57,218 nt of DNA, taken from contig MNJR01000115.1 of the NCBI GenBank assembly GCA_001920415.1, forward strand, positions 1 to 57,218. Direction: 5' to 3'. This document shows positions 1-57,218 of this stretch, piece by piece. Made by a program: the position numbers and the translations under genes. Under the pieces are notes generated by a model, which saw only the letters and a program-made list of their open reading frames with translations, searched no databases and was not told the DNA's origin. This stretch comes from Acidobacteria bacterium 13_1_20CM_3_53_8 (GTDB lineage Bacteria; Acidobacteriota; Blastocatellia; Pyrinomonadales; Pyrinomonadaceae). Every line of letters starts with the position of its first letter. Within the stretch, counting starts at the first letter, position 1.

Positions 1-1401
1 CAGGAGGAGATAGCGCGCGCTCTCATCACTCACCAGCGCGTCTTCGTGAAAGCCTCGCACTCAGTCGGTAAGACTTTCCTCGCTGGCAGTCTGGTCAACT
101 GGCACTTCGATTGTTTCAACCCCTCTATTACAAAGACGACCGCGCCGAGCGACCGCCAGGTCAAAGACCTAACTTGGAAGGAAGTGCGCCTCCAGCGTAA
201 GGGACGCAACATGCTCCCGAAAGCTCCGCGCATTGAGAGTTACTTCGCCGACGGCGAGGTTAATCCGGGGCACTTCGGTGCCGGCTATACGGCGAAGGAC
301 GCGAACTCGTTTCAGGGCGACCATGAAGAGGCTCTACTTTTGATCTTCGAAGAGGGCTGCGGTATCGGCGAGCAATTCTGGACAGCAGGCGAGGGCATGC
401 TAACGAGCGGCCCGCTAAACCGCTGGCTCGCCATCATGAACCCGACGGACACAGCGTCACATGCCTACCAAGAGGAACTCACGGGCGAGTGGCATGTAAT
501 CACTATCTCGGCGCTGGAGCACCCGAACGTTCTCGCCGAATTGCGGGGAGAGCCGCGCCCCTTCCCGAAGGCGATCTCTGTTCCCTGGATCGAGGCGAAG
601 CTAAAGAAATGGTGCAAGCCGATTGAGCCTAGCGCCGTCAAGCCAACCGACATTTGCTGGCCTCCGCTGGATTTCTGCAAAGAGCGCGGCATCGAGCCTC
701 AGTGGTATAGACCCGGCCCTCTGTTCGAGAGCCGCGTGCTGGGCCGCTGGCCTTCTCAGGCAACGGTCGCAGTATGGAGCGAGGCGCTATGGCTTTCGGC
801 GCTCACTCGGAAATTGCAGTTGCAACTGGATGCCCAGCACCAGCCGCCTGAGATCGGCTGCGACGTCGCGCGCTTTGGTGACGATAAGACTTCTATGCAT
901 GTGCGTCGCGGGGGCGTCTCATTTCACCACGAATCGCATAGCGGGCTTTCGACGACGGAAACAGCGGGGAGGCTCAAGCAGCTTTGCGACGAGTGGGGCC
1001 AGAAGACCGGCATTGAGGGGCGCAGAATCAGCGTGAAGGTTGACGACGACGGCGTTGGCGGTGGTGTTGTGGATCAGCGCGGGCAATATGACTTCGTCGG
1101 CATCGGCGCAGGCACGAGTGCGATTGATCCGGAGCACTACCCCAACCGCCGCAGCGAACTGTGGTTTATCACGGCGCAGCGCGCCGACGAAGGCCGCCTC
1201 GACCTCTCGCTCCTGGACGACGAATCAACGCGCGATCTGCGCATCCAGCTAATGGCACCGCGCCACAAACCCGACTCCGAAGGGCGCCGCGTTGTGGAGC
1301 CGAAGCTCAAAACAAAAGAGCGCATCAAGCGAAGCCCCGATGATGCGGACGCATTTAACCTTGCGTATGCCCCTGCGCCCTCAATAGGAGTCCACGTGTA
1401 A
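1..1401 (+). CDS. Phage terminase large subunit (5' end outside window)
   Basis: ATPase-nuclease that packages phage DNA into the prohead. The frame is open from the first base, so the start lies upstream. Counting codons from base 1, a Walker A (KASHSVGKT, about 17-25) follows a typical helical lead-in, and a Walker B-like LLIFEE sits near 113-118. The C-terminal RNase H-like nuclease shows its three acidic motifs: GCDVARFGDDKT near 286, KVDDDGVGGG near 346 and SPDDADAF near 445. This order is that of Terminase_6-type large subunits. The stop codon shares one base with the portal start, so the two are translationally coupled. A GTG at 46 is only an internal codon, because starting there would remove the lead-in to the Walker A. 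Confidence 0.93.
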   Translation, partial: QEEIARALITHQRVFVKASHSVGKTFLAGSLVNWHFDCFNPSITKTTAPSDRQVKDLTWKEVRLQRKGRNMLPKAPRIESYFADGEVNPGHFGAGYTAKDANSFQGDHEEALLLIFEEGCGIGEQFWTAGEGMLTSGPLNRWLAIMNPTDTASHAYQEELTGEWHVITISALEHPNVLAELRGEPRPFPKAISVPWIEAKLKKWCKPIEPSAVKPTDICWPPLDFCKERGIEPQWYRPGPLFESRVLGRWPSQATVAVWSEALWLSALTRKLQLQLDAQHQPPEIGCDVARFGDDKTSMHVRRGGVSFHHESHSGLSTTETAGRLKQLCDEWGQKTGIEGRRISVKVDDDGVGGGVVDQRGQYDFVGIGAGTSAIDPEHYPNRRSELWFITAQRADEGRLDLSLLDDESTRDLRIQLMAPRHKPDSEGRRVVEPKLKTKERIKRSPDDADAFNLAYAPAPSIGVHV

Positions 1402-3626
1402 TGAACGTTCTGCGACGCTTTCAACTATCAATGCATTTCTTCAAAGACCTCGCCCCGGTCAAAGCAGTGAAGAGCGCCTATAACAAGATTCCGGTGGGCC
1501 AATACGGGCGGCCCCAGTATCCGTCTGTTTCGGTCTTCAATCTAAACCGATTCTACAAGACGAACGAACTAGCATTCTCCTGCATACGTGCTATCGCTTA
1601 CGCAGCTATGGACCCGGAGCCAGTGGTCGAGCGCAAAACTGCAAACAAGTGGGGCACCGAAGAGGGGCATCCTCTGCGCTCACTTCTGATGTGGCCCAAC
1701 CCCTCGATGAGCGGCGCTGAATTCATGCAGACAATCCTCACGAGCGCTCAAATATCCGGCTGGTTTTATGCCGAGATAGTTCGTGACGGCCTTGGCCTTC
1801 CAGATCAACTGTGGCCGCTCGATCCTTCAAAGATTTTCCCGGTGCCCGGCGACGACGGCCAGGGAGGAGTGATCTCAGGTTACGAATTCCGCGACGGAAC
1901 GATTAAAGAGTTCATTCCGGCCAAAGACATGATCGCCTATCGCCTCCCTAATCCGGGTTCGCGCTTCGAAGCTCTTTCGCCTCTTATGGTCGCGCTCGGC
2001 ACAATTGACGCCGACGTAGCCATGACCGATTACATCCGCGCGTTCTTCGATGGCGGCGGTATGCCGCGCGGCGTCGTCAAGGTCAAGCGCTCGCTCAGTG
2101 ATGAGCAGATCACAAGCATTCAGCAACGCTGGCTCTTGAGATATGGGCGACGCGGTAAGATGAAAGAAGCTCCGGCGGTCTTGGACAACGAGACCGATTA
2201 CACGAAGATCGGGGCTTCTATGGATGAGTTGGAGAACGAGACGATTCGTGGCCAGCACGAGTCGCGCATCTGCGGAGCCTTCGGCGTGCCGCCCATCCTG
2301 GTTGGTGCCTACGTTGCGCTGGTGAACGTCAACCAGCGCGCCAGCGTCAGAGAATCCCAGCGCGACTTCTGGCAGAACACGATGTCGCCGACCTTCACGC
2401 AGCTTCGGCTATTTTTCACGACGAGGCTGCTGCCTGAGTTCGAGCCTGTAGCTCTCATCCGGGGCGAGCGCGTTCGCTGTGGCTGGAATATGGATCACGT
2501 CGCGGGCATGCAGGAGGATACTGACGCCGTGCATAAGCGCGCGCGCGATGATTTCAACGGAGGAGGGTTGAGTTGGAATGAATTTCGTGCAAAGATTGGC
2601 GAGAGTCCCGATCCTGACGGAAATTTCTTCCTGCTCCCTACGGGCTTCAAACCAATCACGCCCAAGATAGCCCTCGCCCAGGCTACCACTTTGGCAGCTA
2701 CGGATACGTCTACGTCTGCCGACGGCGGAGGCGATCCCGGTGCCGGAGGCGGCGCTGGCAATAGTGGTGACGGCAACCAAGGAGGGAAGTCTACCGCAAA
2801 CCCTAACCGTGCGCCGCAGGTGAAGAGCTTCGAATATGAAGGTCTAAGCCTCCGGCGCGAACCGACGGCGCTTGAAAAGAAGGCTGGCCTGCCGCAAATA
2901 GTCGCTGCAATGGATGAGGGCGAGGCGTCATTAGAGAAGACGCTGCTGCGCATCCGGGAGGCTATGATCAACACTTGCGTTGAAGACCTCCAGAAGTTAG
3001 ACCCTGGGGATTATCACACGCTTGCCATAACTATAAGCGGCGCTCAGACAAAACAGGTTCGCTCTTCGCTCTCAAACACTTTCGAGCGCGGGCGCGAATC
3101 CGTAACGCGCGAGCTACAAACACAGGCCGAGGGTAAAGCTATAATCCTCCGGCTATCATCCAAAGCAGCCAGCCCTGGCGCAGAGCGTCTGGACGAACTC
3201 GCTTTGTCAACACTCACCAAACTGGCTAACGACGTGCAGGCGCGCGCCGTAGGCCGGGCCTCCGAGCTAATCCTTCTAGGTCTCTCGCCGAAGGATGACG
3301 CCCAAGCTGCGAAGGTTAAACCCGCCTCTTTCTGGAAACAGCTAGAGACGGATTTAGAAGAAGGCTCGACGCAGTACGCAAAGCGTGCCGCGTCGGGTGC
3401 TACAAACGCAGCGCTAAACTTGGGCCGAACCCTGGAAGCCGAAGAACGCGCTGATGAAATTAAAGAGGTAGTGTATTCAGCGGTGCTAGACCAGAACACC
3501 TGCGGGCCATGCGAAGACGCCGATGGAGAGACGGGCGCGACCGATGATGATGTCACGAGCGTGCCCAATCCAATCTGCGAAGGCGGAAGCCAGTGCCGCT
3601 GCCTACACATTCACGTTCTAGCCTGA
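1401..3626 (+). CDS. Portal protein fused to MuF-like minor head domain
   Basis: Forms the dodecameric portal at the capsid vertex, through which DNA enters and leaves. Residues about 1-430 are an HK97-type portal (NPSMSGAEFMQTILTSAQIS, then GWFYAEIVRDGLGLPDQLWP). A Gly/Ser/Asn-rich linker follows near 435-475. Residues about 480-741 resemble the Mu gpF (MuF) minor head protein, ending in the Cys cluster TCGPCEDADGE plus CEGGSQCRCLHI. In most phages portal and MuF are separate adjacent genes; here they are one 741-residue polypeptide. ATG overlaps the terminase stop by one base. The downstream protease and capsid genes support a head-morphogenesis role. Confidence 0.9.
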   Translation: MNVLRRFQLSMHFFKDLAPVKAVKSAYNKIPVGQYGRPQYPSVSVFNLNRFYKTNELAFSCIRAIAYAAMDPEPVVERKTANKWGTEEGHPLRSLLMWPNPSMSGAEFMQTILTSAQISGWFYAEIVRDGLGLPDQLWPLDPSKIFPVPGDDGQGGVISGYEFRDGTIKEFIPAKDMIAYRLPNPGSRFEALSPLMVALGTIDADVAMTDYIRAFFDGGGMPRGVVKVKRSLSDEQITSIQQRWLLRYGRRGKMKEAPAVLDNETDYTKIGASMDELENETIRGQHESRICGAFGVPPILVGAYVALVNVNQRASVRESQRDFWQNTMSPTFTQLRLFFTTRLLPEFEPVALIRGERVRCGWNMDHVAGMQEDTDAVHKRARDDFNGGGLSWNEFRAKIGESPDPDGNFFLLPTGFKPITPKIALAQATTLAATDTSTSADGGGDPGAGGGAGNSGDGNQGGKSTANPNRAPQVKSFEYEGLSLRREPTALEKKAGLPQIVAAMDEGEASLEKTLLRIREAMINTCVEDLQKLDPGDYHTLAITISGAQTKQVRSSLSNTFERGRESVTRELQTQAEGKAIILRLSSKAASPGAERLDELALSTLTKLANDVQARAVGRASELILLGLSPKDDAQAAKVKPASFWKQLETDLEEGSTQYAKRAASGATNAALNLGRTLEAEERADEIKEVVYSAVLDQNTCGPCEDADGETGATDDDVTSVPNPICEGGSQCRCLHIHVLA

Positions 3627-3639
3627 GAAGGAAAATCAA

Positions 3640-3954
3640 TTGAGCTTAATTCTTTTGCCATCCCCCACAGCAGACCAAGCGGTCTTGAATGAAGTCATAC
3701 GGCGCAGAGGAAACGCCGTGGAACTAATGTGCGGCTGCTGCCGCTTGCCTTTCTCCGAAGTGCTCAATGGGCGTCACCATACGGCCACGAATCTCTTTCA
3801 GCCAGAGGGCCTCAATATCTATTCGCGCCACTATGGGAGGACCCACGCGAATAAAATTAAGATGGAAGGCGTTGACCTGATAGTGACAGATCGGAGAGAG
3901 TTTGTTATAGTGCCTTCTGCCGATGTTATCGAGCGGCTGAAAGAAGCTGCCTGA
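3640..3954 (+). CDS. Small Cys-containing phage protein, unknown function
   Basis: A 104-residue protein with a TTG start preceded by AAGGAAAA at a workable distance. I do not recognise the family. It carries a compact Cys cluster (MCGCCRLPF, about residues 29-37) and HH/H residues nearby, which could bind a metal, although only one cluster is visible. It lies between the portal-MuF gene and a double terminator, and is probably the last gene of the packaging transcript. Confidence 0.6.
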   Translation: MSLILLPSPTADQAVLNEVIRRRGNAVELMCGCCRLPFSEVLNGRHHTATNLFQPEGLNIYSRHYGRTHANKIKMEGVDLIVTDRREFVIVPSADVIERLKEAA

Positions 3955-3983
3955 AGCGCGTCGGTTGTTCTGGAAATTTTAGT

Positions 3984-3996
3984 GCGACAAGTTCGC
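3984..3996 (+). promoter_or_regulatory. YRAGT hairpin, copy A1
   Basis: Stem GCGA/TCGC closes the loop CAAGT. Its 3' arm runs into the 5' arm of the following terminator, so the two structures compete. The 17-base string GTGCGACAAGTTCGCCC around it recurs exactly on the minus strand near 18,426. Confidence 0.6.
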
Positions 3997-4042
3997 CCGC
4001 GAGTCTTGAGCCAAGTGCTCGGAATCGCGGGCGTTCTCTTTT
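3994..4042 (+). terminator. Terminator after packaging genes (first of two)
   Basis: Stem CGCCCGCGA / TCGCGGGCG followed by TTCTCTTTT. The loop holds another small hairpin (4008-4020). The T tract is imperfect, so it may be leaky. Confidence 0.6.
4008..4020 (+). promoter_or_regulatory. YRAGT hairpin, copy A2
   Basis: Stem GAGC/GCTC around loop CAAGT, inside the loop of the surrounding terminator. The stem differs from the GCGC/GCGC type but keeps pairing, which is a compensatory change. Confidence 0.5.
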
Positions 4043-4143
4043 GAAAAGTCAGGCTCAGGTCGCGCATGCCTAATGTGCCGCGATGAAAGGTGGCAACAAC
4101 TCTTCGGCTGCCGCCTGAGCCTGATTGAAAATTTTGTTGCTCA

Positions 4144-4156
4144 GTGCCAAGTGCGC
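4144..4156 (+). promoter_or_regulatory. YRAGT hairpin, copy B
   Basis: GTGC/GCGC stem (one G-U pair) around CAAGT. Its 3' arm GCGC is also the first four bases of the terminator stem that follows, so the two folds are mutually exclusive. Confidence 0.6.
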
Positions 4157-4195
4157 CCCGTTGGGTTCGGTTGAAATCCAACGGGGCGCTTTTTT
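4153..4195 (+). terminator. Rho-independent terminator before protease gene
   Basis: A perfect 12-bp stem, GCGCCCCGTTGG / CCAACGGGGCGC, is followed by six T. Together with the weaker hairpin at 3994 it separates the packaging genes from the capsid genes, which lie in the same direction. The late transcript must read through it or restart after it. The rest of the 287-base gap shows no gene. Confidence 0.88.
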
Positions 4196-4241
4196 GTGTC
4201 CACAGGGCGCTTCTGATTGAAAGGAAAAGCGGGCGTTCTCT

Positions 4242-5051
4242 ATGCGCGAGTTCAAATCAACTCTACCAGGCAGTGTAAAAGGTATTGATGGCAGAATTGT
4301 CACAGGCATCTGCGCCGTCTTCGGAAACGTTGATTACGTGCGCGACCGCATCAAGACAGGTGCCTTCAAGAAGACCATCAAAGAAGCTGGCCGCATGGCC
4401 AAGCACCTCTGGAACCATTCCGGCTTTGAGCCTCCCATCGCCGTCATTCGCACTCTCCAGGAAGTAGGCCGCGACGGCCTGCCCGATGAAGTTCTGAAAT
4501 ATGCGCCCGATGCCATGGGCGGCCTTGAAGTCGCGCGCGAGTACCTGAACACGCCGCGCGCCGACGAGGTCTTAGAGGGCATCTCTAAGGGCGCGATCAA
4601 TCAAATGTCATTCGGCTATGACACCGTGAAGATCGCATACACGGAGGAGGGCGAAGGAGTCCCTCCCGTTCGTGAACTGCTAGAGCTAAAGCTTTACGAC
4701 ACGTCGGACGTGAACTGGGGCTGCAACGATGCGACCGTAGGTTCCAAGACGTCACTCCAGGGCCAGCCGCTCGAAGCCGTATTGCAGCAGCTTGCTCTCC
4801 ACGTACAGGCAACCAAAGCAGACCAGCGACGGTTGCCGAATCCGCAAACCATTCACGCGCTGGTCAAAGCCGCACTCGACTTCGGTTGGGACGGCATCAT
4901 CCCCAGCGCATTCCAACCCTCGACCGATACCGAGACGAGCCGAGCCGAAGAAGAGCAGGGCGCTGCCGACGAGCAGAAGTCTGACGATCCTTCACTCACT
5001 GAGATAGGCGCACGGTTGCAGGAACTCAACCTCTTTCAACTGTCACTTTAA
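4242..5051 (+). CDS. HK97-type prohead maturation protease
   Basis: Serine protease that cleaves the scaffold part from the capsid protein after prohead assembly. The herpesvirus-protease-like fold shows its catalytic pair: His in KHLWNHS (H55 or H59) and Ser in QMSFGYD (S123). The C-terminal 90 residues are polar and poorly conserved, as usual in this family. Length (269 aa) is normal. It ends 14 bases before the capsid gene, the standard order. The ribosome site is weak (AAGGAAAA, about 16 bases upstream). Residues 1-40 contain the usual motif for a start at the ATG in MREFKST. Confidence 0.93.
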   Translation: MREFKSTLPGSVKGIDGRIVTGICAVFGNVDYVRDRIKTGAFKKTIKEAGRMAKHLWNHSGFEPPIAVIRTLQEVGRDGLPDEVLKYAPDAMGGLEVAREYLNTPRADEVLEGISKGAINQMSFGYDTVKIAYTEEGEGVPPVRELLELKLYDTSDVNWGCNDATVGSKTSLQGQPLEAVLQQLALHVQATKADQRRLPNPQTIHALVKAALDFGWDGIIPSAFQPSTDTETSRAEEEQGAADEQKSDDPSLTEIGARLQELNLFQLSL

Positions 5052-5065
5052 GGAGTAAGGAATCT

Positions 5066-6226
5066 ATGGCAGACACTTTACTGCAAGCAAAGAAAACTGA
5101 ATTAAAAACCATGCTCGCGCGCGCCAATACATTGCGCGCTGAATTCGAGCAGAAGCACGCGAAGAACGAACAGTTCGACGCAACGGAACTGAACAACTTG
5201 ATTGACTCTGGCACTGCGCTTCGTGAGGAGATCACCAAGATAGAGGCGCTTGATCAACTCGGCGAATTCGTTGACGGCAAATCCGCAGAGCGTGAGGAGA
5301 GTGCGCGCCGCCGCTCAGAAAGCCAAGCGAAGTCCAAGTCATGGGGCCAGATTTTCACAGGCTCAGATGAATATAAGGGCCGCGACGTAGAAGGCAAGAC
5401 GAAGCCCGTTAACGTAAAAGCCAATCCTATGCTCGGATCGGTTGACGCGCAGGGCGGCTATCTCGTCTTCTCGCAGCGCGAAACGCAGGTGCGTGACCAG
5501 GCCCCGCTGCCCGACCGCACTCTCCTGCAAATCCTCAATACCAGCCCGACGACCAGTGACGCCATCGAGTACATCATACTCAATAGCTTCACAAACAACG
5601 CCGCGCCGGTGCACTACGTGCTGGCTTCGCGCCGCATCCTTGACGATGCACCGCGCGTACAGAATCTGGTTGACGTCAAGCTGGCAGGCGGCCTTGAACT
5701 CAAGGTCGAGAGTGAATGTCTCAACGGTGACGGCACTGGCGAGCATTTCCTCGGCATTCTCAACACGCCGAATATACAGAGCCGCATTATGGACGGCGTT
5801 GCCGGCCAGGTGATGACGGGACGCAATCAAGCGGTGGCCGATACGGTCGCCGACACGCTGCGCCGCTCCATCACGGACATCCGTCTCGCTTTCTACAAAG
5901 CCAACGCGATTGTCCTGAATCCTTCGGACGCTGAAGACTTGGAGTTGCAGAAGGACCAGAACAAAAACTACATGAACATCTACGATCCGATTGCCCAGCG
6001 CATCTGGCGTGTTCCTGTAGTCGAGTCTGTGACGATTGCCGCGAAGACGGCCTGCACGGGCGACTTCATCATGGGCGCAACCCTGTGGGATCGCATGCAG
6101 ACGGACATTCGCACGGGCGAGCCGAACGACCTTTTCCTGCGCAAAGCGCTGGCGATCCTCGCCAACGTGCGCGCGGCTTTCGCGGTCACAGACCCGGCGG
6201 CTTTCGAGAAGATTCTGCTCAAGTAA
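5066..6226 (+). CDS. HK97-type major capsid protein with scaffold domain
   Basis: Main shell protein. Residues about 1-105 form the charged coiled-coil delta (scaffold) segment, rich in Glu/Lys/Ala, that the upstream protease should remove. The mature part begins near NVKANPMLGSVDAQGG. Typical capsid landmarks follow: the E-loop region around LPDRTLLQILNTSP, the P-domain, and a C-terminal FRKALAI-like strand (DLFLRKALAILANVRAAFAV). Strong ribosome site TAAGGAG before ATG. 386 residues is within the family range. Confidence 0.93.
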   Translation: MADTLLQAKKTELKTMLARANTLRAEFEQKHAKNEQFDATELNNLIDSGTALREEITKIEALDQLGEFVDGKSAEREESARRRSESQAKSKSWGQIFTGSDEYKGRDVEGKTKPVNVKANPMLGSVDAQGGYLVFSQRETQVRDQAPLPDRTLLQILNTSPTTSDAIEYIILNSFTNNAAPVHYVLASRRILDDAPRVQNLVDVKLAGGLELKVESECLNGDGTGEHFLGILNTPNIQSRIMDGVAGQVMTGRNQAVADTVADTLRRSITDIRLAFYKANAIVLNPSDAEDLELQKDQNKNYMNIYDPIAQRIWRVPVVESVTIAAKTACTGDFIMGATLWDRMQTDIRTGEPNDLFLRKALAILANVRAAFAVTDPAAFEKILLK

Positions 6227-6231
6227 TTCGT

Positions 6232-6323
6232 ACTGGCCCAACCGAAGGGGGCACAAGTCTCAGACTTGATTTCGGTGGGCCACTAAGCCTGGGGCCGGGG
6301 CAATGCGGGAAGCTGCGCCGGCC
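6232..6323 (+). other. Structured leader after capsid gene
   Basis: The space between the capsid and the next gene can fold into two hairpins. GGCCCAACCGAA pairs with TTCGGTGGGCC (one bulge), with an inner AAGTC-TCA-GACTT. Then GGCCGG (6293) pairs with CCGGCC (6318), followed by TAATTTTCT. The second could be a weak terminator that lowers expression after the abundant capsid message. This is inferred from pairing only. Confidence 0.4.
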
Positions 6324-6347
6324 TCCGGGCTAATTTTCTAGAGGAGT

Positions 6348-6587
6348 ATGTCAATGAAGTATTTCGTTCCTGAAAAAGATGTGATCGGTAAAAAGGATGA
6401 TGGGCGCGCGTTCATCGTCGCGCACGGCGGCGTTCCGATCCCTTACGTGCAGGCCGAGCGCCTAGGGATAATCCCTGAAAAAGTTGAAGAGGGACAGGTC
6501 AAAGAAATTGAAGCAAGTGGTGAAGCCGAAGGGCCGGGCATCCGTGCGGCGCGTCCGCCGCGCGCGAAGAGAGTGCCTCAACAGTAA
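6348..6587 (+). CDS. Small head-region phage protein, unknown
   Basis: A 79-residue protein with a good GAGGAG site before ATG-TCA-ATG (a second possible start lies two codons in). The N-terminal half looks folded (KYFVPEKDVIGKKDDGRAFI). The C-terminal third is Glu/Lys then Arg/Pro-rich. Its stop overlaps the next ATG. Between capsid and fibre genes, a small capsid decoration or connector role is possible. I do not recognise a family. Confidence 0.6.
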   Translation: MSMKYFVPEKDVIGKKDDGRAFIVAHGGVPIPYVQAERLGIIPEKVEEGQVKEIEASGEAEGPGIRAARPPRAKRVPQQ

Positions 6588-7129
6588 TGGCGCAGGAGAC
6601 GTTACAGGTAGCTTCGATTTCAACTCCCGACTCGTGGACGCTGGGTGCGGGTGCGTCAAAAGTCGTGGCTGTGAATACGCCCGACGACGACGATACAAGC
6701 TACATAAATTCGGGCGCGACTTCGGGAACGACCGAGCAGTTCAACGTAACGGATTCCTCGGCTATCGGCGCGAGCGCCACGATTAACTTCGTTCGCATCG
6801 TGGCGCGCACCAAGAAGGGCGGCTCTCAGACTAGCACATACGTCGTCTCGGTCGTCCTCAGCGGCAACGCGACTGACGGAGCTTCGCAGACTTCCGGCAA
6901 CTCGTCTTACTCGACCACGCAGGACGACTTTGCCACTCGCCCGTCAGTGGGCGGCGCATGGACTCTGGCAGATGTAAACGCTCTTCAAATCAAAATCCGC
7001 AACACCCAGGCGCGTGACCTTAGATGTACTTCGTTCTATGTGATTGTTGATTACACGCCAGCTACGGGAATTGTCGCAGCGCAGCGAGGACCTATGCGCG
7101 GCCTCCTACGAGGGGTGCTTAGAGGTTAA
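6587..7129 (+). CDS. Phage structural protein, beta-rich (putative decoration)
   Basis: 180 residues, Ser/Thr/Gly/Asn-rich with alternating hydrophobics (FVRIVARTKKGGSQTSTYVV), which suggests a beta-sandwich. It ends in a basic Gly/Arg tail (RGPMRGLLRGVLRG). ATG overlaps the preceding stop and the next gene begins 3 bases after its stop, so it belongs to the head operon. A capsid decoration or fibre-base protein fits position and composition, but no signature motif proves it. Confidence 0.6.
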   Translation: MAQETLQVASISTPDSWTLGAGASKVVAVNTPDDDDTSYINSGATSGTTEQFNVTDSSAIGASATINFVRIVARTKKGGSQTSTYVVSVVLSGNATDGASQTSGNSSYSTTQDDFATRPSVGGAWTLADVNALQIKIRNTQARDLRCTSFYVIVDYTPATGIVAAQRGPMRGLLRGVLRG

Positions 7130-7131
7130 AG

Positions 7132-9219
7132 ATGGCAGGAATGATTGAGAGAAAATACGGTGTGGCGACCACGATTGACCTCCCGATGATCAAGCGGGGC
7201 GTCGCCGACTATGCCGTGAGCGCCGATTGGACTCCTGCCGCTGGCGATTGCAAAATCAGCAAAGACGAGGGAGCCGATGCGAACACCACGAACCTGCCTT
7301 CAGCAGTGGCCTCCGCAACCGCAAAATGGAAGCTTGATCTCACTGCCACTGAGATGCAGGCCAAGCGCATCTTCATCACGATAATTGACCAAGGCACTAA
7401 AGCTGTCGAGGACCAGAGCGTCATAATTGAGACCTACGGCCACGCGAGCGCCCAATCGCCGGTTGATTATGACAACGCGGCGAGCCTCGGCCTTACTAAT
7501 TTAGACGCTGCTGTCTCGTCGCGCTCGACCTATGCGGGCGCGGACACGGCGGGCACGACCACTCTGCTTTCGCGCATTGCTTCTGCGCTCACGATCACTG
7601 GCGGCAAGGTAGACGTCAATGATAAGACAGGCTTCTCGCTATCAGCCGCTGCCGTGCAAGCTATCTGGGATGCGCTCACTTCGGCGCTGACAACTGCCGG
7701 GTCAATTGGCAAGCGACTCACCGACTCAATTGACGCAACAATCTCCTCGCGTTCATCGCACACTGCGGCAGATGTCTGGGCCGTAGGGACGCGTACGCTC
7801 ACGGCCTTCTCCTTCGCCGTTGACCTGTCTTCATCAGCGCTCGGAGCCATTTGGGACAGGCTGACTTCAGCAATCACGACCGCAGGCTCGATAGGCAGGC
7901 TGATTAAAGACAATCTCGACGCAGCCGTCTCGTCGCGCGCTTCTGCAGCAGATTACACGTCGGCGCGCGCAGCGAAGCTAGATAATCTGGACGCGATGAT
8001 CTCTTCACGCTCTTCACACACGCCCGCTAACGTGCGCGCCGAGATGGATGCCAATTCAACTAAGCTTCAGAACCTCGATGCGACTGTCAGTTCTCGCTCC
8101 TCCCACAGTGCCGCAGACGTTTGGGTCTCGCCCACGCGCACGCTCTCTTCATTCGGCACCCTCGTCGCCGACATCTGGGCCGCTGTCGTTGACAGTTCCG
8201 GCGTCGCAACTTTGCTCTCAAGGTTAACTGCGGCGCGCGCGACGAAACTTGACAACCTGGATGCCGCCATCACGACACGCTCGGCGCACACACCGGGGGA
8301 TGTTCGCGCGGAGATGGACGCTAACTCGCTAGACCTCGATGCGATCATCGCTTACGTGGACGAACTTGAGGCGCGCCTTACCGCGACGCGCGCTGGGCTG
8401 CTGGACAACCTTTCGCTCGTGGACGTCGCCCTATCTTCACGGCTGGCGATGGCTGATTACGTTGCCCCGGATAACGCCAGGATCGCCAGCGCCGAAGCAA
8501 GCCTAGTCACTCTGCTTGCACGTCTGTCGGCCACACGCGCTACGCTTCTGGATAGCCTCCCGCTCCTTGATGTCGCCGTCTCCACACGGCTCGCGTCCAA
8601 CCTCTATACAGCGCCTGACAACGAGACGCTCTTAGCAGCTAAAGCCACGTTGGACGAGTTCTCTTTTGTTGCCGGTGATGTTCGCGCCACGCTCGCGGGC
8701 GAAGTGGTGATGGCAGATGTGGACGTCTCGGCTATCGCCGATGAGGTTGTCGCGCGCCTCGTCAATGTGACAGACCCGCTGGGCACACAGGTGCCTGGCA
8801 GCTACGCCAGTGGCACAGCGGGCCATGCGCTCGGCAGGATAGGCAGCGCGCAGGTCGTGACCGTATCCCCGGTTACCGCTTCGGGGTCGCGCGTCGAGAC
8901 GGTGCGCGGCGACGACTACGCCGCCCTGTTGGGGCGCGCACTGGAATGGACTGACCAGAGCGCGCAGTGGCCCGATCTCACGGGCGCGACCGTGACGCTC
9001 ACGGCCAAGTTCGGAGGGCAAGGATTTTCAAAGAACGTTCAGATAATTGTGGCCGCAGGGCCGGGCAAGCGTTTGCGGCTTGAACTTATGGGCAGCGAGA
9101 CGAGCACAATCCTGGTGACGGTCAAGCCCTATCGCTTCCAGATCGTGGCCCACCTCGCCACTAACCAAGAGGTGACGCTGGTCCGTGGTGAATGGATATC
9201 GGTGGAGAAGGAAGTATGA
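7132..9219 (+). CDS. Repeat-rich phage fibre protein (head region)
   Basis: 695 residues. After a globular N-terminal domain (about 1-115) the central part carries at least eight copies of a motif near NLDA-x-(V/I)-S-S-R-S, for example NLDAAVSSRSTY near 123, SIDATISSRSS near 200 and NLDATVSSRSS near 316. Spacers are Ala/Thr-rich and helical (RATKLDNLDA). Such repeats suit an elongated oligomeric coiled coil. Residues about 590-695 (VETVRGDDYAALLGRALEWT, then LTGATVTLTAKFG) look like the small beta domain found at one end of phage receptor-binding or baseplate proteins. Placement among head genes suggests a head fibre; a tail or whisker fibre is possible. Confidence 0.65.
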   Translation: MAGMIERKYGVATTIDLPMIKRGVADYAVSADWTPAAGDCKISKDEGADANTTNLPSAVASATAKWKLDLTATEMQAKRIFITIIDQGTKAVEDQSVIIETYGHASAQSPVDYDNAASLGLTNLDAAVSSRSTYAGADTAGTTTLLSRIASALTITGGKVDVNDKTGFSLSAAAVQAIWDALTSALTTAGSIGKRLTDSIDATISSRSSHTAADVWAVGTRTLTAFSFAVDLSSSALGAIWDRLTSAITTAGSIGRLIKDNLDAAVSSRASAADYTSARAAKLDNLDAMISSRSSHTPANVRAEMDANSTKLQNLDATVSSRSSHSAADVWVSPTRTLSSFGTLVADIWAAVVDSSGVATLLSRLTAARATKLDNLDAAITTRSAHTPGDVRAEMDANSLDLDAIIAYVDELEARLTATRAGLLDNLSLVDVALSSRLAMADYVAPDNARIASAEASLVTLLARLSATRATLLDSLPLLDVAVSTRLASNLYTAPDNETLLAAKATLDEFSFVAGDVRATLAGEVVMADVDVSAIADEVVARLVNVTDPLGTQVPGSYASGTAGHALGRIGSAQVVTVSPVTASGSRVETVRGDDYAALLGRALEWTDQSAQWPDLTGATVTLTAKFGGQGFSKNVQIIVAAGPGKRLRLELMGSETSTILVTVKPYRFQIVAHLATNQEVTLVRGEWISVEKEV

Positions 9220-9842
9220 GTTCTTATATCACGACAACCGACATTGTCGAGTACGGCTATCAGGTGGAGGAAGATGACGAGGTCTTGCTCGACAAGATTG
9301 GCCTGAGGGCGAGCCGCATCTTCGACAGGTTTGCCGAAGTGCCTCCGAGCTTTTTCGATAAGGCTCCTTCGGAGAGCGCAAATCGTGTTGTCTATGGCAC
9401 TGGGACGGATTACCTGTTTCTACCGCCTTATATCGCTCCGCTTGGAGCTAATGCTATCTCGATGCCAACGGGCTACACCGTGCCTGAGTTTTATGAAAGG
9501 CAGTCCCGCTTCGGCCTGCAGTACCTACAGCGGAAATATTCCGGTCAGAGCTTGAGCCTTATGGAGCCTGACGGGTGGCCGCTATGGGGCGCGCCGGAGC
9601 GCGTGGGTTGGCTCTTTGTTCCCATCACCATCAACGCAAAGTGGGGATTCGAGGACGTGCCCGAAGATGTCAAAGAGGCCGTGCTAGAACTGACGATTAT
9701 GATCTGGCGCAGCAAAGACCCTGCCTTTGCGAAAGTGATTCGCCTTGAGGACAAAGAGATCATCAGCCAGGCGCTGCCCGACCGCACGAAACAGATCGCA
9801 GCGAGAATTGCCGAAGAGCGCGCGCAGGAGGTCGGCATCTGA
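9216..9842 (+). CDS. Head-tail connector (gp6-like)
   Basis: 208 residues, mostly helical, with the opening expected of gp6-like adaptors that sit under the portal (YITTTDIVEYGYQVEEDDEV, then LLDKIGLRASRIFDRFAEVP). The ATG at 9216 overlaps the fibre gene stop (ATGA) and follows GGAGAAGGAAGT, so it is preferred over the upstream in-frame ATG at 9192, which lacks a ribosome site. One-base stop/start overlap with the next gene. Confidence 0.75.
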   Translation: MSSYITTTDIVEYGYQVEEDDEVLLDKIGLRASRIFDRFAEVPPSFFDKAPSESANRVVYGTGTDYLFLPPYIAPLGANAISMPTGYTVPEFYERQSRFGLQYLQRKYSGQSLSLMEPDGWPLWGAPERVGWLFVPITINAKWGFEDVPEDVKEAVLELTIMIWRSKDPAFAKVIRLEDKEIISQALPDRTKQIAARIAEERAQEVGI

Positions 9843-10402
9843 TGCCTTTGCCACCGCGCACAGAACCCTGGAAGCCTCTCTACGCAGAGGCGACCTTGAT
9901 CGGGCCTCTAGTTGAGAATGCAATAGCGGTAGTAAAGCGAGACCAAGTGGCCGCGCTCGCATGGGCCGCTCAGCGTATGGCCACTGCGCTGGGGCTGGCA
10001 AGCCCGCGCGCGCTCCCTGATTTCAAGAGCGTTGAGAACTCAGATACGTTCCAGACGAAGTTTCCCTGGGCGATTATAGAGCCGGGCCGCTCAAGCATAG
10101 AGGAGCAGGCTAACGGCGAGTGCCTGAAGGAAGAGCACACGATTGAGATAGAGTTTGCAATTACGGGAAGGTCGTGGGCGCAGCTAACAACCGATTTAGA
10201 GACTTATGCGCTGGCTATGCAGATGATGCTCGTTTCGGCGCGGCCTGAAGATTTACTGGCCGGCTATGGCCCTTGCATAGAAATCGCGTGGGAAGTGTCC
10301 GACCATGAATACAGCAGGTCGGGCAAAGATGATTCCGGTTTCTTTCGCGCGGCGAAGATGACCATGAAGATGAGATTCGAGGAGGTAATGAGTAATGGCT
10401 AA
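9842..10402 (+). CDS. Head-tail joining or tail terminator protein
   Basis: 186 residues. The core alternates strands and helices (EEHTIEIEFAITGRSWAQLT and TMKMRFEEVMSNG at the end), as in small neck or tail-terminator proteins (gpU/gp17-like). Its place between the gp6-like connector and the tail tube gene supports that role; sequence alone does not decide between head closure and tail terminator. TGATG overlap with the upstream gene. Confidence 0.6.
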   Translation: MPLPPRTEPWKPLYAEATLIGPLVENAIAVVKRDQVAALAWAAQRMATALGLASPRALPDFKSVENSDTFQTKFPWAIIEPGRSSIEEQANGECLKEEHTIEIEFAITGRSWAQLTTDLETYALAMQMMLVSARPEDLLAGYGPCIEIAWEVSDHEYSRSGKDDSGFFRAAKMTMKMRFEEVMSNG

Positions 10403-10625
10403 GACTGAGGGCGATGCACAGACGTCCGGTAAATCGAAGAGCGGCCCGGCTGAAAACAAGAGCCTGAGCGGGCCAGTAGAGAATAAGGAACAGGGCATCA
10501 GACCCGGCACCAGGGAATATAAGAAGAGGTTGGCCGAGGGCAATCACTTCGACCCGCGCGTGCCCGGCCCTTTCGGCAACCAGCCGCCCGATCTGGGCGC
10601 GCCGCCGCAGGCTGAAAAGGAGTAA
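10395..10625 (+). CDS. Small hydrophilic phage protein, unknown
   Basis: 76 residues, very polar and Pro/Gly/Lys/Glu-rich, probably disordered. Starts within the last 8 bases of the preceding gene behind a GAGGAGGT site, so translation is coupled. It is the last gene before a strong terminator. No family recognised. Confidence 0.6.
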   Translation: MAKTEGDAQTSGKSKSGPAENKSLSGPVENKEQGIRPGTREYKKRLAEGNHFDPRVPGPFGNQPPDLGAPPQAEKE

Positions 10626-10659
10626 TACAACTCCTTAGTTAAATAGTTAAATTCTTCGT

Positions 10660-10672
10660 GCGCTAAGTGCGC
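10660..10672 (+). promoter_or_regulatory. YRAGT hairpin, copy C
   Basis: Stem GCGC/GCGC around loop TAAGT. The 3' arm is shared with the 5' end of the downstream terminator stem. Confidence 0.6.
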
Positions 10673-10716
10673 CTCGTGAGTTGGCAAGAACGCCGACTCA
10701 CGAGGCGCTTTTTTTT
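10669..10716 (+). terminator. Rho-independent terminator after head genes
   Basis: A perfect 13-bp stem GCGCCTCGTGAGT / ACTCACGAGGCGC is followed by eight T. It stands between head and tail modules. Confidence 0.9.
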
Positions 10717-10730
10717 GAAATCAACCAGGT

Positions 10731-10791
10731 GTGCCGAGTGCGCCCAACCGCAGCCGGTCTGCAGGCCGGCGCGAAGAGGAGTTACTCGGCA
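10731..10791 (+). promoter_or_regulatory. YRAGT hairpin, copy D, pairing with tail-tube start
   Basis: The small hairpin is GTGC-CGAGT-GCGC at 10,731-10,743. Alternatively TGCCGAGT (10,732-10,739) can pair with ACTCGGCA (10,784-10,791), whose last base is the A of the start codon; the ribosome site lies in that loop. The two folds exclude each other, as expected of a translational switch (inference). Confidence 0.5.
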
Positions 10792-11393
10792 TGCCAAACG
10801 TAGTCAGCTATAACGCAAATCACGTCATTAAAGGGCCGGGCCGTCTATGGCTCAACACGGCCCTTCCAGCCAGCCCCGGACGCATCACGCTCGATGCGAA
10901 CGGAAACCCGGACGGCACAGAAAGCCCGAACGCGATCTTCCTCGGAATGACGCGCGAGGGTTGCACCTTCACCGAGACCTACACGGAGCAGGGGCAGACC
11001 TGTGACGAGCTAACCGCGCCCTATCGCACCGACATAGACGCCGAGGCGGGCACGCTCGAAGGCGAGTTCCTTGAAGTCTTGAACTTTCAGCGACTGGCGA
11101 AGCTCGCGCCGAACGGCGTTTATAGCGCAGTAACCGGCGTAGGCGCTTACTCGCAGATCACCTTCGGCGGCGTGCTCACGGTCGTGAACGTGCCCGTCGT
11201 ATTGATCGCACCGCAAACTGCCGATCCCACAAAGTTCGTCGTCGTCCAGCTATACGCCGCACACAACACCGCAGGCATCAAGCTGGGCCTAACGAAGAAG
11301 AAGGATGCGGGAATCCCCTTCAAGCTCGAAGCGATGATCGTTCCTGGGCGCGCCGCCGGCGATCAACTCGCAACGATCTGGAAGCAGGACTAA
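10791..11393 (+). CDS. Major tail tube protein
   Basis: Forms the stacked rings of the non-contractile tail tube. 200 residues, beta-rich, with the N-terminal pattern of siphovirus tube proteins (VVSYNANHVIKGPGRLWLNT) and an MTREGCTFTETYTEQGQTCD segment typical of the family core. The ATG at 10,791 follows AAGAGGAG and is preferred over an in-frame GTG at 10,731, which lies in the regulatory hairpin. The next genes are tail chaperone and tape measure, the standard order. Confidence 0.85.
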   Translation: MPNVVSYNANHVIKGPGRLWLNTALPASPGRITLDANGNPDGTESPNAIFLGMTREGCTFTETYTEQGQTCDELTAPYRTDIDAEAGTLEGEFLEVLNFQRLAKLAPNGVYSAVTGVGAYSQITFGGVLTVVNVPVVLIAPQTADPTKFVVVQLYAAHNTAGIKLGLTKKKDAGIPFKLEAMIVPGRAAGDQLATIWKQD

Positions 11394-11422
11394 CCGGCTC
11401 GCACTGAGCGCTTATCACTGAC

Positions 11423-11457
11423 GCGCGTGGCCCACGCCAAAAGAGTGGGCCACGCGC
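11423..11457 (+). other. Perfect 13-bp hairpin before tail chaperone gene
   Basis: GCGCGTGGCCCAC pairs with GTGGGCCACGCGC over a 9-base loop. No T tract follows, so it is not a plain terminator. It may lower transcription or protect the upstream mRNA end. Confidence 0.5.
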
Positions 11458-11483
11458 CGAAAGCTTTAGGAGATTAATGCCCC

Positions 11484-11999
11484 ATGAATAGAGCACAAAG
11501 TTATAGAGAGAAAACGCAGGCCGCGCGTGAAGTACAGGCCAAAGAAATTCCGCTCCCCTCCGGCATGATGGTCTTAGCCGCGCGCATAGACCTTGTGGAT
11601 TGGCTTTCGACAGGGATGCTGCCGCAGGTCTTCGTCGAAGAGGTTTTGAAGATTGTAGAGGATGGACGAAAGCCAACCAGCAGTGAAGTGCTCCGGCGCG
11701 CGAAGGGCAAGGCCATCATCGAATCCTTGATCTTCATGCGCAATATAGTTCAGGCCACGCTTGTAAGCCCACGCCTCGTCATGCGCCCCGACCCGGAAAA
11801 GGACGAGATCGCGCCGCATGAACTCACCAAAGAAGATTTTGCCTTCATCTTCCAGTGGCAGATGGCTGGCGCGCCCGACATCCCCGTGCCGATGAAAGGC
11901 GGCAAGCAAACGAGCGTCGGTGCGCTCCGCAAATTTCGTCGCCGGCGAGCAGTTCCTAATTCTCGCGCAGACAAGCAAAAGGTTCGGACGGCTGCCTAG
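11484..11999 (+). CDS. Tail assembly chaperone, short form (gpG-like)
   Basis: Coats the tape measure protein during tail assembly. 171 residues; conserved parts are LPSGMMVLAARIDLVDWLST near 24 and the SPRLVMRPDPEKDEI segment near 98. It is homologous along its length to the leftward gene at 17,834-18,358. The final 20 residues are basic and out of character, because the biologically important reading frame leaves this one at TTT-CGT (11,934). As in most siphoviruses, a fraction of ribosomes should continue into the overlapping second frame to make the long form. Confidence 0.85.
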   Translation: MNRAQSYREKTQAAREVQAKEIPLPSGMMVLAARIDLVDWLSTGMLPQVFVEEVLKIVEDGRKPTSSEVLRRAKGKAIIESLIFMRNIVQATLVSPRLVMRPDPEKDEIAPHELTKEDFAFIFQWQMAGAPDIPVPMKGGKQTSVGALRKFRRRRAVPNSRADKQKVRTAA

Positions 12000-12168
12000 C
12001 GAGCGCATAGGACTAGAAGACGAGTCGCTTGCGATTGATTTCGATAACGCAGCGGCGCTGCGGCTCATTCAAGTGGCCGACGAAGAAGACCTAGAGGAAG
12101 CCTTTGAAGAGATGGCGGGCGCGCCGCGCAAGCCACGAAGCGCGCGCGACACGACCAGTTACTACTAG
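11920..12168 (+). CDS. Tail assembly chaperone, frameshift extension (gpT-like)
   Basis: Second half of the gpG-T fusion, expressed by a frame change from the preceding gene into the +1 frame near 11,936; the predicted fusion is about 227 residues. Content matches the leftward counterpart: SKRFGRLPSERIGLEDESLA compares with AKKFGQSPSKMLGIQDETIA, and both end in a Thr-Tyr-Tyr tail. An independent start at the ATG has no ribosome site. It ends 12 bases before the tape measure start. The T part normally binds the tape measure. Confidence 0.8.
   Translation: MRSANFVAGEQFLILAQTSKRFGRLPSERIGLEDESLAIDFDNAAALRLIQVADEEDLEEAFEEMAGAPRKPRSARDTTSYY
11931..11939 (+). promoter_or_regulatory. Probable +1 ribosomal frameshift site
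   Basis: AAA-TTT-CGT in the gpG frame; sliding one base forward gives TTC and then GTC-GCC in the gpT frame. The same codons CTC-CGC-AAN-TTT-CGT occur at the same place in the second cassette. No homopolymer suitable for -2 slippage is present. Confidence 0.6.
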
Positions 12169-12180
12169 AGGGGAAAGACG

Positions 12181-13170
12181 GTGGGCGACCAAGACATCAT
12201 CGGTCTGCTGTTTCGCATTGACGCCGATTCGAAGCCTGCGCAAGCCGACATGGAGAAGTTTCGCGGCTTGATGGCCACTGAGTTGGGCCACGTGGAATCA
12301 CTCTTCGGCAGGCTCGGCATCAATCTGCCCACAGGTTTCTTCGGAAACTTGTCGCGCCTCTCTAAAACTGCGCAGGCAGACCTCTCCGGCATAGGCGCTG
12401 GAGGAGGCGCTGCGGCCCAAGGGCTTAGTGCCATTGGCGGCCCAGCCACGGCAGCTATCGGCGTCATCATCGCCGCTACGGGCGCGGCCATAGGACTCGG
12501 TAAGGCTCTCTTCCAGATGGCTAGTGAAGAGGCCGAAGCAGGCTCTAAAGTTTTCGACCTCTCGCAGAAAGCGGCGGTGAGCGTCGAAACCATGTCTGCC
12601 CTGGGATTCGCGGCCAAACAATCAGGCTCTACTGTCGAAGAAGTTGCGCAAGGGTTAGTCAAATTCACGAACAATTTGGGCGAGGCCGAAGCTGGCAACA
12701 AGAAGCTGCGCGCCGAGATGGAGCAGCTCGGCATAAAAACTTTCAACGATACCGAAAAAGCCCTTGATGAATTTCTACAGCACTTCGCCGCACTACGCAC
12801 CGACCAGGAGAGAACTCAAGCCGCCAGCGCCGTTTTCGGCGCTCGTATGGGCGCTTCTCTCGTGGCCACGTTCAATACCGTCGGCGGCAATCTGGACGAG
12901 TTCAAAAAGAAGATGGCAGACCTGGGCGTGGTCATGTCGTCAGATTTCGCGCGCGACGCTGACCGCTTCGGCGATTTGGTAGACCAGATTGACACTCAGG
13001 TGGACGGCATCAAGCGCCGGTTCGTAGCGAACTTCCTGCCTGCTATGGGCGACGCGCTGCAGATCATCTCAAACGAACTCAAATCCGGCGGCGAGTCGTG
13101 GGCCAGTTGGGGAAACTTTGTCAGGGATGAAATCTACGGAATCATCTCTTCTCACCAACATCGCGCTTGA
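12181..13170 (+). CDS. Tape measure protein, N-terminal part (frame-split)
   Basis: Sets tail length and passes through the tube at ejection. GTG start behind GAGGGG, 13 bases after the chaperone. Residues 1-329 match the first third of the leftward tape measure: DIIGLLFRIDADSKPAQADM compares with DVVGLLIKISSDSEDAQADI. A hydrophobic stretch follows (PATAAIGVIIAATGAAIGLG, near 85), then a conserved FDLSQKAAVSVETMSALGFA block. The frame ends after SWASWGNFVRDEIYG, whereas the homologue continues, so the gene is interrupted here. The remainder continues in the next frame from about 13,120. This may be a mutation, an assembly error or, less likely, recoding. Confidence 0.75.
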   Translation: MGDQDIIGLLFRIDADSKPAQADMEKFRGLMATELGHVESLFGRLGINLPTGFFGNLSRLSKTAQADLSGIGAGGGAAAQGLSAIGGPATAAIGVIIAATGAAIGLGKALFQMASEEAEAGSKVFDLSQKAAVSVETMSALGFAAKQSGSTVEEVAQGLVKFTNNLGEAEAGNKKLRAEMEQLGIKTFNDTEKALDEFLQHFAALRTDQERTQAASAVFGARMGASLVATFNTVGGNLDEFKKKMADLGVVMSSDFARDADRFGDLVDQIDTQVDGIKRRFVANFLPAMGDALQIISNELKSGGESWASWGNFVRDEIYGIISSHQHRA

Positions 13171-14935
13171 ACAAGCCCGCCTTGAAATCGAAATTGGCGC
13201 TATGCATCGCGCCGCAAGTGAGAAGCCGGGCGGCGGTGGCCGCAACCTTGATTTCCATACTGTAGGCGAGGGCGGCAATTCGGCACAGGAAGAGCGACTG
13301 CGCGCGGTTGAAGAAGAGGGCCGCAGCCTTCAGAACGCCTATCGTAGAGAGCATGAAGACCTCCAGCGCGAATATGACCTTCAGCTTACAAGCCTTCAGA
13401 GTTTCACAGAAAGAGCCATAGCCGAAGAGGACAATTACTACGCGCAGCGCGTCGAGAATCTCGCCAGACAGAAAGCGCTCGCGCATAAGCAGAGTGAAAT
13501 CCAAAAGATTCTTAACGAGATCGAAGAGGCTGGGCGCGAGCATGACCGCAATACGCAGAAGCTGCGTGATGAAGAGGCCCAACGAGAACTGGAAGCGCTA
13601 AAGGCACACCGCGAGGCCGTGCTCAAACTCGACGATGATTACGATGCGCGCAGCATTGCATCCATCCGCGCGAGCGTTGAGATGCGCGCCGCTACAGAGG
13701 AAGAGGGCGAGCAGAAGATTCTCGACATCCAGATCGCCGCCATGAACCGCAGACGTGATGCTATCGCCGACGATCAGCGCGCGATGCTCGAAGCCGCTGG
13801 CTTCCTATTCGACGCGGAAAACAATGCCATCGCGGGCACGGGAGACATGGCAAAGGTCAATGCCGAAAGGTTTGAGCAGCTAGTAGACCAGTTCAACCAA
13901 TTGACCTCTCAATTAGAGACGTTGCAGGAGGAAGGCGAGCGGCGCGTCAATGCGGCGCGCGCAAGAGATGAGCAGGCCGAGCGCGAATACCAGAACCGCA
14001 TGCAGGCTCTGCATAGAGAGACCGAGCAACAACGGCGCGATAACGAGCGCGCGGAGTTAGAAGCGCGCGAGCGTCATGTCACAGACCATATAACGATCCT
14101 CGCCAGACAAACTGAGCTTGATCTTGAGGAGGCTGATGAACGCAGCCGGCGGAACCTGGAAGAGCTACAAAAGCGCCAAACCGAAGAAGAGTCACTGACC
14201 AACTCCGAAGAACGCAAGCTTGAGATCGAGCAAAATTATCACGAGCTACGAAACCAGGAGATGCAACGCTGGTTAGACGAGCGCGACGAGATCATGCGCC
14301 AAGGCAATGAAGCCGCTGAGAGGCAAGACCCTTCGAGTGCGCGTTCATTATTCGGCGATGACATTGCCGACAAGATGGATGGGGCAACCAGTTCATGGCA
14401 GCGCTTCGGCACAGTCGTCACGGGCGTAATTCGCAACGTGACGCAGAGCGGCCAGAACATGGGCCAGATTCTGGGAGGCGCATTCGGTTCAATCGCTCAA
14501 GGCATCGGCAGTATGGTTCACAACTGGGTGCTCTATGGCACTACGGGGCCGGCTGCGATTCGCAAGGTGCTCGCAGAAGCTCTTGCTTCGAAGGCGGCTG
14601 AAGCGGCGGTCAACGCGCTCTGGTACACGGCACTCGGCATTGCTGACACGTTCTGGAATCCTGCGCGCGCGGGCGCTGATTTCGCCGCAGCCGAGATGTT
14701 CGCAATTATCGCGGGCGGCAGCGCACTCGCCGGGCGCGCGCTCGCTGGCAACGCATTCCGTAATGATGCCGCGCGCGACCAGGGGCTGCCGAGCGCAGCC
14801 AATTCCGGGAGTTCAGGCGGGAACTCCGGCAATGACAGCAATGGCACGCAGATTATTGAGAAGGAGCGGCGCGAAGTCGTCGTGGTCGTGCGCCATTTTC
14901 GGTTACCCAAAAGTTACCCAAAACTACACCACTAA
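13118..14935 (+). CDS. Tape measure protein, C-terminal part (frame-split)
   Basis: 605 residues in the +1 frame relative to the N-terminal part, overlapping it by 53 bases. Long Glu/Arg/Gln-rich coiled coil from about 50 to 400, then a hydrophobic C-terminal region (IRNVTQSGQNMGQILGGAFG; AIIAGGSALAGRALAGNAF) matching that of the intact leftward tape measure. Possible starts are TTG 13,118 or ATG 13,127, neither with a good ribosome site. This favours a broken single gene over two genes. The C-terminus (after VVVVVRHF) also diverges abruptly from the homologue and may carry a second frame lesion. Confidence 0.7.
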   Translation: MSGMKSTESSLLTNIALEQARLEIEIGAMHRAASEKPGGGGRNLDFHTVGEGGNSAQEERLRAVEEEGRSLQNAYRREHEDLQREYDLQLTSLQSFTERAIAEEDNYYAQRVENLARQKALAHKQSEIQKILNEIEEAGREHDRNTQKLRDEEAQRELEALKAHREAVLKLDDDYDARSIASIRASVEMRAATEEEGEQKILDIQIAAMNRRRDAIADDQRAMLEAAGFLFDAENNAIAGTGDMAKVNAERFEQLVDQFNQLTSQLETLQEEGERRVNAARARDEQAEREYQNRMQALHRETEQQRRDNERAELEARERHVTDHITILARQTELDLEEADERSRRNLEELQKRQTEEESLTNSEERKLEIEQNYHELRNQEMQRWLDERDEIMRQGNEAAERQDPSSARSLFGDDIADKMDGATSSWQRFGTVVTGVIRNVTQSGQNMGQILGGAFGSIAQGIGSMVHNWVLYGTTGPAAIRKVLAEALASKAAEAAVNALWYTALGIADTFWNPARAGADFAAAEMFAIIAGGSALAGRALAGNAFRNDAARDQGLPSAANSGSSGGNSGNDSNGTQIIEKERREVVVVVRHFRLPKSYPKLHH

Positions 14936-14977
14936 AAAAATTCATGCCCCTAGAGTCCATCATCCTCTAGGGGCATG
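14934..14977 (-). terminator. Terminator for leftward tape measure transcript
   Basis: A perfect 13-bp stem (CATGCCCCTAGAG / CTCTAGGGGCATG) is followed on the minus strand by AATTTTTTT. It lies between the two converging tape measure genes and faces the leftward one. Confidence 0.88.
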
Positions 14978-15041
14978 AGAGCATCAGCACTTAAAATTTC
15001 GGCGGGCTTCTTCTATAGAAGGTCAACTTATTTTAGACCTG

Positions 15042-17621
15042 TCAATATCGCCGCGCAGCATCTTTTAGTAAGTCAGTTAAGTGTGGGTCGTTGTTATGAT
15101 AGTCCCTCGAAATCTCTTTAGTAACCCACCCGCTCGGCGGTTCAATCTCGTGCCTGATAACTAGGACTTCACGCACGACTGCGCTCCGTCTCTCTTCGTT
15201 AATGATTGTAGTGCTATCATTACTACCTGTGCCGCTCCTGCCGCTTGAGTTTGCTGTGCCGCCATTATCTTTGCTCGCGTTGTTCGCAAAGGCATCGCCA
15301 GCAATCGCCCTACCAGCTATGGCTGCTACGCCACCGATAGAGCCGAAGACGGCGGCTGCCAAGTAATGCTCTGTGGCTGACTTGGCGAATCTGGGATTTC
15401 CCGTGAACCAAGCGAGCGCGGACATTGCTAGACCCTGCGCTAACTCAAATACGGCTTGCACCACAGCCATCTGAGCGATACTAGCAATCACCTCAGCAGC
15501 GAACTTGCGAAAGCCTCCGCCAGAATTTCCGAGCAGCACGAAAGCCCTGACAGCCGCGCCTATACCTTGCGCCACCTGATTAAATGATGAGGATAGTATC
15601 TGCGAAAAGACGTGAGCCTGTTGCCCGCCTAAGCCGAAAGTCTTACTTATCCTCTTACCTAAATCATCAAATGCTTCCGCCAAAGTGGTTATCATCTTAG
15701 GCGGCTCTCCGAGTCCGAACGTCAGATCAATATTCTGCGTGTTGGGCAGTCCGAGCGGCGGTATTGGCGGCATTAAATCGTGCGTCTCACGCAGTACCGC
15801 ATCTGCTATTCGCCGTGTGGCTTCTTCGACGGCCTCAGCCCTCTGTGCTTCTATCAGAAGGTATTCGCCTAGTAAGCCTCTCTTCTTAGCAAGTAGAGAT
15901 TCGTCCTGTTCAACCTCTTCATCGTTAAGGTTCTTCTGCTTCTTGAGCTTCTGGCGGAGCGCGTCCACCTCTTCATCAAGAAGCGCTCGACGGCGGTTGA
16001 ACTGAGACTGTTTTATTTCTAAAACCTGCTGTTCGTAGTTGGAATGTGTTATCCAGCCTTCATCGGCCTGCGCCTTGAGACGCGCTATCTCTCTCTGGTC
16101 TGCGATGTTGGCAATCCCTTCAATCTTCTGACGAAAAGCGCGTTCTGCCTCTAATCGCTTTTGTGCGGCCTCATCATCAATTCGCTGCCTCTCCTCAATC
16201 CGGGCGTTCTGAGCAACCAGCGTGCGTTGGTCAATATCAGCTTGCCTGCGGTTTCTCTCGCTCTTAGTGATATGGGCAGTCTCAAGCGCGCGGAGTTCGC
16301 GGTTCACTCCATCTATAACTGCGTTGAATCGGTCATCCGCTAGTTGCTTGGCCTTTTTTACATAAGCCTCTAGGTCAATTAATTGCTGGTCATATTCTCT
16401 CTGAAGGGCAGCCGTCTTCGCGCGGACTGTTTCCTGAGCGACGCGCGTCTGTTCTTCAGATTCGCGGACGCTCTGTTCAAAAACTTCATCATGCTCGCTC
16501 TTCTTTTTGTGACCACCGCCACCTCCTCCGCCGCCGCTTCTAGCTGCCGCCCTCTTGAGGGCTTCCTCGCGCGCAGCTTGGTCTAGCTGCTCGGAGCGCT
16601 GCTGTCTGTCTGCTTGGACTGCGGCGGATTCAATAGAGAAGGCTGCGACCACTGATAAGGGGTCAAAGCTCCCGCTACGGATAACATCAGAGAAAGTGCG
16701 AACCACTACACGCGCGCCCGCAATCACGTCCCCGATATATTCGCCCCATGACTTCCAAGAGTTTTTACTAGCGCCGAGCGCAGCGCTTATATCTTCCATC
16801 GCGCCCACTACTTCCGGCGCGACCTGAAGCCCTATAGTGTTAGACATGCCGCGCGCCTGCGCGCTCAGCGTATCAAGCGTGTCACCGAATTGGTCTGCGG
16901 CGGCAGCCGCGCGGTCATCAATCACCGCGCCCACTTCATTCGCCCTATCTATCAGCCCGCTCAAACTCCCTTGCGCGGCGTTGATTGTCGGAATGAGACG
17001 GTCACCCGTTTTACCGAAGGCGTCCATCGCAACGCTGGCCTGCTGAACGCCAGCAGGGGAGTCATAGATTTTCTGAAACGCTTTGGCTAGAGCGCCATCT
17101 AAATCTCGGAGCGCTTCCTGCGGGTCTATACCTAACCGCTTCAGTTTTTCCTTCGCCTCGTCAGAGCCGTGCGCGGCATCGCTTACGGTACGGCTAAAGC
17201 GCGTCATACCTTGCGCGAACTCTTCTATGGAAGAACCGCTTTGGTCTGCCGCGAACTTTATTGAAGAGATGGTTGTAGCGCTAAGTCCGGTCTGCTCTGA
17301 CAGGTCGTGTATTTGACTACCAGCGTCGGATGCGTTCTTGGCGAGTTGAAAGATGGCAGCGCCGAGTCCGATGGCTGCGCTTGTTACCGTAGCAATCGCA
17401 GAGCCGACGGCTGGCAGGACGACCTGCATGGTTGCCATCTGCTCGGCACTCAGCCCGATGGAATTGCCGAGAGAAAGGAAAGTGTTCTTACCGCTCGATT
17501 CGATTGCCTTTAATTCGGAATCGTATTTCGAGCGCAGCTTTCCAATATCAGCTTGCGCGTCTTCCGAGTCGGAAGAGATTTTGATGAGAAGGCCAACTAC
17601 GTCGTCGTTGAGTGCGCCCAT
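15042..17621 (-). CDS. Second tape measure protein, intact, leftward
   Basis: 859-residue tape measure in a single frame, homologous to the split rightward one: the N-terminal VVGLLIKISSDSEDAQADIG segment, a hydrophobic segment near 70-95, FDLSQK-like LSEQTGLSATTISSIKFAAD, a poly-Gly hinge near 370, a long Arg/Glu/Gln coiled coil at about 385-620, then a hydrophobic C-terminal region (GQQAHVFSQILSSSFNQVAQ; VFGSIGGVAAIAGRAIAGDAF). It stands behind its own chaperone pair on the opposite strand to every other structural gene. The start codon lies inside a perfect 12-bp hairpin. Two tape measures of different design in one prophage is unusual; this one is the undamaged copy. Confidence 0.85.
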   Translation of the reverse strand: MGALNDDVVGLLIKISSDSEDAQADIGKLRSKYDSELKAIESSGKNTFLSLGNSIGLSAEQMATMQVVLPAVGSAIATVTSAAIGLGAAIFQLAKNASDAGSQIHDLSEQTGLSATTISSIKFAADQSGSSIEEFAQGMTRFSRTVSDAAHGSDEAKEKLKRLGIDPQEALRDLDGALAKAFQKIYDSPAGVQQASVAMDAFGKTGDRLIPTINAAQGSLSGLIDRANEVGAVIDDRAAAAADQFGDTLDTLSAQARGMSNTIGLQVAPEVVGAMEDISAALGASKNSWKSWGEYIGDVIAGARVVVRTFSDVIRSGSFDPLSVVAAFSIESAAVQADRQQRSEQLDQAAREEALKRAAARSGGGGGGGGHKKKSEHDEVFEQSVRESEEQTRVAQETVRAKTAALQREYDQQLIDLEAYVKKAKQLADDRFNAVIDGVNRELRALETAHITKSERNRRQADIDQRTLVAQNARIEERQRIDDEAAQKRLEAERAFRQKIEGIANIADQREIARLKAQADEGWITHSNYEQQVLEIKQSQFNRRRALLDEEVDALRQKLKKQKNLNDEEVEQDESLLAKKRGLLGEYLLIEAQRAEAVEEATRRIADAVLRETHDLMPPIPPLGLPNTQNIDLTFGLGEPPKMITTLAEAFDDLGKRISKTFGLGGQQAHVFSQILSSSFNQVAQGIGAAVRAFVLLGNSGGGFRKFAAEVIASIAQMAVVQAVFELAQGLAMSALAWFTGNPRFAKSATEHYLAAAVFGSIGGVAAIAGRAIAGDAFANNASKDNGGTANSSGRSGTGSNDSTTIINEERRSAVVREVLVIRHEIEPPSGWVTKEISRDYHNNDPHLTDLLKDAARRY

Positions 17622-17653
17622 GATGTGTCTCGCTCTATGGGCGCACTCAGCGC
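17610..17653 (-). promoter_or_regulatory. YRAGT hairpin, copy E, and start-codon-sequestering hairpin
   Basis: On the minus strand GCGC-TGAGT-GCGC (17,653-17,641) forms the small element. The overlapping GAGTGCGCCCAT can instead pair perfectly with ATGGGCGCACTC, the first 12 bases of the tape measure gene, hiding the start codon. The two folds cannot coexist. Confidence 0.6.
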
Positions 17654-17664
17654 ACGATTAATGA

Positions 17665-17877
17665 TTAGTAATAAGTCACCGTGTCTCGGTTGTTTTTTGA
17701 ACGACGAAGCGGAACGTCCTCCAACTCCTCTTCAAATTCATCGTCTGAATCTGACGCGCCCTCAAGTATGAGCCTCGCTGCTGCGGCTATGTTGAAATCA
17801 AGGGCGATTGTTTCGTCTTGTATGCCGAGCATTTTACTCGGAGACTGCCCGAACTTCTTCGCTGTCACGGAGAGCAT
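17665..17877 (-). CDS. Second tail chaperone, frameshift extension (gpT-like)
   Basis: Counterpart of the rightward gpT. Read in the +1 frame relative to its gpG partner, it would join after TTT at 17,900-17,902 to give a fusion of about 230 residues. The frame is open upstream of the nominal ATG (VQTPDF then LMLSV), which aligns with VAGEQF then LILAQ in the rightward copy and so supports recoding. It ends in VTYY, 43 bases before the tape measure start. Confidence 0.75.
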   Translation of the reverse strand: MLSVTAKKFGQSPSKMLGIQDETIALDFNIAAAARLILEGASDSDDEFEEELEDVPLRRSKNNRDTVTYY

Positions 17878-18358
17878 CAGAAAGTCGGGAGTCTGAACGA
17901 AAGTTGCGGAGCGTTTCTACGCTCACAGCACCTCCCTTCATCTGTACGGGAATGCCAACCGCGCCCGCCATCGCCCACATATAGATGAAGTTGCTGTCCT
18001 CTTTGGAAAGGTCGGTGGGTTCAATCTCATTCTTGTTAGGGTCTGCGCCGATGACAATGCGCGGGCTTACCACAGCCTCTCTCACGACATCGCGCATGAA
18101 GACAATAGCCTCTAACACTTGATGACCTGTGAGCTTGTTTTCGATTGACGCGGCATTCTGCTCAACAGAGCCGAAAGCTCTTACTACTTCGCTTAGAAGC
18201 ACCTGCGGCAAGCGTCCCGACATAACCCAAGTCTCAATGTCGGGACGGACGGCCTTCACCTTCAATCCTGATGGAAGAGTGAGTAGTATGGCCGCAGCCT
18301 CTTTATCCGTTCGCCTTCTTTTTCTAATCTGCTCGGCGTTGCTCTCAATCTGAGACAT
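17834..18358 (-). CDS. Second tail chaperone, short form (gpG-like)
   Basis: 174 residues, homologous to the rightward chaperone: LPSGLKVKAVRPDIETWVMS compares with LPSGMMVLAARIDLVDWLST, and SPRIVIGADPNKNEIEP compares with SPRLVMRPDPEKDEIAP. The start at MSQIES is chosen because AAGGAGAG precedes it; an upstream TTG-like extension would begin inside a terminator. It begins just downstream of that terminator, so transcripts arriving from the DUF4177-like gene must read through, or an unseen promoter is used. Confidence 0.8.
   Translation of the reverse strand: MSQIESNAEQIRKRRRTDKEAAAILLTLPSGLKVKAVRPDIETWVMSGRLPQVLLSEVVRAFGSVEQNAASIENKLTGHQVLEAIVFMRDVVREAVVSPRIVIGADPNKNEIEPTDLSKEDSNFIYMWAMAGAVGIPVQMKGGAVSVETLRNFRSDSRLSDALRDSEEVRAVSE
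17897..17905 (-). promoter_or_regulatory. Probable +1 frameshift site, second cassette
   Basis: AAC-TTT-CGT in the gpG-like frame, with CTC-CGC just before it. Skipping the C gives the gpT-like frame. Same codons and relative frame as in the rightward cassette. Confidence 0.6.
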
Positions 18359-18377
18359 TAATGATGCTCTCCTTAAC

Positions 18378-18415
18378 AAATAAAAATGCCCTTTGGAATT
18401 ACACATCCAAAGGGC
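18378..18415 (-). terminator. Terminator between leftward early genes and tail cassette
   Basis: Minus strand stem GCCCTTTGG / CCAAAGGGC (10-base loop) followed by ATTTTTATTT. It stops or attenuates transcripts from the 18,512-19,289 operon before the second chaperone cassette. Confidence 0.85.
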
Positions 18416-18426
18416 GAACTTGTCGC
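18414..18426 (-). promoter_or_regulatory. YRAGT hairpin, copy F
   Basis: Minus strand GCGA-CAAGT-TCGC, followed by the terminator stem with which it overlaps. The 17-base context is identical to copy A1 on the plus strand, 14 kb away. Confidence 0.6.
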
Positions 18427-18511
18427 ACGATCTGTATAGCCTCTGGCGCTAACGTGGTGCGCGCCTCTCAAGGCTAATGGAATATATCACGGCTGGAATG
18501 ATTTGCCTAGC

Positions 18512-18748
18512 TTACTGCTTCGCGCGTTTGAAAACATAGTTCGGGACGTTGTTGCCCATGCCCGAACCCGTAGATTGAATTGCTACCAACTCCCAACCTT
18601 GAGCGCCAAGCTCATTCGCTTTTCTCTCGGATGGCGCATACTCAAACTTATATTCCCATTGCGTGCGCTGCGCGCTCTGGTAAGTCCACCCGATGAATAG
18701 AAAAGAGAGTAGGGCTATAATGAAAAGGATTCGTGCCTTCATCTTCAT
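18512..18748 (-). CDS. Membrane-anchored DUF4177-like protein
   Basis: 78 residues. The N-terminal hydrophobic helix (about 5-22, ILFIIALLSFLFIGWTYQ) would anchor it or act as a signal. The rest matches the DUF4177 pattern: WEYKFEYAPSE, then LGAQGWELVAIQ, then a C-terminal VFKRAK. Function of the family is unknown. Excellent ribosome site AGGAGG before ATG. Third gene of the leftward operon from the divergent promoter; a lysogenic-conversion role is possible but unproven. Confidence 0.7.
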   Translation of the reverse strand: MKMKARILFIIALLSFLFIGWTYQSAQRTQWEYKFEYAPSERKANELGAQGWELVAIQSTGSGMGNNVPNYVFKRAKQ

Positions 18749-18810
18749 AAGCTAACCTCCTAAATGAAAGCTTATGTTGAAGGTGACGCTGTGGCAAGTC
18801 AGAGCGGCGT

Positions 18811-19080
18811 CTAGGATTGACCGTTGCGGCCTTCACTAAAATATTTGTCCACTACGGCTGTGAGATTCCTTATGTTCTCATCCGTCTTTAGCTGAGAATC
18901 AACCAGCGCAGAAATCTTCTCGTCAACATTATCAAGGCGATTGAGCGCGGCTTCGGCTAATCGGGTTACTATGCTTTCAAGCCGCGCGAGACGTTCATCT
19001 GCCTTCTGCTGATTCACTGCCAGAGTAGCAAGATGGTCTGCAACTAGCTCAAATTTATTTTTCAATTCTTCGTCTGTCAT
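18811..19080 (-). CDS. Small coiled-coil protein
   Basis: 89 residues, acidic, with clear heptads throughout (LATLAVNQQKADERLARLES; LNRLDNVDEKISALVDSQLK), so an alpha-helical coiled coil is predicted. Its ATG overlaps the stop of the HTH gene by four bases (ATGA), which couples them. It could be a partner or anti-repressor of the HTH protein; this is inferred only from the coupling. Confidence 0.7.
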   Translation of the reverse strand: MTDEELKNKFELVADHLATLAVNQQKADERLARLESIVTRLAEAALNRLDNVDEKISALVDSQLKTDENIRNLTAVVDKYFSEGRNGQS

Positions 19081-19289
19081 GCTCGCTTCTTTCTGCCTTT
19101 ATTGCCCGCATTCTTTGGCGGTCTGCCTAATGGCCTATCAGCGACTAATTTCAAATCAGCCTCTTTAATTACCAAATCTCGCCCGAACTTATCAGCAGGT
19201 AATTGCCCGCTCAGCACTAATTGCCTGACCCGCGCGGGGCTTACTCCCAACTTTTCGGCGGCCTCTTTAGTTGTAAGCGTCTCTGCCAT
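19077..19289 (-). CDS. HTH DNA-binding protein (excisionase/MerR-like), probable switch regulator
   Basis: 70 residues. Residues 3-50 form a winged helix-turn-helix of the HTH_17 type (TTKEAAEKLGVSPARVRQLV, then GQLPADKFGRDLVIKEADLK), with a basic tail (RPPKNAGNKGRKKRA). The ATG in MAETLTT is chosen because an upstream in-frame start would place coding sequence through the -10 box. TATAAT ends only seven bases before this ATG, so the mRNA is probably leaderless or nearly so. Divergently transcribed from the 19,410 operon across repeated operator-like sites. It probably controls both promoters. Confidence 0.75.
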   Translation of the reverse strand: MAETLTTKEAAEKLGVSPARVRQLVLSGQLPADKFGRDLVIKEADLKLVADRPLGRPPKNAGNKGRKKRA

Positions 19290-19296
19290 GAATTGA

Positions 19297-19302
19297 ATTA
19301 TA
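19297..19302 (-). promoter_or_regulatory. Leftward promoter -10 box (near-leaderless)
   Basis: Minus strand TATAAT, with a poor -35 (TTGCGT) 17 bases upstream that overlaps the first operator repeat. The start site would fall at or next to the HTH gene ATG. Confidence 0.55.
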
Positions 19303-19316
19303 ACCCGTGAGAAATA

Positions 19317-19328
19317 CTTACGCAAGAG
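19317..19328. repeat. Operator-like repeat 1 (CTTACGCAAGAG)
   Basis: Twelve-base direct repeat differing by one base from 19,352-19,363. It covers the -35 region of the leftward promoter. A further pair, TAACCCGTGAG (19,301) and TAACCCGTAAG (19,370), brackets the switch. Confidence 0.6.
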
Positions 19329-19340
19329 TGAATTTTACGC

Positions 19341-19369
19341 TTGACATAAAGCTAACGCAAGAGTAAAAT
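19341..19369 (+). promoter_or_regulatory. Strong rightward sigma-70 promoter
   Basis: TTGACA, a 17-base spacer, then TAAAAT. It drives the operon of the 39-residue gene, the structured RNA, the S24-like gene and probably everything to the terminator at 21,573. The spacer contains the second operator repeat, so a bound regulator would block RNA polymerase. Confidence 0.8.
19352..19363. repeat. Operator-like repeat 2 (CTAACGCAAGAG)
   Basis: Lies between the -35 and -10 boxes of the rightward promoter, in the same orientation as repeat 1 and 35 bases from it (centre to centre). Confidence 0.6.
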
Positions 19370-19409
19370 TAACCCGTAAGTTAGAGATTACTTTGAAGGG
19401 GCAAATCAG

Positions 19410-19529
19410 ATGAAAGAACAGGAACAAGAAAAGCCGAAGCAGCAGCCGACTAACGAGCAGATGGACAACGCAATATTGATGAAGCCCGTTAGCAAGAATC
19501 CTGAAAGGATTCGCGGCATTCAGATTTGA
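19410..19529 (+). CDS. 39-residue peptide, first gene of rightward early operon
   Basis: Short gene with a good GAAGGGG site and ATG. Its product is very polar in the first half (KEQEQEKPKQQPTNEQ) and basic/hydrophobic at the end (NPERIRGIQI). It follows the strong promoter directly. No family recognised. Small proteins in this position of temperate phages are often antirepressors or other early regulators; this is only a positional guess. Confidence 0.55.
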   Translation: MKEQEQEKPKQQPTNEQMDNAILMKPVSKNPERIRGIQI

Positions 19530-19533
19530 CGAG

Positions 19534-19775
19534 ATTCGCTGGTTACTAGCACGGGAGCTAGGTGAGCGCCCTTCGGCACACCACAACCGGAATGCAGCCA
19601 CGAGGGGCGCTCACAATAAACCAGCGAATGAAGCGCGGGCGTGAAGAATCGGGAGCTTCACGCCCGCGCGCAGCAACATCAGCTAGGTTGAGCTTTCACC
19701 GCCAAGAGTCGCGCGAGAGGCGCGCACTAGCTCCCTAGCATCGGTAAGGGGCTAGGACGCCACCTGCCCCTTACC
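19534..19775 (+). ncRNA. Highly structured RNA segment in early operon
   Basis: Three strong helices in 240 bases. ATTCGCTGGTT (19,534) pairs with AACCAGCGAAT (19,619), enclosing GTGAGCGCCC (19,562) / GGGCGCTCAC (19,605). GCGCGGGCGTGAAG (19,633) pairs with CTTCACGCCCGCGC (19,657). GGTAAGGGGC (19,743) pairs with GCCCCTTACC (19,766). None has a T tract, so they are not ordinary terminators. The space between the two flanking genes is otherwise empty. Candidate phage small RNA, leader regulating the S24-like gene, or replication-related structure. Confidence 0.5.
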
Positions 19776-19812
19776 ATTTACACCAACCATCCACATTAGA
19801 GGGGAAAAGCTG

Positions 19813-20205
19813 ATGCGAGATGAGAATAACATAAGAGGGGGAAAGGTGTGCTCTATCGAAGGATGGAGGCGCGCGGCTCTTTCCAACAAGCAAACCGTAA
19901 CACTACTTTCCGCAGGCTCTAGCTTCAAAATCAAAGTGCATGATGATTCGATGAAGGATGAGGGCATACGCGCGGGCGACCTTATTGATTGCGAGCGTGC
20001 GGACTCTCTTGCTTCGGGCGAGCTAGGTCTGATGAGAACGCCCTACGGCGTGATGGTCAGACGCTTTCTGATAGTCGGCTGCGTCGTCTGCCTAGAGGCT
20101 GCTAACGCTGAATATCCGAAGCTCTGCATGGACTGTTGCGATGTAGAGATATTGGGGCGCTTGCTCAAACTCGAACGCCGCTTCGATGAAAGCGAGGTGG
20201 CGTGA
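19813..20205 (+). CDS. S24/LexA-like domain protein lacking HTH and catalytic Lys
   Basis: 130 residues. Residues about 36-110 match the LexA/UmuD/CI peptidase domain: the Ser region is FKIKVHDDSMKDEGIRAGDL (S46), and the later strand GVMVRRF aligns with VTVKRL of LexA, which puts Arg83 where the catalytic Lys belongs. No N-terminal DNA-binding domain is present; only about 35 residues precede the Ser strand. Self-cleavage would therefore be doubtful, and the protein may bind or antagonise another S24 repressor. Good GAGGGG site. TGATG overlap with the next gene. Confidence 0.7.
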   Translation: MRDENNIRGGKVCSIEGWRRAALSNKQTVTLLSAGSSFKIKVHDDSMKDEGIRAGDLIDCERADSLASGELGLMRTPYGVMVRRFLIVGCVVCLEAANAEYPKLCMDCCDVEILGRLLKLERRFDESEVA

Positions 20206-20534
20206 TGAAAAAGAGGCAGACCGCAAGCAAGACGCATGAGACAGGCGCAGAGCAATACACGGAAATGAGGATGCGCCCCTTCGCTTGGAATGAGCAAGAC
20301 TACGCTCTGATGCTGACGGAGGCAGCCGCGCACGAACATTTCTGCGATGAAGCCAACGCCGCGCTCATTCTCCTAGTGGCGGGCATCGCCGCTATGGAGA
20401 ACGACGAAGACCGTCAGAACATGGCCTACTTCATCATCGAACGCATCTTCTCACGCACGCAAAGGTCTTCGGGCGCTCTCAAAAAGTTCATGCTCGATTG
20501 GGAAGAGAAGGACGAGATTAGAGGCTACGCTTAA
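20205..20534 (+). CDS. Phage protein, unknown, helical
   Basis: 109 residues, coupled to the S24-like gene by a TGATG overlap. Mostly helical and rich in Ala/Glu (DEANAALILLVAGIAAMEND), then a basic/hydrophobic region (RQNMAYFIIERIFSRTQRSS). No family recognised. Part of the early rightward operon. Confidence 0.6.
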   Translation: MKKRQTASKTHETGAEQYTEMRMRPFAWNEQDYALMLTEAAAHEHFCDEANAALILLVAGIAAMENDEDRQNMAYFIIERIFSRTQRSSGALKKFMLDWEEKDEIRGYA

Positions 20535-20540
20535 ACTTTT

Positions 20541-20789
20541 ATGGAAACTAAAAGCAGCGAAGTAAATCTGCCTTCGGGCTTGCCGCAATTCCTAACAGTC
20601 GCAGAGGTGGCCGCGCTGCTCAGGAAGAAAGAGCGAGCCATCTATAACATGGTTCACCAGAGGCGCATACCTTTTCGTAAGGCCGGGAAGACTCTGCTAT
20701 TCGACGCGAACGAAATAGAGGAGTGGACGAAGGCGAGCGCTGAAAAGGCTGGCTCGTCCACTAACTACAGACATAGGAAGCAAAAATAA
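20541..20789 (+). CDS. HTH_17/excisionase-type DNA-binding protein
   Basis: 82 residues. The winged-helix motif is clear at about 18-65: FLTVAEVAALLRKKERAIYN, then QRRIPFRKAGKTLLFDANEI, then EEWTKAS. This is the pattern of AlpA/Xis-like and MerR-like small DNA-binding proteins. With the leftward HTH gene, the block has two such regulators. It may be an excisionase or a transcription factor; without an integrase nearby the choice is open. Confidence 0.75.
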   Translation: METKSSEVNLPSGLPQFLTVAEVAALLRKKERAIYNMVHQRRIPFRKAGKTLLFDANEIEEWTKASAEKAGSSTNYRHRKQK

Positions 20790-21545
20790 ATGGAAAGCAA
20801 AACCTGTAAGAAGTGTGGAGTAACAAAGCCCCGCGACCAATTCTGGAAATCCTCTGACACGCGCGACGGCCTGCAAAGGTGGTGTTGCGCGTGCGGTTCG
20901 GAGAACAACAAGAAGAAGTGGCGTGCTCAGGGCGGCGGCGTAAGGGTTCGAGCCTATACGCAAGACGGTCGCGCCAAGATTTGTTTCAAGTGCGGAGTCG
21001 AAAAGCCGCTAGAAGAGTTTGGAGAATATCGCAGGAGCGATGGCAAGACAGGCGAGCGTCGCGGGTGCAAAGAATGTCGTAGGGCATATATCAGGGAGCG
21101 GGGCAAGCGAGAGGATATTAAGCATTATAGGCAAGTTTATAACGAGCAGACTCGTGAACGCCGAAAGGAGAGAGCGGCAGCCAATTATCAGGCCAACAGA
21201 GAGAGGCTTTTAGAGAAGCAGAGGCTATGGAGGACTGAGAACAGGGATTATTGCCGCGAACACTCGCGCGATTATCTGCGAAGACAGAGACTAAATACAA
21301 TTCAAGCATACGGTGGGCGTTGCGCCTGCTGTGGTGAACACAGGCTAGAATTTCTTTCCATAGACCATATCAACGGCGGAGGACGAAAGCACCGTAGAGA
21401 GATTGGCGGCAGTATCTATGTCTGGCTGCGTAAGAATAATTTCCCAGACGGCTTTCAGGTTCTCTGTCATAGCTGCAACATGGCTAAAGGTCTTTACGGA
21501 GTATGCCCGCATCAGAGTGGAAAAGCGTGTGAAGTTCAGGTATAG
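20790..21545 (+). CDS. HNH endonuclease with N-terminal zinc-finger pairs
   Basis: 251 residues. Two similar N-terminal zinc modules (CKKCGVTKPRDQFWKSSD, then a CxxC; and CFKCGVEKPLEEF, then CKEC) bind DNA in related proteins. A very basic Arg/Glu/Gln helix lies at about 115-165. The C-terminal HNH fold shows CACCGEHRLEFLSIDHINGG and FQVLCHSCNMAKG, with the two Cys pairs framing the DH catalytic motif. The ATG follows the preceding stop directly. It could be a homing nuclease that mobilises this accessory block, or a DNA-packaging HNH helper; position beside the inserted cassette favours the first. Confidence 0.85.
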   Translation: MESKTCKKCGVTKPRDQFWKSSDTRDGLQRWCCACGSENNKKKWRAQGGGVRVRAYTQDGRAKICFKCGVEKPLEEFGEYRRSDGKTGERRGCKECRRAYIRERGKREDIKHYRQVYNEQTRERRKERAAANYQANRERLLEKQRLWRTENRDYCREHSRDYLRRQRLNTIQAYGGRCACCGEHRLEFLSIDHINGGGRKHRREIGGSIYVWLRKNNFPDGFQVLCHSCNMAKGLYGVCPHQSGKACEVQV

Positions 21546-21563
21546 TATGAACTGCAATTCGTT

Positions 21564-21576
21564 GCGCCAAGTGCGC
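21564..21576 (+). promoter_or_regulatory. YRAGT hairpin, copy G
   Basis: GCGC-CAAGT-GCGC. The 3' arm is shared with the terminator that follows. Confidence 0.6.
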
Positions 21577-21610
21577 GTTGAGTTAATCACTCAACGCGCA
21601 TTTTTATTTT
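21573..21610 (+). terminator. Terminator after HNH gene
   Basis: A perfect 11-bp stem GCGCGTTGAGT / ACTCAACGCGC, 5-base loop, then ATTTTTATTTT. It ends the early rightward operon before the remaining tail genes. Confidence 0.88.
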
Positions 21611-21708
21611 GGAGCTTCGTCATCATAGTTCGCCGAAGTCGTTTCTATCGTCAAGAATGACTTTGAGCACAACGGAGTTATTCGACAGTTGATCGAAGGA
21701 GGCGGCTG

Positions 21709-22209
21709 ATGCCGGCAGTCTTTAGCGTACACATTGACGGGCAGAAGCAACTCGACATCGCGTTCAAAGGTTTCGAGCAGGACCTTGGCGACTGGACGCC
21801 GACGTGGGGGAAGATCGGTGATGCCTTCTACAAGATGGAGAAGGCGCATTTCCGCACGTATGACTTCGCGCCTCTCTCGCCGCGCTATGCTGCTCAGAAA
21901 GCGAGGGAAGGATTTAAGAAGGGAATCCTTCGCAAGACAGACCAACTCTATGACTCGCTGACATCTGCGAACGTGGCCGCTTCTTACTATCATGTGACGC
22001 CGCGCTCAATCGCAATCGGCACGTTTGCCATTTACGCCATCTATCATAATTCGACTAAGCCGCGTAGAAGATTGCCGCGCCGTCCGTTGACGAATATCAC
22101 AGACAAGGATCGAAGACAGTTCCGCTCCATCGTCCAGCGCGACGTGGTGGCCGAGGCGAAGCGACGAGGCTTTAGAACGACGGGCGTCGTCCAGGGAGGG
22201 TTAATCTGA
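21709..22209 (+). CDS. Tail completion / virion morphogenesis protein
   Basis: 166 residues resembling the phage virion morphogenesis family (tail completion, PF05069-like): W(P/T)PTWGKIGDAFYKMEKAHF, then LSPRYAAQKAREGFKKGILR, then TDQLYDSLTSANV. The C-terminus is basic. Excellent AAGGAGG site. Such a gene more often sits between connector and tube genes. Here it lies after the accessory block, which suggests rearrangement. One-base overlap with the next gene. Confidence 0.7.
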   Translation: MPAVFSVHIDGQKQLDIAFKGFEQDLGDWTPTWGKIGDAFYKMEKAHFRTYDFAPLSPRYAAQKAREGFKKGILRKTDQLYDSLTSANVAASYYHVTPRSIAIGTFAIYAIYHNSTKPRRRLPRRPLTNITDKDRRQFRSIVQRDVVAEAKRRGFRTTGVVQGGLI

Positions 22210-22571
22210 TGCCTGCTGTCAATCAATATCCCACACCTGTTTTCTTCGGTGGCCCAGGCGGCCCCTTCTGGAAATCCTTCCTTTATCAGGGGCCTGAATA
22301 CAAAGTCACCGTGAGCGCCCCTTACGAAGACGGCGCGCGCGACCGCAACCTGGACTCAACCACCGGCGTGCATAGGTGGAAGATCACTTACGCGGGGCTG
22401 CATGAAGACGAGCAGGCCCAGCTTGATAACCATAACAACTCTGCTTACGGGGAAGCCTACGGTTTCAACTTTTATGACCACAGGACAAATACGCTATGGA
22501 CCAACGTCCACTATGAGAGTTACAAGCGGGGCGCGGGGATATCCAAGAGTGACACGCAGATGAAATCCTAA
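22209..22571 (+). CDS. Tail protein, unknown (possible minor tail/distal tail protein)
   Basis: 120 residues, beta-rich and aromatic (YPTPVFFGGPGGPFWKSFLY; RWKITYAGLHEDEQAQLDNH). Coupled to the upstream gene (TGATG). It precedes the tail-tip gene, where distal tail proteins are usual, but no decisive signature is visible. Confidence 0.6.
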   Translation: MPAVNQYPTPVFFGGPGGPFWKSFLYQGPEYKVTVSAPYEDGARDRNLDSTTGVHRWKITYAGLHEDEQAQLDNHNNSAYGEAYGFNFYDHRTNTLWTNVHYESYKRGAGISKSDTQMKS

Positions 22572-22572
22572 T

Positions 22573-22607
22573 GCGCCAAGTGCGCTTCTAGCAATGAAGA
22601 GGCGCAT
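22573..22607 (+). promoter_or_regulatory. YRAGT hairpin, copy H, before tail-tip gene
   Basis: GCGC-CAAGT-GCGC at 22,573-22,585. Alternatively ATGCGCC (22,571) pairs with GGCGCAT (22,601-22,607), two bases before the GTG start, enclosing the GAAGAGG ribosome site. The folds compete. Confidence 0.5.
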
Positions 22608-22609
22608 AG

Positions 22610-24184
22610 GTGCAAACGGTTCAACAAGCAATCGCAGATGTCCTGAACGCGCGCGAGCGTGATCTGGTTGACCTCTACGAGATATACGACCACTTTTATG
22701 AGCCGGGCGCTGGTGGCTTCGATCCGTCTCAGGCGCTGCTTCGCCTCACGAGCGTCTCCGGCGTAACCTGGAATAATCACTCCTATCGCCGCCAGTCTGT
22801 TGGCCGCAGCGACATTGATCGCTCAATGGGGCCGACCTTCAATAGCGTCTCTTTCAAACTGACGAACGTTGACCGCTTCATGGCCGCGTTCATCCTCACG
22901 CATGACATTGAAGGGATGCGCCTCGTCGTGCGCACCGTCTCTAAAGGCACCCCTGCAAACTCTACTGCATCCGTCGTGATCTTCACCGGGCGTCTGGATA
23001 AACCGGGCGAGATAGACAAGCGCACCTGCCCGATGTCGGCCAAGCAAGACCTGGCGAGCGTGCAGCACGTCGTGCCCTGGAGAGAGTTCGAGCAATCGTG
23101 CCCGCTCGTCTTCAAAGGCCCGGACTGCCTCGGCACAGAGACACTGGCCGAGAAGAGCGCTGAGTATCAGGCGGCAACAACATGTGACCACGCGCGCGAC
23201 GGCGACTGCGCGCGCTTCGCAAACACCAAGTTCTTTCAGGGCTTCCGATTCAATCCGATATCGGGAACGTTCCGGTATCAAACGACGGAAACTAAGCGCT
23301 TCCTGCTCTTCTTCACAAAGAAGAAGACCGTATGGCGCGACGGCCAGTGGTCGAGCGAAGACCTCACGCCTTACGGCCATAAGGTCTCTTTTGCGCTAGG
23401 CCGCGTGCAAGCGCCGCTCGTCCCCATAGAAATCGCAGACCATGGCGATTCCCTTCGCTTTCGCGGGGCCATAGGCGAAGGCCCTCTCGACGCGATCACT
23501 AATGTAAAGAATCAATCGGGTGGGCCATCGCCGACCAGCTTGACCACGCACCTTGGAGAGTACGGAGGCGAGGGAACACAGACCGCAGACCCGCTCTTCC
23601 CCAATAGCGATCTCTATTCTCGCACTGCCAACGTGACCGGGCTTGTAGGCGGCGGAAGTTTTACTGCCAAAGACCCGATGCCCGACATCACGGTCACTGC
23701 GCGCGGGATGCGAGCGCCGCTCCCGGACGCGGGCGGCGTCTTTAATCAAACGGGCTGGACTGACAACCCGGCATATCTGACGCGCTACGTCCTGACAGAC
23801 CCGCGCCTCTTCAACATCTCGCCGAACCTAATCGACGATGCTGTTTGCTTTGATACAGCGAAGTTCTGCGACGAGCCGCTCATAGACGACTCAAACGGCG
23901 AGCGGCTGTTCGTGCCTGCAGCCCAAGCCTCTGAGTTCGGCACTGGCCCGGAGCAGGCGCGACGCTTCCGCTCCACGGGCCTTCTTGATTCGCGGTGGTA
24001 TCGCTATCACCTTGGCCTGGCGGCAGAGTTGCCGGAATTTATCGCCGCTACACGGTCAACACGCTTCTCTCAGACGAGACGAAGGCCGTTGACTTTCTTT
24101 TCAAAGTCCTACTGCCGGCCTTCCGTGGCTATATCACCATCGACGCGTCGGGGAAGCTCCAGATTCGCTGCGAGCGACCCGTAG
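22610..24184 (+). CDS. Tail-tip protein, N-terminal part (DUF2163-like; frame-split)
   Basis: GTG start after GAAGAGG. Residues about 1-290 resemble DUF2163-type tail proteins: DLYEIYDHFYEP, FTGRLDKPGEIDKRTCP and the Cys-bearing SCPLVFKGPDCLGT with TCDHARDGDCARFANTKFFQ. A hub-like region follows. Good sequence ends near residue 475, after ARRFRSTGLLDSRW; the last 50 residues are Arg/Ser-rich and foreign in character, while sensible sequence continues in another frame (GIYRRYTVNTLLSDETKAVD). The gene therefore appears interrupted by a frame change near 24,035, or uses recoding. Confidence 0.7.
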   Translation: MQTVQQAIADVLNARERDLVDLYEIYDHFYEPGAGGFDPSQALLRLTSVSGVTWNNHSYRRQSVGRSDIDRSMGPTFNSVSFKLTNVDRFMAAFILTHDIEGMRLVVRTVSKGTPANSTASVVIFTGRLDKPGEIDKRTCPMSAKQDLASVQHVVPWREFEQSCPLVFKGPDCLGTETLAEKSAEYQAATTCDHARDGDCARFANTKFFQGFRFNPISGTFRYQTTETKRFLLFFTKKKTVWRDGQWSSEDLTPYGHKVSFALGRVQAPLVPIEIADHGDSLRFRGAIGEGPLDAITNVKNQSGGPSPTSLTTHLGEYGGEGTQTADPLFPNSDLYSRTANVTGLVGGGSFTAKDPMPDITVTARGMRAPLPDAGGVFNQTGWTDNPAYLTRYVLTDPRLFNISPNLIDDAVCFDTAKFCDEPLIDDSNGERLFVPAAQASEFGTGPEQARRFRSTGLLDSRWYRYHLGLAAELPEFIAATRSTRFSQTRRRPLTFFSKSYCRPSVAISPSTRRGSSRFAASDP

Positions 24185-27100
24185 ATAATGCGTTCCTGCG
24201 CAGCGATGTCGACGATGGCGCGGAATCAATCGCAGTGGACAACGTCGAAGCGTGGCGCGCGTCGCTCGCGGGCGAAGTGCTCATAGGCGCACACCTTGTC
24301 ACTTCGGAAATTCGCAAGGTGCTTTCTGCGACATACTCGCTTGCAGGTAACGCGATCACTCTTGCGGCTGCGGCGAGCGGCACTCTCACAGCGGCAGCTT
24401 CGGGCGCTACGCTCTCAGGCGGCACGGCGAGCGCTGCAGCATCGGGCTACATAGACTTGGGCAGCAGGGATGACTTTGCGGTGCTGGCTGGCGCACAGGT
24501 GAGTTGCACCTTGGACGGCATAGTCGTCGCTTACACGCTCGACTCCTTCGACACGTTGCAGACGGCGGCGGTGCTGCTCGCTACGCATCTTAACGCCGAC
24601 CCGACCGTGCGCCGCTATGCGCGCGCGTCTGCCTCCGGCACTCGCGTCACGATCACGTCGAAGCTCGGCTGGCTGAATCTTGATCAACCGACCTCAAACG
24701 CGCACGGCGACAGCGAAGAAATCCTGCGCATCGCGGGCCACTTCGACGCCTCTTCAATCCGCGACGGCTCATTCAAGTGGCCGTTGGGCGGGCAGCAGTC
24801 AACCATCAACCAAGTCGTCTTGAGCTACCGCTCGGCCAAAGATGATTTTGCGCCGCGCGAGTTGCGCGTTAACGACTCAGATCACCAGAAGCGCACGGGC
24901 AAGACTGATAAGTACGAAGTCAACGGCTCCGCGATTGATAACCTGCACCAGGCCGTGCGCATCGCCGAGGCGGAATTCTCCAAACGCAGGGAGGGAGATT
25001 TCTTCTGCTCATGGACGACGGGCGCGCGCTCTCTCATATATGACGAAGGCGACCTGGTGGCCGTCACTGACGCTTCAGGTGGATTCATCAACCTTCCGGT
25101 GCGCATCGAGCAGTTGAAGATAAGCGCTGCCAGGGACGTTTCAATCGTGGCGCGCATTTACTCGACGATCATGTTCTCAGATGATGTGGGCCAGCACACC
25201 ATCGCGCTTCCCAGTGTGCTGCCGGCGCTCACGAGCGCGCCGCCGGCGGTGGCCGATTTCACTCTGGGCATCGTCCCGAAATTCTCTCCGAACCGGGAGT
25301 ATGTTTCGCTCATTAACGGGTATGTGACCTTCGGCCAGTTCCTTCTGCCGCAACTTGCCAAGCTTTATGTAAAAGCTCCTTCGGATACGGACTATCAGCC
25401 GACGAGCATAGTGCTCTACCCGGACACTTACGGGCAGGCAGGGTTCCGCTATACGGCGACCGAGGGCGGCACCTTCTACTTCAAGCTGGTGACCATGACT
25501 TCGGAGGGCAAGACCGGATCGCCCGCGACTGATACAGTGCGGAGCATCCCTGCCTTTAACCCTTTCGATTTGATAGACCCGCCACAGGAGCTTGTGGCGA
25601 GCCTCGAAGGGAACACCGTCTTTCTTAGCTGGAAAGAACCGGCCAGCAATCCTGAGCGCGTGAAGGAGTATCAGGTCTCGCGCTCGGTGGACTTCTCCTC
25701 TTTGGATTACCAGGGGCCGGATCGCCACTGCACGGTGAAGCTCAGCGCTTCGCAGGGCGGCACGACAGTCCGCTTCTACATCCGCGCGATTGACTATCTG
25801 GGAAGCACGCCGACGTACACTTATATTGACGTCAATATAGCTTCGGTCACGCAGCCTTCGAGCTATGCGGTCTCTTTCGATGGCGACGGACTTCGTCACA
25901 TAGTTGGCTGGCCCGCCTCGGCGAAAGAGATAGTAGAGATTGAGCTATCAAAGCTCGCTGACTTCTCGTTGCTAGTAGGTCATGGACTATTTACGGAGTT
26001 CAAAGAATCGCTCACTGATTTCTCTTCGCGCGCGCTCGTGCGCTACGCGCGCGCGAAGAATGCTTTCAATAAGCCGTCCTCGTCAGTAAGTGCATCGCAT
26101 ACGGTGAGCGCGCCCGCGTCGCCTACGGTGACGAAAGACGCGGTCAGGCAGAACGAAGTCTTCCTTGTGCTGCATGTGGCCACAACGACGCCGCGCTCGC
26201 AAGTTAAGTGGACTGTCGTGCAGACGCGCGCGCCGGGCGGAAGTTTCCCCGTCAACACGAATGCGAATAACAACAACCAGATTCGCATCCCCGGCGCGCC
26301 CGAAGAGATAGTGCTGGATTTCACGGCAGGCGGGACTATCGAGTACCGCGTCTGCCACGAGGACGCATTCACGCCGACGCAACTGGACCAGCAGTGGTCT
26401 GCTACGGGCAGCCATACCTTCGCAAAGTTCCAGGACATAGCCATTGACCCGACGACGGCGCTCTCGAAGCTCGCAGCCGAAGCCGGGGCGATCATGACGG
26501 GCGGTGGGACTGTTTCTGTTGACGGCAGCGGAAACGTGACCTGGACTGCTCCCTTTTACATCGCGCCTCTGCCGGCAGGGTTCTCGCCAACTGGTCAGAT
26601 CACCATCAATGCCGCGTCTGCTCTTTCTGTCAACGTGGGACAGATTGTGGTCGCACGTTATACGAAAGGCTCGACGAGCGCCGCTACGATTAACACGTAC
26701 GATCTTTCTGCTTATACGCCTCCAGATCACACCTCTGCTTACTTCGACCGATGGATCGTGTGGCGCAGGCCCGACGGGAAATGGAAGTTCTATAACGGCA
26801 TCGTCCTGGATGTTAACCAAAAATTCGATGCTGATACTTTCATCCCATATCTTTCGACGCTGGAAGCGATCATCGGCACGGCGAAGATCACGAAGCTAAA
26901 TGTGCTGGATGTCTACGCCGCATCAATCGTCGCTAACCAAGCCGACGTGAATCGAATTGTCTTCGGGCAGGACATGGGGTCGTCGAACTTCGTTTCGCAT
27001 GGCGCGCAGACCCCGCAGAGCGAACCCGTCACATGGCAGAGCATTACAGGCATGGTGGCGAACGCGGACGGTAGTCTCACTAAGACCGCGCCCGACTCGA

Positions 27101-29463
27101 CCGGGAATAGCGGCGCTTCGAGTTCGCGCTCAATTCATTCGGGAGACGGTTATGCTGAGTTCGCCGTGCCTGACATATCTCTCAACTATTGGTTCGTCGT
27201 TGGCCTCTCTTATGGCGGCCCCGCTGGAAGTACAAACGGAATTAATTTCGGGTTCTATCATACCGGCGGCTCGATGTCCGTCTATGAGAATGGCGTTGCA
27301 AGGACATCGTCACTGGCGCTTAATACGGGCGATATATTACGCGTGGCTGTTGAAAGCGGCGTCGTAAAATACTATCGCAAGATCGTAGGCACATCTGTTT
27401 ATAATCTCATCTATACATCCGGTGTCACGCCGCGATTGCCACTGCTGGTAGATACCTCGATCATCTACAACGGTCACCGAATCCCGCCGGTAACGCTTCA
27501 TGGTCTGCTTGCGCCAACCATAGGCACAAAGCTGCGCTGGATTAATAACGTTCGCTGCACGCTTGATACAAATGATGATGTGACGGGCGGCTCAACCTCC
27601 GGCACGGATTACACGGGCGTTTTCTCCATCGATTCACTCGCGGCGAATCAAGCGGGCGCGGTGGAATGGAAGTATGGCTTCCTCGGCGCAGGCCGTAATC
27701 TGGGAGTCGGGTTTAGCGACTCCGACCCGGATCAAAGCCTGTCGAGCAGTGGGCCAATCATCTATTCACAGGGAACTGGTGTTCTCTTACCGTTTCAGGG
27801 AGGCGTCAATCCGCTGGGCGATGGCGTTTCGTTTACTACTGTCACCACGAGCGATCTCATACGCTTTGCGCGTGATGCCGCCGGGATATGCACAGTCTAT
27901 AAGAACGGCATCATCGTCTACACTTTCCCGGCGGCTTATACGGGCATAGCGCACGTCGACGTTTCGTTCTCAAATGCCTCTGCTAATGAGACGCTCAAGC
28001 AAGCACGCCTGTTCAAAGCCGGAGCAATAGGGCAGGGCGTAAATATTTCTTCAACCCAGCCCTCAGAGTTCAACGCCGGGCAGAAGTTGAAGGGCGTGCT
28101 CGTGGACGACGCGGCGCGCTTCGCTTACCTGTTCGACTCATACGGAAAATACATCGGCAACGACTACGGCCACGCGCTGCTCCATAAGGTCACGGGCATT
28201 GTGCTTGTGGATTCTGTATTGACGACCGATGGCAGCGAGAAGGCGTGGTTTCAGCTAGACATTTCTACGCCCTTCTTCACCGATAATATTGCTAACTTCG
28301 ATTCGGTCAGACGAGCGCGCGTACGTGTGCTCAACCAGTTCGGCGAGGAGGCGCGCACCTTCACCTTCTCAGGTTTCGCGGGCGACGGAATAGTAGGAGA
28401 AGGCTACTACCCGGCGCGCTATGCGCACCCTGAGTTCCAGGCCATCTTCTGCATATCATTCTGGAACGGCTTCGGCTGGTCTGAAGAGGTGTTCTGGCAA
28501 AACGGCGTAAAATCACTCTCGATGCCCGCGCAGGCCAAGCGCGCGCAGACGCCGCTCGAACTCACCGGCAATCCGCTTGAGCTTCATCCTGCAGGCGCTT
28601 CCGCCAACACCGAAATGCATCTTGCGTGGCGCGCGGCGACCACGAACCAGGGCAACCAGACTGTCTTTTATAGAAGAAGGGGAGAGACTGTTTGGAGCAG
28701 CTTTTCGACCGCATCTACTACAGCTACAAACGCCAGTTCAGCTTTCGTCCATCTTGGCTATGACACTTGGGCCGAAGTTTACGTGCGCAATGATTCGTCT
28801 GGCTTTACCAGCAACATAGCTCTTATTAAGACAGGCAATCATAAGCCGGTGCAGACTACCGTGCGACCAGTGACCGCCGTGACCGTCAGGCAGTCGGGCG
28901 CGACGCAGGCAACAATCGAATGGGCGATGCCTGATCTTACAGGCGTCTTCTCCTACTCTGTCTATCGCACGGACGGCACTTTAATCGGCACGACTGCGAA
29001 CAATTCCACTTACTCGATGAATGACACAGCGCTGACAGTGGGCCAGCGCTATACCTATTACGTCATAGCGAATTACAGTGGCAGCAACTCACTGACCAGC
29101 CAGCTAGCCTCTCTCATCATCCAGCAGGTCGGAGCGGCTGTTGACCCGACGAGCCTTGCGGGCACGCGTATCTCTGACACTCGCATTGATTGGACGTGGG
29201 CATTGAACTCGGCCACAGGCTCCGTCTACTTCGATTATAAGATTGTGAATTACGCGGCGGGCGACGATCCGAACTCTTCGTCCTTCTGGGCGAGCGGCGT
29301 CACGACGCTCACTCTATCGGCTGGCACTGCGAACCGTTCACTGACTGGCCTCTCTGTGAATACCTACTACGCCGCGCGCGTGAGAGTGTCTGACGCGGGC
29401 AGCAGCCCGTCAAACGTGCGCGTGGTCTCGACCGCCGCTTCCGTGTCAAGGGAGTACAGCTAA
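23995..29463 (+). CDS. Tail-tip/central fibre protein with FN3-like domains (continuation)
   Basis: 1,822 residues. It opens in mid-domain (YTVNTLLSDETKAVDFLFKV, then RGYITIDASGKLQIRCERP), as in host-specificity J-like tail proteins, so it probably continues the preceding frame into one polypeptide of about 2,300 residues. Fibronectin-III-like segments appear near 530 (PPQELVASLEGNTVFLSWKE), near 1,620 (RPVTAVTVRQSGATQATIEW) and at the C-terminus (GTRISDTRIDWTW). Middle parts are beta-rich. The protein likely forms the tail tip and receptor-binding fibre. The nominal GTG at 23,995 lacks a ribosome site and falls before the likely frame-change point. Confidence 0.8.
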   Translation: MVSLSPWPGGRVAGIYRRYTVNTLLSDETKAVDFLFKVLLPAFRGYITIDASGKLQIRCERPVDNAFLRSDVDDGAESIAVDNVEAWRASLAGEVLIGAHLVTSEIRKVLSATYSLAGNAITLAAAASGTLTAAASGATLSGGTASAAASGYIDLGSRDDFAVLAGAQVSCTLDGIVVAYTLDSFDTLQTAAVLLATHLNADPTVRRYARASASGTRVTITSKLGWLNLDQPTSNAHGDSEEILRIAGHFDASSIRDGSFKWPLGGQQSTINQVVLSYRSAKDDFAPRELRVNDSDHQKRTGKTDKYEVNGSAIDNLHQAVRIAEAEFSKRREGDFFCSWTTGARSLIYDEGDLVAVTDASGGFINLPVRIEQLKISAARDVSIVARIYSTIMFSDDVGQHTIALPSVLPALTSAPPAVADFTLGIVPKFSPNREYVSLINGYVTFGQFLLPQLAKLYVKAPSDTDYQPTSIVLYPDTYGQAGFRYTATEGGTFYFKLVTMTSEGKTGSPATDTVRSIPAFNPFDLIDPPQELVASLEGNTVFLSWKEPASNPERVKEYQVSRSVDFSSLDYQGPDRHCTVKLSASQGGTTVRFYIRAIDYLGSTPTYTYIDVNIASVTQPSSYAVSFDGDGLRHIVGWPASAKEIVEIELSKLADFSLLVGHGLFTEFKESLTDFSSRALVRYARAKNAFNKPSSSVSASHTVSAPASPTVTKDAVRQNEVFLVLHVATTTPRSQVKWTVVQTRAPGGSFPVNTNANNNNQIRIPGAPEEIVLDFTAGGTIEYRVCHEDAFTPTQLDQQWSATGSHTFAKFQDIAIDPTTALSKLAAEAGAIMTGGGTVSVDGSGNVTWTAPFYIAPLPAGFSPTGQITINAASALSVNVGQIVVARYTKGSTSAATINTYDLSAYTPPDHTSAYFDRWIVWRRPDGKWKFYNGIVLDVNQKFDADTFIPYLSTLEAIIGTAKITKLNVLDVYAASIVANQADVNRIVFGQDMGSSNFVSHGAQTPQSEPVTWQSITGMVANADGSLTKTAPDSTGNSGASSSRSIHSGDGYAEFAVPDISLNYWFVVGLSYGGPAGSTNGINFGFYHTGGSMSVYENGVARTSSLALNTGDILRVAVESGVVKYYRKIVGTSVYNLIYTSGVTPRLPLLVDTSIIYNGHRIPPVTLHGLLAPTIGTKLRWINNVRCTLDTNDDVTGGSTSGTDYTGVFSIDSLAANQAGAVEWKYGFLGAGRNLGVGFSDSDPDQSLSSSGPIIYSQGTGVLLPFQGGVNPLGDGVSFTTVTTSDLIRFARDAAGICTVYKNGIIVYTFPAAYTGIAHVDVSFSNASANETLKQARLFKAGAIGQGVNISSTQPSEFNAGQKLKGVLVDDAARFAYLFDSYGKYIGNDYGHALLHKVTGIVLVDSVLTTDGSEKAWFQLDISTPFFTDNIANFDSVRRARVRVLNQFGEEARTFTFSGFAGDGIVGEGYYPARYAHPEFQAIFCISFWNGFGWSEEVFWQNGVKSLSMPAQAKRAQTPLELTGNPLELHPAGASANTEMHLAWRAATTNQGNQTVFYRRRGETVWSSFSTASTTATNASSAFVHLGYDTWAEVYVRNDSSGFTSNIALIKTGNHKPVQTTVRPVTAVTVRQSGATQATIEWAMPDLTGVFSYSVYRTDGTLIGTTANNSTYSMNDTALTVGQRYTYYVIANYSGSNSLTSQLASLIIQQVGAAVDPTSLAGTRISDTRIDWTWALNSATGSVYFDYKIVNYAAGDDPNSSSFWASGVTTLTLSAGTANRSLTGLSVNTYYAARVRVSDAGSSPSNVRVVSTAASVSREYS

Positions 29464-29475
29464 ACGAGGAGTTTT

Positions 29476-29667
29476 ATGAGAAGGATTATTTTATTGGTCA
29501 TCATGTCGCTAATAGCGACGGGCTGCCCGCGCGAGCGGCGCTGCCCCATAGGTGTGTGGAGTCCGGTTCATCAACAGTGCATCGTGTCGCGCGACTTTGA
29601 CGCTGGCGCGCAGCCTCAACCGACGGTGATCACCATCCCAACCAGGAGTAAAACCAATGGCAATTAA
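29476..29667 (+). CDS. Small phage lipoprotein
   Basis: 63 residues with a short signal peptide (RRIILLVIMSLIATG) and lipobox LIATGC, so Cys17 would be lipidated after signal peptidase II cleavage. The mature part has three more Cys and a Pro/Thr tail. ATG follows ACGAGGAG, 12 bases after the fibre stop. Candidates are an Rz1-like outer-membrane spanin or a superinfection-exclusion lipoprotein; the absence of a recognisable holin or endolysin beside it leaves this open. Confidence 0.65.
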   Translation: MRRIILLVIMSLIATGCPRERRCPIGVWSPVHQQCIVSRDFDAGAQPQPTVITIPTRSKTNGN

Positions 29668-29908
29668 GATTGACGCTACACAGCTCTCGACGATTGAAAA
29701 GAATGCCGTCGCGCAGGAAAGAGAGGCGCAGGGCAAGGAAGAGTTGTCAGACGAGCAGTTCCTCCAGGTTGAAGCTGAAGCGATGCTGGCGCGCCTGGTC
29801 GAAGGCTATCTGAATATCAACGTGCCGAAGTTGAAAGATGATGGCATAAAGTTCTTGAGCCTTACATCGGAGAAGCAGGCACAGGTGCGCGCGCTCCTTG
29901 ATTCATAG
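29657..29908 (+). CDS. Small acidic phage protein, unknown
   Basis: 83 residues, helical and acidic (EKNAVAQEREAQGKEELSDE; FLQVEAEAMLARLVEGYLN). Starts inside the end of the lipoprotein gene behind CCAGGAG, so the pair is coupled. Last recognisable prophage gene before the tRNA fragment. No family recognised. Confidence 0.6.
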   Translation: MAIKIDATQLSTIEKNAVAQEREAQGKEELSDEQFLQVEAEAMLARLVEGYLNINVPKLKDDGIKFLSLTSEKQAQVRALLDS

Positions 29909-30062
29909 TAATGCTCTCTAGGCCGCAAAGCGCGGGGCATATATGGGCCGGGAATATCAAGAAGTAAAGGGCAGGGAAATGTCAGAAGAGGTAAATACAG
30001 TGAAGGACGCTATTTTTCTGCCTGGCTGCATTCCGCTTTAGCTTCAATTGTTTAGGAATTTT

Positions 30063-30113
30063 TGGGGCTTTTGGTCCCAAACCGAATGCTCTACCAGGCT
30101 GAGCCACGCCCCG
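30063..30113 (-). tRNA. 5' half of tRNA-Pro(UGG), truncated in the anticodon arm
   Basis: On the minus strand the sequence begins CGGGGCG (acceptor strand), continues with U8-G9, D-arm GGCTCAGCCTGGTAGAGC, stem TTCGG and loop TTTGGGA with anticodon UGG, then CC; it leaves the tRNA consensus at about position 41. No T-arm (GGTTCGAATCC type) or 3' acceptor strand is found in the next 150 bases. The missing half lies where the prophage begins, so the gene was probably broken by integration. It is not a functional tRNA as it stands. Confidence 0.8.
30070..30081. other. Probable attachment-site core at prophage/host junction
   Basis: TTTGG-TC-CCAAA is a palindrome with a 2-base centre, exactly over the tRNA anticodon loop and at the point where tRNA identity ends. 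Tyrosine integrases favour such tRNA-embedded dyads. The partner site would lie left of this window, so this is inference. Confidence 0.5.
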
Positions 30114-30173
30114 ATAAGTTCAGCGATAATCACGCGCTGAAATTCATGACTCATTCTAACGAGCCGTTTCGAT

Positions 30174-30803
30174 TCAGGTCAAGCAAGGAGGACGAAAATG
30201 TTTTTCGAGAAAAGTGCGCGCAGAGCGTAGCGCATGTGCTCTGTGGCTTATTCGCTCCTTTATCTCTGAAGGCAATTCTCCGAAAGTCTGCTCGTAGCCG
30301 TCAGGGATGAAAACTGAGTCGTACCCGAATCCGTGACGCCCGCGCATCTCATAAGAAATTGTTCCTTCGCAAGTCCCCAGTGACAGGTGAGATGTTTTCG
30401 CAGAAGGGTCGGACAATGCAATAGCACAGACGAAGCGCGCGCGCCTCGCCACATCGCCTGCCTTCGCCAACTCGTACAGCAGTTTCCTGTTTCTCTCCGA
30501 ATCGCTCGCATCTTCTCCTGCGTATCTAGCCGATAAGATGCCGGGCGCTCCTCCCAACGCTTCAACCTCTAAACCGGAATCGTCCGCAAGCGTCCATAGT
30601 CGTGTCTGGGCAGCATACCCTTCGGCCTTCAAAATCGCGTTCTCCTCAAAGCTCGTGCCTGTCTCGGCGATTAACTCAATCGTGGTGAACTCTGAGAGGT
30701 CGCGCGGTTTCAAGGGCAGTTCCGAAAGAAGGGTTTCAATCTCGATAACTTTCCCTCGATTGAAAGTGGCTATGAGAAGTTCTTTAGGAATCTCTGGATT
30801 CAT
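30174..30803 (-). CDS. rdgB: XTP/dITP diphosphatase (RdgB/HAM1)
   Basis: Hydrolyses non-canonical purine NTPs (XTP, dITP, ITP) to monophosphates and keeps them out of DNA and RNA; cytosolic. Family landmarks: ATFNRGKVIEIETLL at the N-terminus (nucleotide-binding Asn/Lys), DDSGLEVEALGGAPGILSAR (metal-binding DDSG) and FGYDSVFIPDGYEQTFGEL. 209 residues, normal length. The tRNA-Pro fragment lies downstream on the same strand. A short dyad (TTCAGCG/CGCTGAA) lies between them. Confidence 0.95.
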   Translation of the reverse strand: MNPEIPKELLIATFNRGKVIEIETLLSELPLKPRDLSEFTTIELIAETGTSFEENAILKAEGYAAQTRLWTLADDSGLEVEALGGAPGILSARYAGEDASDSERNRKLLYELAKAGDVARRARFVCAIALSDPSAKTSHLSLGTCEGTISYEMRGRHGFGYDSVFIPDGYEQTFGELPSEIKERISHRAHALRSARTFLEKHFRPPCLT

Positions 30804-30824
30804 CTGACTATAGAAACAGTTTTC

Positions 30825-30892
30825 AGTTTTTAGTTTTCAGTTTTCAGAAAGAAGCGAACTAGCTTTTAACTGAAAACTGAAAACTAAAAACT
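30825..30892. repeat. Heptad-built inverted repeat, TTTTCAG family, copy 1
   Basis: A 23-base arm made of TTTTCAG/TTTTTAG units is repeated exactly in inverted form after a 22-base loop. It lies between the divergent rdgB and the next gene. Same family as 34,437 and 46,829. Confidence 0.85.
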
Positions 30893-30971
30893 ATTTACAT
30901 GCGAAGTAAATCACGCTTACAATCAAGGGAGCAAGCCGAAAGCCTGTGGCTTGCCTTTGGTTCATCAAGCG

Positions 30972-32363
30972 ATGCTCCTACACTCCAACGACCGGGACGC
31001 GCTCGCAAGCGCCTTGACTTTGAACGTAGAAACCCCAGATTCAGCCAGTCTCAATTTAGCTGCGCCGCCGCAGACGGATTCCGAGAATCGTCTGGGGTTC
31101 GAGGCGGGCGTCTGGCTTCTGTCGCTTCGCAGCTTCTTTGAGCCGCGTAATCATCCTTTCCCGGATTCATCTCCAATAGAGAAACTCAAGCACGACTGGT
31201 CGGATGAACTGCGCGTCGCGTGTGCCGTTATCAGGGACATCTCAAGTATGACTGCGCGGTTGAGCGCTGAGAAGAATGGACAAGAGTCTCTGCTCTTCGC
31301 TGAAAGTTTAGCTGAAGATTCAGAGCCAACGGATGTTGTAGGGGAAAAAGAGAATGGCGAATCGAACAACTCTCTGTTCGTCTTACGCGAAGCGCTCTAT
31401 TCGGCTAATGCTCTCTGTAAATCGCTGCTCGAAGCGCGTCCCGTACGCCTTCAATCGTGGGAAGTAGTCGGCAGGGCAATTGTGCATCAGCTATTCGCTG
31501 CCAAAGAAGCTGCGGCGATGGCACGCGAAGCTATTCGCTCAGCCGATGCTACATTGCAAAGCGCTCTTACTGATCTTGCGCGCCAGCGAGTTCATACAGC
31601 AAATCTTAGAGTAGACGTTCTGCACATTTTCGTGTCGCTCGCGCGCATGCTCGAATGGCTGCGATTCATTCAGAAACTGCTTGACCGCGACCAGCCGCTA
31701 AAACAGACGCTACTCGTCTTCACGCTAGTGCATGAAGAAGCAAGAAGGCTTGTTGCATTTATAGAGACGCGCGCCCTGCACAACGAGGGCGCGGCTGAAG
31801 AGGCGATTGAAACATTCGACGCCACCGGATATGCCATAAAAATGGAGCTGCGCAAAGTTTTCGCGCACGAGCTTTTGAACTTGGCTTTGCAGCGTCAAGC
31901 GCCGCAGGTAAAAGTTAAGGTCGAGACGGCGCATGGTCTTCTGCGAAACAGTTTTCAGCAATCAACGGTCGCGCTCTCGCAGCTCTACGATTCAACGCTA
32001 GATGGCGCGCGCCTTTTCGGTTCTTACCAGACGCTGCTCGAACAGTCATTAGTCTTGAGAAGCGACCTCTGGAAACTTCTTCAAATGGTCTTGCGTGCAG
32101 AGCGTGAGCGTGACGTGCAGCCGATTACACCGCTCATGCAGGAGCTAACAACTTTCAGCGAAGGCAGCCTGCGTTTCCTTATGTACAAAGATTGGGAGAG
32201 TTGCGAGCGCTTCATAGAAGAGGTCGCGGCTGCGCGCGGGGCTGTAGAGCTTGCGCCCGTTCTGCATCGCTTCGGAACTTACCTACGCACATTGCACGGC
32301 CAGGTCAGCATGCGCGCCGTGCTCGCAAATCATCCTTTTGAGCCTGCGCAAGTCGAAGCGTGA
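30972..32363 (+). CDS. Helical protein of unknown function
   Basis: 463 residues, almost entirely predicted alpha-helical, with no signal peptide or membrane span. Long amphipathic stretches, for example RLVAFIETRALHNEGAAEEA and DLWKLLQMVLRAERERDVQP. No catalytic motif and no family recognised. The frame is open seven codons upstream to a TTG at 30,951; the ATG is chosen only because it is the first conventional start, and no clear ribosome site is visible for either. Flanked by repeat elements on both sides, so probably a single-gene unit. Confidence 0.65.
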   Translation: MLLHSNDRDALASALTLNVETPDSASLNLAAPPQTDSENRLGFEAGVWLLSLRSFFEPRNHPFPDSSPIEKLKHDWSDELRVACAVIRDISSMTARLSAEKNGQESLLFAESLAEDSEPTDVVGEKENGESNNSLFVLREALYSANALCKSLLEARPVRLQSWEVVGRAIVHQLFAAKEAAAMAREAIRSADATLQSALTDLARQRVHTANLRVDVLHIFVSLARMLEWLRFIQKLLDRDQPLKQTLLVFTLVHEEARRLVAFIETRALHNEGAAEEAIETFDATGYAIKMELRKVFAHELLNLALQRQAPQVKVKVETAHGLLRNSFQQSTVALSQLYDSTLDGARLFGSYQTLLEQSLVLRSDLWKLLQMVLRAERERDVQPITPLMQELTTFSEGSLRFLMYKDWESCERFIEEVAAARGAVELAPVLHRFGTYLRTLHGQVSMRAVLANHPFEPAQVEA

Positions 32364-32414
32364 AGCTCATCTAATTCACTGACGCGATAAGGGAATTATT
32401 CATCTGTCAAAAAA

Positions 32415-32622
32415 AGCCCGCGTGAGCGGGCGACAGCATAAAGCCCAGCCCATCAGGGCTGGGGTAGTGTTGAAAAAAAATAGCCAGAGCTATCGAAGAT
32501 AGCGACAGCCCTTAATAATCATAGGGCGGTCGCCCGCTCACGCAGGCTTCCATAATATTAACTGCCATCCTTACCCAGCGCTAACGCACTGGGCTTTATG
32601 CTGCCGCCCACTGTCGTGGGCT
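32415..32622. repeat. Nested-hairpin intergenic element, copy 1 (208 bp)
   Basis: The ends are inverted repeats (AGCCCGC…GCGGGCGACAGCATAAAGC and its complement AGCCCAC…GTGGGCGGCAGCATAAAGC), each itself tipped by a hairpin. The interior carries AGCTATCGAAGATAGCGACAG. A second copy, 207 bp, is at 53,412. It resembles RAYT-mobilised REP doublets or a MITE; no transposase is present here. Confidence 0.8.
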
Positions 32623-32661
32623 TAAATCTAGCGTTCGAGAATGTTGAATAACAATCATTCT

Positions 32662-34398
32662 TCACTGCGAAGAGCTTGCGAAAATCTGAGTGGCGAGCGT
32701 GCCCAGCAGTCCAAATGATGAGCGCGTCACCTTCTCAAATCCGCCTTCGACAAGATTCGTCCCGCTCACTGAATAGCCCAAACGCTCAAAGGATTTATTA
32801 AGCTCTTCAATGTCCGGCGGTCGCTCGCGCAAGCTGCGCTGTGATGCCAGGCTGGTGATGAAATCGCGTGCTGCATCGGTCTCGCGTGTGTACGTGAGCG
32901 TGTTTGTAGAAGATTCGGAGGAGACGGTCTGCACTGCGCGCATGAACTGTTCTGAGCGTGAGAGTGTTTGACCTTGCGCGCGTGCTTCAAGACATTTGCG
33001 AAGGTTGATTTCCGGCCCTAAAAGAAGACGTCCCGCAACGAAAGCCGCCGCGCCGCGCTCTTCATCTGAAGAGATAAGAAGCTCTGCGTCGCCTACTCTG
33101 TCAGTCTTCGCATTCGTTCCGAGTCTCTTCTTAACAAACTCGCGTAGCGTGTTTTCGTCACGAACCTCTACAATCGTGACAGTCCCTTCTACTGTGCCAT
33201 CCAGACGCGCCGTCGCAATCTCCGGCCCGATACTGCGAAAGAATAGTTCAGGCTCCTCAATCCCGTAGGGAGCCAAGATAGCGTCCAGCAACTTCTTGCT
33301 TGAAATAAAGAAGGCCGTCGCAACGTCTAGCTGTGAATAGATAGCTGCCTTCATACCGCGCCAGGCCTCTGCGGGGTCGCGGTAGTTGTAACGCGACAGT
33401 GAATATGTTTCAGGCGGGAGAAAGTCCGCGACGCCGAACTTGATTGTCGGGTCAATCGTAAGCGGAGTTTTTAGATTCTGTGCCAGACCGTTCTGAAGCT
33501 TGAAGAAATAGCGGTCTTCTACCTTCCCGCCGACTATACGTGAACTCCATCCAATGCCGCCAATAAATTTATTGCGCAACTGAGCAAAGAGGCTTCCCGC
33601 ACCGCTTTGCGCGCGCGGGTCAGTCAATAGACCGAAGTAAGCTCTGGCAGCAATCTCAAGAAGTGTGGAAGCGCCTTCCGGCGAAATGTATCCGAAGGCG
33701 AGCGCGTCTGCGCCATTAACACGACGGCGCATCTCTTCAACTTCAGGGTTTGAAGCAAGACTGGGTCGCGCTCCTCGCCGCACAGCTATGCAAGCCTTCA
33801 CAGCGTCTTCGTCATTTCCGACAACTGCAACGCTCGCTTCAACTGCCGCCACTATATGCTTCTCGCTCTGTGGCGCGCTCCATACTGTCAACTCTATTCC
33901 GTCGCTCTGCTTTGAAGCGGGCTGATTCGTCCCGTAAATCTTCTGGGCAAATTCGCCTACGCGCTTCATGACCAAAGAGCGCGCACGCGCATCGCTCGAA
34001 TGAGTTTCTATAACGACGGCGAAGAGCGGCTTGATGTTAAAAATCTCTTCCGATTCTGAAGAGGTTGCGAAACCTGTGACGGCGACTGCGACCTGTGCGC
34101 GACCTATGATGACAGATTCCGCAGGGCCAATTCCTGTCCACGCAGCTAGACGCTCCCAGCGACTTAATTGTCCTATGTTTGATCTGATTCCTGTTGGCGG
34201 CGCAAGAGATTTCCATGCGTCTGTCGAAGTGATTCCAGACGCAATGTCTGTAAGCTTGTTGGACTCTATGTAGACGAGCGTGTCTGCGGGAACAAGGGCG
34301 CGCATGTCAACGGCCTGCGGTTGATTCCACCACATCCAGCCAAGCGCTAAAATGAGAATAGAGACGATGACTAAGACAGTTCTGAGAGCTAATTTCAT
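32662..34398 (-). CDS. DUF3352-like membrane-anchored protein
   Basis: 578 residues. One N-terminal membrane helix (about 5-24, LRTVLVIVSILILALGWMWW) places the rest outside the cytoplasm. It then matches the DUF3352-type opening ALVPADTLVYIESNKLTDIA and has the repeated beta-rich architecture of the family. Function is unknown. No operon partner: both flanks are repeat elements. Confidence 0.7.
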   Translation of the reverse strand: MKLALRTVLVIVSILILALGWMWWNQPQAVDMRALVPADTLVYIESNKLTDIASGITSTDAWKSLAPPTGIRSNIGQLSRWERLAAWTGIGPAESVIIGRAQVAVAVTGFATSSESEEIFNIKPLFAVVIETHSSDARARSLVMKRVGEFAQKIYGTNQPASKQSDGIELTVWSAPQSEKHIVAAVEASVAVVGNDEDAVKACIAVRRGARPSLASNPEVEEMRRRVNGADALAFGYISPEGASTLLEIAARAYFGLLTDPRAQSGAGSLFAQLRNKFIGGIGWSSRIVGGKVEDRYFFKLQNGLAQNLKTPLTIDPTIKFGVADFLPPETYSLSRYNYRDPAEAWRGMKAAIYSQLDVATAFFISSKKLLDAILAPYGIEEPELFFRSIGPEIATARLDGTVEGTVTIVEVRDENTLREFVKKRLGTNAKTDRVGDAELLISSDEERGAAAFVAGRLLLGPEINLRKCLEARAQGQTLSRSEQFMRAVQTVSSESSTNTLTYTRETDAARDFITSLASQRSLRERPPDIEELNKSFERLGYSVSGTNLVEGGFEKVTRSSFGLLGTLATQIFASSSQ

Positions 34399-34436
34399 TA
34401 TGCTGGCATCCTAGCTTTATGCAGAGCAGGGAGCAA

Positions 34437-34537
34437 GAACAGTTTTCAGTTTTTAGTTTTCAGTTTTCAGTTAGTTGGTTGTCAGCAAAGCTCGTAGCTT
34501 TTTCTGAAAACTAAAAACTGAAAACTGAAAACTGTTC
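34437..34537. repeat. Heptad-built inverted repeat, TTTTCAG family, copy 2
   Basis: 34-base arms around a 33-base loop. The left arm reads GAACAG-TTTTCAG-TTTTTAG-TTTTCAG; the right arm has the same units with the TTTTTAG unit one place over. This shows that arms evolve by heptad units. Confidence 0.85.
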
Positions 34538-34626
34538 TTCCAGTAAAGTTTGATGCAATCATTCGTCTATGCTACTTTGGCTGAAAACATATCACCCGGT
34601 TGGAATGAGTAAGGAAGCGTGAAGCG

Positions 34627-34917
34627 ATGATCGTTGTGATGAACAGAATCACTGTAACAGAAGGGCGCGAGCAGGAGTTTGAAGAGACTTTCAAGAACAG
34701 GGATCGCGCCGTTGACGAAGCTCCGGGCTTCATAGAAATGAAAGTGCTGCGCCCCCTTGAGGGGCGAACCTACGTTGTTATGACACGCTGGCAAACTCGC
34801 GCAGCGTTTCAGGAATGGACTGAATCTCAAGCGTTCATCTCGGCGCACAGAAAGCAGCCGCAGGGACTTGCTGAGATGCGACCAACGCTGGAAATCTACG
34901 AAGTTTTCACGCAATGA
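34627..34917 (+). CDS. Antibiotic-biosynthesis-monooxygenase-like (HmoA/HmoB-type) protein
   Basis: 96 residues of the ABM ferredoxin-like fold, which in relatives degrades haem or oxidises quinols. Landmarks: VVMNRITVTEGREQEFEETF, DRAVDEAPGFIEMKVLRP, VVMTRWQTRAAFQEWTESQA and a late His (SAHRKQ). A haem-degrading role is suggested by the N-x-R start, but the substrate cannot be fixed. Ribosome site GGAAGCG. It stands alone. Confidence 0.8.
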   Translation: MIVVMNRITVTEGREQEFEETFKNRDRAVDEAPGFIEMKVLRPLEGRTYVVMTRWQTRAAFQEWTESQAFISAHRKQPQGLAEMRPTLEIYEVFTQ

Positions 34918-35044
34918 TTTTCTGGAAACCACTCTGGAAACCCCATTCACCATTTCCAGAAATTTTCTGAGTAAAGACGTTATCGCCCCGGCCTCAACCT
35001 TCTATCACCTTAAAATTCAGAAAGTTAAACGCGCAAAAAATTGA

Positions 35045-35071
35045 TTGACAATGTTGGGCGCGTATTGTAGT
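35045..35071 (+). promoter_or_regulatory. Possible promoter of the pil operon
   Basis: TTGACA at 35,045 with weak -10 candidates (TGTAGT after 15 bases or TAGTCT after 17), about 100 bases before the riboswitch. Only the -35 is convincing. Confidence 0.35.
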
Positions 35072-35175
35072 CTCATTAGGACGGAGGAAGTCTAGTGCTT
35101 CCTGTCATGCATAAACGGTTAATGAAACCGGCGCGGCCTTTGGCTGATTCACCCGAATGTAAAGAAGCCCGCGCG

Positions 35176-35299
35176 CACTTTGAAAGTCAACCGAGAAAGG
35201 CACACCCGGCGCGAGTCGGGTTCGCAAAGCCGACGGAAGTCAGAACAGTGCGCCAGATGCCCCGGCGCTCCTGATTGACTTGGCCGGGTTACCGAAGTG
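35176..35299 (+). ncRNA. Cyclic-di-GMP-I (GEMM) riboswitch-like RNA
   Basis: GGCACA leads into P2, a perfect 6-bp stem CCCGGC/GUCGGG with GNRA loop GCGA. The GEMM core TTCGCAAAGCC (35,221-35,231) and GACGG follow. A second long helix closes with AAGTCA/TGACTT, and the 3' strand GCCGGGTTACCGAAGTG matches the GEMM ending. CACTT (35,176) pairs with AAGTG (35,295) as P1. It lies about 325 bases upstream of pilM, a known type of target for this riboswitch. A cGAMP-selective variant is possible. Confidence 0.7.
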
Positions 35300-35310
35300 A
35301 GACGGATTGA

Positions 35311-35346
35311 GCGTTCTTCGCGGAAACTTTGTTTCAAAGAGAACGC
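35311..35346 (+). promoter_or_regulatory. Hairpin after riboswitch (possible expression platform)
   Basis: GCGTTCT pairs with AGAACGC, with an inner GAAAC/GTTTC, followed by TTCTCCC. It is a weak terminator-like structure suited to ligand-controlled read-through. The remaining bases to 35,516 show no gene. Confidence 0.4.
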
Positions 35347-35516
35347 TTCTCCCGCCACTCATTCCACTCTGGTTTGAGAACACAGAACGGATTGAAGGCC
35401 AAGATAGGCTTTCAGCCGTTTCCTCTCAGAAAAGCAGCTCCTGCGAGAGTTGCATCACACCGAAGATGTTAACGCACACCGCATCTGAAAATTTCAGACA
35501 CACAGGAAAAAGATCA

Positions 35517-35630
35517 ATGACAAACCAGCGGACGAAAACCAGCCGCGCACGTAAGGCTCGCATGCGTCTGCGCCGCTGCCACCGAAGGCGATCAAATTTC
35601 TCTTCGCAAGGAACTACCAAATCATGTTGA
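35517..35630 (+). CDS. 37-residue Arg-rich leader peptide candidate
   Basis: Small frame with AGGA ten bases before ATG. The product has 13 Arg/Lys in 37 residues (RTKTSRARKARMRLRRCHRR) and its stop lies 7 bases inside pilM, so translation would be coupled. It lies between riboswitch and operon. Leader peptide, small RNA-binding protein or chance frame; the overlap and ribosome site favour it being real. Confidence 0.45.
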   Translation: MTNQRTKTSRARKARMRLRRCHRRRSNFSSQGTTKSC

Positions 35631-36688
35631 AACGCGGTCTCAGCAAAAAGGGTCTGGTCGGGCTTGACATAGGCTCAAGCTCCGTCAAGGCGGTCGAGTT
35701 ACAGGGCAAAGGCAACAACATACAGCTTGTAAGTCTGGGCTACGAAAGCCTGCCCGAAGACTCAATCGTTGACGGCCAGATCATGGAACTCAACAACGTC
35801 TCGAACGCCGTCCAGAATATTTTTCGCTCGAACCAGATGAAGACCGAGCGAGTCGCGGCTGGCGTGAGCGGCAATTCCGTCATAGTCAAAAACATCGTCG
35901 TGCCGCAGATGAGCGAAGAAGAGTTGGAAGAATCAATTGAGTGGCACGCCGAAGAGCACATACCGTTCGACATCACCGACGTGAGCCTGGATTACCAGAT
36001 AACCGGTAACGGCGCGGACGCGCTTCACGTGCTGATGGCTGCGTGCAAGCGCGAGAAGGTCTCGAACATAAGGCAGGCGATTCAGCTTGCCGGTAAAGAG
36101 CCTGCCGTGATTGACGTTGACGCTTTCGCTCTTCAGAACTGCTACGAAGTGAATTACCGACCGCAGCCCGGTGATGTAGTTGCGCTCTTGAACATAGGCG
36201 CTTCGACAATGAATATCAATATTCTAAATGGCGTGCGCTCCGTCTTCACGCGCGACGTTTCGGTCGGAGGCAGCCAGTACACTTCGCTCTTGCAGAAAGA
36301 GCTTGGCCTGACTTTCGATCAGGCCGAGGCCGTAAAGCGCGGCATGCAACTCCCAGATGGCGTCGAGCAGACACAGATAAGTTCGATCATGGAGACGGTC
36401 TCGGAAATTCTTGGTCTTGAGATTCAGAAGACGATGGATTTCTACCGCGCCACCGCCGATGACAACGAAGCGACCGTGCATAGGATTCTCATATCGGGCG
36501 GCGGATCGAAACTGCCGGGTTTGAGAGATTACTTAGCGAAGCGATTTGAGATGCAGGTTGAAGTATTCGACCCGTTTCGTCAGATCACCGTTGATGCCCG
36601 AAAGTTTGATCCAGATTACATGCGCGAGGTAGTCCCGGAGATGGCCGTAGCCGTCGGGCTGGCTCTGAGAGGAGTGGACGTTCGATGA
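35624..36688 (+). CDS. pilM: Type IV pilus assembly ATPase-fold protein PilM
   Basis: Cytoplasmic actin-like member of the pilus alignment complex; binds the N-terminus of PilN. Residues show the FtsA/actin fold: VGLDIGSSSVKAVEL near the N-terminus (phosphate 1), AAGVSGNSVIVKNIVVPQMS, ALLNIGASTMNINILNGVRS (phosphate 2) and RILISGGGSKLPGLRDYLAK (adenosine motif). 354 residues is normal. ATGA overlap with pilN. Ribosome site AAGGA. Confidence 0.96.
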   Translation: MLKRGLSKKGLVGLDIGSSSVKAVELQGKGNNIQLVSLGYESLPEDSIVDGQIMELNNVSNAVQNIFRSNQMKTERVAAGVSGNSVIVKNIVVPQMSEEELEESIEWHAEEHIPFDITDVSLDYQITGNGADALHVLMAACKREKVSNIRQAIQLAGKEPAVIDVDAFALQNCYEVNYRPQPGDVVALLNIGASTMNINILNGVRSVFTRDVSVGGSQYTSLLQKELGLTFDQAEAVKRGMQLPDGVEQTQISSIMETVSEILGLEIQKTMDFYRATADDNEATVHRILISGGGSKLPGLRDYLAKRFEMQVEVFDPFRQITVDARKFDPDYMREVVPEMAVAVGLALRGVDVR

Positions 36689-37401
36689 TAAAAATTAACC
36701 TCCTTGAATCCGTAACCGACAGGCCGCGCGGCGGCGTCGCAGCCGTTGAAGAGAAGGTGACGAATCCTGTAGCGCAGACCATCCTGCACTCAGTCATCGT
36801 CGCAGTCCTTCTGTTCGCAGGGATGGGCTACGACTACTTCAGCGCTCACTGGCAGAAGGCCAATGCTATGGCAGAGCTTCAGCATCAGAAGCAGATTAAC
36901 GATGAGATGAACGCTGTCAATCGCGAGCGCGCCGATCTTGAGAAGAAGGTGAAAGAGATTCAGGATCGCATTGACGCTATACAGAAGCTGCGCGCCTCGC
37001 AGCAAGGCCCGAGCGCCGTTCTAGCATCTCTGCGCGAGAGAGTAAACGCTGTTCCAGGACTCTTCCTTCAGAGCGTAGAGCAGAAGGGCGATTCTCTTGA
37101 GATAGTAGGGCTATCGCCGGACGAAGCCGCAGTGACGCGCTTCGGCCAGAGCCTTGAGTTCTCGTCCGGCCTCTTCAGCAACCTCAATATTACGACCGAG
37201 CGAAAGCCTGCTGAAATGGTTAAGACCTCTTCCGCAAACACTCCCCCAGCAGCTTCCTCTCAATCCGAAGACCCGAACGCGCCGAAACCGCAGGTGGTGG
37301 CCTTCACTATCAAGTGCAGCTACAAGCCGCCGCAGCAACAGTCGTCACAAAACTCCTCGCCCTCAAACACTCCGCCTGCCAACCAGGTGGCTCAAAGATA
37401 G
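36685..37401 (+). CDS. pilN: Type IV pilus assembly protein PilN
   Basis: Inner-membrane protein with the conserved N-terminal MIKINLLESV that docks on PilM, one membrane helix at about 33-50 (ILHSVIVAVLLFAGMGYDYF) and a periplasmic coiled coil followed by a ferredoxin-like domain. The C-terminal 55 residues are a Pro/Gln/Ser tail, longer than usual. Pairs with PilO. Confidence 0.92.
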   Translation: MIKINLLESVTDRPRGGVAAVEEKVTNPVAQTILHSVIVAVLLFAGMGYDYFSAHWQKANAMAELQHQKQINDEMNAVNRERADLEKKVKEIQDRIDAIQKLRASQQGPSAVLASLRERVNAVPGLFLQSVEQKGDSLEIVGLSPDEAAVTRFGQSLEFSSGLFSNLNITTERKPAEMVKTSSANTPPAASSQSEDPNAPKPQVVAFTIKCSYKPPQQQSSQNSSPSNTPPANQVAQR

Positions 37402-37468
37402 AACTCATGGCTGAAAGCTAAAACCGAGTCGAAATAATTCTCGACACGGGAAGGGATAGAAGACCAAG

Positions 37469-38128
37469 ATGAAATTAGGAAGCTTGCATACGATGCCCTG
37501 GTACTCACGCTTATTGATAATGGTGGGCGTTGCGCTCGTGGTTTACCTGGGCTTCTGGTACTTCGTCACCAGCGGCACGCGCGCTGAGACTCATGAAATC
37601 AACGATCAGGTTGAGGGTTTGCGTCATCAGAATGCGCAGGCGCAGATTGCCCAGCAGCGTCTCAACGATTTCAAGGCGATGTACAAAGCGCGCCAGGAAG
37701 AGTACGACGAACTGAAGGCGCTCTTGCCAGAGCAGCGCGAGTTGACGAGCATGTTGCAGAGTCTTCAGGATCGCGCGCGCTCAAGTCACCTGACGCTGAA
37801 TCGCTTCGCACCCAGAGACGATGTGGATCAGGACTTGTACACGGGCAAGCCCATTGAAGTCGAAGTGACAAGCACGTTCGCAAACCTGCGCGAATTCTTC
37901 AATCAGATAGCGCACTACCAGCGCATAGTCTCCGTGACGGATTTCAGGATTGATCAAGTCAAGCAGGAGGAAGAATCGTCAACGAGGACTGTCAACTCAA
38001 AATTCCTGCTGACTGCATACTACTCTTCGCCTGAGCGGCTTCAGCAAAGGCAGGCCGAAGTGCAGGCGCAGAAGAAAGCTACCACTCCTCCTACGCCGCC
38101 TCCTGCTCAGGAGCAGCCAGCCCATTAA
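37469..38128 (+). CDS. pilO: Type IV pilus assembly protein PilO
   Basis: 219 residues: short cytoplasmic tail, a membrane helix at about 12-32 (LLIMVGVALVVYLGFWYFVT), a periplasmic coiled coil (LRHQNAQAQIAQQRLNDFKA) and a ferredoxin-like domain containing LTLNRFAPRDDV, FANLREFFNQIAHYQRIVSV and FLLTAYYSSPE. The C-terminus is Pro/Gln-rich. Forms the PilN-PilO heterodimer that links PilM to PilP and the secretin. Confidence 0.93.
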   Translation: MKLGSLHTMPWYSRLLIMVGVALVVYLGFWYFVTSGTRAETHEINDQVEGLRHQNAQAQIAQQRLNDFKAMYKARQEEYDELKALLPEQRELTSMLQSLQDRARSSHLTLNRFAPRDDVDQDLYTGKPIEVEVTSTFANLREFFNQIAHYQRIVSVTDFRIDQVKQEEESSTRTVNSKFLLTAYYSSPERLQQRQAEVQAQKKATTPPTPPPAQEQPAH

Positions 38129-38187
38129 TCTGCCAGTAAACTTTTTTCCGCGCATGAATCTGACGCGGACGTGGATGGGAAACAAGC

Positions 38188-39069
38188 ATGATGCACTACG
38201 TACAAATTTTCAAACAAGCAAGCCTGACCATTTTCTCGTGCGCGCTTCTGGTCGCGTGCTGCGCACAGCAGAGCTTAGCCCAGACGCAGACTACGAACGC
38301 TGATGCGCCTGTTGCTCAACAGCAGAGCGCGCGTTCCGGGGCAAACGATCATGACCCGTTCAGAAGGTACAGACCGACAGCCCACACGAAGCGCTCGAAC
38401 GCGTCGCAGCCTCTGCCCGTTCCTTCGATTCAGGAGCGCATAGAGCGTTACAAGGCGCAGAAGCTTGCGGCCATGAACGCGCAATTGCAAGCGCCAAAGC
38501 CGACCACTGCGCTCTTGCTTAGCGAAGTGCAGGTGAACGGAATCTTCCGCACGCCGCGCGGCTACGCTGCTATGGTCGAGGCCACGCCGATTCATCTCTC
38601 ATATGTAATCTATCCCGGCGAGACATTCTTCGACGGCCAGCTTGTTGCTATAGAAGAAGACCGCCTTGTCTTCCGTCACGAGACTCGCTGGACTGACGGT
38701 CGCCGCGAACGCAACGTCGTCACAGTGCCTCTGCGACAGGCTAACGCTGTCACGGATTCCATGACCGCCGTAAGGTCTTCGGACAATTCTGGCGTCGGCG
38801 CCTCGGAAGCGCTGGCCGTTGGCGCAGGGTCATCAAACGAGCACGCCACAGGGAATTCCAGCCAGGATCAGCAAGCGATTGAAGCAGCCGTAAGGCAGAA
38901 CAAACTCTTGGTCGGGATGACGAAACAGCAGGCTATTAGAAGCTGGGGGGCGCCCGACGACATAGTCTACGCTACGACCGAGCACGGACGCCGCGAGCAA
39001 TGGGTCTTTAAGAACAAGGGGAACATTGTTTTTAATAACGGAATACTTGAGTCATTTCAGGCTCAGTAG
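38188..39069 (+). CDS. PilP-like pilus lipoprotein/periplasmic protein with BamE-like C-terminus
   Basis: 293 residues, with a signal-like N-terminus (ASLTIFSCALLVACCAQQSL) that contains possible lipobox Cys residues. The middle (about 100-195) follows the PilP beta-domain pattern: VNGIFRTPRGYAAMVEATPI, YVIYPGETFFDGQLVAIEED and VVTVPLRQ. The last 60 residues add a SmpA/OmlA (BamE)-like module: LVGMTKQQAIRSWGAPDDIV, then WVFKNKGNIVFNNGIL. Position between pilO and pilQ fixes the role as the link to the secretin. The extra domain may contact the outer membrane side. Start ATG 38,188 or 38,191. Confidence 0.8.
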   Translation: MMHYVQIFKQASLTIFSCALLVACCAQQSLAQTQTTNADAPVAQQQSARSGANDHDPFRRYRPTAHTKRSNASQPLPVPSIQERIERYKAQKLAAMNAQLQAPKPTTALLLSEVQVNGIFRTPRGYAAMVEATPIHLSYVIYPGETFFDGQLVAIEEDRLVFRHETRWTDGRRERNVVTVPLRQANAVTDSMTAVRSSDNSGVGASEALAVGAGSSNEHATGNSSQDQQAIEAAVRQNKLLVGMTKQQAIRSWGAPDDIVYATTEHGRREQWVFKNKGNIVFNNGILESFQAQ

Positions 39070-39145
39070 AGATTCTGTGAAATAGGGCGTGGCCGAATGG
39101 GAAGCCTGAGCCTGTTCGACCAAACGCCATAGAAGACCAGACGAG

Positions 39146-39180
39146 GACGCGCGCTCATCTCTTGAATCAGGGCGCGCGTC
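39146..39180 (+). other. Hairpin in the pilP-pilQ space
   Basis: GACGCGCGC pairs with GCGCGCGTC over 17 bases, with no T tract. It may tune expression of the secretin relative to pilMNOP. The rest of the 251-base gap shows no gene. Confidence 0.4.
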
Positions 39181-39320
39181 AACTTTGACAACCCGGCGAC
39201 CGTGCTTCCTGCGTTGTGCGGCGCGCGCTTTATGTAGTCTTCGCTTTTTTGAGCGTAGGCCGTTCGAGCGTAGCGCGTGGCAGGAGATGGGTCGCTTCAA
39301 ATTCCCTTAAGGAGGGAAAC

Positions 39321-41612
39321 ATGCCTGATCAGTACAGATTAATTTCGGCCATCAAAAGAGTCGCGCTCGTGCTCTTTGCGATGTGCCTCGTGACCTCGCT
39401 CGCAACAGCGGGCAATATGAGACCGGCTGTAGCTACTGGCTTGAGCGCCAGCACCTCCGGCGCTTCAACCTTCATCACGATTTCGGCAACTCAGCCTATG
39501 GCCTATTCGGTCTCGAAGCCGGACGCGCGCACAGTCTTAATCAACCTGCCCAATGTGGATACGTCGCACCTTGCTAATGCTTACACTTTCTCGTCGCCGC
39601 TTGTTGAAAGAGTGACGGTCGAGCGAAGTGCAGAAGCTGGCGCGGGGCTTACGGCGACGCATGTTCGCATAAGTCTGCGCTTGCCTGCTAATGGTCGCGC
39701 GCAGATGGCGGAAGAAAATCTCGTCGTTGTTCTCACGCCGAACGAAGAGACTGACGCAACGGCAGCGACTCACCCGGATGCGGCGATGAATCACGCTGCG
39801 CAAAATCCGCAAGAGCTTGCTCAGCAGCAGAATCCTGCGCCCGCTCGCCCGCAGCAAAGGCCGAGCGTGAACATCACGCAGGCCAACGATAACGCGCAGC
39901 AATCTCAGCAGGGTCGTCAATACGGACAGCCCGGTTTCGTGGGCGAGCCTATCAACCTCAACGTTGTTAACGCCGATATACGCGACATACTGAACTACAT
40001 CACAGAGCAGTACGGCGTAAACTTCGTGATTGACAAGTCGGTCGGCGCGGTTCCCGTCACAGTCAACGTCACGGACGTGCCTTGGAACGTTGCGCTTGAC
40101 GCAATCCTTCGCGCCAATCGCCTGGGCATTGATGTTCAGGGGAACATTCTGCGCGTAGCCACGACCGAAGTGCTGGCGTCTGAGGCCGCTACGCAGCAGC
40201 AGATAAACGAGGCGCGACTTGAGAGTTCGCCGCTTTTGACGGAATTCATACGTCTCAACTACGCGCGCGCATCTGGCACGCTGGCACAGGCCGCAGGCTC
40301 AACGGGCGCATTCTCCGGCGGCGCAACCAATCTCAGTTTTTCCGGCGGCGCTGGCGGCGATGCTACAGGCTCAAGCGGCGATCAGGGCTTGCTGCCTATA
40401 ATCTCGCGCCGTCTCTCGCGTCGCGGCTCGATTGAAGTTGACGGTCGCAGCAACACGCTGATCATCACGGATGTCAGGGAAAATATAGAAGCGATTCGAC
40501 AGCTTGTAGCCATACTGGATCAGCCCGAACCGCAAGTCGAAATCGAAACCAGAATCGTTCTTGCCCAAAGAAACTTCAGCCGCGACCTGGGTGTTCAGTT
40601 AGCCGCAGCCGTTGCTAGCCTTGGGCGCGGAGGACTAGGTTCCTTGAGCACGCTACCCATAGGCCAGACCTCAGGTTCAGGTTCAGGCGGAACAGGTGGC
40701 ACAGGCGGTACTGGTGGAACTGGCAGCACTGCGTTAACACCCGGCCCGCATCCGTTTGGCATACCCGGCGGACTCGGCGGCTCTGCTCAGCCAGTTGGTA
40801 ATCTTGGCGCAGCAGCAGCCAACACAGTCATAGGTTTGACGACAGGCTTGATAGGCACGGCGCAGATAAGTGTTCTTCTAACTGCGGCTGAGCAGAAAGG
40901 TCAGGCCAAGACAATCGCCACGCCTCGCGTGACAGCGCTCAATAATCGTCCAGCGCAGATTGAGAGCGGCCAGCAGATTCCAGTCCAGACCACACAGGCC
41001 GCAGGCGGCACGGCGGTCGTGACAACAACCTTCGTCTCCGTTCCTCTGCGTCTTTCAATCACGCCGCAGATAACGGACGTGGGCACAGTAGTGCTTCGCG
41101 TAACGATTGAGAACAATACTATCAACTCAGGCATAGCCGTTGGCGGCGTGCCCGGCATTGATACTCAGCGCATGCAGTCGGAAGTTTTAGTTCCAGATGG
41201 AGGAACAACCGTGATGGGCGGCGTGCTGGCCGATCAGGAATCCGAGTCGCAGCAGCGCACGCCCGGAATCTCAGGCATCCCAGTCCTGGGCAATCTCTTC
41301 AAGCGCAAGATCACATCGCGCACGACGAGCGAGCTTCTCTTCTTCATCACGCCGCACATCTATCGCCCGGACTATCAGGGACGCCCGACCGCAGGCACTG
41401 TGAGCACAGGCACGCGCACGACCACAATCGTGCAGCCAGTCCCGCTCGGCAATCCGCCGACCAACACGCCCACGCCTACGCAGTTGCAGCAGCAACAGAT
41501 GCAGCCTCAGCAGCAGCCGGGCCAGCAGATGCTACAGGCTCCACAGCCGCAGAACCCGCCAGCAAACGCTCCTACAGCAAGACCCGGCGCGTTAGGCGGA
41601 ACGCGTCCCTAG
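39321..41612 (+). CDS. pilQ: Type IV pilus secretin PilQ
   Basis: Outer-membrane channel for the pilus. Start chosen at ATG after AAGGAGGG; the signal peptide is VALVLFAMCLVTSLATAG. Domains: one AMIN domain (about 45-145, FITISATQPMAYSVSKPDAR), a Q/N-rich linker, the secretin short domain (about 205-280, INLNVVNADIRDILNYITEQ), an N1 domain with Gly-rich insertion (about 300-410) and the secretin beta-barrel (about 515-690, ending GIPVLGNLFKRKITSRTTSE). The C-terminal 80 residues are Gln/Pro/Thr low-complexity. 763 residues. Confidence 0.95.
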   Translation: MPDQYRLISAIKRVALVLFAMCLVTSLATAGNMRPAVATGLSASTSGASTFITISATQPMAYSVSKPDARTVLINLPNVDTSHLANAYTFSSPLVERVTVERSAEAGAGLTATHVRISLRLPANGRAQMAEENLVVVLTPNEETDATAATHPDAAMNHAAQNPQELAQQQNPAPARPQQRPSVNITQANDNAQQSQQGRQYGQPGFVGEPINLNVVNADIRDILNYITEQYGVNFVIDKSVGAVPVTVNVTDVPWNVALDAILRANRLGIDVQGNILRVATTEVLASEAATQQQINEARLESSPLLTEFIRLNYARASGTLAQAAGSTGAFSGGATNLSFSGGAGGDATGSSGDQGLLPIISRRLSRRGSIEVDGRSNTLIITDVRENIEAIRQLVAILDQPEPQVEIETRIVLAQRNFSRDLGVQLAAAVASLGRGGLGSLSTLPIGQTSGSGSGGTGGTGGTGGTGSTALTPGPHPFGIPGGLGGSAQPVGNLGAAAANTVIGLTTGLIGTAQISVLLTAAEQKGQAKTIATPRVTALNNRPAQIESGQQIPVQTTQAAGGTAVVTTTFVSVPLRLSITPQITDVGTVVLRVTIENNTINSGIAVGGVPGIDTQRMQSEVLVPDGGTTVMGGVLADQESESQQRTPGISGIPVLGNLFKRKITSRTTSELLFFITPHIYRPDYQGRPTAGTVSTGTRTTTIVQPVPLGNPPTNTPTPTQLQQQQMQPQQQPGQQMLQAPQPQNPPANAPTARPGALGGTRP

Positions 41613-41630
41613 TGAGAAAGGAGTTGCTGT

Positions 41631-41996
41631 ATGTTCAAAGAGACTCTTCAAGCAATTCTTGAGCGCACGGACGGAAGCACGGGCGCTATGATAATGGGCA
41701 CGGACGGCATAGCAGTCGAGAAGCTGTTCACGCCTGAAGCCAACGACGCAAACCTTGACGTGGCGGCAGCCGAGTTCACCTCGTTATTGCGAAGCGCGCG
41801 GCGTACAGGCGAAGACATTGGTCTGGGTGGCCTGAAAGAGATGGTCGTCTCAACCGAAGGCGCGACCGTAATAATGCGACTGCTGAGCCACGAATACTTT
41901 ATGGTGCTGGCGATGAGACCCGAAGGCAACTACGGTCGCGGTCGCTTCGAGCTTCGCAAAGCCGAGCTTCAGCTATCCAAAGAGTTCGTCCTTTAA
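41631..41996 (+). CDS. Roadblock/LC7 domain protein (MglB-like)
   Basis: 121 residues of the roadblock/longin fold: LQAILERTDGSTGAMIMGTD, then LDVAAAEFTSLLRSARRTGE, then LSHEYFMVLAMRPEG. MglB-type members are GTPase-activating partners of Ras-like MglA and set polarity of type IV pilus motility. Nineteen bases after pilQ, with AAAGGAG, so it is cotranscribed with the pilus genes. No MglA is seen here. Confidence 0.85.
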   Translation: MFKETLQAILERTDGSTGAMIMGTDGIAVEKLFTPEANDANLDVAAAEFTSLLRSARRTGEDIGLGGLKEMVVSTEGATVIMRLLSHEYFMVLAMRPEGNYGRGRFELRKAELQLSKEFVL

Positions 41997-42024
41997 ATTT
42001 CACCCCAAGGATTCTACAAACTCC

Positions 42025-42063
42025 GAGGCCGCTTTCTGATTTGAAAGCGGCCTCAATTTTTAA
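42025..42063 (+). terminator. Terminator of the pil operon
   Basis: A perfect 12-bp stem GAGGCCGCTTTC / GAAAGCGGCCTC, 6-base loop, then AATTTTTAATTT. Confidence 0.92.
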
Positions 42064-42073
42064 TTTATAATTC

Positions 42074-42119
42074 ACGCCTGCAAGGCGTGTCTTAACTTTT
42101 TCCTTTTACCTTTTTCCTT
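42074..42119. repeat. Small dyad plus single heptad arm
   Basis: ACGCCT-GCA-AGGCGT, followed by TTTTTCC-TTTTACC-TTTTTCC units. The latter match one arm of the AAAAGGC-family element at 45,902 but have no partner arm here. Confidence 0.5.
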
Positions 42120-42887
42120 TCATCCTGTTCCCTGTGGCATTTGAACGAAAGGCATGCCGCGCAGGATTATGCGCTGACGGCGCGCGACACGCTTCGGGTT
42201 CTGTTGAGGGTTGAAGACGGTTCGCGGGTTCGGGATCATCGCGGCAAGAAACGCAGCCTCACGCGCCGAAAGATTCGCAGCAGGTTTATGAAAATAGGTT
42301 TGCGCCGCAGCCTCAGCGCCGTAAATTCCGTCGCCCCATTCAATCACGTTCAGATAAATTTCGAGAATGCGTTTCTTCGTCAAATTTTTTTCTAGGAAAT
42401 AGGTGATGACCGCCTCGCGCCCTTTGCGTATGAAAGAGCGCTCGGTCGTAAGGTAAAGGTTTTTCGCAAGCTGCTGTGTGATGGTCGAAGCGCCGCGCTT
42501 GAAATCAGGCATGGGCGGGATGAGGCTTGAGTTGTCGTCGTGCTCTTCACGCGCTTCGCGCTCGGCTTCGCGCTGCGCCTCTTCCCATGCGTGCTGAATA
42601 GCTTTGTAGTCGAACCCATGATGAGTTGCGAAGTTCGAATCTTCGCCAGCAAGCACAGCGCGCTGCAAATTCGGTGAAATGCGTTCGAGCGGAACCCATG
42701 TCTGAACACGAAGAGGCTGCTTACCGTCTGCGCGCGCTTCCTGCGCACGCGTTTCAATCATCGCAGTGGTCGCAGGGTTCTCGGTCTGTAGTCTTCGGAC
42801 GTTCGGAAAAGTTATGACTTCGTAAACGAGCCACCCTATCAACAGACCAGCTACTACAAGAAATGAAATTTTCAGCACGCGCCGCAT
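42120..42887 (-). CDS. mtgA: Monofunctional peptidoglycan transglycosylase MtgA
   Basis: Inner-membrane glycosyltransferase (GT51) that polymerises lipid II. One N-terminal membrane helix (about 7-24). Catalytic motifs in order: AGEDSNFATHHGFDYKAI (Glu82), RGASTITQQLAKNLYLTTER near 129, RKGREAVITYFLEKNLTKKR, ILEIYLNVIEWGDGIYG. An acidic insertion (EAQREAEREAREEHDDNS) separates motifs 1 and 2. No transpeptidase domain. 255 residues, family-typical. Confidence 0.94.
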   Translation of the reverse strand: MRRVLKISFLVVAGLLIGWLVYEVITFPNVRRLQTENPATTAMIETRAQEARADGKQPLRVQTWVPLERISPNLQRAVLAGEDSNFATHHGFDYKAIQHAWEEAQREAEREAREEHDDNSSLIPPMPDFKRGASTITQQLAKNLYLTTERSFIRKGREAVITYFLEKNLTKKRILEIYLNVIEWGDGIYGAEAAAQTYFHKPAANLSAREAAFLAAMIPNPRTVFNPQQNPKRVARRQRIILRGMPFVQMPQGTG

Positions 42888-42906
42888 CTCGTTAACGTCT
42901 TCGCTA

Positions 42907-43833
42907 TCATCTCACGTTAAAGCCTGAAACTTCCACGTCGTAGAAAACCTTTCGCGCCGCGCGAATTGTGTTGCAATGAATCTCAACGGTGTCGTTGATG
43001 TCGGCTGCGTAACCGCCCGACATCACTGTGGCAACAGGAATCTTGCGCGCACTGCACTCTGAAAGCACCATCTCGTCGCGCGCACGCAAGCCCTCGATTG
43101 TTAATGAAAGCCTGCCCAGCTTGTCACACGCGAACGGGTCTGCTCCGCCCAGATAAAAGATTATATCGGGTTTTTGGGCAAAAACTTGCGGCAGATGTTC
43201 CCCTAAAGTCTTCAGGTAGCTTTCGTCGTCCGTCCCATCAGAAAGCTCTACGTCTAGCGAAGACCGCGTTTTGAATAGCGGATAGTTCTTCGCGCCATGC
43301 ATCGAAAAGGTAAATACACGCGCGTCCGTCTGAAAAATCGCAGCCGTGCCGTTGCCCTGATGAACGTCACAATCAACTATGCTCGCGCGCTCAATCAATC
43401 CGTCACGTTGAAGCACGCGAATCGCAACGGCCACGTCGTTGAGAACACAGAAGCCTTCACCATGATCTGGAAAAGCGTGATGCGTACCGCCAGCAAGGTT
43501 CGAGCCTACACCGTCTTCCAGAGCAAAGCGCGCGGCATTTACAGTCCCGGCAGCCGCCAGAAACGAACGCCTGACGAGTGCTTTCGACCAGGGCAATCCC
43601 AGTCGTCTGATTTCGCGCGTGGTCAGTGCGCCAGCGCGAAGTCGTCGCACGTAATCTTCCGTGTGAACCAGAAGCACGTCTTCTATAGAAGCGGGCTGCG
43701 GCTCAATCAAGTCAGAAGGCCGAAGCGTGCCTTCACTTAGAAGCCTGTCCCGCACCATCTCGAACTTTCTTATAGGAAAGACATGCCCCTCGCCAATGTC
43801 AGCATAATAACGTGGAGTGTAAGAGACGCGCAT
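42907..43833 (-). CDS. Histone-deacetylase-family (acetylpolyamine/acetoin-type) hydrolase
   Basis: Zinc-dependent deacetylase fold. Key residues: tandem His in NLAGGTHHAFPDHGEGF (His118/119), metal ligands in SIVDCDVHQGNGTA (Asp154, Asp156, His158), GGADPFACD (Asp ligand) and the final GGY loop (VMSGGYAADIND). 308 residues. Substrate is unknown; bacterial members act on acetylated polyamines, acetoin-related or protein substrates. Start taken at MRVSYTP, because the upstream extension (MLNNSTAHCLLL) lies in the repeat element. Confidence 0.9.
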   Translation of the reverse strand: MRVSYTPRYYADIGEGHVFPIRKFEMVRDRLLSEGTLRPSDLIEPQPASIEDVLLVHTEDYVRRLRAGALTTREIRRLGLPWSKALVRRSFLAAAGTVNAARFALEDGVGSNLAGGTHHAFPDHGEGFCVLNDVAVAIRVLQRDGLIERASIVDCDVHQGNGTAAIFQTDARVFTFSMHGAKNYPLFKTRSSLDVELSDGTDDESYLKTLGEHLPQVFAQKPDIIFYLGGADPFACDKLGRLSLTIEGLRARDEMVLSECSARKIPVATVMSGGYAADINDTVEIHCNTIRAARKVFYDVEVSGFNVR

Positions 43834-43842
43834 GGAATTATA

Positions 43843-43974
43843 GTAAGCGGTAAGCAGTAAGCAGTGAGCAGTAGAATTGTTGAGCATTCACGGTTGAGAG
43901 ATAGATTCAAGACAGCAAGCCTCTCAACCTTCTTCCTTACTGCTCACTGCTCACCGCTCACTGCTTACCGCTTA
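43843..43974. repeat. Heptad-built inverted repeat, TAAGCAG/TGAGCAG family
   Basis: The left arm is TAAGCGG-TAAGCAG-TAAGCAG-TGAGCAG. The right arm is made of the complementary heptads (TTACTGC-TCACTGC-TCACCGC). An inner GGTTGAGAG/CTCTCAACC stem nests inside. Confidence 0.85.
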
Positions 43975-43978
43975 CTTA

Positions 43979-44812
43979 TCAAAATTGTATCAAACTGCCT
44001 TCGCGTTTGGCGCGGCGGACGGCTCGTCCGAATACCCAGAGAGAGAAGGGGAGAAGCGCTAATAAGAAGAGCAGCAGCGATATTAATGGTTGTGTGACTT
44101 GGCTGAAACTTTGCCCTTCTATGAGAACGCGGCGAATACCGTCAAGGCCGTATGTAGTGGGCAGAAGACGCGGTATTGTGCCGACCAGTTTGCCGCCGTA
44201 GAGCGTCAGAAGCTGCGTGGGGAAGAGCACGCCTGAAAAGAGCGCTGAGCCTGTGCCTAAGATTATGCCGAATGGGTCGCCGCGCTTGAAGACCATTGTG
44301 AAGCTCGCAGAAAGAATTCCGAAGCAGGCCAGAACGAGAGTTGTGAGAACGAGAAAGAGGAGCGCGAGGAAAATATTGCCTTCGTAGTGAACGTCGAAAA
44401 ATAGCCAGCCAAAGAAGAGATAGAGAAAAGAGTAGAACGTTGCCTGAACAAAATCCCACGCCGAGCTTGCTACGATTACAGTGGGCACGCTAATGGGTGT
44501 GAGCAGAACGCTCTCCAGAGTCCCTTGCGACTGTTCAGTACGAATGGCGTTTGCAAGGCTCGAAAACCCCGTCATGAAGTAGTTCAAAACGGCCATGCCC
44601 GTAATCCAAGCGGCGAGCGGATTGCGCCATTGCGAAAAGGGCGTGTCGGCGCGTCCGACGAAAATCTGCGAGATGAAGAAGAAGGTCGTGACCATGAAGA
44701 GGACGGACGTGATGCGGAAAAATGACTCAAGCTTGTAACTGATCATCAACTGAAAATCGCGTATGACGAAAGCTCGCACGCGGCGCAAGAATTTGATGAG
44801 AGAGTTAATCAT
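43979..44812 (-). CDS. ABC-2-type transporter permease
   Basis: 277 residues with six hydrophobic spans (for example FRITSVLFMVTTFFFISQIF, FLYLFFGWLFFDVHY, LLSLLLFLLALLPFSLWVFG). Pattern of ABC-2 exporters of the DrrB/NodJ type (LSGVLFPTQLLTLY near the fifth span). Its start shares one base with the ATPase gene stop, so it is the partner of that ATPase. Substrate unknown: drug, lipid or polysaccharide. Confidence 0.85.
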   Translation of the reverse strand: MINSLIKFLRRVRAFVIRDFQLMISYKLESFFRITSVLFMVTTFFFISQIFVGRADTPFSQWRNPLAAWITGMAVLNYFMTGFSSLANAIRTEQSQGTLESVLLTPISVPTVIVASSAWDFVQATFYSFLYLFFGWLFFDVHYEGNIFLALLFLVLTTLVLACFGILSASFTMVFKRGDPFGIILGTGSALFSGVLFPTQLLTLYGGKLVGTIPRLLPTTYGLDGIRRVLIEGQSFSQVTQPLISLLLFLLALLPFSLWVFGRAVRRAKREGSLIQF

Positions 44813-45894
44813 CAGGCTTTCACCTCCGTCTCATCTTCGCGCTCGTAGCTCTCCATTACATCCAAAAGCGTAGCTCTCTCGACATTGAATGAAACAATGC
44901 GTGCGCCAGCATCTCGCAACGTACCTATGATCTCGTCTAACCTATTGTCCTGAATCTTTCGTGTGAAGCTCACAGAGACCGCGCTGCCCACAGCTTTTAT
45001 CTCAAGTCCGTCAAGTTTTTCTGAGAGAAGCTTCATTGTATCTGCTTCGGAAATCTCTTTCGCAATCAGACGGACGCGCTCGGTCGGCGTGTGTAGCGCG
45101 CGCAAATTCTCAGGCGTATCAACGGCGCGAATCTGGCCGCGACTGATTATGGCTACGCGCTCGCAAAGCTCTTCAACTTCGGCCAGGTTATGCGAAGTCA
45201 GAAGCACTGTAACGGGCGGGTCTTCTTTTGCGAGTGAGCCTATGAGATGACGTGCGCGTGCCGCCGCCAAAGGGTCTAGCGAGCGAGTCGGTTCGTCAAG
45301 AAGAAGCACTGGCGGGCGCGTTAGCATTGCTCGCGCCATTGCTAAACGCTGGCGGTTTCCCGTTGACATCTCCGCGAATCGTCGCCGTCGCAGGTCTTCA
45401 ATCTCGAAACGTTCTAAAAGCCCGGAAATTCGCTGTCGAGCCTGCCTCTCATCCAGACCATAAAGACGCGCGAAGAAGAGCAGGTTCTGTTCGGCGGTCA
45501 AGCGCCAGTAGAAACTGCGCTCTTCTGCGGTCGCAAGTCCGACCTGAGCGCGCACGCGCTCGTCTTCGCGCACGCTGTCATAGCCTTTGACCATGACAGT
45601 GCCTGAAGTCGGTTGAACCAGCGTCGCAACTATCTTCGTCAGCGTAGTCTTGCCCGCTCCGTTTCTGCCAATCAATCCGAAAATCTCTCCCTCGCGCACG
45701 TCAAACGAAACGTCTAGCAGAGCTTCGACGGGCTGCTTCGTCTTGCGGCGAAAGAACTGTTTGAGTCGCGCGAGCGGGATCGGATAAGTTTTAGAAAGGC
45801 GATTGATAGAAACGGCGACCGAACGCGATGAAGGTTTCGCATCAAACGAGCCGCCGCGTGACTCTGACTTGTCTCGAATAATTGTTGACGCCAT
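44812..45894 (-). CDS. ABC transporter ATPase, ABC-2 exporter type
   Basis: 360 residues. Walker A GRNGAGKT (76-83), signature MSTGNRQRL (176-184), Walker B VLLLDEPT (196-203) and switch His in LLTSHNLAEVEELCERV. A 30-residue N-terminal extension and an additional C-terminal domain (about 265-360) are typical of DrrA/NatA-like exporters. ATG in MASTIIRD chosen; an upstream in-frame extension begins within the neighbouring repeat. Works with the following permease. Confidence 0.92.
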   Translation of the reverse strand: MASTIIRDKSESRGGSFDAKPSSRSVAVSINRLSKTYPIPLARLKQFFRRKTKQPVEALLDVSFDVREGEIFGLIGRNGAGKTTLTKIVATLVQPTSGTVMVKGYDSVREDERVRAQVGLATAEERSFYWRLTAEQNLLFFARLYGLDERQARQRISGLLERFEIEDLRRRRFAEMSTGNRQRLAMARAMLTRPPVLLLDEPTRSLDPLAAARARHLIGSLAKEDPPVTVLLTSHNLAEVEELCERVAIISRGQIRAVDTPENLRALHTPTERVRLIAKEISEADTMKLLSEKLDGLEIKAVGSAVSVSFTRKIQDNRLDEIIGTLRDAGARIVSFNVERATLLDVMESYEREDETEVKA

Positions 45895-45901
45895 GTGATG
45901 A

Positions 45902-46008
45902 AGGAAAAAGTAAAAAGGCAAAAGGCAAAAGGGATAAGGACAAAAGCTTTTTAATTAAAAGATGGTCTCCGCCGCACTTTTGCCTTTTACCTTTTTACTT
46001 TTTCCTTT
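45902..46008. repeat. Heptad-built inverted repeat, AAAAGGC family
   Basis: The left arm is AAAAAGT-AAAAAGG-CAAAAGG-CAAAAGG. The right arm carries the complementary heptads (CTTTTGC-CTTTTAC-CTTTTTAC-TTTTTCC), with AGCTTTTTAATTAAAAG in the loop. A single arm of the same family is near 42,096. Confidence 0.8.
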
Positions 46009-46010
46009 CT

Positions 46011-46826
46011 TTAACGCTTTCGCTGTCGCGGGTCTAAGTATTCCCGAAGGCCGTCGCCTATGAAGTTGAAGGCTAGAACTGTCAGCGCAAGCGCCAGGCC
46101 GGGAAAGATGAGCGCGTGCGGAGCCATCGCAAGCGTTGAAAGGTCACGCGCCTCTTCTATCATCACGCCCCAGCTAGGCGCGGGCGGCGGCACGCCCAAT
46201 CCTAAAAATGAGAGCGCCGCTTCCGAAAGCACTGCGCCAGCCATTCCCAAACTCGCCTGCACTATCAAGGGCTGAATTGCGTTCGGCAGGATGTGCACAA
46301 CAAGTATGCGAATGTCGCCAGCGCCTATGGCACGCGCGGCCTGAACGAAATCATATTCGCGCACCTTCAGCACCTGACCGCGAATCAGTCGCGCGTAACC
46401 GACCCAGCCTATGATGCAAAGCGCGAAGATTAACTTATTCAGACCAGCGCCTAAGAAAGCTACCAGAGCGATTGCTAACAGCAGTCCCGGAAAGGCAAGG
46501 AAAACGTTGAAGACGTAGCCAGACATGAAACGATCAACCCAGCCTCCGTAATAGCCAGCGAGCGCGCCCATGATTGTGCCCACCACAGACGACACAGCGA
46601 CGACGACAACGCCCACGCGTAAAGAGATTCGCGCGCCGAAGATGACGCGCGCGAACACGTCGCGCCCCGTCGCGTCCGTGCCGAACCAGTGCGCCGCAGA
46701 CGGCGGAAGATATCGCATCGTCAAATTCGTCTGTCCCACATCCTGCGTAGCAATCCACGGCGCGAAGATGACGACCAGAACGAGTATGGCGACAATTATT
46801 AGTCCGATGATTGCTAAGCGATTCAT
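46011..46826 (-). CDS. Peptide/nickel-type ABC transporter permease (DppC/OppC family)
   Basis: 271 residues with the N-terminal membrane helix and DVFARVIFGARISLRVGVVV region of DppC-like permeases, five further helices and the EAA loop (YDFVQAARAIGAGDIRILVV, then HILPNAIQPLIVQASLG). Imports oligopeptides, dipeptides or nickel with a DppB partner, two ATPases and a binding protein; only DppB is adjacent. Substrate unknown. Confidence 0.9.
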   Translation of the reverse strand: MNRLAIIGLIIVAILVLVVIFAPWIATQDVGQTNLTMRYLPPSAAHWFGTDATGRDVFARVIFGARISLRVGVVVVAVSSVVGTIMGALAGYYGGWVDRFMSGYVFNVFLAFPGLLLAIALVAFLGAGLNKLIFALCIIGWVGYARLIRGQVLKVREYDFVQAARAIGAGDIRILVVHILPNAIQPLIVQASLGMAGAVLSEAALSFLGLGVPPPAPSWGVMIEEARDLSTLAMAPHALIFPGLALALTVLAFNFIGDGLREYLDPRQRKR

Positions 46827-46828
46827 AA

Positions 46829-46918
46829 AAACAGTTTACAGTTTTTAGTTTTCAGTTTTCAGTTAAAAGCTCTCTGGTTTTCTTCTGAAAACTGAAAACT
46901 AAAAACTGTAAACTGTTT
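46829..46918. repeat. Heptad-built inverted repeat, TTTTCAG family, copy 3
   Basis: Perfect 34-bp inverted arms (46,829-46,862 and 46,885-46,918) around a 22-base loop. It is the best-preserved of the three copies, and lies between two genes that should be cotranscribed. Confidence 0.92.
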
Positions 46919-46922
46919 CTCG

Positions 46923-47915
46923 TCACTGTATTCTTATCCTCGGGTCGAGCCAGCGATAGACCATGTCCGTGAGCGAGTTGGCAATGATGTAGGTGATGCT
47001 GATGACCAGCACGCAGCCCTGCACTATGCGATAGTCGCGTTTGTTGATGCCGTCTTCGACCAGAAGAAGTCCTATGCCGGGCCAGTTGAAAATCTTCTCA
47101 GTAATAATTGCGCCGGCAAGCAGCACGCCCAACTGCAAACCTAAAATCGTTACGACGGGAATAAGACCGTTCTTCAGAACGTGCTTGTAAACCACTGTTC
47201 TTTCGCCTAAACCTTTCGCTCGCGCAGTTCGCACGTAATCTTCGCCAAGCTCTTCTATGACGGATGAGCGAACCATGCGTGTCAGTATCGCTGCGAGTGC
47301 CGCGCCGAGAGTGATGGCTGGTAGGACTATATCTTCGGGATAGGTGCGACCAGACGGAGCAAGCCATTCGAACCTGACGGCGAAGATGTAGACGAGCATA
47401 GGCCCTATGACGAAACTGGGCAGGCTGATTCCAATAAGCGCTGCGACCGATGATACGTTATCAACTAGAGTGCCCTGATTTTTTCCTGCAAGGACGCCGA
47501 GCGGAATCGCTATGAGTATTGCGACGAAGAGTGCGGCGAGCGCAAGCTCTATGGTCGCGGGGTAGCGTTCAAGGATTAAAGAGATAACGGGGCGATCCGT
47601 GCGAAACGATAGCCCCATGTCGCCGTGCAGAATGCCCCGCCAGTAATCCGTGTAGCGATTGCTCCACCCATTCCACGTGAAATGTCTCTGCCCGTTCGGT
47701 TCAGGCGAGTAAGAGAAGAAGAAGGCGGGGCGGTCAAGTCCGTGCTTCTGGCGAAACTGCTCTATCTGCGCGGGCGTGGCCTGCTCGCCCAAGATAGCCA
47801 TAGCAGGGTCGCCGGGCACAAGCTCTATGAGCAGCGTGACCAAGCTGACGACAGTCCACGCGACCAGAAGCAGAATGGCGATGCGGCGCAGCGCGCCCAG
47901 TAGCTTGTACTTCAT
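46923..47915 (-). CDS. Peptide/nickel-type ABC transporter permease (DppB/OppB family)
   Basis: 330 residues. Typical opening with a membrane helix, then LIELVPGDPAMAILGEQATP and QFRQKHGLDRP; six membrane spans; EAA loop YVRTARAKGLGERTVVYKHV followed by LKNGLIPVVTILGLQLGVLL; end FNWPGIGLLLVEDGINKRDY and YRWLDPRIRI. Partner of the DppC-like gene, with a palindromic repeat between them that probably lowers expression of the second gene. Confidence 0.92.
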   Translation of the reverse strand: MKYKLLGALRRIAILLLVAWTVVSLVTLLIELVPGDPAMAILGEQATPAQIEQFRQKHGLDRPAFFFSYSPEPNGQRHFTWNGWSNRYTDYWRGILHGDMGLSFRTDRPVISLILERYPATIELALAALFVAILIAIPLGVLAGKNQGTLVDNVSSVAALIGISLPSFVIGPMLVYIFAVRFEWLAPSGRTYPEDIVLPAITLGAALAAILTRMVRSSVIEELGEDYVRTARAKGLGERTVVYKHVLKNGLIPVVTILGLQLGVLLAGAIITEKIFNWPGIGLLLVEDGINKRDYRIVQGCVLVISITYIIANSLTDMVYRWLDPRIRIQ

Positions 47916-47962
47916 CGAAAGCGGATGCCGATAATTCGGTTGAGTTATTCAAAAACCGCTTT

Positions 47963-48078
47963 GCGAGCTTAAGTTTTTATCTTTGCGCCTTTGCGTGAAC
48001 CCTCAATTTCTCTTAACACTCAAGATTGATGTGAATTGCAGGTTCACGCAAAGGCGCAAAGAAAAGAGCAAAGCTCGC
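47963..48078. repeat. Heptad-like inverted repeat, CTTTGCG family
   Basis: 21-bp perfect arms containing two CTTTGCG units (47,981-48,001 and 48,041-48,061), with an outer GCGAGCTT/AAGCTCGC stem. It lies in the 418-base space upstream of the DppB-like gene. Confidence 0.85.
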
Positions 48079-48173
48079 TAAGATGTTGAATGCATGCTCG
48101 CGGTTTTGAAACAGACTCTAATTCAGAATTATTAAGAGCGGTCTGATGATAGCAGATTGATGCGGAAAAGTAG

Positions 48174-48282
48174 GAGAAAGAAAAACGTAGCCCGACTGAG
48201 TTCGCGCCCGCCGCAATTCACGCGCGGCCCCGACAACCGCACGCACGCTAAGCGGACGCGAACCACAATCGGACTACGTTTT
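48174..48282 (-). terminator. Long-stem terminator after ubiE/menG
   Basis: AACGTAGCCCGA pairs with TCGGACTACGTT (one mismatch), and inner GTTCGCG pairs with CGCGAAC. On the minus strand the stem is followed by TTTTTCTTTCT, the right side for the ubiE gene. The loop of about 70 bases is GC-rich. A few T on the plus side make it partly bidirectional. Confidence 0.6.
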
Positions 48283-48333
48283 GTGGTTGCATCAATCCCT
48301 AGCCGCGTCAATGCAACCAAACTTAAAATGATC

Positions 48334-49068
48334 TCACCTCACAGGCCGAGTTCCTGAATGAAGCGCCGCTATTCCAAAAGTCAGGTTCTGGTACTCGACC
48401 TCCTCGAACCCTACGTCGCGCATTAAACCGGCAAGCCGCTTCTGATCTGGAAAGCGCGAAACAGAATCGGGTAAGTATTGGTAAGCGATGCGCGAGCCGC
48501 TCACCAGCCCGCCTACGCGCGGCAGCACGCGCGTGAAATAGAGTTGAAAGAGCAAGCTCAAGACAGGGACGATTGGCTTCGAGAATTCAAGGACAGCTAC
48601 TCGCCCGCCGGGCTTTAAGACACGCAGCAACTCGCCCAATCCAGCCTCGACATTAGCAAGGTTTCGCAGCCCGAAAGCTATGCTGACTGCGTCGAAAGTC
48701 GAATCGCCGAATGGAAGATTCAGCGCGTCGCTTTCTATGAACGGAATTTTCAGATCGCGTGTGTGCGCCTTCTCGGCTGCGATTTCAAGCATGGGGCGAC
48801 AAAAATCCGTCCCCATCACTCGCGCCCCGCGCGTGGCACTGGCAAGCACCAGCGCTAGATCGCCGGTGCCGCATGCCACATCGAGCGCAAGCGCGTCACT
48901 TTCCACTAGCACCGCCCTCAGCCGTTCAGCCACCAGCCGCCGCCATCGCCTGTCAATGTTGCCTGATAAAAGGTGGTTGAGCAGGTCGTAGCGCTTGGCT
49001 ATCGCCGCAAACATTTCACGCACGCGGCGCGAGTGCTCTCTCTCAGTTATAAGACTTTTCTCAGGCAC
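48334..49068 (-). CDS. ubiE: Demethylmenaquinone/ubiquinone methyltransferase (UbiE/MenG)
   Basis: SAM-dependent C-methyltransferase, last step of menaquinone synthesis; the host probably uses menaquinone, so MenG function is likely (inference). Landmarks: REMFAAIAKRYDLLNHLLSG near the N-terminus, SAM motif I ALDVACGTGDLALVLASATR, SDALNLPFGDSTFDAVSIAF, GLRNLANVEAGLGELLRVLK and GGRVAVLEFSKP. GTG in VPEKSLI is chosen; an in-frame TTG at 49,113 would add 15 residues, and neither has a good ribosome site. Confidence 0.93.
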   Translation of the reverse strand: MPEKSLITEREHSRRVREMFAAIAKRYDLLNHLLSGNIDRRWRRLVAERLRAVLVESDALALDVACGTGDLALVLASATRGARVMGTDFCRPMLEIAAEKAHTRDLKIPFIESDALNLPFGDSTFDAVSIAFGLRNLANVEAGLGELLRVLKPGGRVAVLEFSKPIVPVLSLLFQLYFTRVLPRVGGLVSGSRIAYQYLPDSVSRFPDQKRLAGLMRDVGFEEVEYQNLTFGIAALHSGTRPVR

Positions 49069-49128
49069 AGTTAAACCAGTTCCGCATTCGTGATGGTTGC
49101 GGACTGCTTGCAAATAGCTTGTGAATTT

Positions 49129-50607
49129 CTACGGGTTGCCCGGCGGGTTCGTTGGTCTGGTAACGGGCAAGATAGGCGATGGCGCAGGCCTTGGTGGTGT
49201 CGAGCGCATCGGTGTTGGTCTAGTCGTCGGTGTTTGTGAAGGTGTTTGTGCGGGCGCGGGTTGCTGTCCTGCTATTTCGACTTGCCCTGCGCCTTCAAGA
49301 AGCGCGCGAAGTTGCGAAGCGTTGCCGACAACTACGGTCGCAATGGGCGCGTCGCGGAAAAGCCTAACGGCAACGCCCTGAACCTCCACAGCCGTCACTC
49401 CGCTCAAAGCTTTAATCTGATCTGCGATTGAGGCCAGCTTGAATGTGTCGCCGTCAAGCCAAAGCTCTGCGATGCCTGCGGGCTGCTCCAGTCGCTTGTT
49501 CAATTCTGCAAGCGCCTCGCTTCTGGCCTTAGCAAGCTCTGTCGGAGACGGCGGTGTGGTAACAAGAGAGCGTAGCGTGTTTTGAGCAGCTTTGAGTGTA
49601 TCCGCTGCCTGTGCCACGCTAACCGAAGCGCCCATCACGAAGCTTCCGGGCAGCACGTGCGAATCATTGCGAACGTAGAACGGAAGAGTGTTGAGCGAAG
49701 GCATAGTCTGTTGCCATCTATCGCGCGCAATGATAGTCATTAGTGTGGCCGCAGCAAACTCTCTGTCAGAGCGCGTAAGTCCGCGAACTGCCAGACGAAC
49801 TTCGGCAGAGTTTTCCGCGCCCGGCAGGTCAATCAAGAGCATGCGTGCGTCAGGCGCGTCAGGCTGGCGAAAAGTTGGAGGCACGATGGTATCGCTCCTG
49901 CGCCAGTTTCCCAACAGTTGTTTTAGAGCGCGCATCGCGCGAAGCTTTTCGACTCCGCCTATGACGACCAGCGTGGCGTTATTAGGGTTCAAGAAACGCT
50001 CGCGCGCAAACAACAGGTCTGCGCGCTCAATTCTTGCTAGAGATTCTGGCGTGCCCGGAAACGGGCGACCATAAGGAAATTCTCCGAACAGGCGCGAGGC
50101 AATCGCGCGGTCTGCCATCATAGCGGGCGAGATGCTGGTTTCGCGCACGAGCTTGATTCGCGCGTCGCGCATGCTTTTGACGTTTTCGGGCGTGAGAGGC
50201 GTGGTGACCAGCGCCGTCCTCAGAATCTCAACCATGTGCTCGTAAGCGGAAGCATGGCCTGAGAGCGAGATGTTGATAGCGTCCATGTCAGTAGTCACTT
50301 CTAGCCGCCCGCCCAACTCTTCCGTGAAATACTCGCGCGTGGTCGGGTCTGGAAAGAGTGCGTCGCCAAGGAGCGCCATCAGGCCGGATTTTCCCGTAGT
50401 GTCGAACGCTCCGCCGCTATGAATGCGCAGTTTTATGAGCACGTTGGGGTCGCCCGGACGATTCCATATAAGGACGCGAAGCCCGTTCAATAGTTGATCC
50501 TGCTGCGGCTCAGGCGTGCTCTGAGCGCTCGAATTCGCGCACAAGAGTAGGAGCGCGAGCGCGGGCGCAAGAAAGCGTGGAAGGTAAGAAAGTGCTTTAT
50601 TATTCAT
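49129..50607 (-). CDS. M16-family peptidase homologue lacking the zinc motif
   Basis: 492 residues with a signal peptide (LAPALALLLLCANSSAQS), so probably periplasmic or outer-membrane facing. The M16B fold is evident: GLRVLIWNRPGDPNVLIKLR, LNPNNATLVVIGGVEKLRAM, and a second half with ARSEALAELNKRLEQPAGIA. Where HxxEH should be (usual context GLAHFLEHM) the sequence is GLMALLGDA, so the zinc ligands are absent and the protein should be inactive alone. Such subunits often pair with an active M16 partner; none is adjacent. The C-terminal 55 residues are Pro/Thr-rich. Confidence 0.85.
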   Translation of the reverse strand: MNNKALSYLPRFLAPALALLLLCANSSAQSTPEPQQDQLLNGLRVLIWNRPGDPNVLIKLRIHSGGAFDTTGKSGLMALLGDALFPDPTTREYFTEELGGRLEVTTDMDAINISLSGHASAYEHMVEILRTALVTTPLTPENVKSMRDARIKLVRETSISPAMMADRAIASRLFGEFPYGRPFPGTPESLARIERADLLFARERFLNPNNATLVVIGGVEKLRAMRALKQLLGNWRRSDTIVPPTFRQPDAPDARMLLIDLPGAENSAEVRLAVRGLTRSDREFAAATLMTIIARDRWQQTMPSLNTLPFYVRNDSHVLPGSFVMGASVSVAQAADTLKAAQNTLRSLVTTPPSPTELAKARSEALAELNKRLEQPAGIAELWLDGDTFKLASIADQIKALSGVTAVEVQGVAVRLFRDAPIATVVVGNASQLRALLEGAGQVEIAGQQPAPAQTPSQTPTTRPTPMRSTPPRPAPSPILPVTRPTNPPGNP

Positions 50608-50993
50608 GAATTGGAATAATCGTTTGTTAAAGTCCCGAATCGGTTTAGAATCTCATACAGGCCAAAAGGAAGCCTGTGCCAGACCTTTACAGCCCTTAAT
50701 TAATTTGAGCAGGAGAGCAGTCGAAAAAATAGTTTAGATGGGCAAATCGAACTGCGTCAACCGTTTCGCCTCCCCGTGCATCCAACCTCCCGTAAAAAGC
50801 GGGGTTCAAGCCTACCCTTCGCCCGGCGCTCGGTCTGAGGTCACAGAATAGTATAATGCGGTCTCAAGCTCTGCTTGAAGCGGTTTAGGCGCGGGCGGGT
50901 AACAGTTTAGCGGCAGAAAAAAGATTTCGTCGGGCGTATCTTTCCAGAGATTTCTGGTAATAAGAGAGTAGGAAGCGTCTCCTACAGGATCGA
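50608..50993. other. Divergent intergenic space between M16 and sigma genes
   Basis: 386 bases with promoters presumably for both sides. The only structure I see is CCCCG (50,776) facing CGGGG, a weak dyad. No convincing gene on either strand, and no clear sigma-70 box. Confidence 0.4.
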
Positions 50994-51542
50994 GTGCTTT
51001 CATTGCCTGATAGAATAACAGACGAACGGGCGCTTGACAGGGCAGTTGGCGGCGATGAGACGGCATTCATTCTGTTGTACGAGCGCCACCGCGACGCGGT
51101 CTTCCGCTTCGCATACAGGCTGCTAGGCTCCATAGAGCAGGCCGAAGATGTAACGCACGATTGCTTTTTGAGTTTAATACGGCGACCCGGTGGATTCGAC
51201 AGAAACCTTGCGCTCAAGCGGCTTAAAGATAGAGGTCAGAATGTAACGGTTGAGGACTTGGCCGCAGAACCCAGGTTGCCGGAGAGGGAAGAGCCGCTAC
51301 AGAAACTTTTGCGAGAGGAATTGGCCGCAGAAGTAAGCCGGGCGGTTGCAAGCCTTCCGCCGCTTCAGAGAGAGGCGCTGGTGCTGTTCGAGTACGAAGG
51401 GCTTCCTCTTGCGGAGGTCGCGGCGATTGTGGGAAAGGACGTTGGCACTGTGAAGTCGCGCATCAATCGCGCGCGCCAGCGGTTGAGAAAAATCCTCGCC
51501 CCATATTTTAATAGCAGCCGGGAGACGGTTGCTGCGGAGTAA
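50994..51542 (+). CDS. ECF-type RNA polymerase sigma factor
   Basis: 182 residues. Region 2 is FILLYERHRDAVFRFAYRLL, then GSIEQAEDVTHDCFLSLI. Region 4 is AVASLPPLQREALVLFEYEG, then LPLAEVAAIVGKDVGTVKSR, then INRARQRLRKIL. Between them, RRPGGFD runs directly into RNLALKRLKDRG, so about 14 residues usual in relatives (the SLRTWLYxIA part of region 2.4) are missing. GTG start after AGGATCGA. Ten bases upstream of the chimeric anti-sigma/TonB gene, so cotranscribed. Confidence 0.88.
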   Translation: MLSLPDRITDERALDRAVGGDETAFILLYERHRDAVFRFAYRLLGSIEQAEDVTHDCFLSLIRRPGGFDRNLALKRLKDRGQNVTVEDLAAEPRLPEREEPLQKLLREELAAEVSRAVASLPPLQREALVLFEYEGLPLAEVAAIVGKDVGTVKSRINRARQRLRKILAPYFNSSRETVAAE

Positions 51543-51551
51543 AGTTAGAAA

Positions 51552-53285
51552 ATGAGCGAGATTAAACCGGACGCTCAGATGAACGTGGACGAGGAGTTGA
51601 AGGCGCTGCTGGAAGAGTGGCGCGCGCCCAATCCACCCGAATCACTTGATAAACGTGTCACCGCCGCTTATCGTAGACAAATAAGCGGTGCGGTTCGAGC
51701 ATCCAATCCAATGTTCTCCCATCGGGATAGCGAGGTCGTACAGATGAAACAATGTTCTACTTGTCATGAAGAGTTCGCCGACAAATTCAGTTTTTGTCCG
51801 GTTGACGGCACACCGCTCGCCAGTCAGGCCGCAAAAAGCATAAAGCCTGAGCCGACCGTGACTCAGCCAACAATCCCTGCGCTTGCCTCTCAGGAAGAGA
51901 GCGCTCCGGCAGAGTCTTATGCGCTTGTCCCCGTTGACGATTCATATCACCTGACCATTTTGGACGACGCGGGGCTGTTAAGTCGTCTGATGGCTGAGTT
52001 GCGAGAGGTCTCGCACGAATCGCAACTGACTTGGCCTGAGTTCAAACGCGACCCCGCAGGCTTCATCAAACGTTCTATCAGTTCTTACGCGGCGCTTCTT
52101 GGCCGCTTCGTCTCGCAGCCCGGCGTGGGCGCGGCTATGGCGGTCGCCGTTGGTTCCATGTTGCTCTTGATGCTCGGCGTCATTCTTCTTGAAAGAACAC
52201 GCTCGGCTGGTGCTACGCGAGCGGTCGTGATTGGCTTCGGATTGATCGCCGTAGGCATGCTGGTAACCATCTTCGCTAGCTGGTTCAGCCGCGACACGGA
52301 AGCTACGGTCGGAGTTTCAAGAGCGGGAGCGCTCGCTGGCGCTCGAAACGATTCGCAGAACGCGCTCGCTGGCATGATAGCCGCATTTGTCTTCATCTTC
52401 TTCGTGGTCGGAGGCGTCATCGGCTGGAATCTCTATTCCAACTGGCGTCACAATCAGCAAGTAGCCGCTGACCGCGTGCGCGAGGATTTGGAATATCAGG
52501 GCGATATATCTATCCCGCAGGAGCAGGAAACGCCTAAGCCTGGGGCTGCCGGAATGAACAAGGGCAATGGCGGCGGCTCGAAACCGAAGCAGGATCGTCC
52601 GGGCGGCGGCGGCGGCGGTGGGCGCGAGGAGCAGACGCCAGCCTCTCACGGGGTAACGCCGCAAGCTTCTCTAACGATTCCGCAGGTGCTAGCTCCTGAT
52701 CCACATCCGAATAATATTCCGCATCCTTCGCTTCCGACCGCAGCGACGATTGAAGCAGACCCTCTGCTCTTTCCGACTACAGTGGGGGCTTACGGCGACC
52801 CGCATTCGACAGCGACTACGCCTTCTTCCGGCCCCGGAACTGGTAATGGTATCGGAACAGGGACGGGCAGCGGCATAGGCCCAGGCAACGGTACTGGCTT
52901 CGGCCCCGGTAATGAGCGCAACACAGGCGGTGGCGACTTTCATCAAGGCGGCGGCGGCCCAGGCGGTGGTGGCGGTGGCGGCGACGACCCGAACAAAATT
53001 TACTCCACACGCGAGGTAACGGTGAAAGCTCGCATAATCGCCAAGCCGGAAGCTCCCTACACGGAAGAGGCGCGCAGAAATCAGATAACTGGAACGGTCA
53101 CGCTGCGCGCCGTGCTCGCGTCGAACGGAACAATAACGGGCATTCGCTCCGTGAGCGGTCTACCCTATGGGCTGACCGAGCAAGCGATTGAAGCGGCTCA
53201 CAGGATCAAGTTCGTTCCCGCACAGCGCGACGGGCGAGCAGTTTCGCAGTACATTCAGATAGAGTACAACTTCAACCTCTACTAA
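51552..53285 (+). CDS. Anti-sigma-like, zinc-ribbon and TonB C-terminal chimera
   Basis: 577 residues. N-terminus about 1-45 (ELKALLEEWRAPNPPESLDK) has the pattern seen at the start of anti-sigma proteins partnered with ECF factors. A zinc ribbon follows at 67-86 (CSTCHEEFADKFSFCPVDG). Three membrane spans lie near 193-213, 223-243 and 274-297. A Gly/Pro/Asn-rich periplasmic linker (about 330-480) leads to a TonB C-terminal domain (about 490-577, PEAPYTEEARRNQITGTVTL). It could couple outer-membrane signals to the sigma factor beside it. The zinc ribbon may bind the sigma factor or sense metal or redox state (inference). Confidence 0.85.
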   Translation: MSEIKPDAQMNVDEELKALLEEWRAPNPPESLDKRVTAAYRRQISGAVRASNPMFSHRDSEVVQMKQCSTCHEEFADKFSFCPVDGTPLASQAAKSIKPEPTVTQPTIPALASQEESAPAESYALVPVDDSYHLTILDDAGLLSRLMAELREVSHESQLTWPEFKRDPAGFIKRSISSYAALLGRFVSQPGVGAAMAVAVGSMLLLMLGVILLERTRSAGATRAVVIGFGLIAVGMLVTIFASWFSRDTEATVGVSRAGALAGARNDSQNALAGMIAAFVFIFFVVGGVIGWNLYSNWRHNQQVAADRVREDLEYQGDISIPQEQETPKPGAAGMNKGNGGGSKPKQDRPGGGGGGGREEQTPASHGVTPQASLTIPQVLAPDPHPNNIPHPSLPTAATIEADPLLFPTTVGAYGDPHSTATTPSSGPGTGNGIGTGTGSGIGPGNGTGFGPGNERNTGGGDFHQGGGGPGGGGGGGDDPNKIYSTREVTVKARIIAKPEAPYTEEARRNQITGTVTLRAVLASNGTITGIRSVSGLPYGLTEQAIEAAHRIKFVPAQRDGRAVSQYIQIEYNFNLY

Positions 53286-53320
53286 AGCCGAAGAGCTTCG
53301 TCCTCTTCCATCAATAAAAA

Positions 53321-53355
53321 AGCGCTGACTCATGTTAAGAGTCGGCGCTTTTTTT
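53321..53355 (+). terminator. Terminator after sigma/TonB operon
   Basis: AGCGCTGACTC pairs with GAGTCGGCGCT (one G-T), 7-base loop, then seven T. Confidence 0.9.
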
Positions 53356-53411
53356 GCTTGAAAACGTAGCGAGTAGTGATTGAGTATGAACGCTGAATAA
53401 GTTGCGCTCAA

Positions 53412-53618
53412 AGCCCCTGAAAGGGGCGACAGCATAAAGCCCAGCCCGTGAGGGCTGGGTTAGCGTGCGAGAATAAATAGCGAGCTATCGAAGATAGCGA
53501 CAGCCCATGATAATCATAGGGCTGTCGCCCGCTCTCGCGGGCTTCGTTAATCTTTATTGCTATCTTAACCCAGCGCTTACGCACTCTCGCTTTATGCTGT
53601 CGCCCCTTTTCAGGGGCT
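53412..53618. repeat. Nested-hairpin intergenic element, copy 2 (207 bp)
   Basis: The ends are inverted repeats (AGCCCCTGAAAGGGGCGACA, then GCATAAAGC, and the complement at the right end). The interior shares AGCTATCGAAGATAGCGACA and AATCATAGGGC with the copy at 32,415. Inner TAACCCAGCGCT/AGGGCTGGGTTA pairing makes a cruciform-like fold. Confidence 0.85.
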
Positions 53619-53629
53619 GAGAAAGCAAA

Positions 53630-54835
53630 TCACTCGCTAGCAAGTTTTTCAGCGACCCTCTTAATTCTCTCCACGCCCTCTTTCAAACGATCAAGCGATG
53701 TAGCATAAGAGATTCGTATAAAACCTTCTTCACCGAAGCCCGCGCCGTCCGTAACGACCGTGTGCTCTTCCGTTAGAAGCCTGTCAACAAACTCGCCCGA
53801 AGTTTTGACTTCACCTTTCAGACAACCGCTCACATCCGGGAAAGCATAAAACGCGCCTTCAGGTTCTATGCAGCGAAAACCTGTAATCTCTGCAAGCGCC
53901 GCTAGAAGCCATTTTCGGCGCTTCGTGTACTCTTCGAGCATACGCGCGACCGATTCCTGCGGCCCATTGAAAGCTGTAGTAGCCGCCCATTGCGCAATCG
54001 AGTTCGGATTGCTAGTAGAATGCCCCTGCACCTTCAACATCTCGCGCGTCCACTCGCGCGGCGCAAGCGCGTAGCCCAGCCGCCAGCCCGTCATAGCGTA
54101 TGTTTTAGAGAACGAACCGGCGATGCAGAGCCGCTCTCTTAATTCAGAAGAGAGGCTCGCCGCGCTGAATACTTTCGCTGGCGTATAGACAAAACGCAGA
54201 TAGCATTCGTCCGAGACTGCGTAAATCCCGCGCTCTGCCAGCACCTCCATGATGCGTCTGAACTCTTCCATTTTGATGACGCGACCCGAAGGATTGTTCG
54301 GCGAGTTAAGAATGATTAGACGAGTCTTTGGGGTGATTGCCCTAAAAACCTGCTCCGCGTTCAACTGAAAATCTGTCTCTGCGGTTTCTATGAAGACGGG
54401 CGTGCCGCGAGCGAAAGTTACAATTTCGGGGAAGGTAACCCAGTAAGGTTTCGGGATTAATACTTCGTCGCCGGGGCCTATCAAAGAGACTATGGCGTTG
54501 AAGATAGCCTGCTTGCCACCGGAAGTTGCCATCACTTCTGGCGGTTCGAACGAAGCGCCGAACTCTCGCTCGTAATATCCTATAATGGCCGTTTGAAGCT
54601 CGCGCGTTCCTGCCACGGAAGTGTACTTCGTTTTTCCATCGCGCATGGCTTCGTCCGCCGCCAGCTTGATATTTTCGGGCGTGTCAAAGTCAGGTTCGCC
54701 CGCGCCCAAATCAACAACGTCAACGCCCTCTGCGCGCAACGCCACAACCGCCTGCGTAGCTGCCAGCGTAGCCGACGCACGCATGCGCGCGACGTTATCT
54801 GCGGGTCGAAAGCTTTCCACTGCGGGCTTACTCAT
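53630..54835 (-). CDS. aspC: Aspartate aminotransferase (class I, PLP-dependent)
   Basis: Transfers the amino group between aspartate and 2-oxoglutarate; cytosolic. 401 residues. Landmarks: VVDLGAGEPDFDTPENIKLA, YTSVAGTRELQTAI, LNSPNNPSGRV (Asn that contacts PLP), DECYLRFVY (Asp/Tyr for PLP) and the Schiff-base lysine K244 in GSFSKTYAMTGWRLGY; R-containing GFIRISYATS near the end. Subgroup I-gamma type, related to the Thermus enzyme. Aromatic or prephenate substrates are possible. Confidence 0.92.
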   Translation of the reverse strand: MSKPAVESFRPADNVARMRASATLAATQAVVALRAEGVDVVDLGAGEPDFDTPENIKLAADEAMRDGKTKYTSVAGTRELQTAIIGYYEREFGASFEPPEVMATSGGKQAIFNAIVSLIGPGDEVLIPKPYWVTFPEIVTFARGTPVFIETAETDFQLNAEQVFRAITPKTRLIILNSPNNPSGRVIKMEEFRRIMEVLAERGIYAVSDECYLRFVYTPAKVFSAASLSSELRERLCIAGSFSKTYAMTGWRLGYALAPREWTREMLKVQGHSTSNPNSIAQWAATTAFNGPQESVARMLEEYTKRRKWLLAALAEITGFRCIEPEGAFYAFPDVSGCLKGEVKTSGEFVDRLLTEEHTVVTDGAGFGEEGFIRISYATSLDRLKEGVERIKRVAEKLASE

Positions 54836-54858
54836 GGCTTGAGCAGAATATTTTGGTA

Positions 54859-55221
54859 CTAGATTCTTTGTAGAAATTCTAAACGATTCCCGAACGGATC
54901 ACGAATCTCAAAGCGCTCGTAGCCGGGAATCTGTATACCGTCATGAATCTCAATCCCGCTCTCGTTGAAGCGACGGCGAAAGTCTGCGAGAGAATTTACC
55001 TCGTAGGCAATGTGCGCTTTCGTAGCCTGACGGTCAACATTGTCCTCCGTGCCTACGTGCACCTGATCGTCGCCTACGCTCAGCCAGAATCCGCCTCGAC
55101 CTTTGAGCACAGCAGGCTTCTCAATCTCACTTAGACCGAGCAGCCCGCAGTAGAACTCACGCGCCTCCGGTTCAGCGCCTCTGGGAATTGTGATTTGTGC
55201 GTGATGCACGCAGATTATCAT
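54859..55221 (-). CDS. VOC-family (glyoxalase/dioxygenase-like) protein
   Basis: 120 residues, two beta-alpha-beta-beta-beta modules. Metal ligand candidates: His in VHHAQITIPRGAEPEAREFY, His in THVG or KAHIAYEVNSLADF, and Glu in FEIRDPFGNRLEFL. Single-substrate function cannot be told; relatives include fosfomycin-resistance proteins, methylmalonyl-CoA epimerase and glyoxalase I. It lies 24 bases from the aminotransferase on the same strand. Confidence 0.8.
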   Translation of the reverse strand: MIICVHHAQITIPRGAEPEAREFYCGLLGLSEIEKPAVLKGRGGFWLSVGDDQVHVGTEDNVDRQATKAHIAYEVNSLADFRRRFNESGIEIHDGIQIPGYERFEIRDPFGNRLEFLQRI

Positions 55222-55272
55222 GTATGGAATTTTGCGCGCGCGTCCATTCCACGCTCACGCAAGCTTTCAAGT

Positions 55273-55767
55273 TCACTTCAGCCCGTTCTTCTTCCTCATG
55301 CGCTCTTCAACGCTCGGAGGCACTAGACCTTCAACGGAGCCACCCAGAAGAAAGACCTCTTTGACCAGGCGCGAGCTAACGTAGGAATAGACTTCGGCTG
55401 GCATCATGAAAACGGTCTCGATGCGCGGCTCAAGCCTGCGGTTCATCAAAGCCATCTGCAACTCGTACTCGTAATCGGAGATCGCGCGAATCCCTCGCAC
55501 AATAGCGTCGGCGCTTCGCTCGACCGCGTATTGAACCAGAAGCCCCCGAAAGTCTTCCACCAGAAGCCTGCACTGATTCTGTTTGATTGACATAACGACT
55601 TCCGCAATCATCTCGCGCCTTTCGTCAATCGTGAACATGGGCTTCTTTTCCGGGTTCACCAGAATGGCTATGATGATTTCGTCGAAGAGCTTGCACCCGC
55701 GCTCAATAATGTCCAGATGACCGTTTGTGACGGGGTCGAACGATCCTGGAAAGATTGCGCGTCGCAT
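55273..55767 (-). CDS. coaD: Phosphopantetheine adenylyltransferase
   Basis: Fourth step of coenzyme A synthesis. 164 residues. Nucleotidyltransferase motif [14 protein letters not shown] (TxGH at about 15-18), [40 protein letters not shown] (ISS-like ATP-binding end). Normal length. Confidence 0.96.
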
Positions 55768-55907
55768 AGAGATTGCCGGAAGAAAATTTTCAGATTAACC
55801 AGAGTGAAGCGAAGTTAACATAAACGAGGAAGGATGAACAATAAAACGGCGGTTGTATTAGTAACTGATGTTACATGAGCAGTAACTTTATCGAAGCCAC
55901 CCGAATG

Positions 55908-56159
55908 AGCCTGCGCAAGCAGGCGGACAGAATGTAGCCCCTGACGAAGCCCGAAGGGCGTAGTCTGGGGTATAGGTTAAGAAAAATAGTTAGAGTCTGC
56001 TTTAGCAGACGACAGATGCGCGGGATAAGAGATATTTGTGAAGAACGTAAACGTCTGTCGTCTGCTCTCGCAGACTCTATTCGCTATGTAATAAGTAACC
56101 CCAGACTCCGCTCACGCTTCGTCAGGGGCTTTACTCTAATCGTCTGCTGACGCAGACTC
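55908..56159. repeat. Nested-hairpin intergenic element, diverged copy 3 (252 bp)
   Basis: Same design as the other two: hairpin tip GCCTGC-GCAA-GCAGGC, then GACAG, then AGCCCCTGACGAAGC, mirrored at the right end by GCTTCGTCAGGGGCT and GTCTGCTGACGCAGAC. Inner arms TCTGCTTTAGCAGACGACAG and CTGTCGTCTGC. Sequence differs, but the order of helices is the same. The rest of the 464-base gap shows no gene. Confidence 0.7.
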
Positions 56160-56231
56160 ATTGAGCGCTTTCTTTCAAACATTTCAACTGCGTATCATGA
56201 TGTTAATAAGAAACCCTGTCGGCATTCGCCT

Positions 56232-57218
56232 TTATTGTGGAAGGTTCATTCGCTTGAGCAAAGCTGCAAAGCGCGCATCGGAGCGCAGGCCGTCCCACCT
56301 GGGGTCAACACCAAAGTTGGCAGGAACACCTACTGTTTCAACTGATCCTTCCAGCCACTCGAACGCTTTGTCTCTATCACCGAGACCGGCGTAGATGAAG
56401 GCTATGTCATGATTCCAGATGGAGTTGGGCGAGCGTTTGTACAACTCAAGCGACTCGTTGAGAATCTTCAATGCCTCGTCTCGCTTGCCCGACATTGCGT
56501 AGGCATGAGCAAGGCAGGCTTTAACGTGCGGCTCATTATCTCCCGCGAGGCTGATCGCTTTCTGATACTCCGCAAAGGCTTCGTCATAGTTTCCTTTGCT
56601 GTCATTAATCCAACCTAGATAATAATGGGGCTGCATGGCCTGCGGAAATAACTGAGCGGCTTTGTGCGCTTCTTCTATAGCCTCATCGTAGCGCCGCGCT
56701 TGATAAAGAACGCGCACGACGTTCGCATTGATAATCATAGAGAGGGGGTCAAGCTCGCGCGCACGCTCAATTTCGACAAGGGATTCATCAAATTGCTTCA
56801 TCAGGCTCAAATAGAGCGCATACCAGTGATGAGCCGTTGCGTAGTTCGGATTGAGTTCAATGGCGCGCTTGTATTCTCTAGCGGCTGCGGCCCAATTCAG
56901 CCCGTCGTGGTAAACCCTAGCCAGAGAGGCGTGCGCCTCTGCGATTCCTTCATCAATCTCCAGCGCCCTTTCTGCTGCCGCCTTCGCTCTCAAGCGACTC
57001 TCCTCTCCGCTCAGATTACCGGCGCCCAGAAGGTAACAATCGGCAAGCCCTGCGTAAGCAGGAGCGAACGCGGGGTCTCTATCAATCGCCTGTTGGAAAT
57101 AATCGAAAGCTTTCGGTGTATCTTCGTCGGTTCTCTTGTTCCAGAAGTAGCGGCCTTTCAAATAGAGTTGATAAGCTTCCGGATTATACGCGGAGCGTTG
57201 CGTCTGGCTCTCTCGCCC
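56232..57218 (-). CDS. TPR-repeat protein, C-terminal part (N-terminus beyond right edge)
   Basis: The frame is open to the right edge (SAYNPEAYQLYLKGRYFWNK), so only the C-terminal 328 residues are seen. At least seven tetratricopeptide repeats follow each other, for example AFDYFQQAIDRDPAFAPAYA, AAREYKRAIELNPNYATAHH and AFAEYQKAISLAGDNEPHVK. The lead-in is the one found after winged-helix or protein-kinase plus TolB-like domains in large acidobacterial TPR proteins, so the missing part may be such a sensor. The nominal TTG at 57,161 is internal. Confidence 0.85.
   Translation of the reverse strand, partial: GRESQTQRSAYNPEAYQLYLKGRYFWNKRTDEDTPKAFDYFQQAIDRDPAFAPAYAGLADCYLLGAGNLSGEESRLRAKAAAERALEIDEGIAEAHASLARVYHDGLNWAAAAREYKRAIELNPNYATAHHWYALYLSLMKQFDESLVEIERARELDPLSMIINANVVRVLYQARRYDEAIEEAHKAAQLFPQAMQPHYYLGWINDSKGNYDEAFAEYQKAISLAGDNEPHVKACLAHAYAMSGKRDEALKILNESLELYKRSPNSIWNHDIAFIYAGLGDRDKAFEWLEGSVETVGVPANFGVDPRWDGLRSDARFAALLKRMNLPQ

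Follow-up and report, generated by a model that had tools for sequence, protein, structure and literature searches.

Here we report nine copies of a 13-nt hairpin, each with a 4-bp stem and a YRAGT loop, in the intergenic regions of a prophage, where the 3' arm of the hairpin is shared with intrinsic terminators or the element can pair around start codons. Their strand-specific orientation, conserved pairing and the mutually exclusive terminators or start-codon helices predicted next to them make an RNA switch well supported and probable. We propose, with a probability of roughly 0.5, that the hairpin is the putative site of a trans-acting RNA-binding factor and forms the first half of a bistable leader controlling the virion genes.

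The window analysed here, 57,218 nucleotides in full, is the first 57 kb of a 97-kb contig from a 6.1-Mb draft genome of an uncultured host. The prophage extends from position 46 to about 32400 and encodes a terminase, portal, head protease, major capsid protein, connectors, tail proteins and a large 1822-aa protein; the contig start falls inside it, and the early genes are absent from the sequence. Its non-coding share is 3011 of 32355 nt (about 9%). The host is probably acidobacterial, as suggested by an Acido-Lenti-1 RNA to the right of the prophage (53412-53459, minus strand), which scores above the Rfam threshold and belongs to a repeat some 200 bp long that is dispersed through the genome in many copies of 81-86% identity (32413-32622 and about 53410-53620 in the window, and others on contigs C79, C3, C115, C72, C29, C44 and C1); the copy at the right end of the prophage scores below threshold. 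The window also holds a c-di-GMP-I riboswitch aptamer at 35189-35296 on the plus strand (45.4 bits) and, in the right part of the prophage, a long AT-rich, near-perfect inverted repeat at 30821-30896 (AGTTTTTAGTTTTCAGTTTTCAG...CTGAAAACTGAAAACTAAAAACT), whose Rfam miRNA matches are below threshold.

The tail module of the prophage is present in two convergent copies, at 11484-14978 on the plus strand and 15042-18358 on the minus strand, whose chaperone-like proteins are 38% identical and whose tape-measure N-terminal regions are 32% identical; the related viral locus L082 apparently has one copy of this module. A small frame at 17665-17877 (minus) overlaps the end of the tail-chaperone-like gene at 17834-18358 (minus), and both match adjacent overlapping frames of L082, an arrangement that resembles programmed-frameshift tail chaperones.

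On the plus strand, hairpin copies 1 to 5 lie at 3984-3996 (stem GCGA/TCGC, loop CAAGT), 4008-4020 (GAGC/GCTC, CAAGT), 4144-4156 (GTGC/GCGC, CAAGT), 10660-10672 (GCGC/GCGC, TAAGT) and 10731-10743 (GTGC/GCGC, CGAGT), and copies 8 and 9 at 21564-21576 and 22573-22585 (both GCGC/GCGC, CAAGT). Copies 6 and 7 are on the minus strand, at 17641-17653 (GCGC/GCGC, TGAGT) and 18414-18426 (GCGA/TCGC, CAAGT); the positions 17653 and 18426 by which the original prediction had listed them are their 5' ends. An independent scan recovered all nine at the predicted sites, with the stems, loops, intergenic location and orientation that had been described, and the description of these places as module junctions is a fair one. 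Every copy is oriented along its flanking genes, a tandem arrangement occurs only at 3984/4008, and two pairs of copies are identical across the 13 nt, with different flanks.

This number of sites is far beyond chance expectation, since Markov-2 resamples of the prophage contain 0.18 sites on average and at most three (300 resamples), compared with the nine observed. The pattern GNGMYRAGTKCNC has 68 matches in the 6.1-Mb genome, nine of which fall within 19 kb of the prophage and are all fully paired; the remaining 59 are dispersed over other contigs, those on C24, C28 and C79, for example, being isolated single sites. All nine copies are intergenic, though only about 9% of the prophage is non-coding. 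A covariance model built from the copies, as the original prediction had proposed, separates them from all other sequence of the window, scoring 19.8-23.2 bits against 13.0 for the next match, by a model (R1) trained on the same nine copies that it scores. Stem pairing is complete (28 of 28 cells), equally good pairing occurred in 6 of 500 shuffles, and two of the four pairs are changed on both sides: pair 2 is C-G, U-G or A-U and pair 4 is C-G or A-U, the single U-G pair of the GTGC/GCGC stem being read on the transcribed strand. The claim that stem bases change together while pairing is kept thus holds for the pairing and for the two double-sided changes; as covariation it is suggestive, being based on seven distinct sequences.

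As anticipated, the 3' arm of five copies overlaps the 5' arm of an intrinsic terminator, and copy 2 lies inside such a terminator. The terminator at 3994-4033 (plus) has 3 nt in common with copy 1, and copy 2 is its apical hairpin. At copies 3, 4 and 8, the shared segment is 4 nt, and the terminator stem begins with precisely the four bases of the 3' arm: a 15-bp stem with a U tract at 4153-4189 (plus), upstream of the prohead protease gene (4242-5051, plus), a 17-bp stem with eight T at 10669-10708 (plus), and an 11-bp stem with a U tract at 21573-21599 (plus), preceding the neck/tail-completion gene (21709-22209, plus). The overlap is 2 nt at copy 7, where a 10-bp stem with a U tract at 18388-18415 (minus) precedes the tail-assembly-chaperone-like gene starting at 18358 (minus). 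Counting all downstream stems, the 3' arm forms the base at seven copies, and this pairing exceeds that with shuffled downstream sequence at six copies (p < 0.013), with a value of 0.07 at 22573.

A scan for long stems found six strong intergenic terminators in the prophage, five of which carry the motif, a small sample with the cut-off for 'strong' set by eye. The five motif-bearing terminators stand between genes of the same strand, and the motif-free one, at 14942 (minus), lies at the end of the minus-strand tail operon, facing a convergent gene. This is the distribution expected if the motif marks terminators that have to be passed at times. Three of the five copies at terminators are preceded, within 110 nt, by promoter-like sites identified by consensus match only, namely GTGACA-17-TATAGT at 3883-3911 (plus) upstream of copy 1, TAGGCA-17-TATATT at 18481-18509 (minus) upstream of copy 7, and TGGAAA-17-TATAGT at 21518-21546 (plus) upstream of copy 8; the background rates are 0.002, 0.007 and 0.028, and the counts may be inflated by AT-rich spacers.

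The other three copies, at 10731, 17653 and 22573, can form helices over the start codons of the major tail protein, a tape-measure protein and a further gene, and folding agrees with the alternative pairing near start codons that had been predicted for three copies. At 10731, positions 10728-10739 are complementary to 10784-10795, including the ATG at 10791; here GGTGTGCCGAGT, comprising the 5' arm and loop, is the complement of ACTCGGCATGCC around the start of the probable major tail protein gene (10791-11393, plus), a start that is backed by alignment with L082. At 17653, positions 17649-17637 pair with 17621-17609, the ATG at 17621 included, and TGAGTGCGCCCAT, the loop and 3' arm, is the perfect complement of ATGGGCGCACTCA at the start of the second tape-measure gene (15042-17621, minus), which is likewise backed by homology with L082. 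At 22573, pairing of 22580-22589 with 22598-22607 and of 22572-22577 with 22609-22614 covers the ribosome-binding site and the GTG at 22610. All three leaders give better folds than their shuffled versions, with z scores of -5.0 (10731), -3.1 (22573) and -3.7 (17653), and among 27 prophage starts ranked by least accessibility, 17653 comes first, 22573 second and 10731 fourth; three in the top four would arise by chance with a probability of about 0.001.

The hairpin and its downstream fold are predicted to be mutually exclusive at eight of the nine copies. The hairpin stem alone contributes -2.4 to -5.6 kcal/mol, and the penalty for enforcing it is 5.8-7.5 kcal/mol at four of the terminators and 13-15 kcal/mol at the remaining four sites, so that either a bound factor or kinetic trapping, with the hairpin forming first during transcription, would be needed. 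In prefix folds, short nascent transcripts of seven of the eight leaders adopt the hairpin as their minimum free energy structure, ahead of the downstream arm; at 10731, the simple hairpin was the minimum in none of the prefixes tested.

In the switch that we propose, the long downstream fold would win when the factor is absent: the terminators at 3984, 4144, 10660, 18426 and 21564 would form, helices would hide the start codons at 10731, 17653 and 22573, and the virion genes would be off. Binding of the factor to the hairpin in the nascent RNA would hold the 3' arm, and the base of the terminator beside the U tract, or the start-codon helix, could then not form. The bound state would allow read-through or translation of the protease and capsid, tail, neck and downstream genes. 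The conservation of the YRAGT loop in unrelated leaders argues for recognition. We infer a trans-acting factor, most likely phage-encoded, with activation as the direction of control and the lytic phase as its probable timing. Against the switch stand copy 2 (4008), which, lying inside its terminator, could not block that terminator by the same route, the terminator overlap of just 2 nt at 18426, the prefix folds of 10731, the large penalty for refolding at four sites (13-15 kcal/mol), and the absence of the element from the related phages compared.

A speculative candidate for the factor is a 78-aa protein with CxxC and HxxxxH patterns encoded at 3718-3954 (plus), directly upstream of copies 1-3, a guess suggested by gene position and residue pattern. 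A family search with this protein gave no match and a search for relatives gave none that was convincing; one 37% match, in genome G058, stands beside NtrC-type two-component genes and is probably due to chance. A single-sequence structure model was uninformative, and AlphaFold models made without alignments were of low confidence. Members of the Com family were not found among the small prophage proteins scanned, the early region lying beyond the contig start, and no immunity repressor was recognised in the part of the prophage on the contig. A genome search for the ANTAR domain gave no match, as did the same search in control genomes.

In one alternative account of the nine hairpins, the common base of the GC-rich terminators is due to chance or descent, or the hairpins serve in RNase processing or RNA stability and there is no switch at all. 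Most copies do adjoin terminators, and the two pairs of copies identical across 13 nt fit dispersal, but three copies lie away from terminators, the loops are conserved while the terminator stems vary, the flanks of identical copies differ and the excess over chance is large, which makes this account very improbable. A switch that works by kinetics without any factor, in which the hairpin forms first and delays the terminator or start-codon fold to give a time window as in metastable leaders, would agree with the prefix folds; however, it leaves the YRAGT loop conservation across otherwise unrelated leaders unexplained, and a 4-bp stem of this energy is a weak trap, so that we give it a slim chance. 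The original prediction had paired the RNA switch with a boxB-like site. Lambda boxB is a small pentaloop hairpin in phage transcripts, and by analogy a phage N-like peptide on the hairpin could make RNA polymerase processively antiterminating, the overlap with terminators then being incidental. The likeness extends to a small pentaloop stem in phage RNA, placed along transcription and upstream of terminators; yet no boxA-like sequence with up to one mismatch is found on the same strand upstream of any copy, and a processive complex would need neither a copy at nearly every internal terminator nor copies at three translation starts, the sites here being local. This boxB- or nut-like reading is accordingly improbable, and of the original pair the switch is the well-supported part, given the orientation, the pairing and the exclusive folds.

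A role in DNA deserves separate consideration. In phage L5, stoperators are 13-mers that occur many times per genome, are intergenic and are aligned with transcription (PMC9283540), and the elements described here resemble them in size, intergenic spacing, orientation and number per phage. A repressor could bind the double-stranded 13-mer and block initiation or elongation across the late region in the same fashion, with the dyad arms acting as half-sites. Stoperators, however, are asymmetric duplex sites without dyad arms, whereas 4-bp arms are present here in 9/9 copies, with paired changes and coupling to RNA folds; a duplex operator requires neither paired changes nor U-G pairs, and the terminator-shared 3' arm at five copies and the start-codon helices would have no function. 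We regard such a DNA site as unlikely.

Among known RNA systems, several come close to the switch proposed here. The RAT elements of BglG, SacY and LicT are about 29 nt long with internal asymmetric loops, in contrast to the 13 nt and 4-bp stem of this hairpin; the introduction of PMC3369931 describes these systems as a protein-stabilised hairpin overlapping a terminator. In the EutV/ANTAR system, a 13-nt element overlaps four eut terminators, and the ANTAR proteins EutV, NasR and AmiR in general act on hairpins of about 13 nt with conserved loop bases that extend into the 5' portion of a number of intrinsic terminators within one gene cluster, the two folds excluding each other (PMC3369931). 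Overlap with the 5' arm of a terminator is found at five of our copies, but in ANTAR sites the hairpins are arranged in tandem and their 6-nt loops carry A1 and G4 (PMC3369931), whereas the hairpins here are usually single, have the 5-nt YRAGT loop and occur at start codons too. The Com protein of phage Mu binds a short hairpin beside an inhibitory stem containing a GUG start codon and thereby exposes the start (PMC6483171), an arrangement like that of the three copies at which an inhibitory helix beside the small hairpin takes in the start codon. Com, however, has one target in Mu, against nine sites that are dispersed over this prophage and include five at terminators, and its motif CC(N)2-3GAG (PMC6483171) differs from ours. 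ANTAR leaders and Com-mom are thus the nearest systems in logic, and membership fails on the loop and dual hairpin for the former and on the protein and motif for the latter.

A search of related prophages, also proposed in the original prediction, did not recover the element in any of the 79 related viral loci or in the prophages compared. These relatives were found through portal and protease alignments, which succeeded where portal and capsid single-protein scans gave no relative, and comprise 79 viral loci, among them the syntenic L082 (portal 43%) and L083 (protease 57%), as well as a prophage of genome G042 and MW202444. Clustered or recurrent YRAGT hairpins were found neither in L081-L164 nor in the G042 prophage (L016/L017) and MW202444, and the element is absent from about 1 Mb of related viral DNA. 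L346, a second prophage fragment in the same genome as the window (G000, contig C39, 7.9 kb) with a related protease, has no YRAGT hairpin. Scans for the motif together with a terminator matched one site in IMG/VR and 51 sites in GTDB genomes; no cluster was among them, and inspection revealed no convincing shared-arm terminator. Exact 16-mers in IMG/VR formed no clusters among the matches listed, save in viral contig L267, where a tandem 9-bp repeat at 1819-1912 (minus), GCGCCAAGT, yields the same 13-mer by an unrelated origin. In the G042 prophage, k-mer counts showed no enrichment of a 'TTAAGTA'-like feature seen near terminators, which was dropped. Rfam gave no match at gathering score in the prophage of the window. 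The hairpin looks private to this phage lineage within the collections searched.

Taken further, the two kinds of site suggest a scheme that we put forward tentatively, as possible but short of probable: a single phage RNA-binding factor would use one 13-nt hairpin in two ways, blocking terminators and uncovering start codons. The virion gene modules would then be under a distributed late-gene switch that acts after initiation, either in place of a Q-type antiterminator or late sigma factor or alongside one. The proposed switch predicts effects of stem swaps and loop mutants at eight sites of one phage. If it is true, this would be a phage regulon coordinated after transcription initiation, in which one small RNA site acts on both termination and translation, whereas the known cases compared use their site for one of the two. 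It would also provide a new pair of short hairpin and protein in a phage whose host group is little studied, together with a concrete scheme for the control of its late genes.
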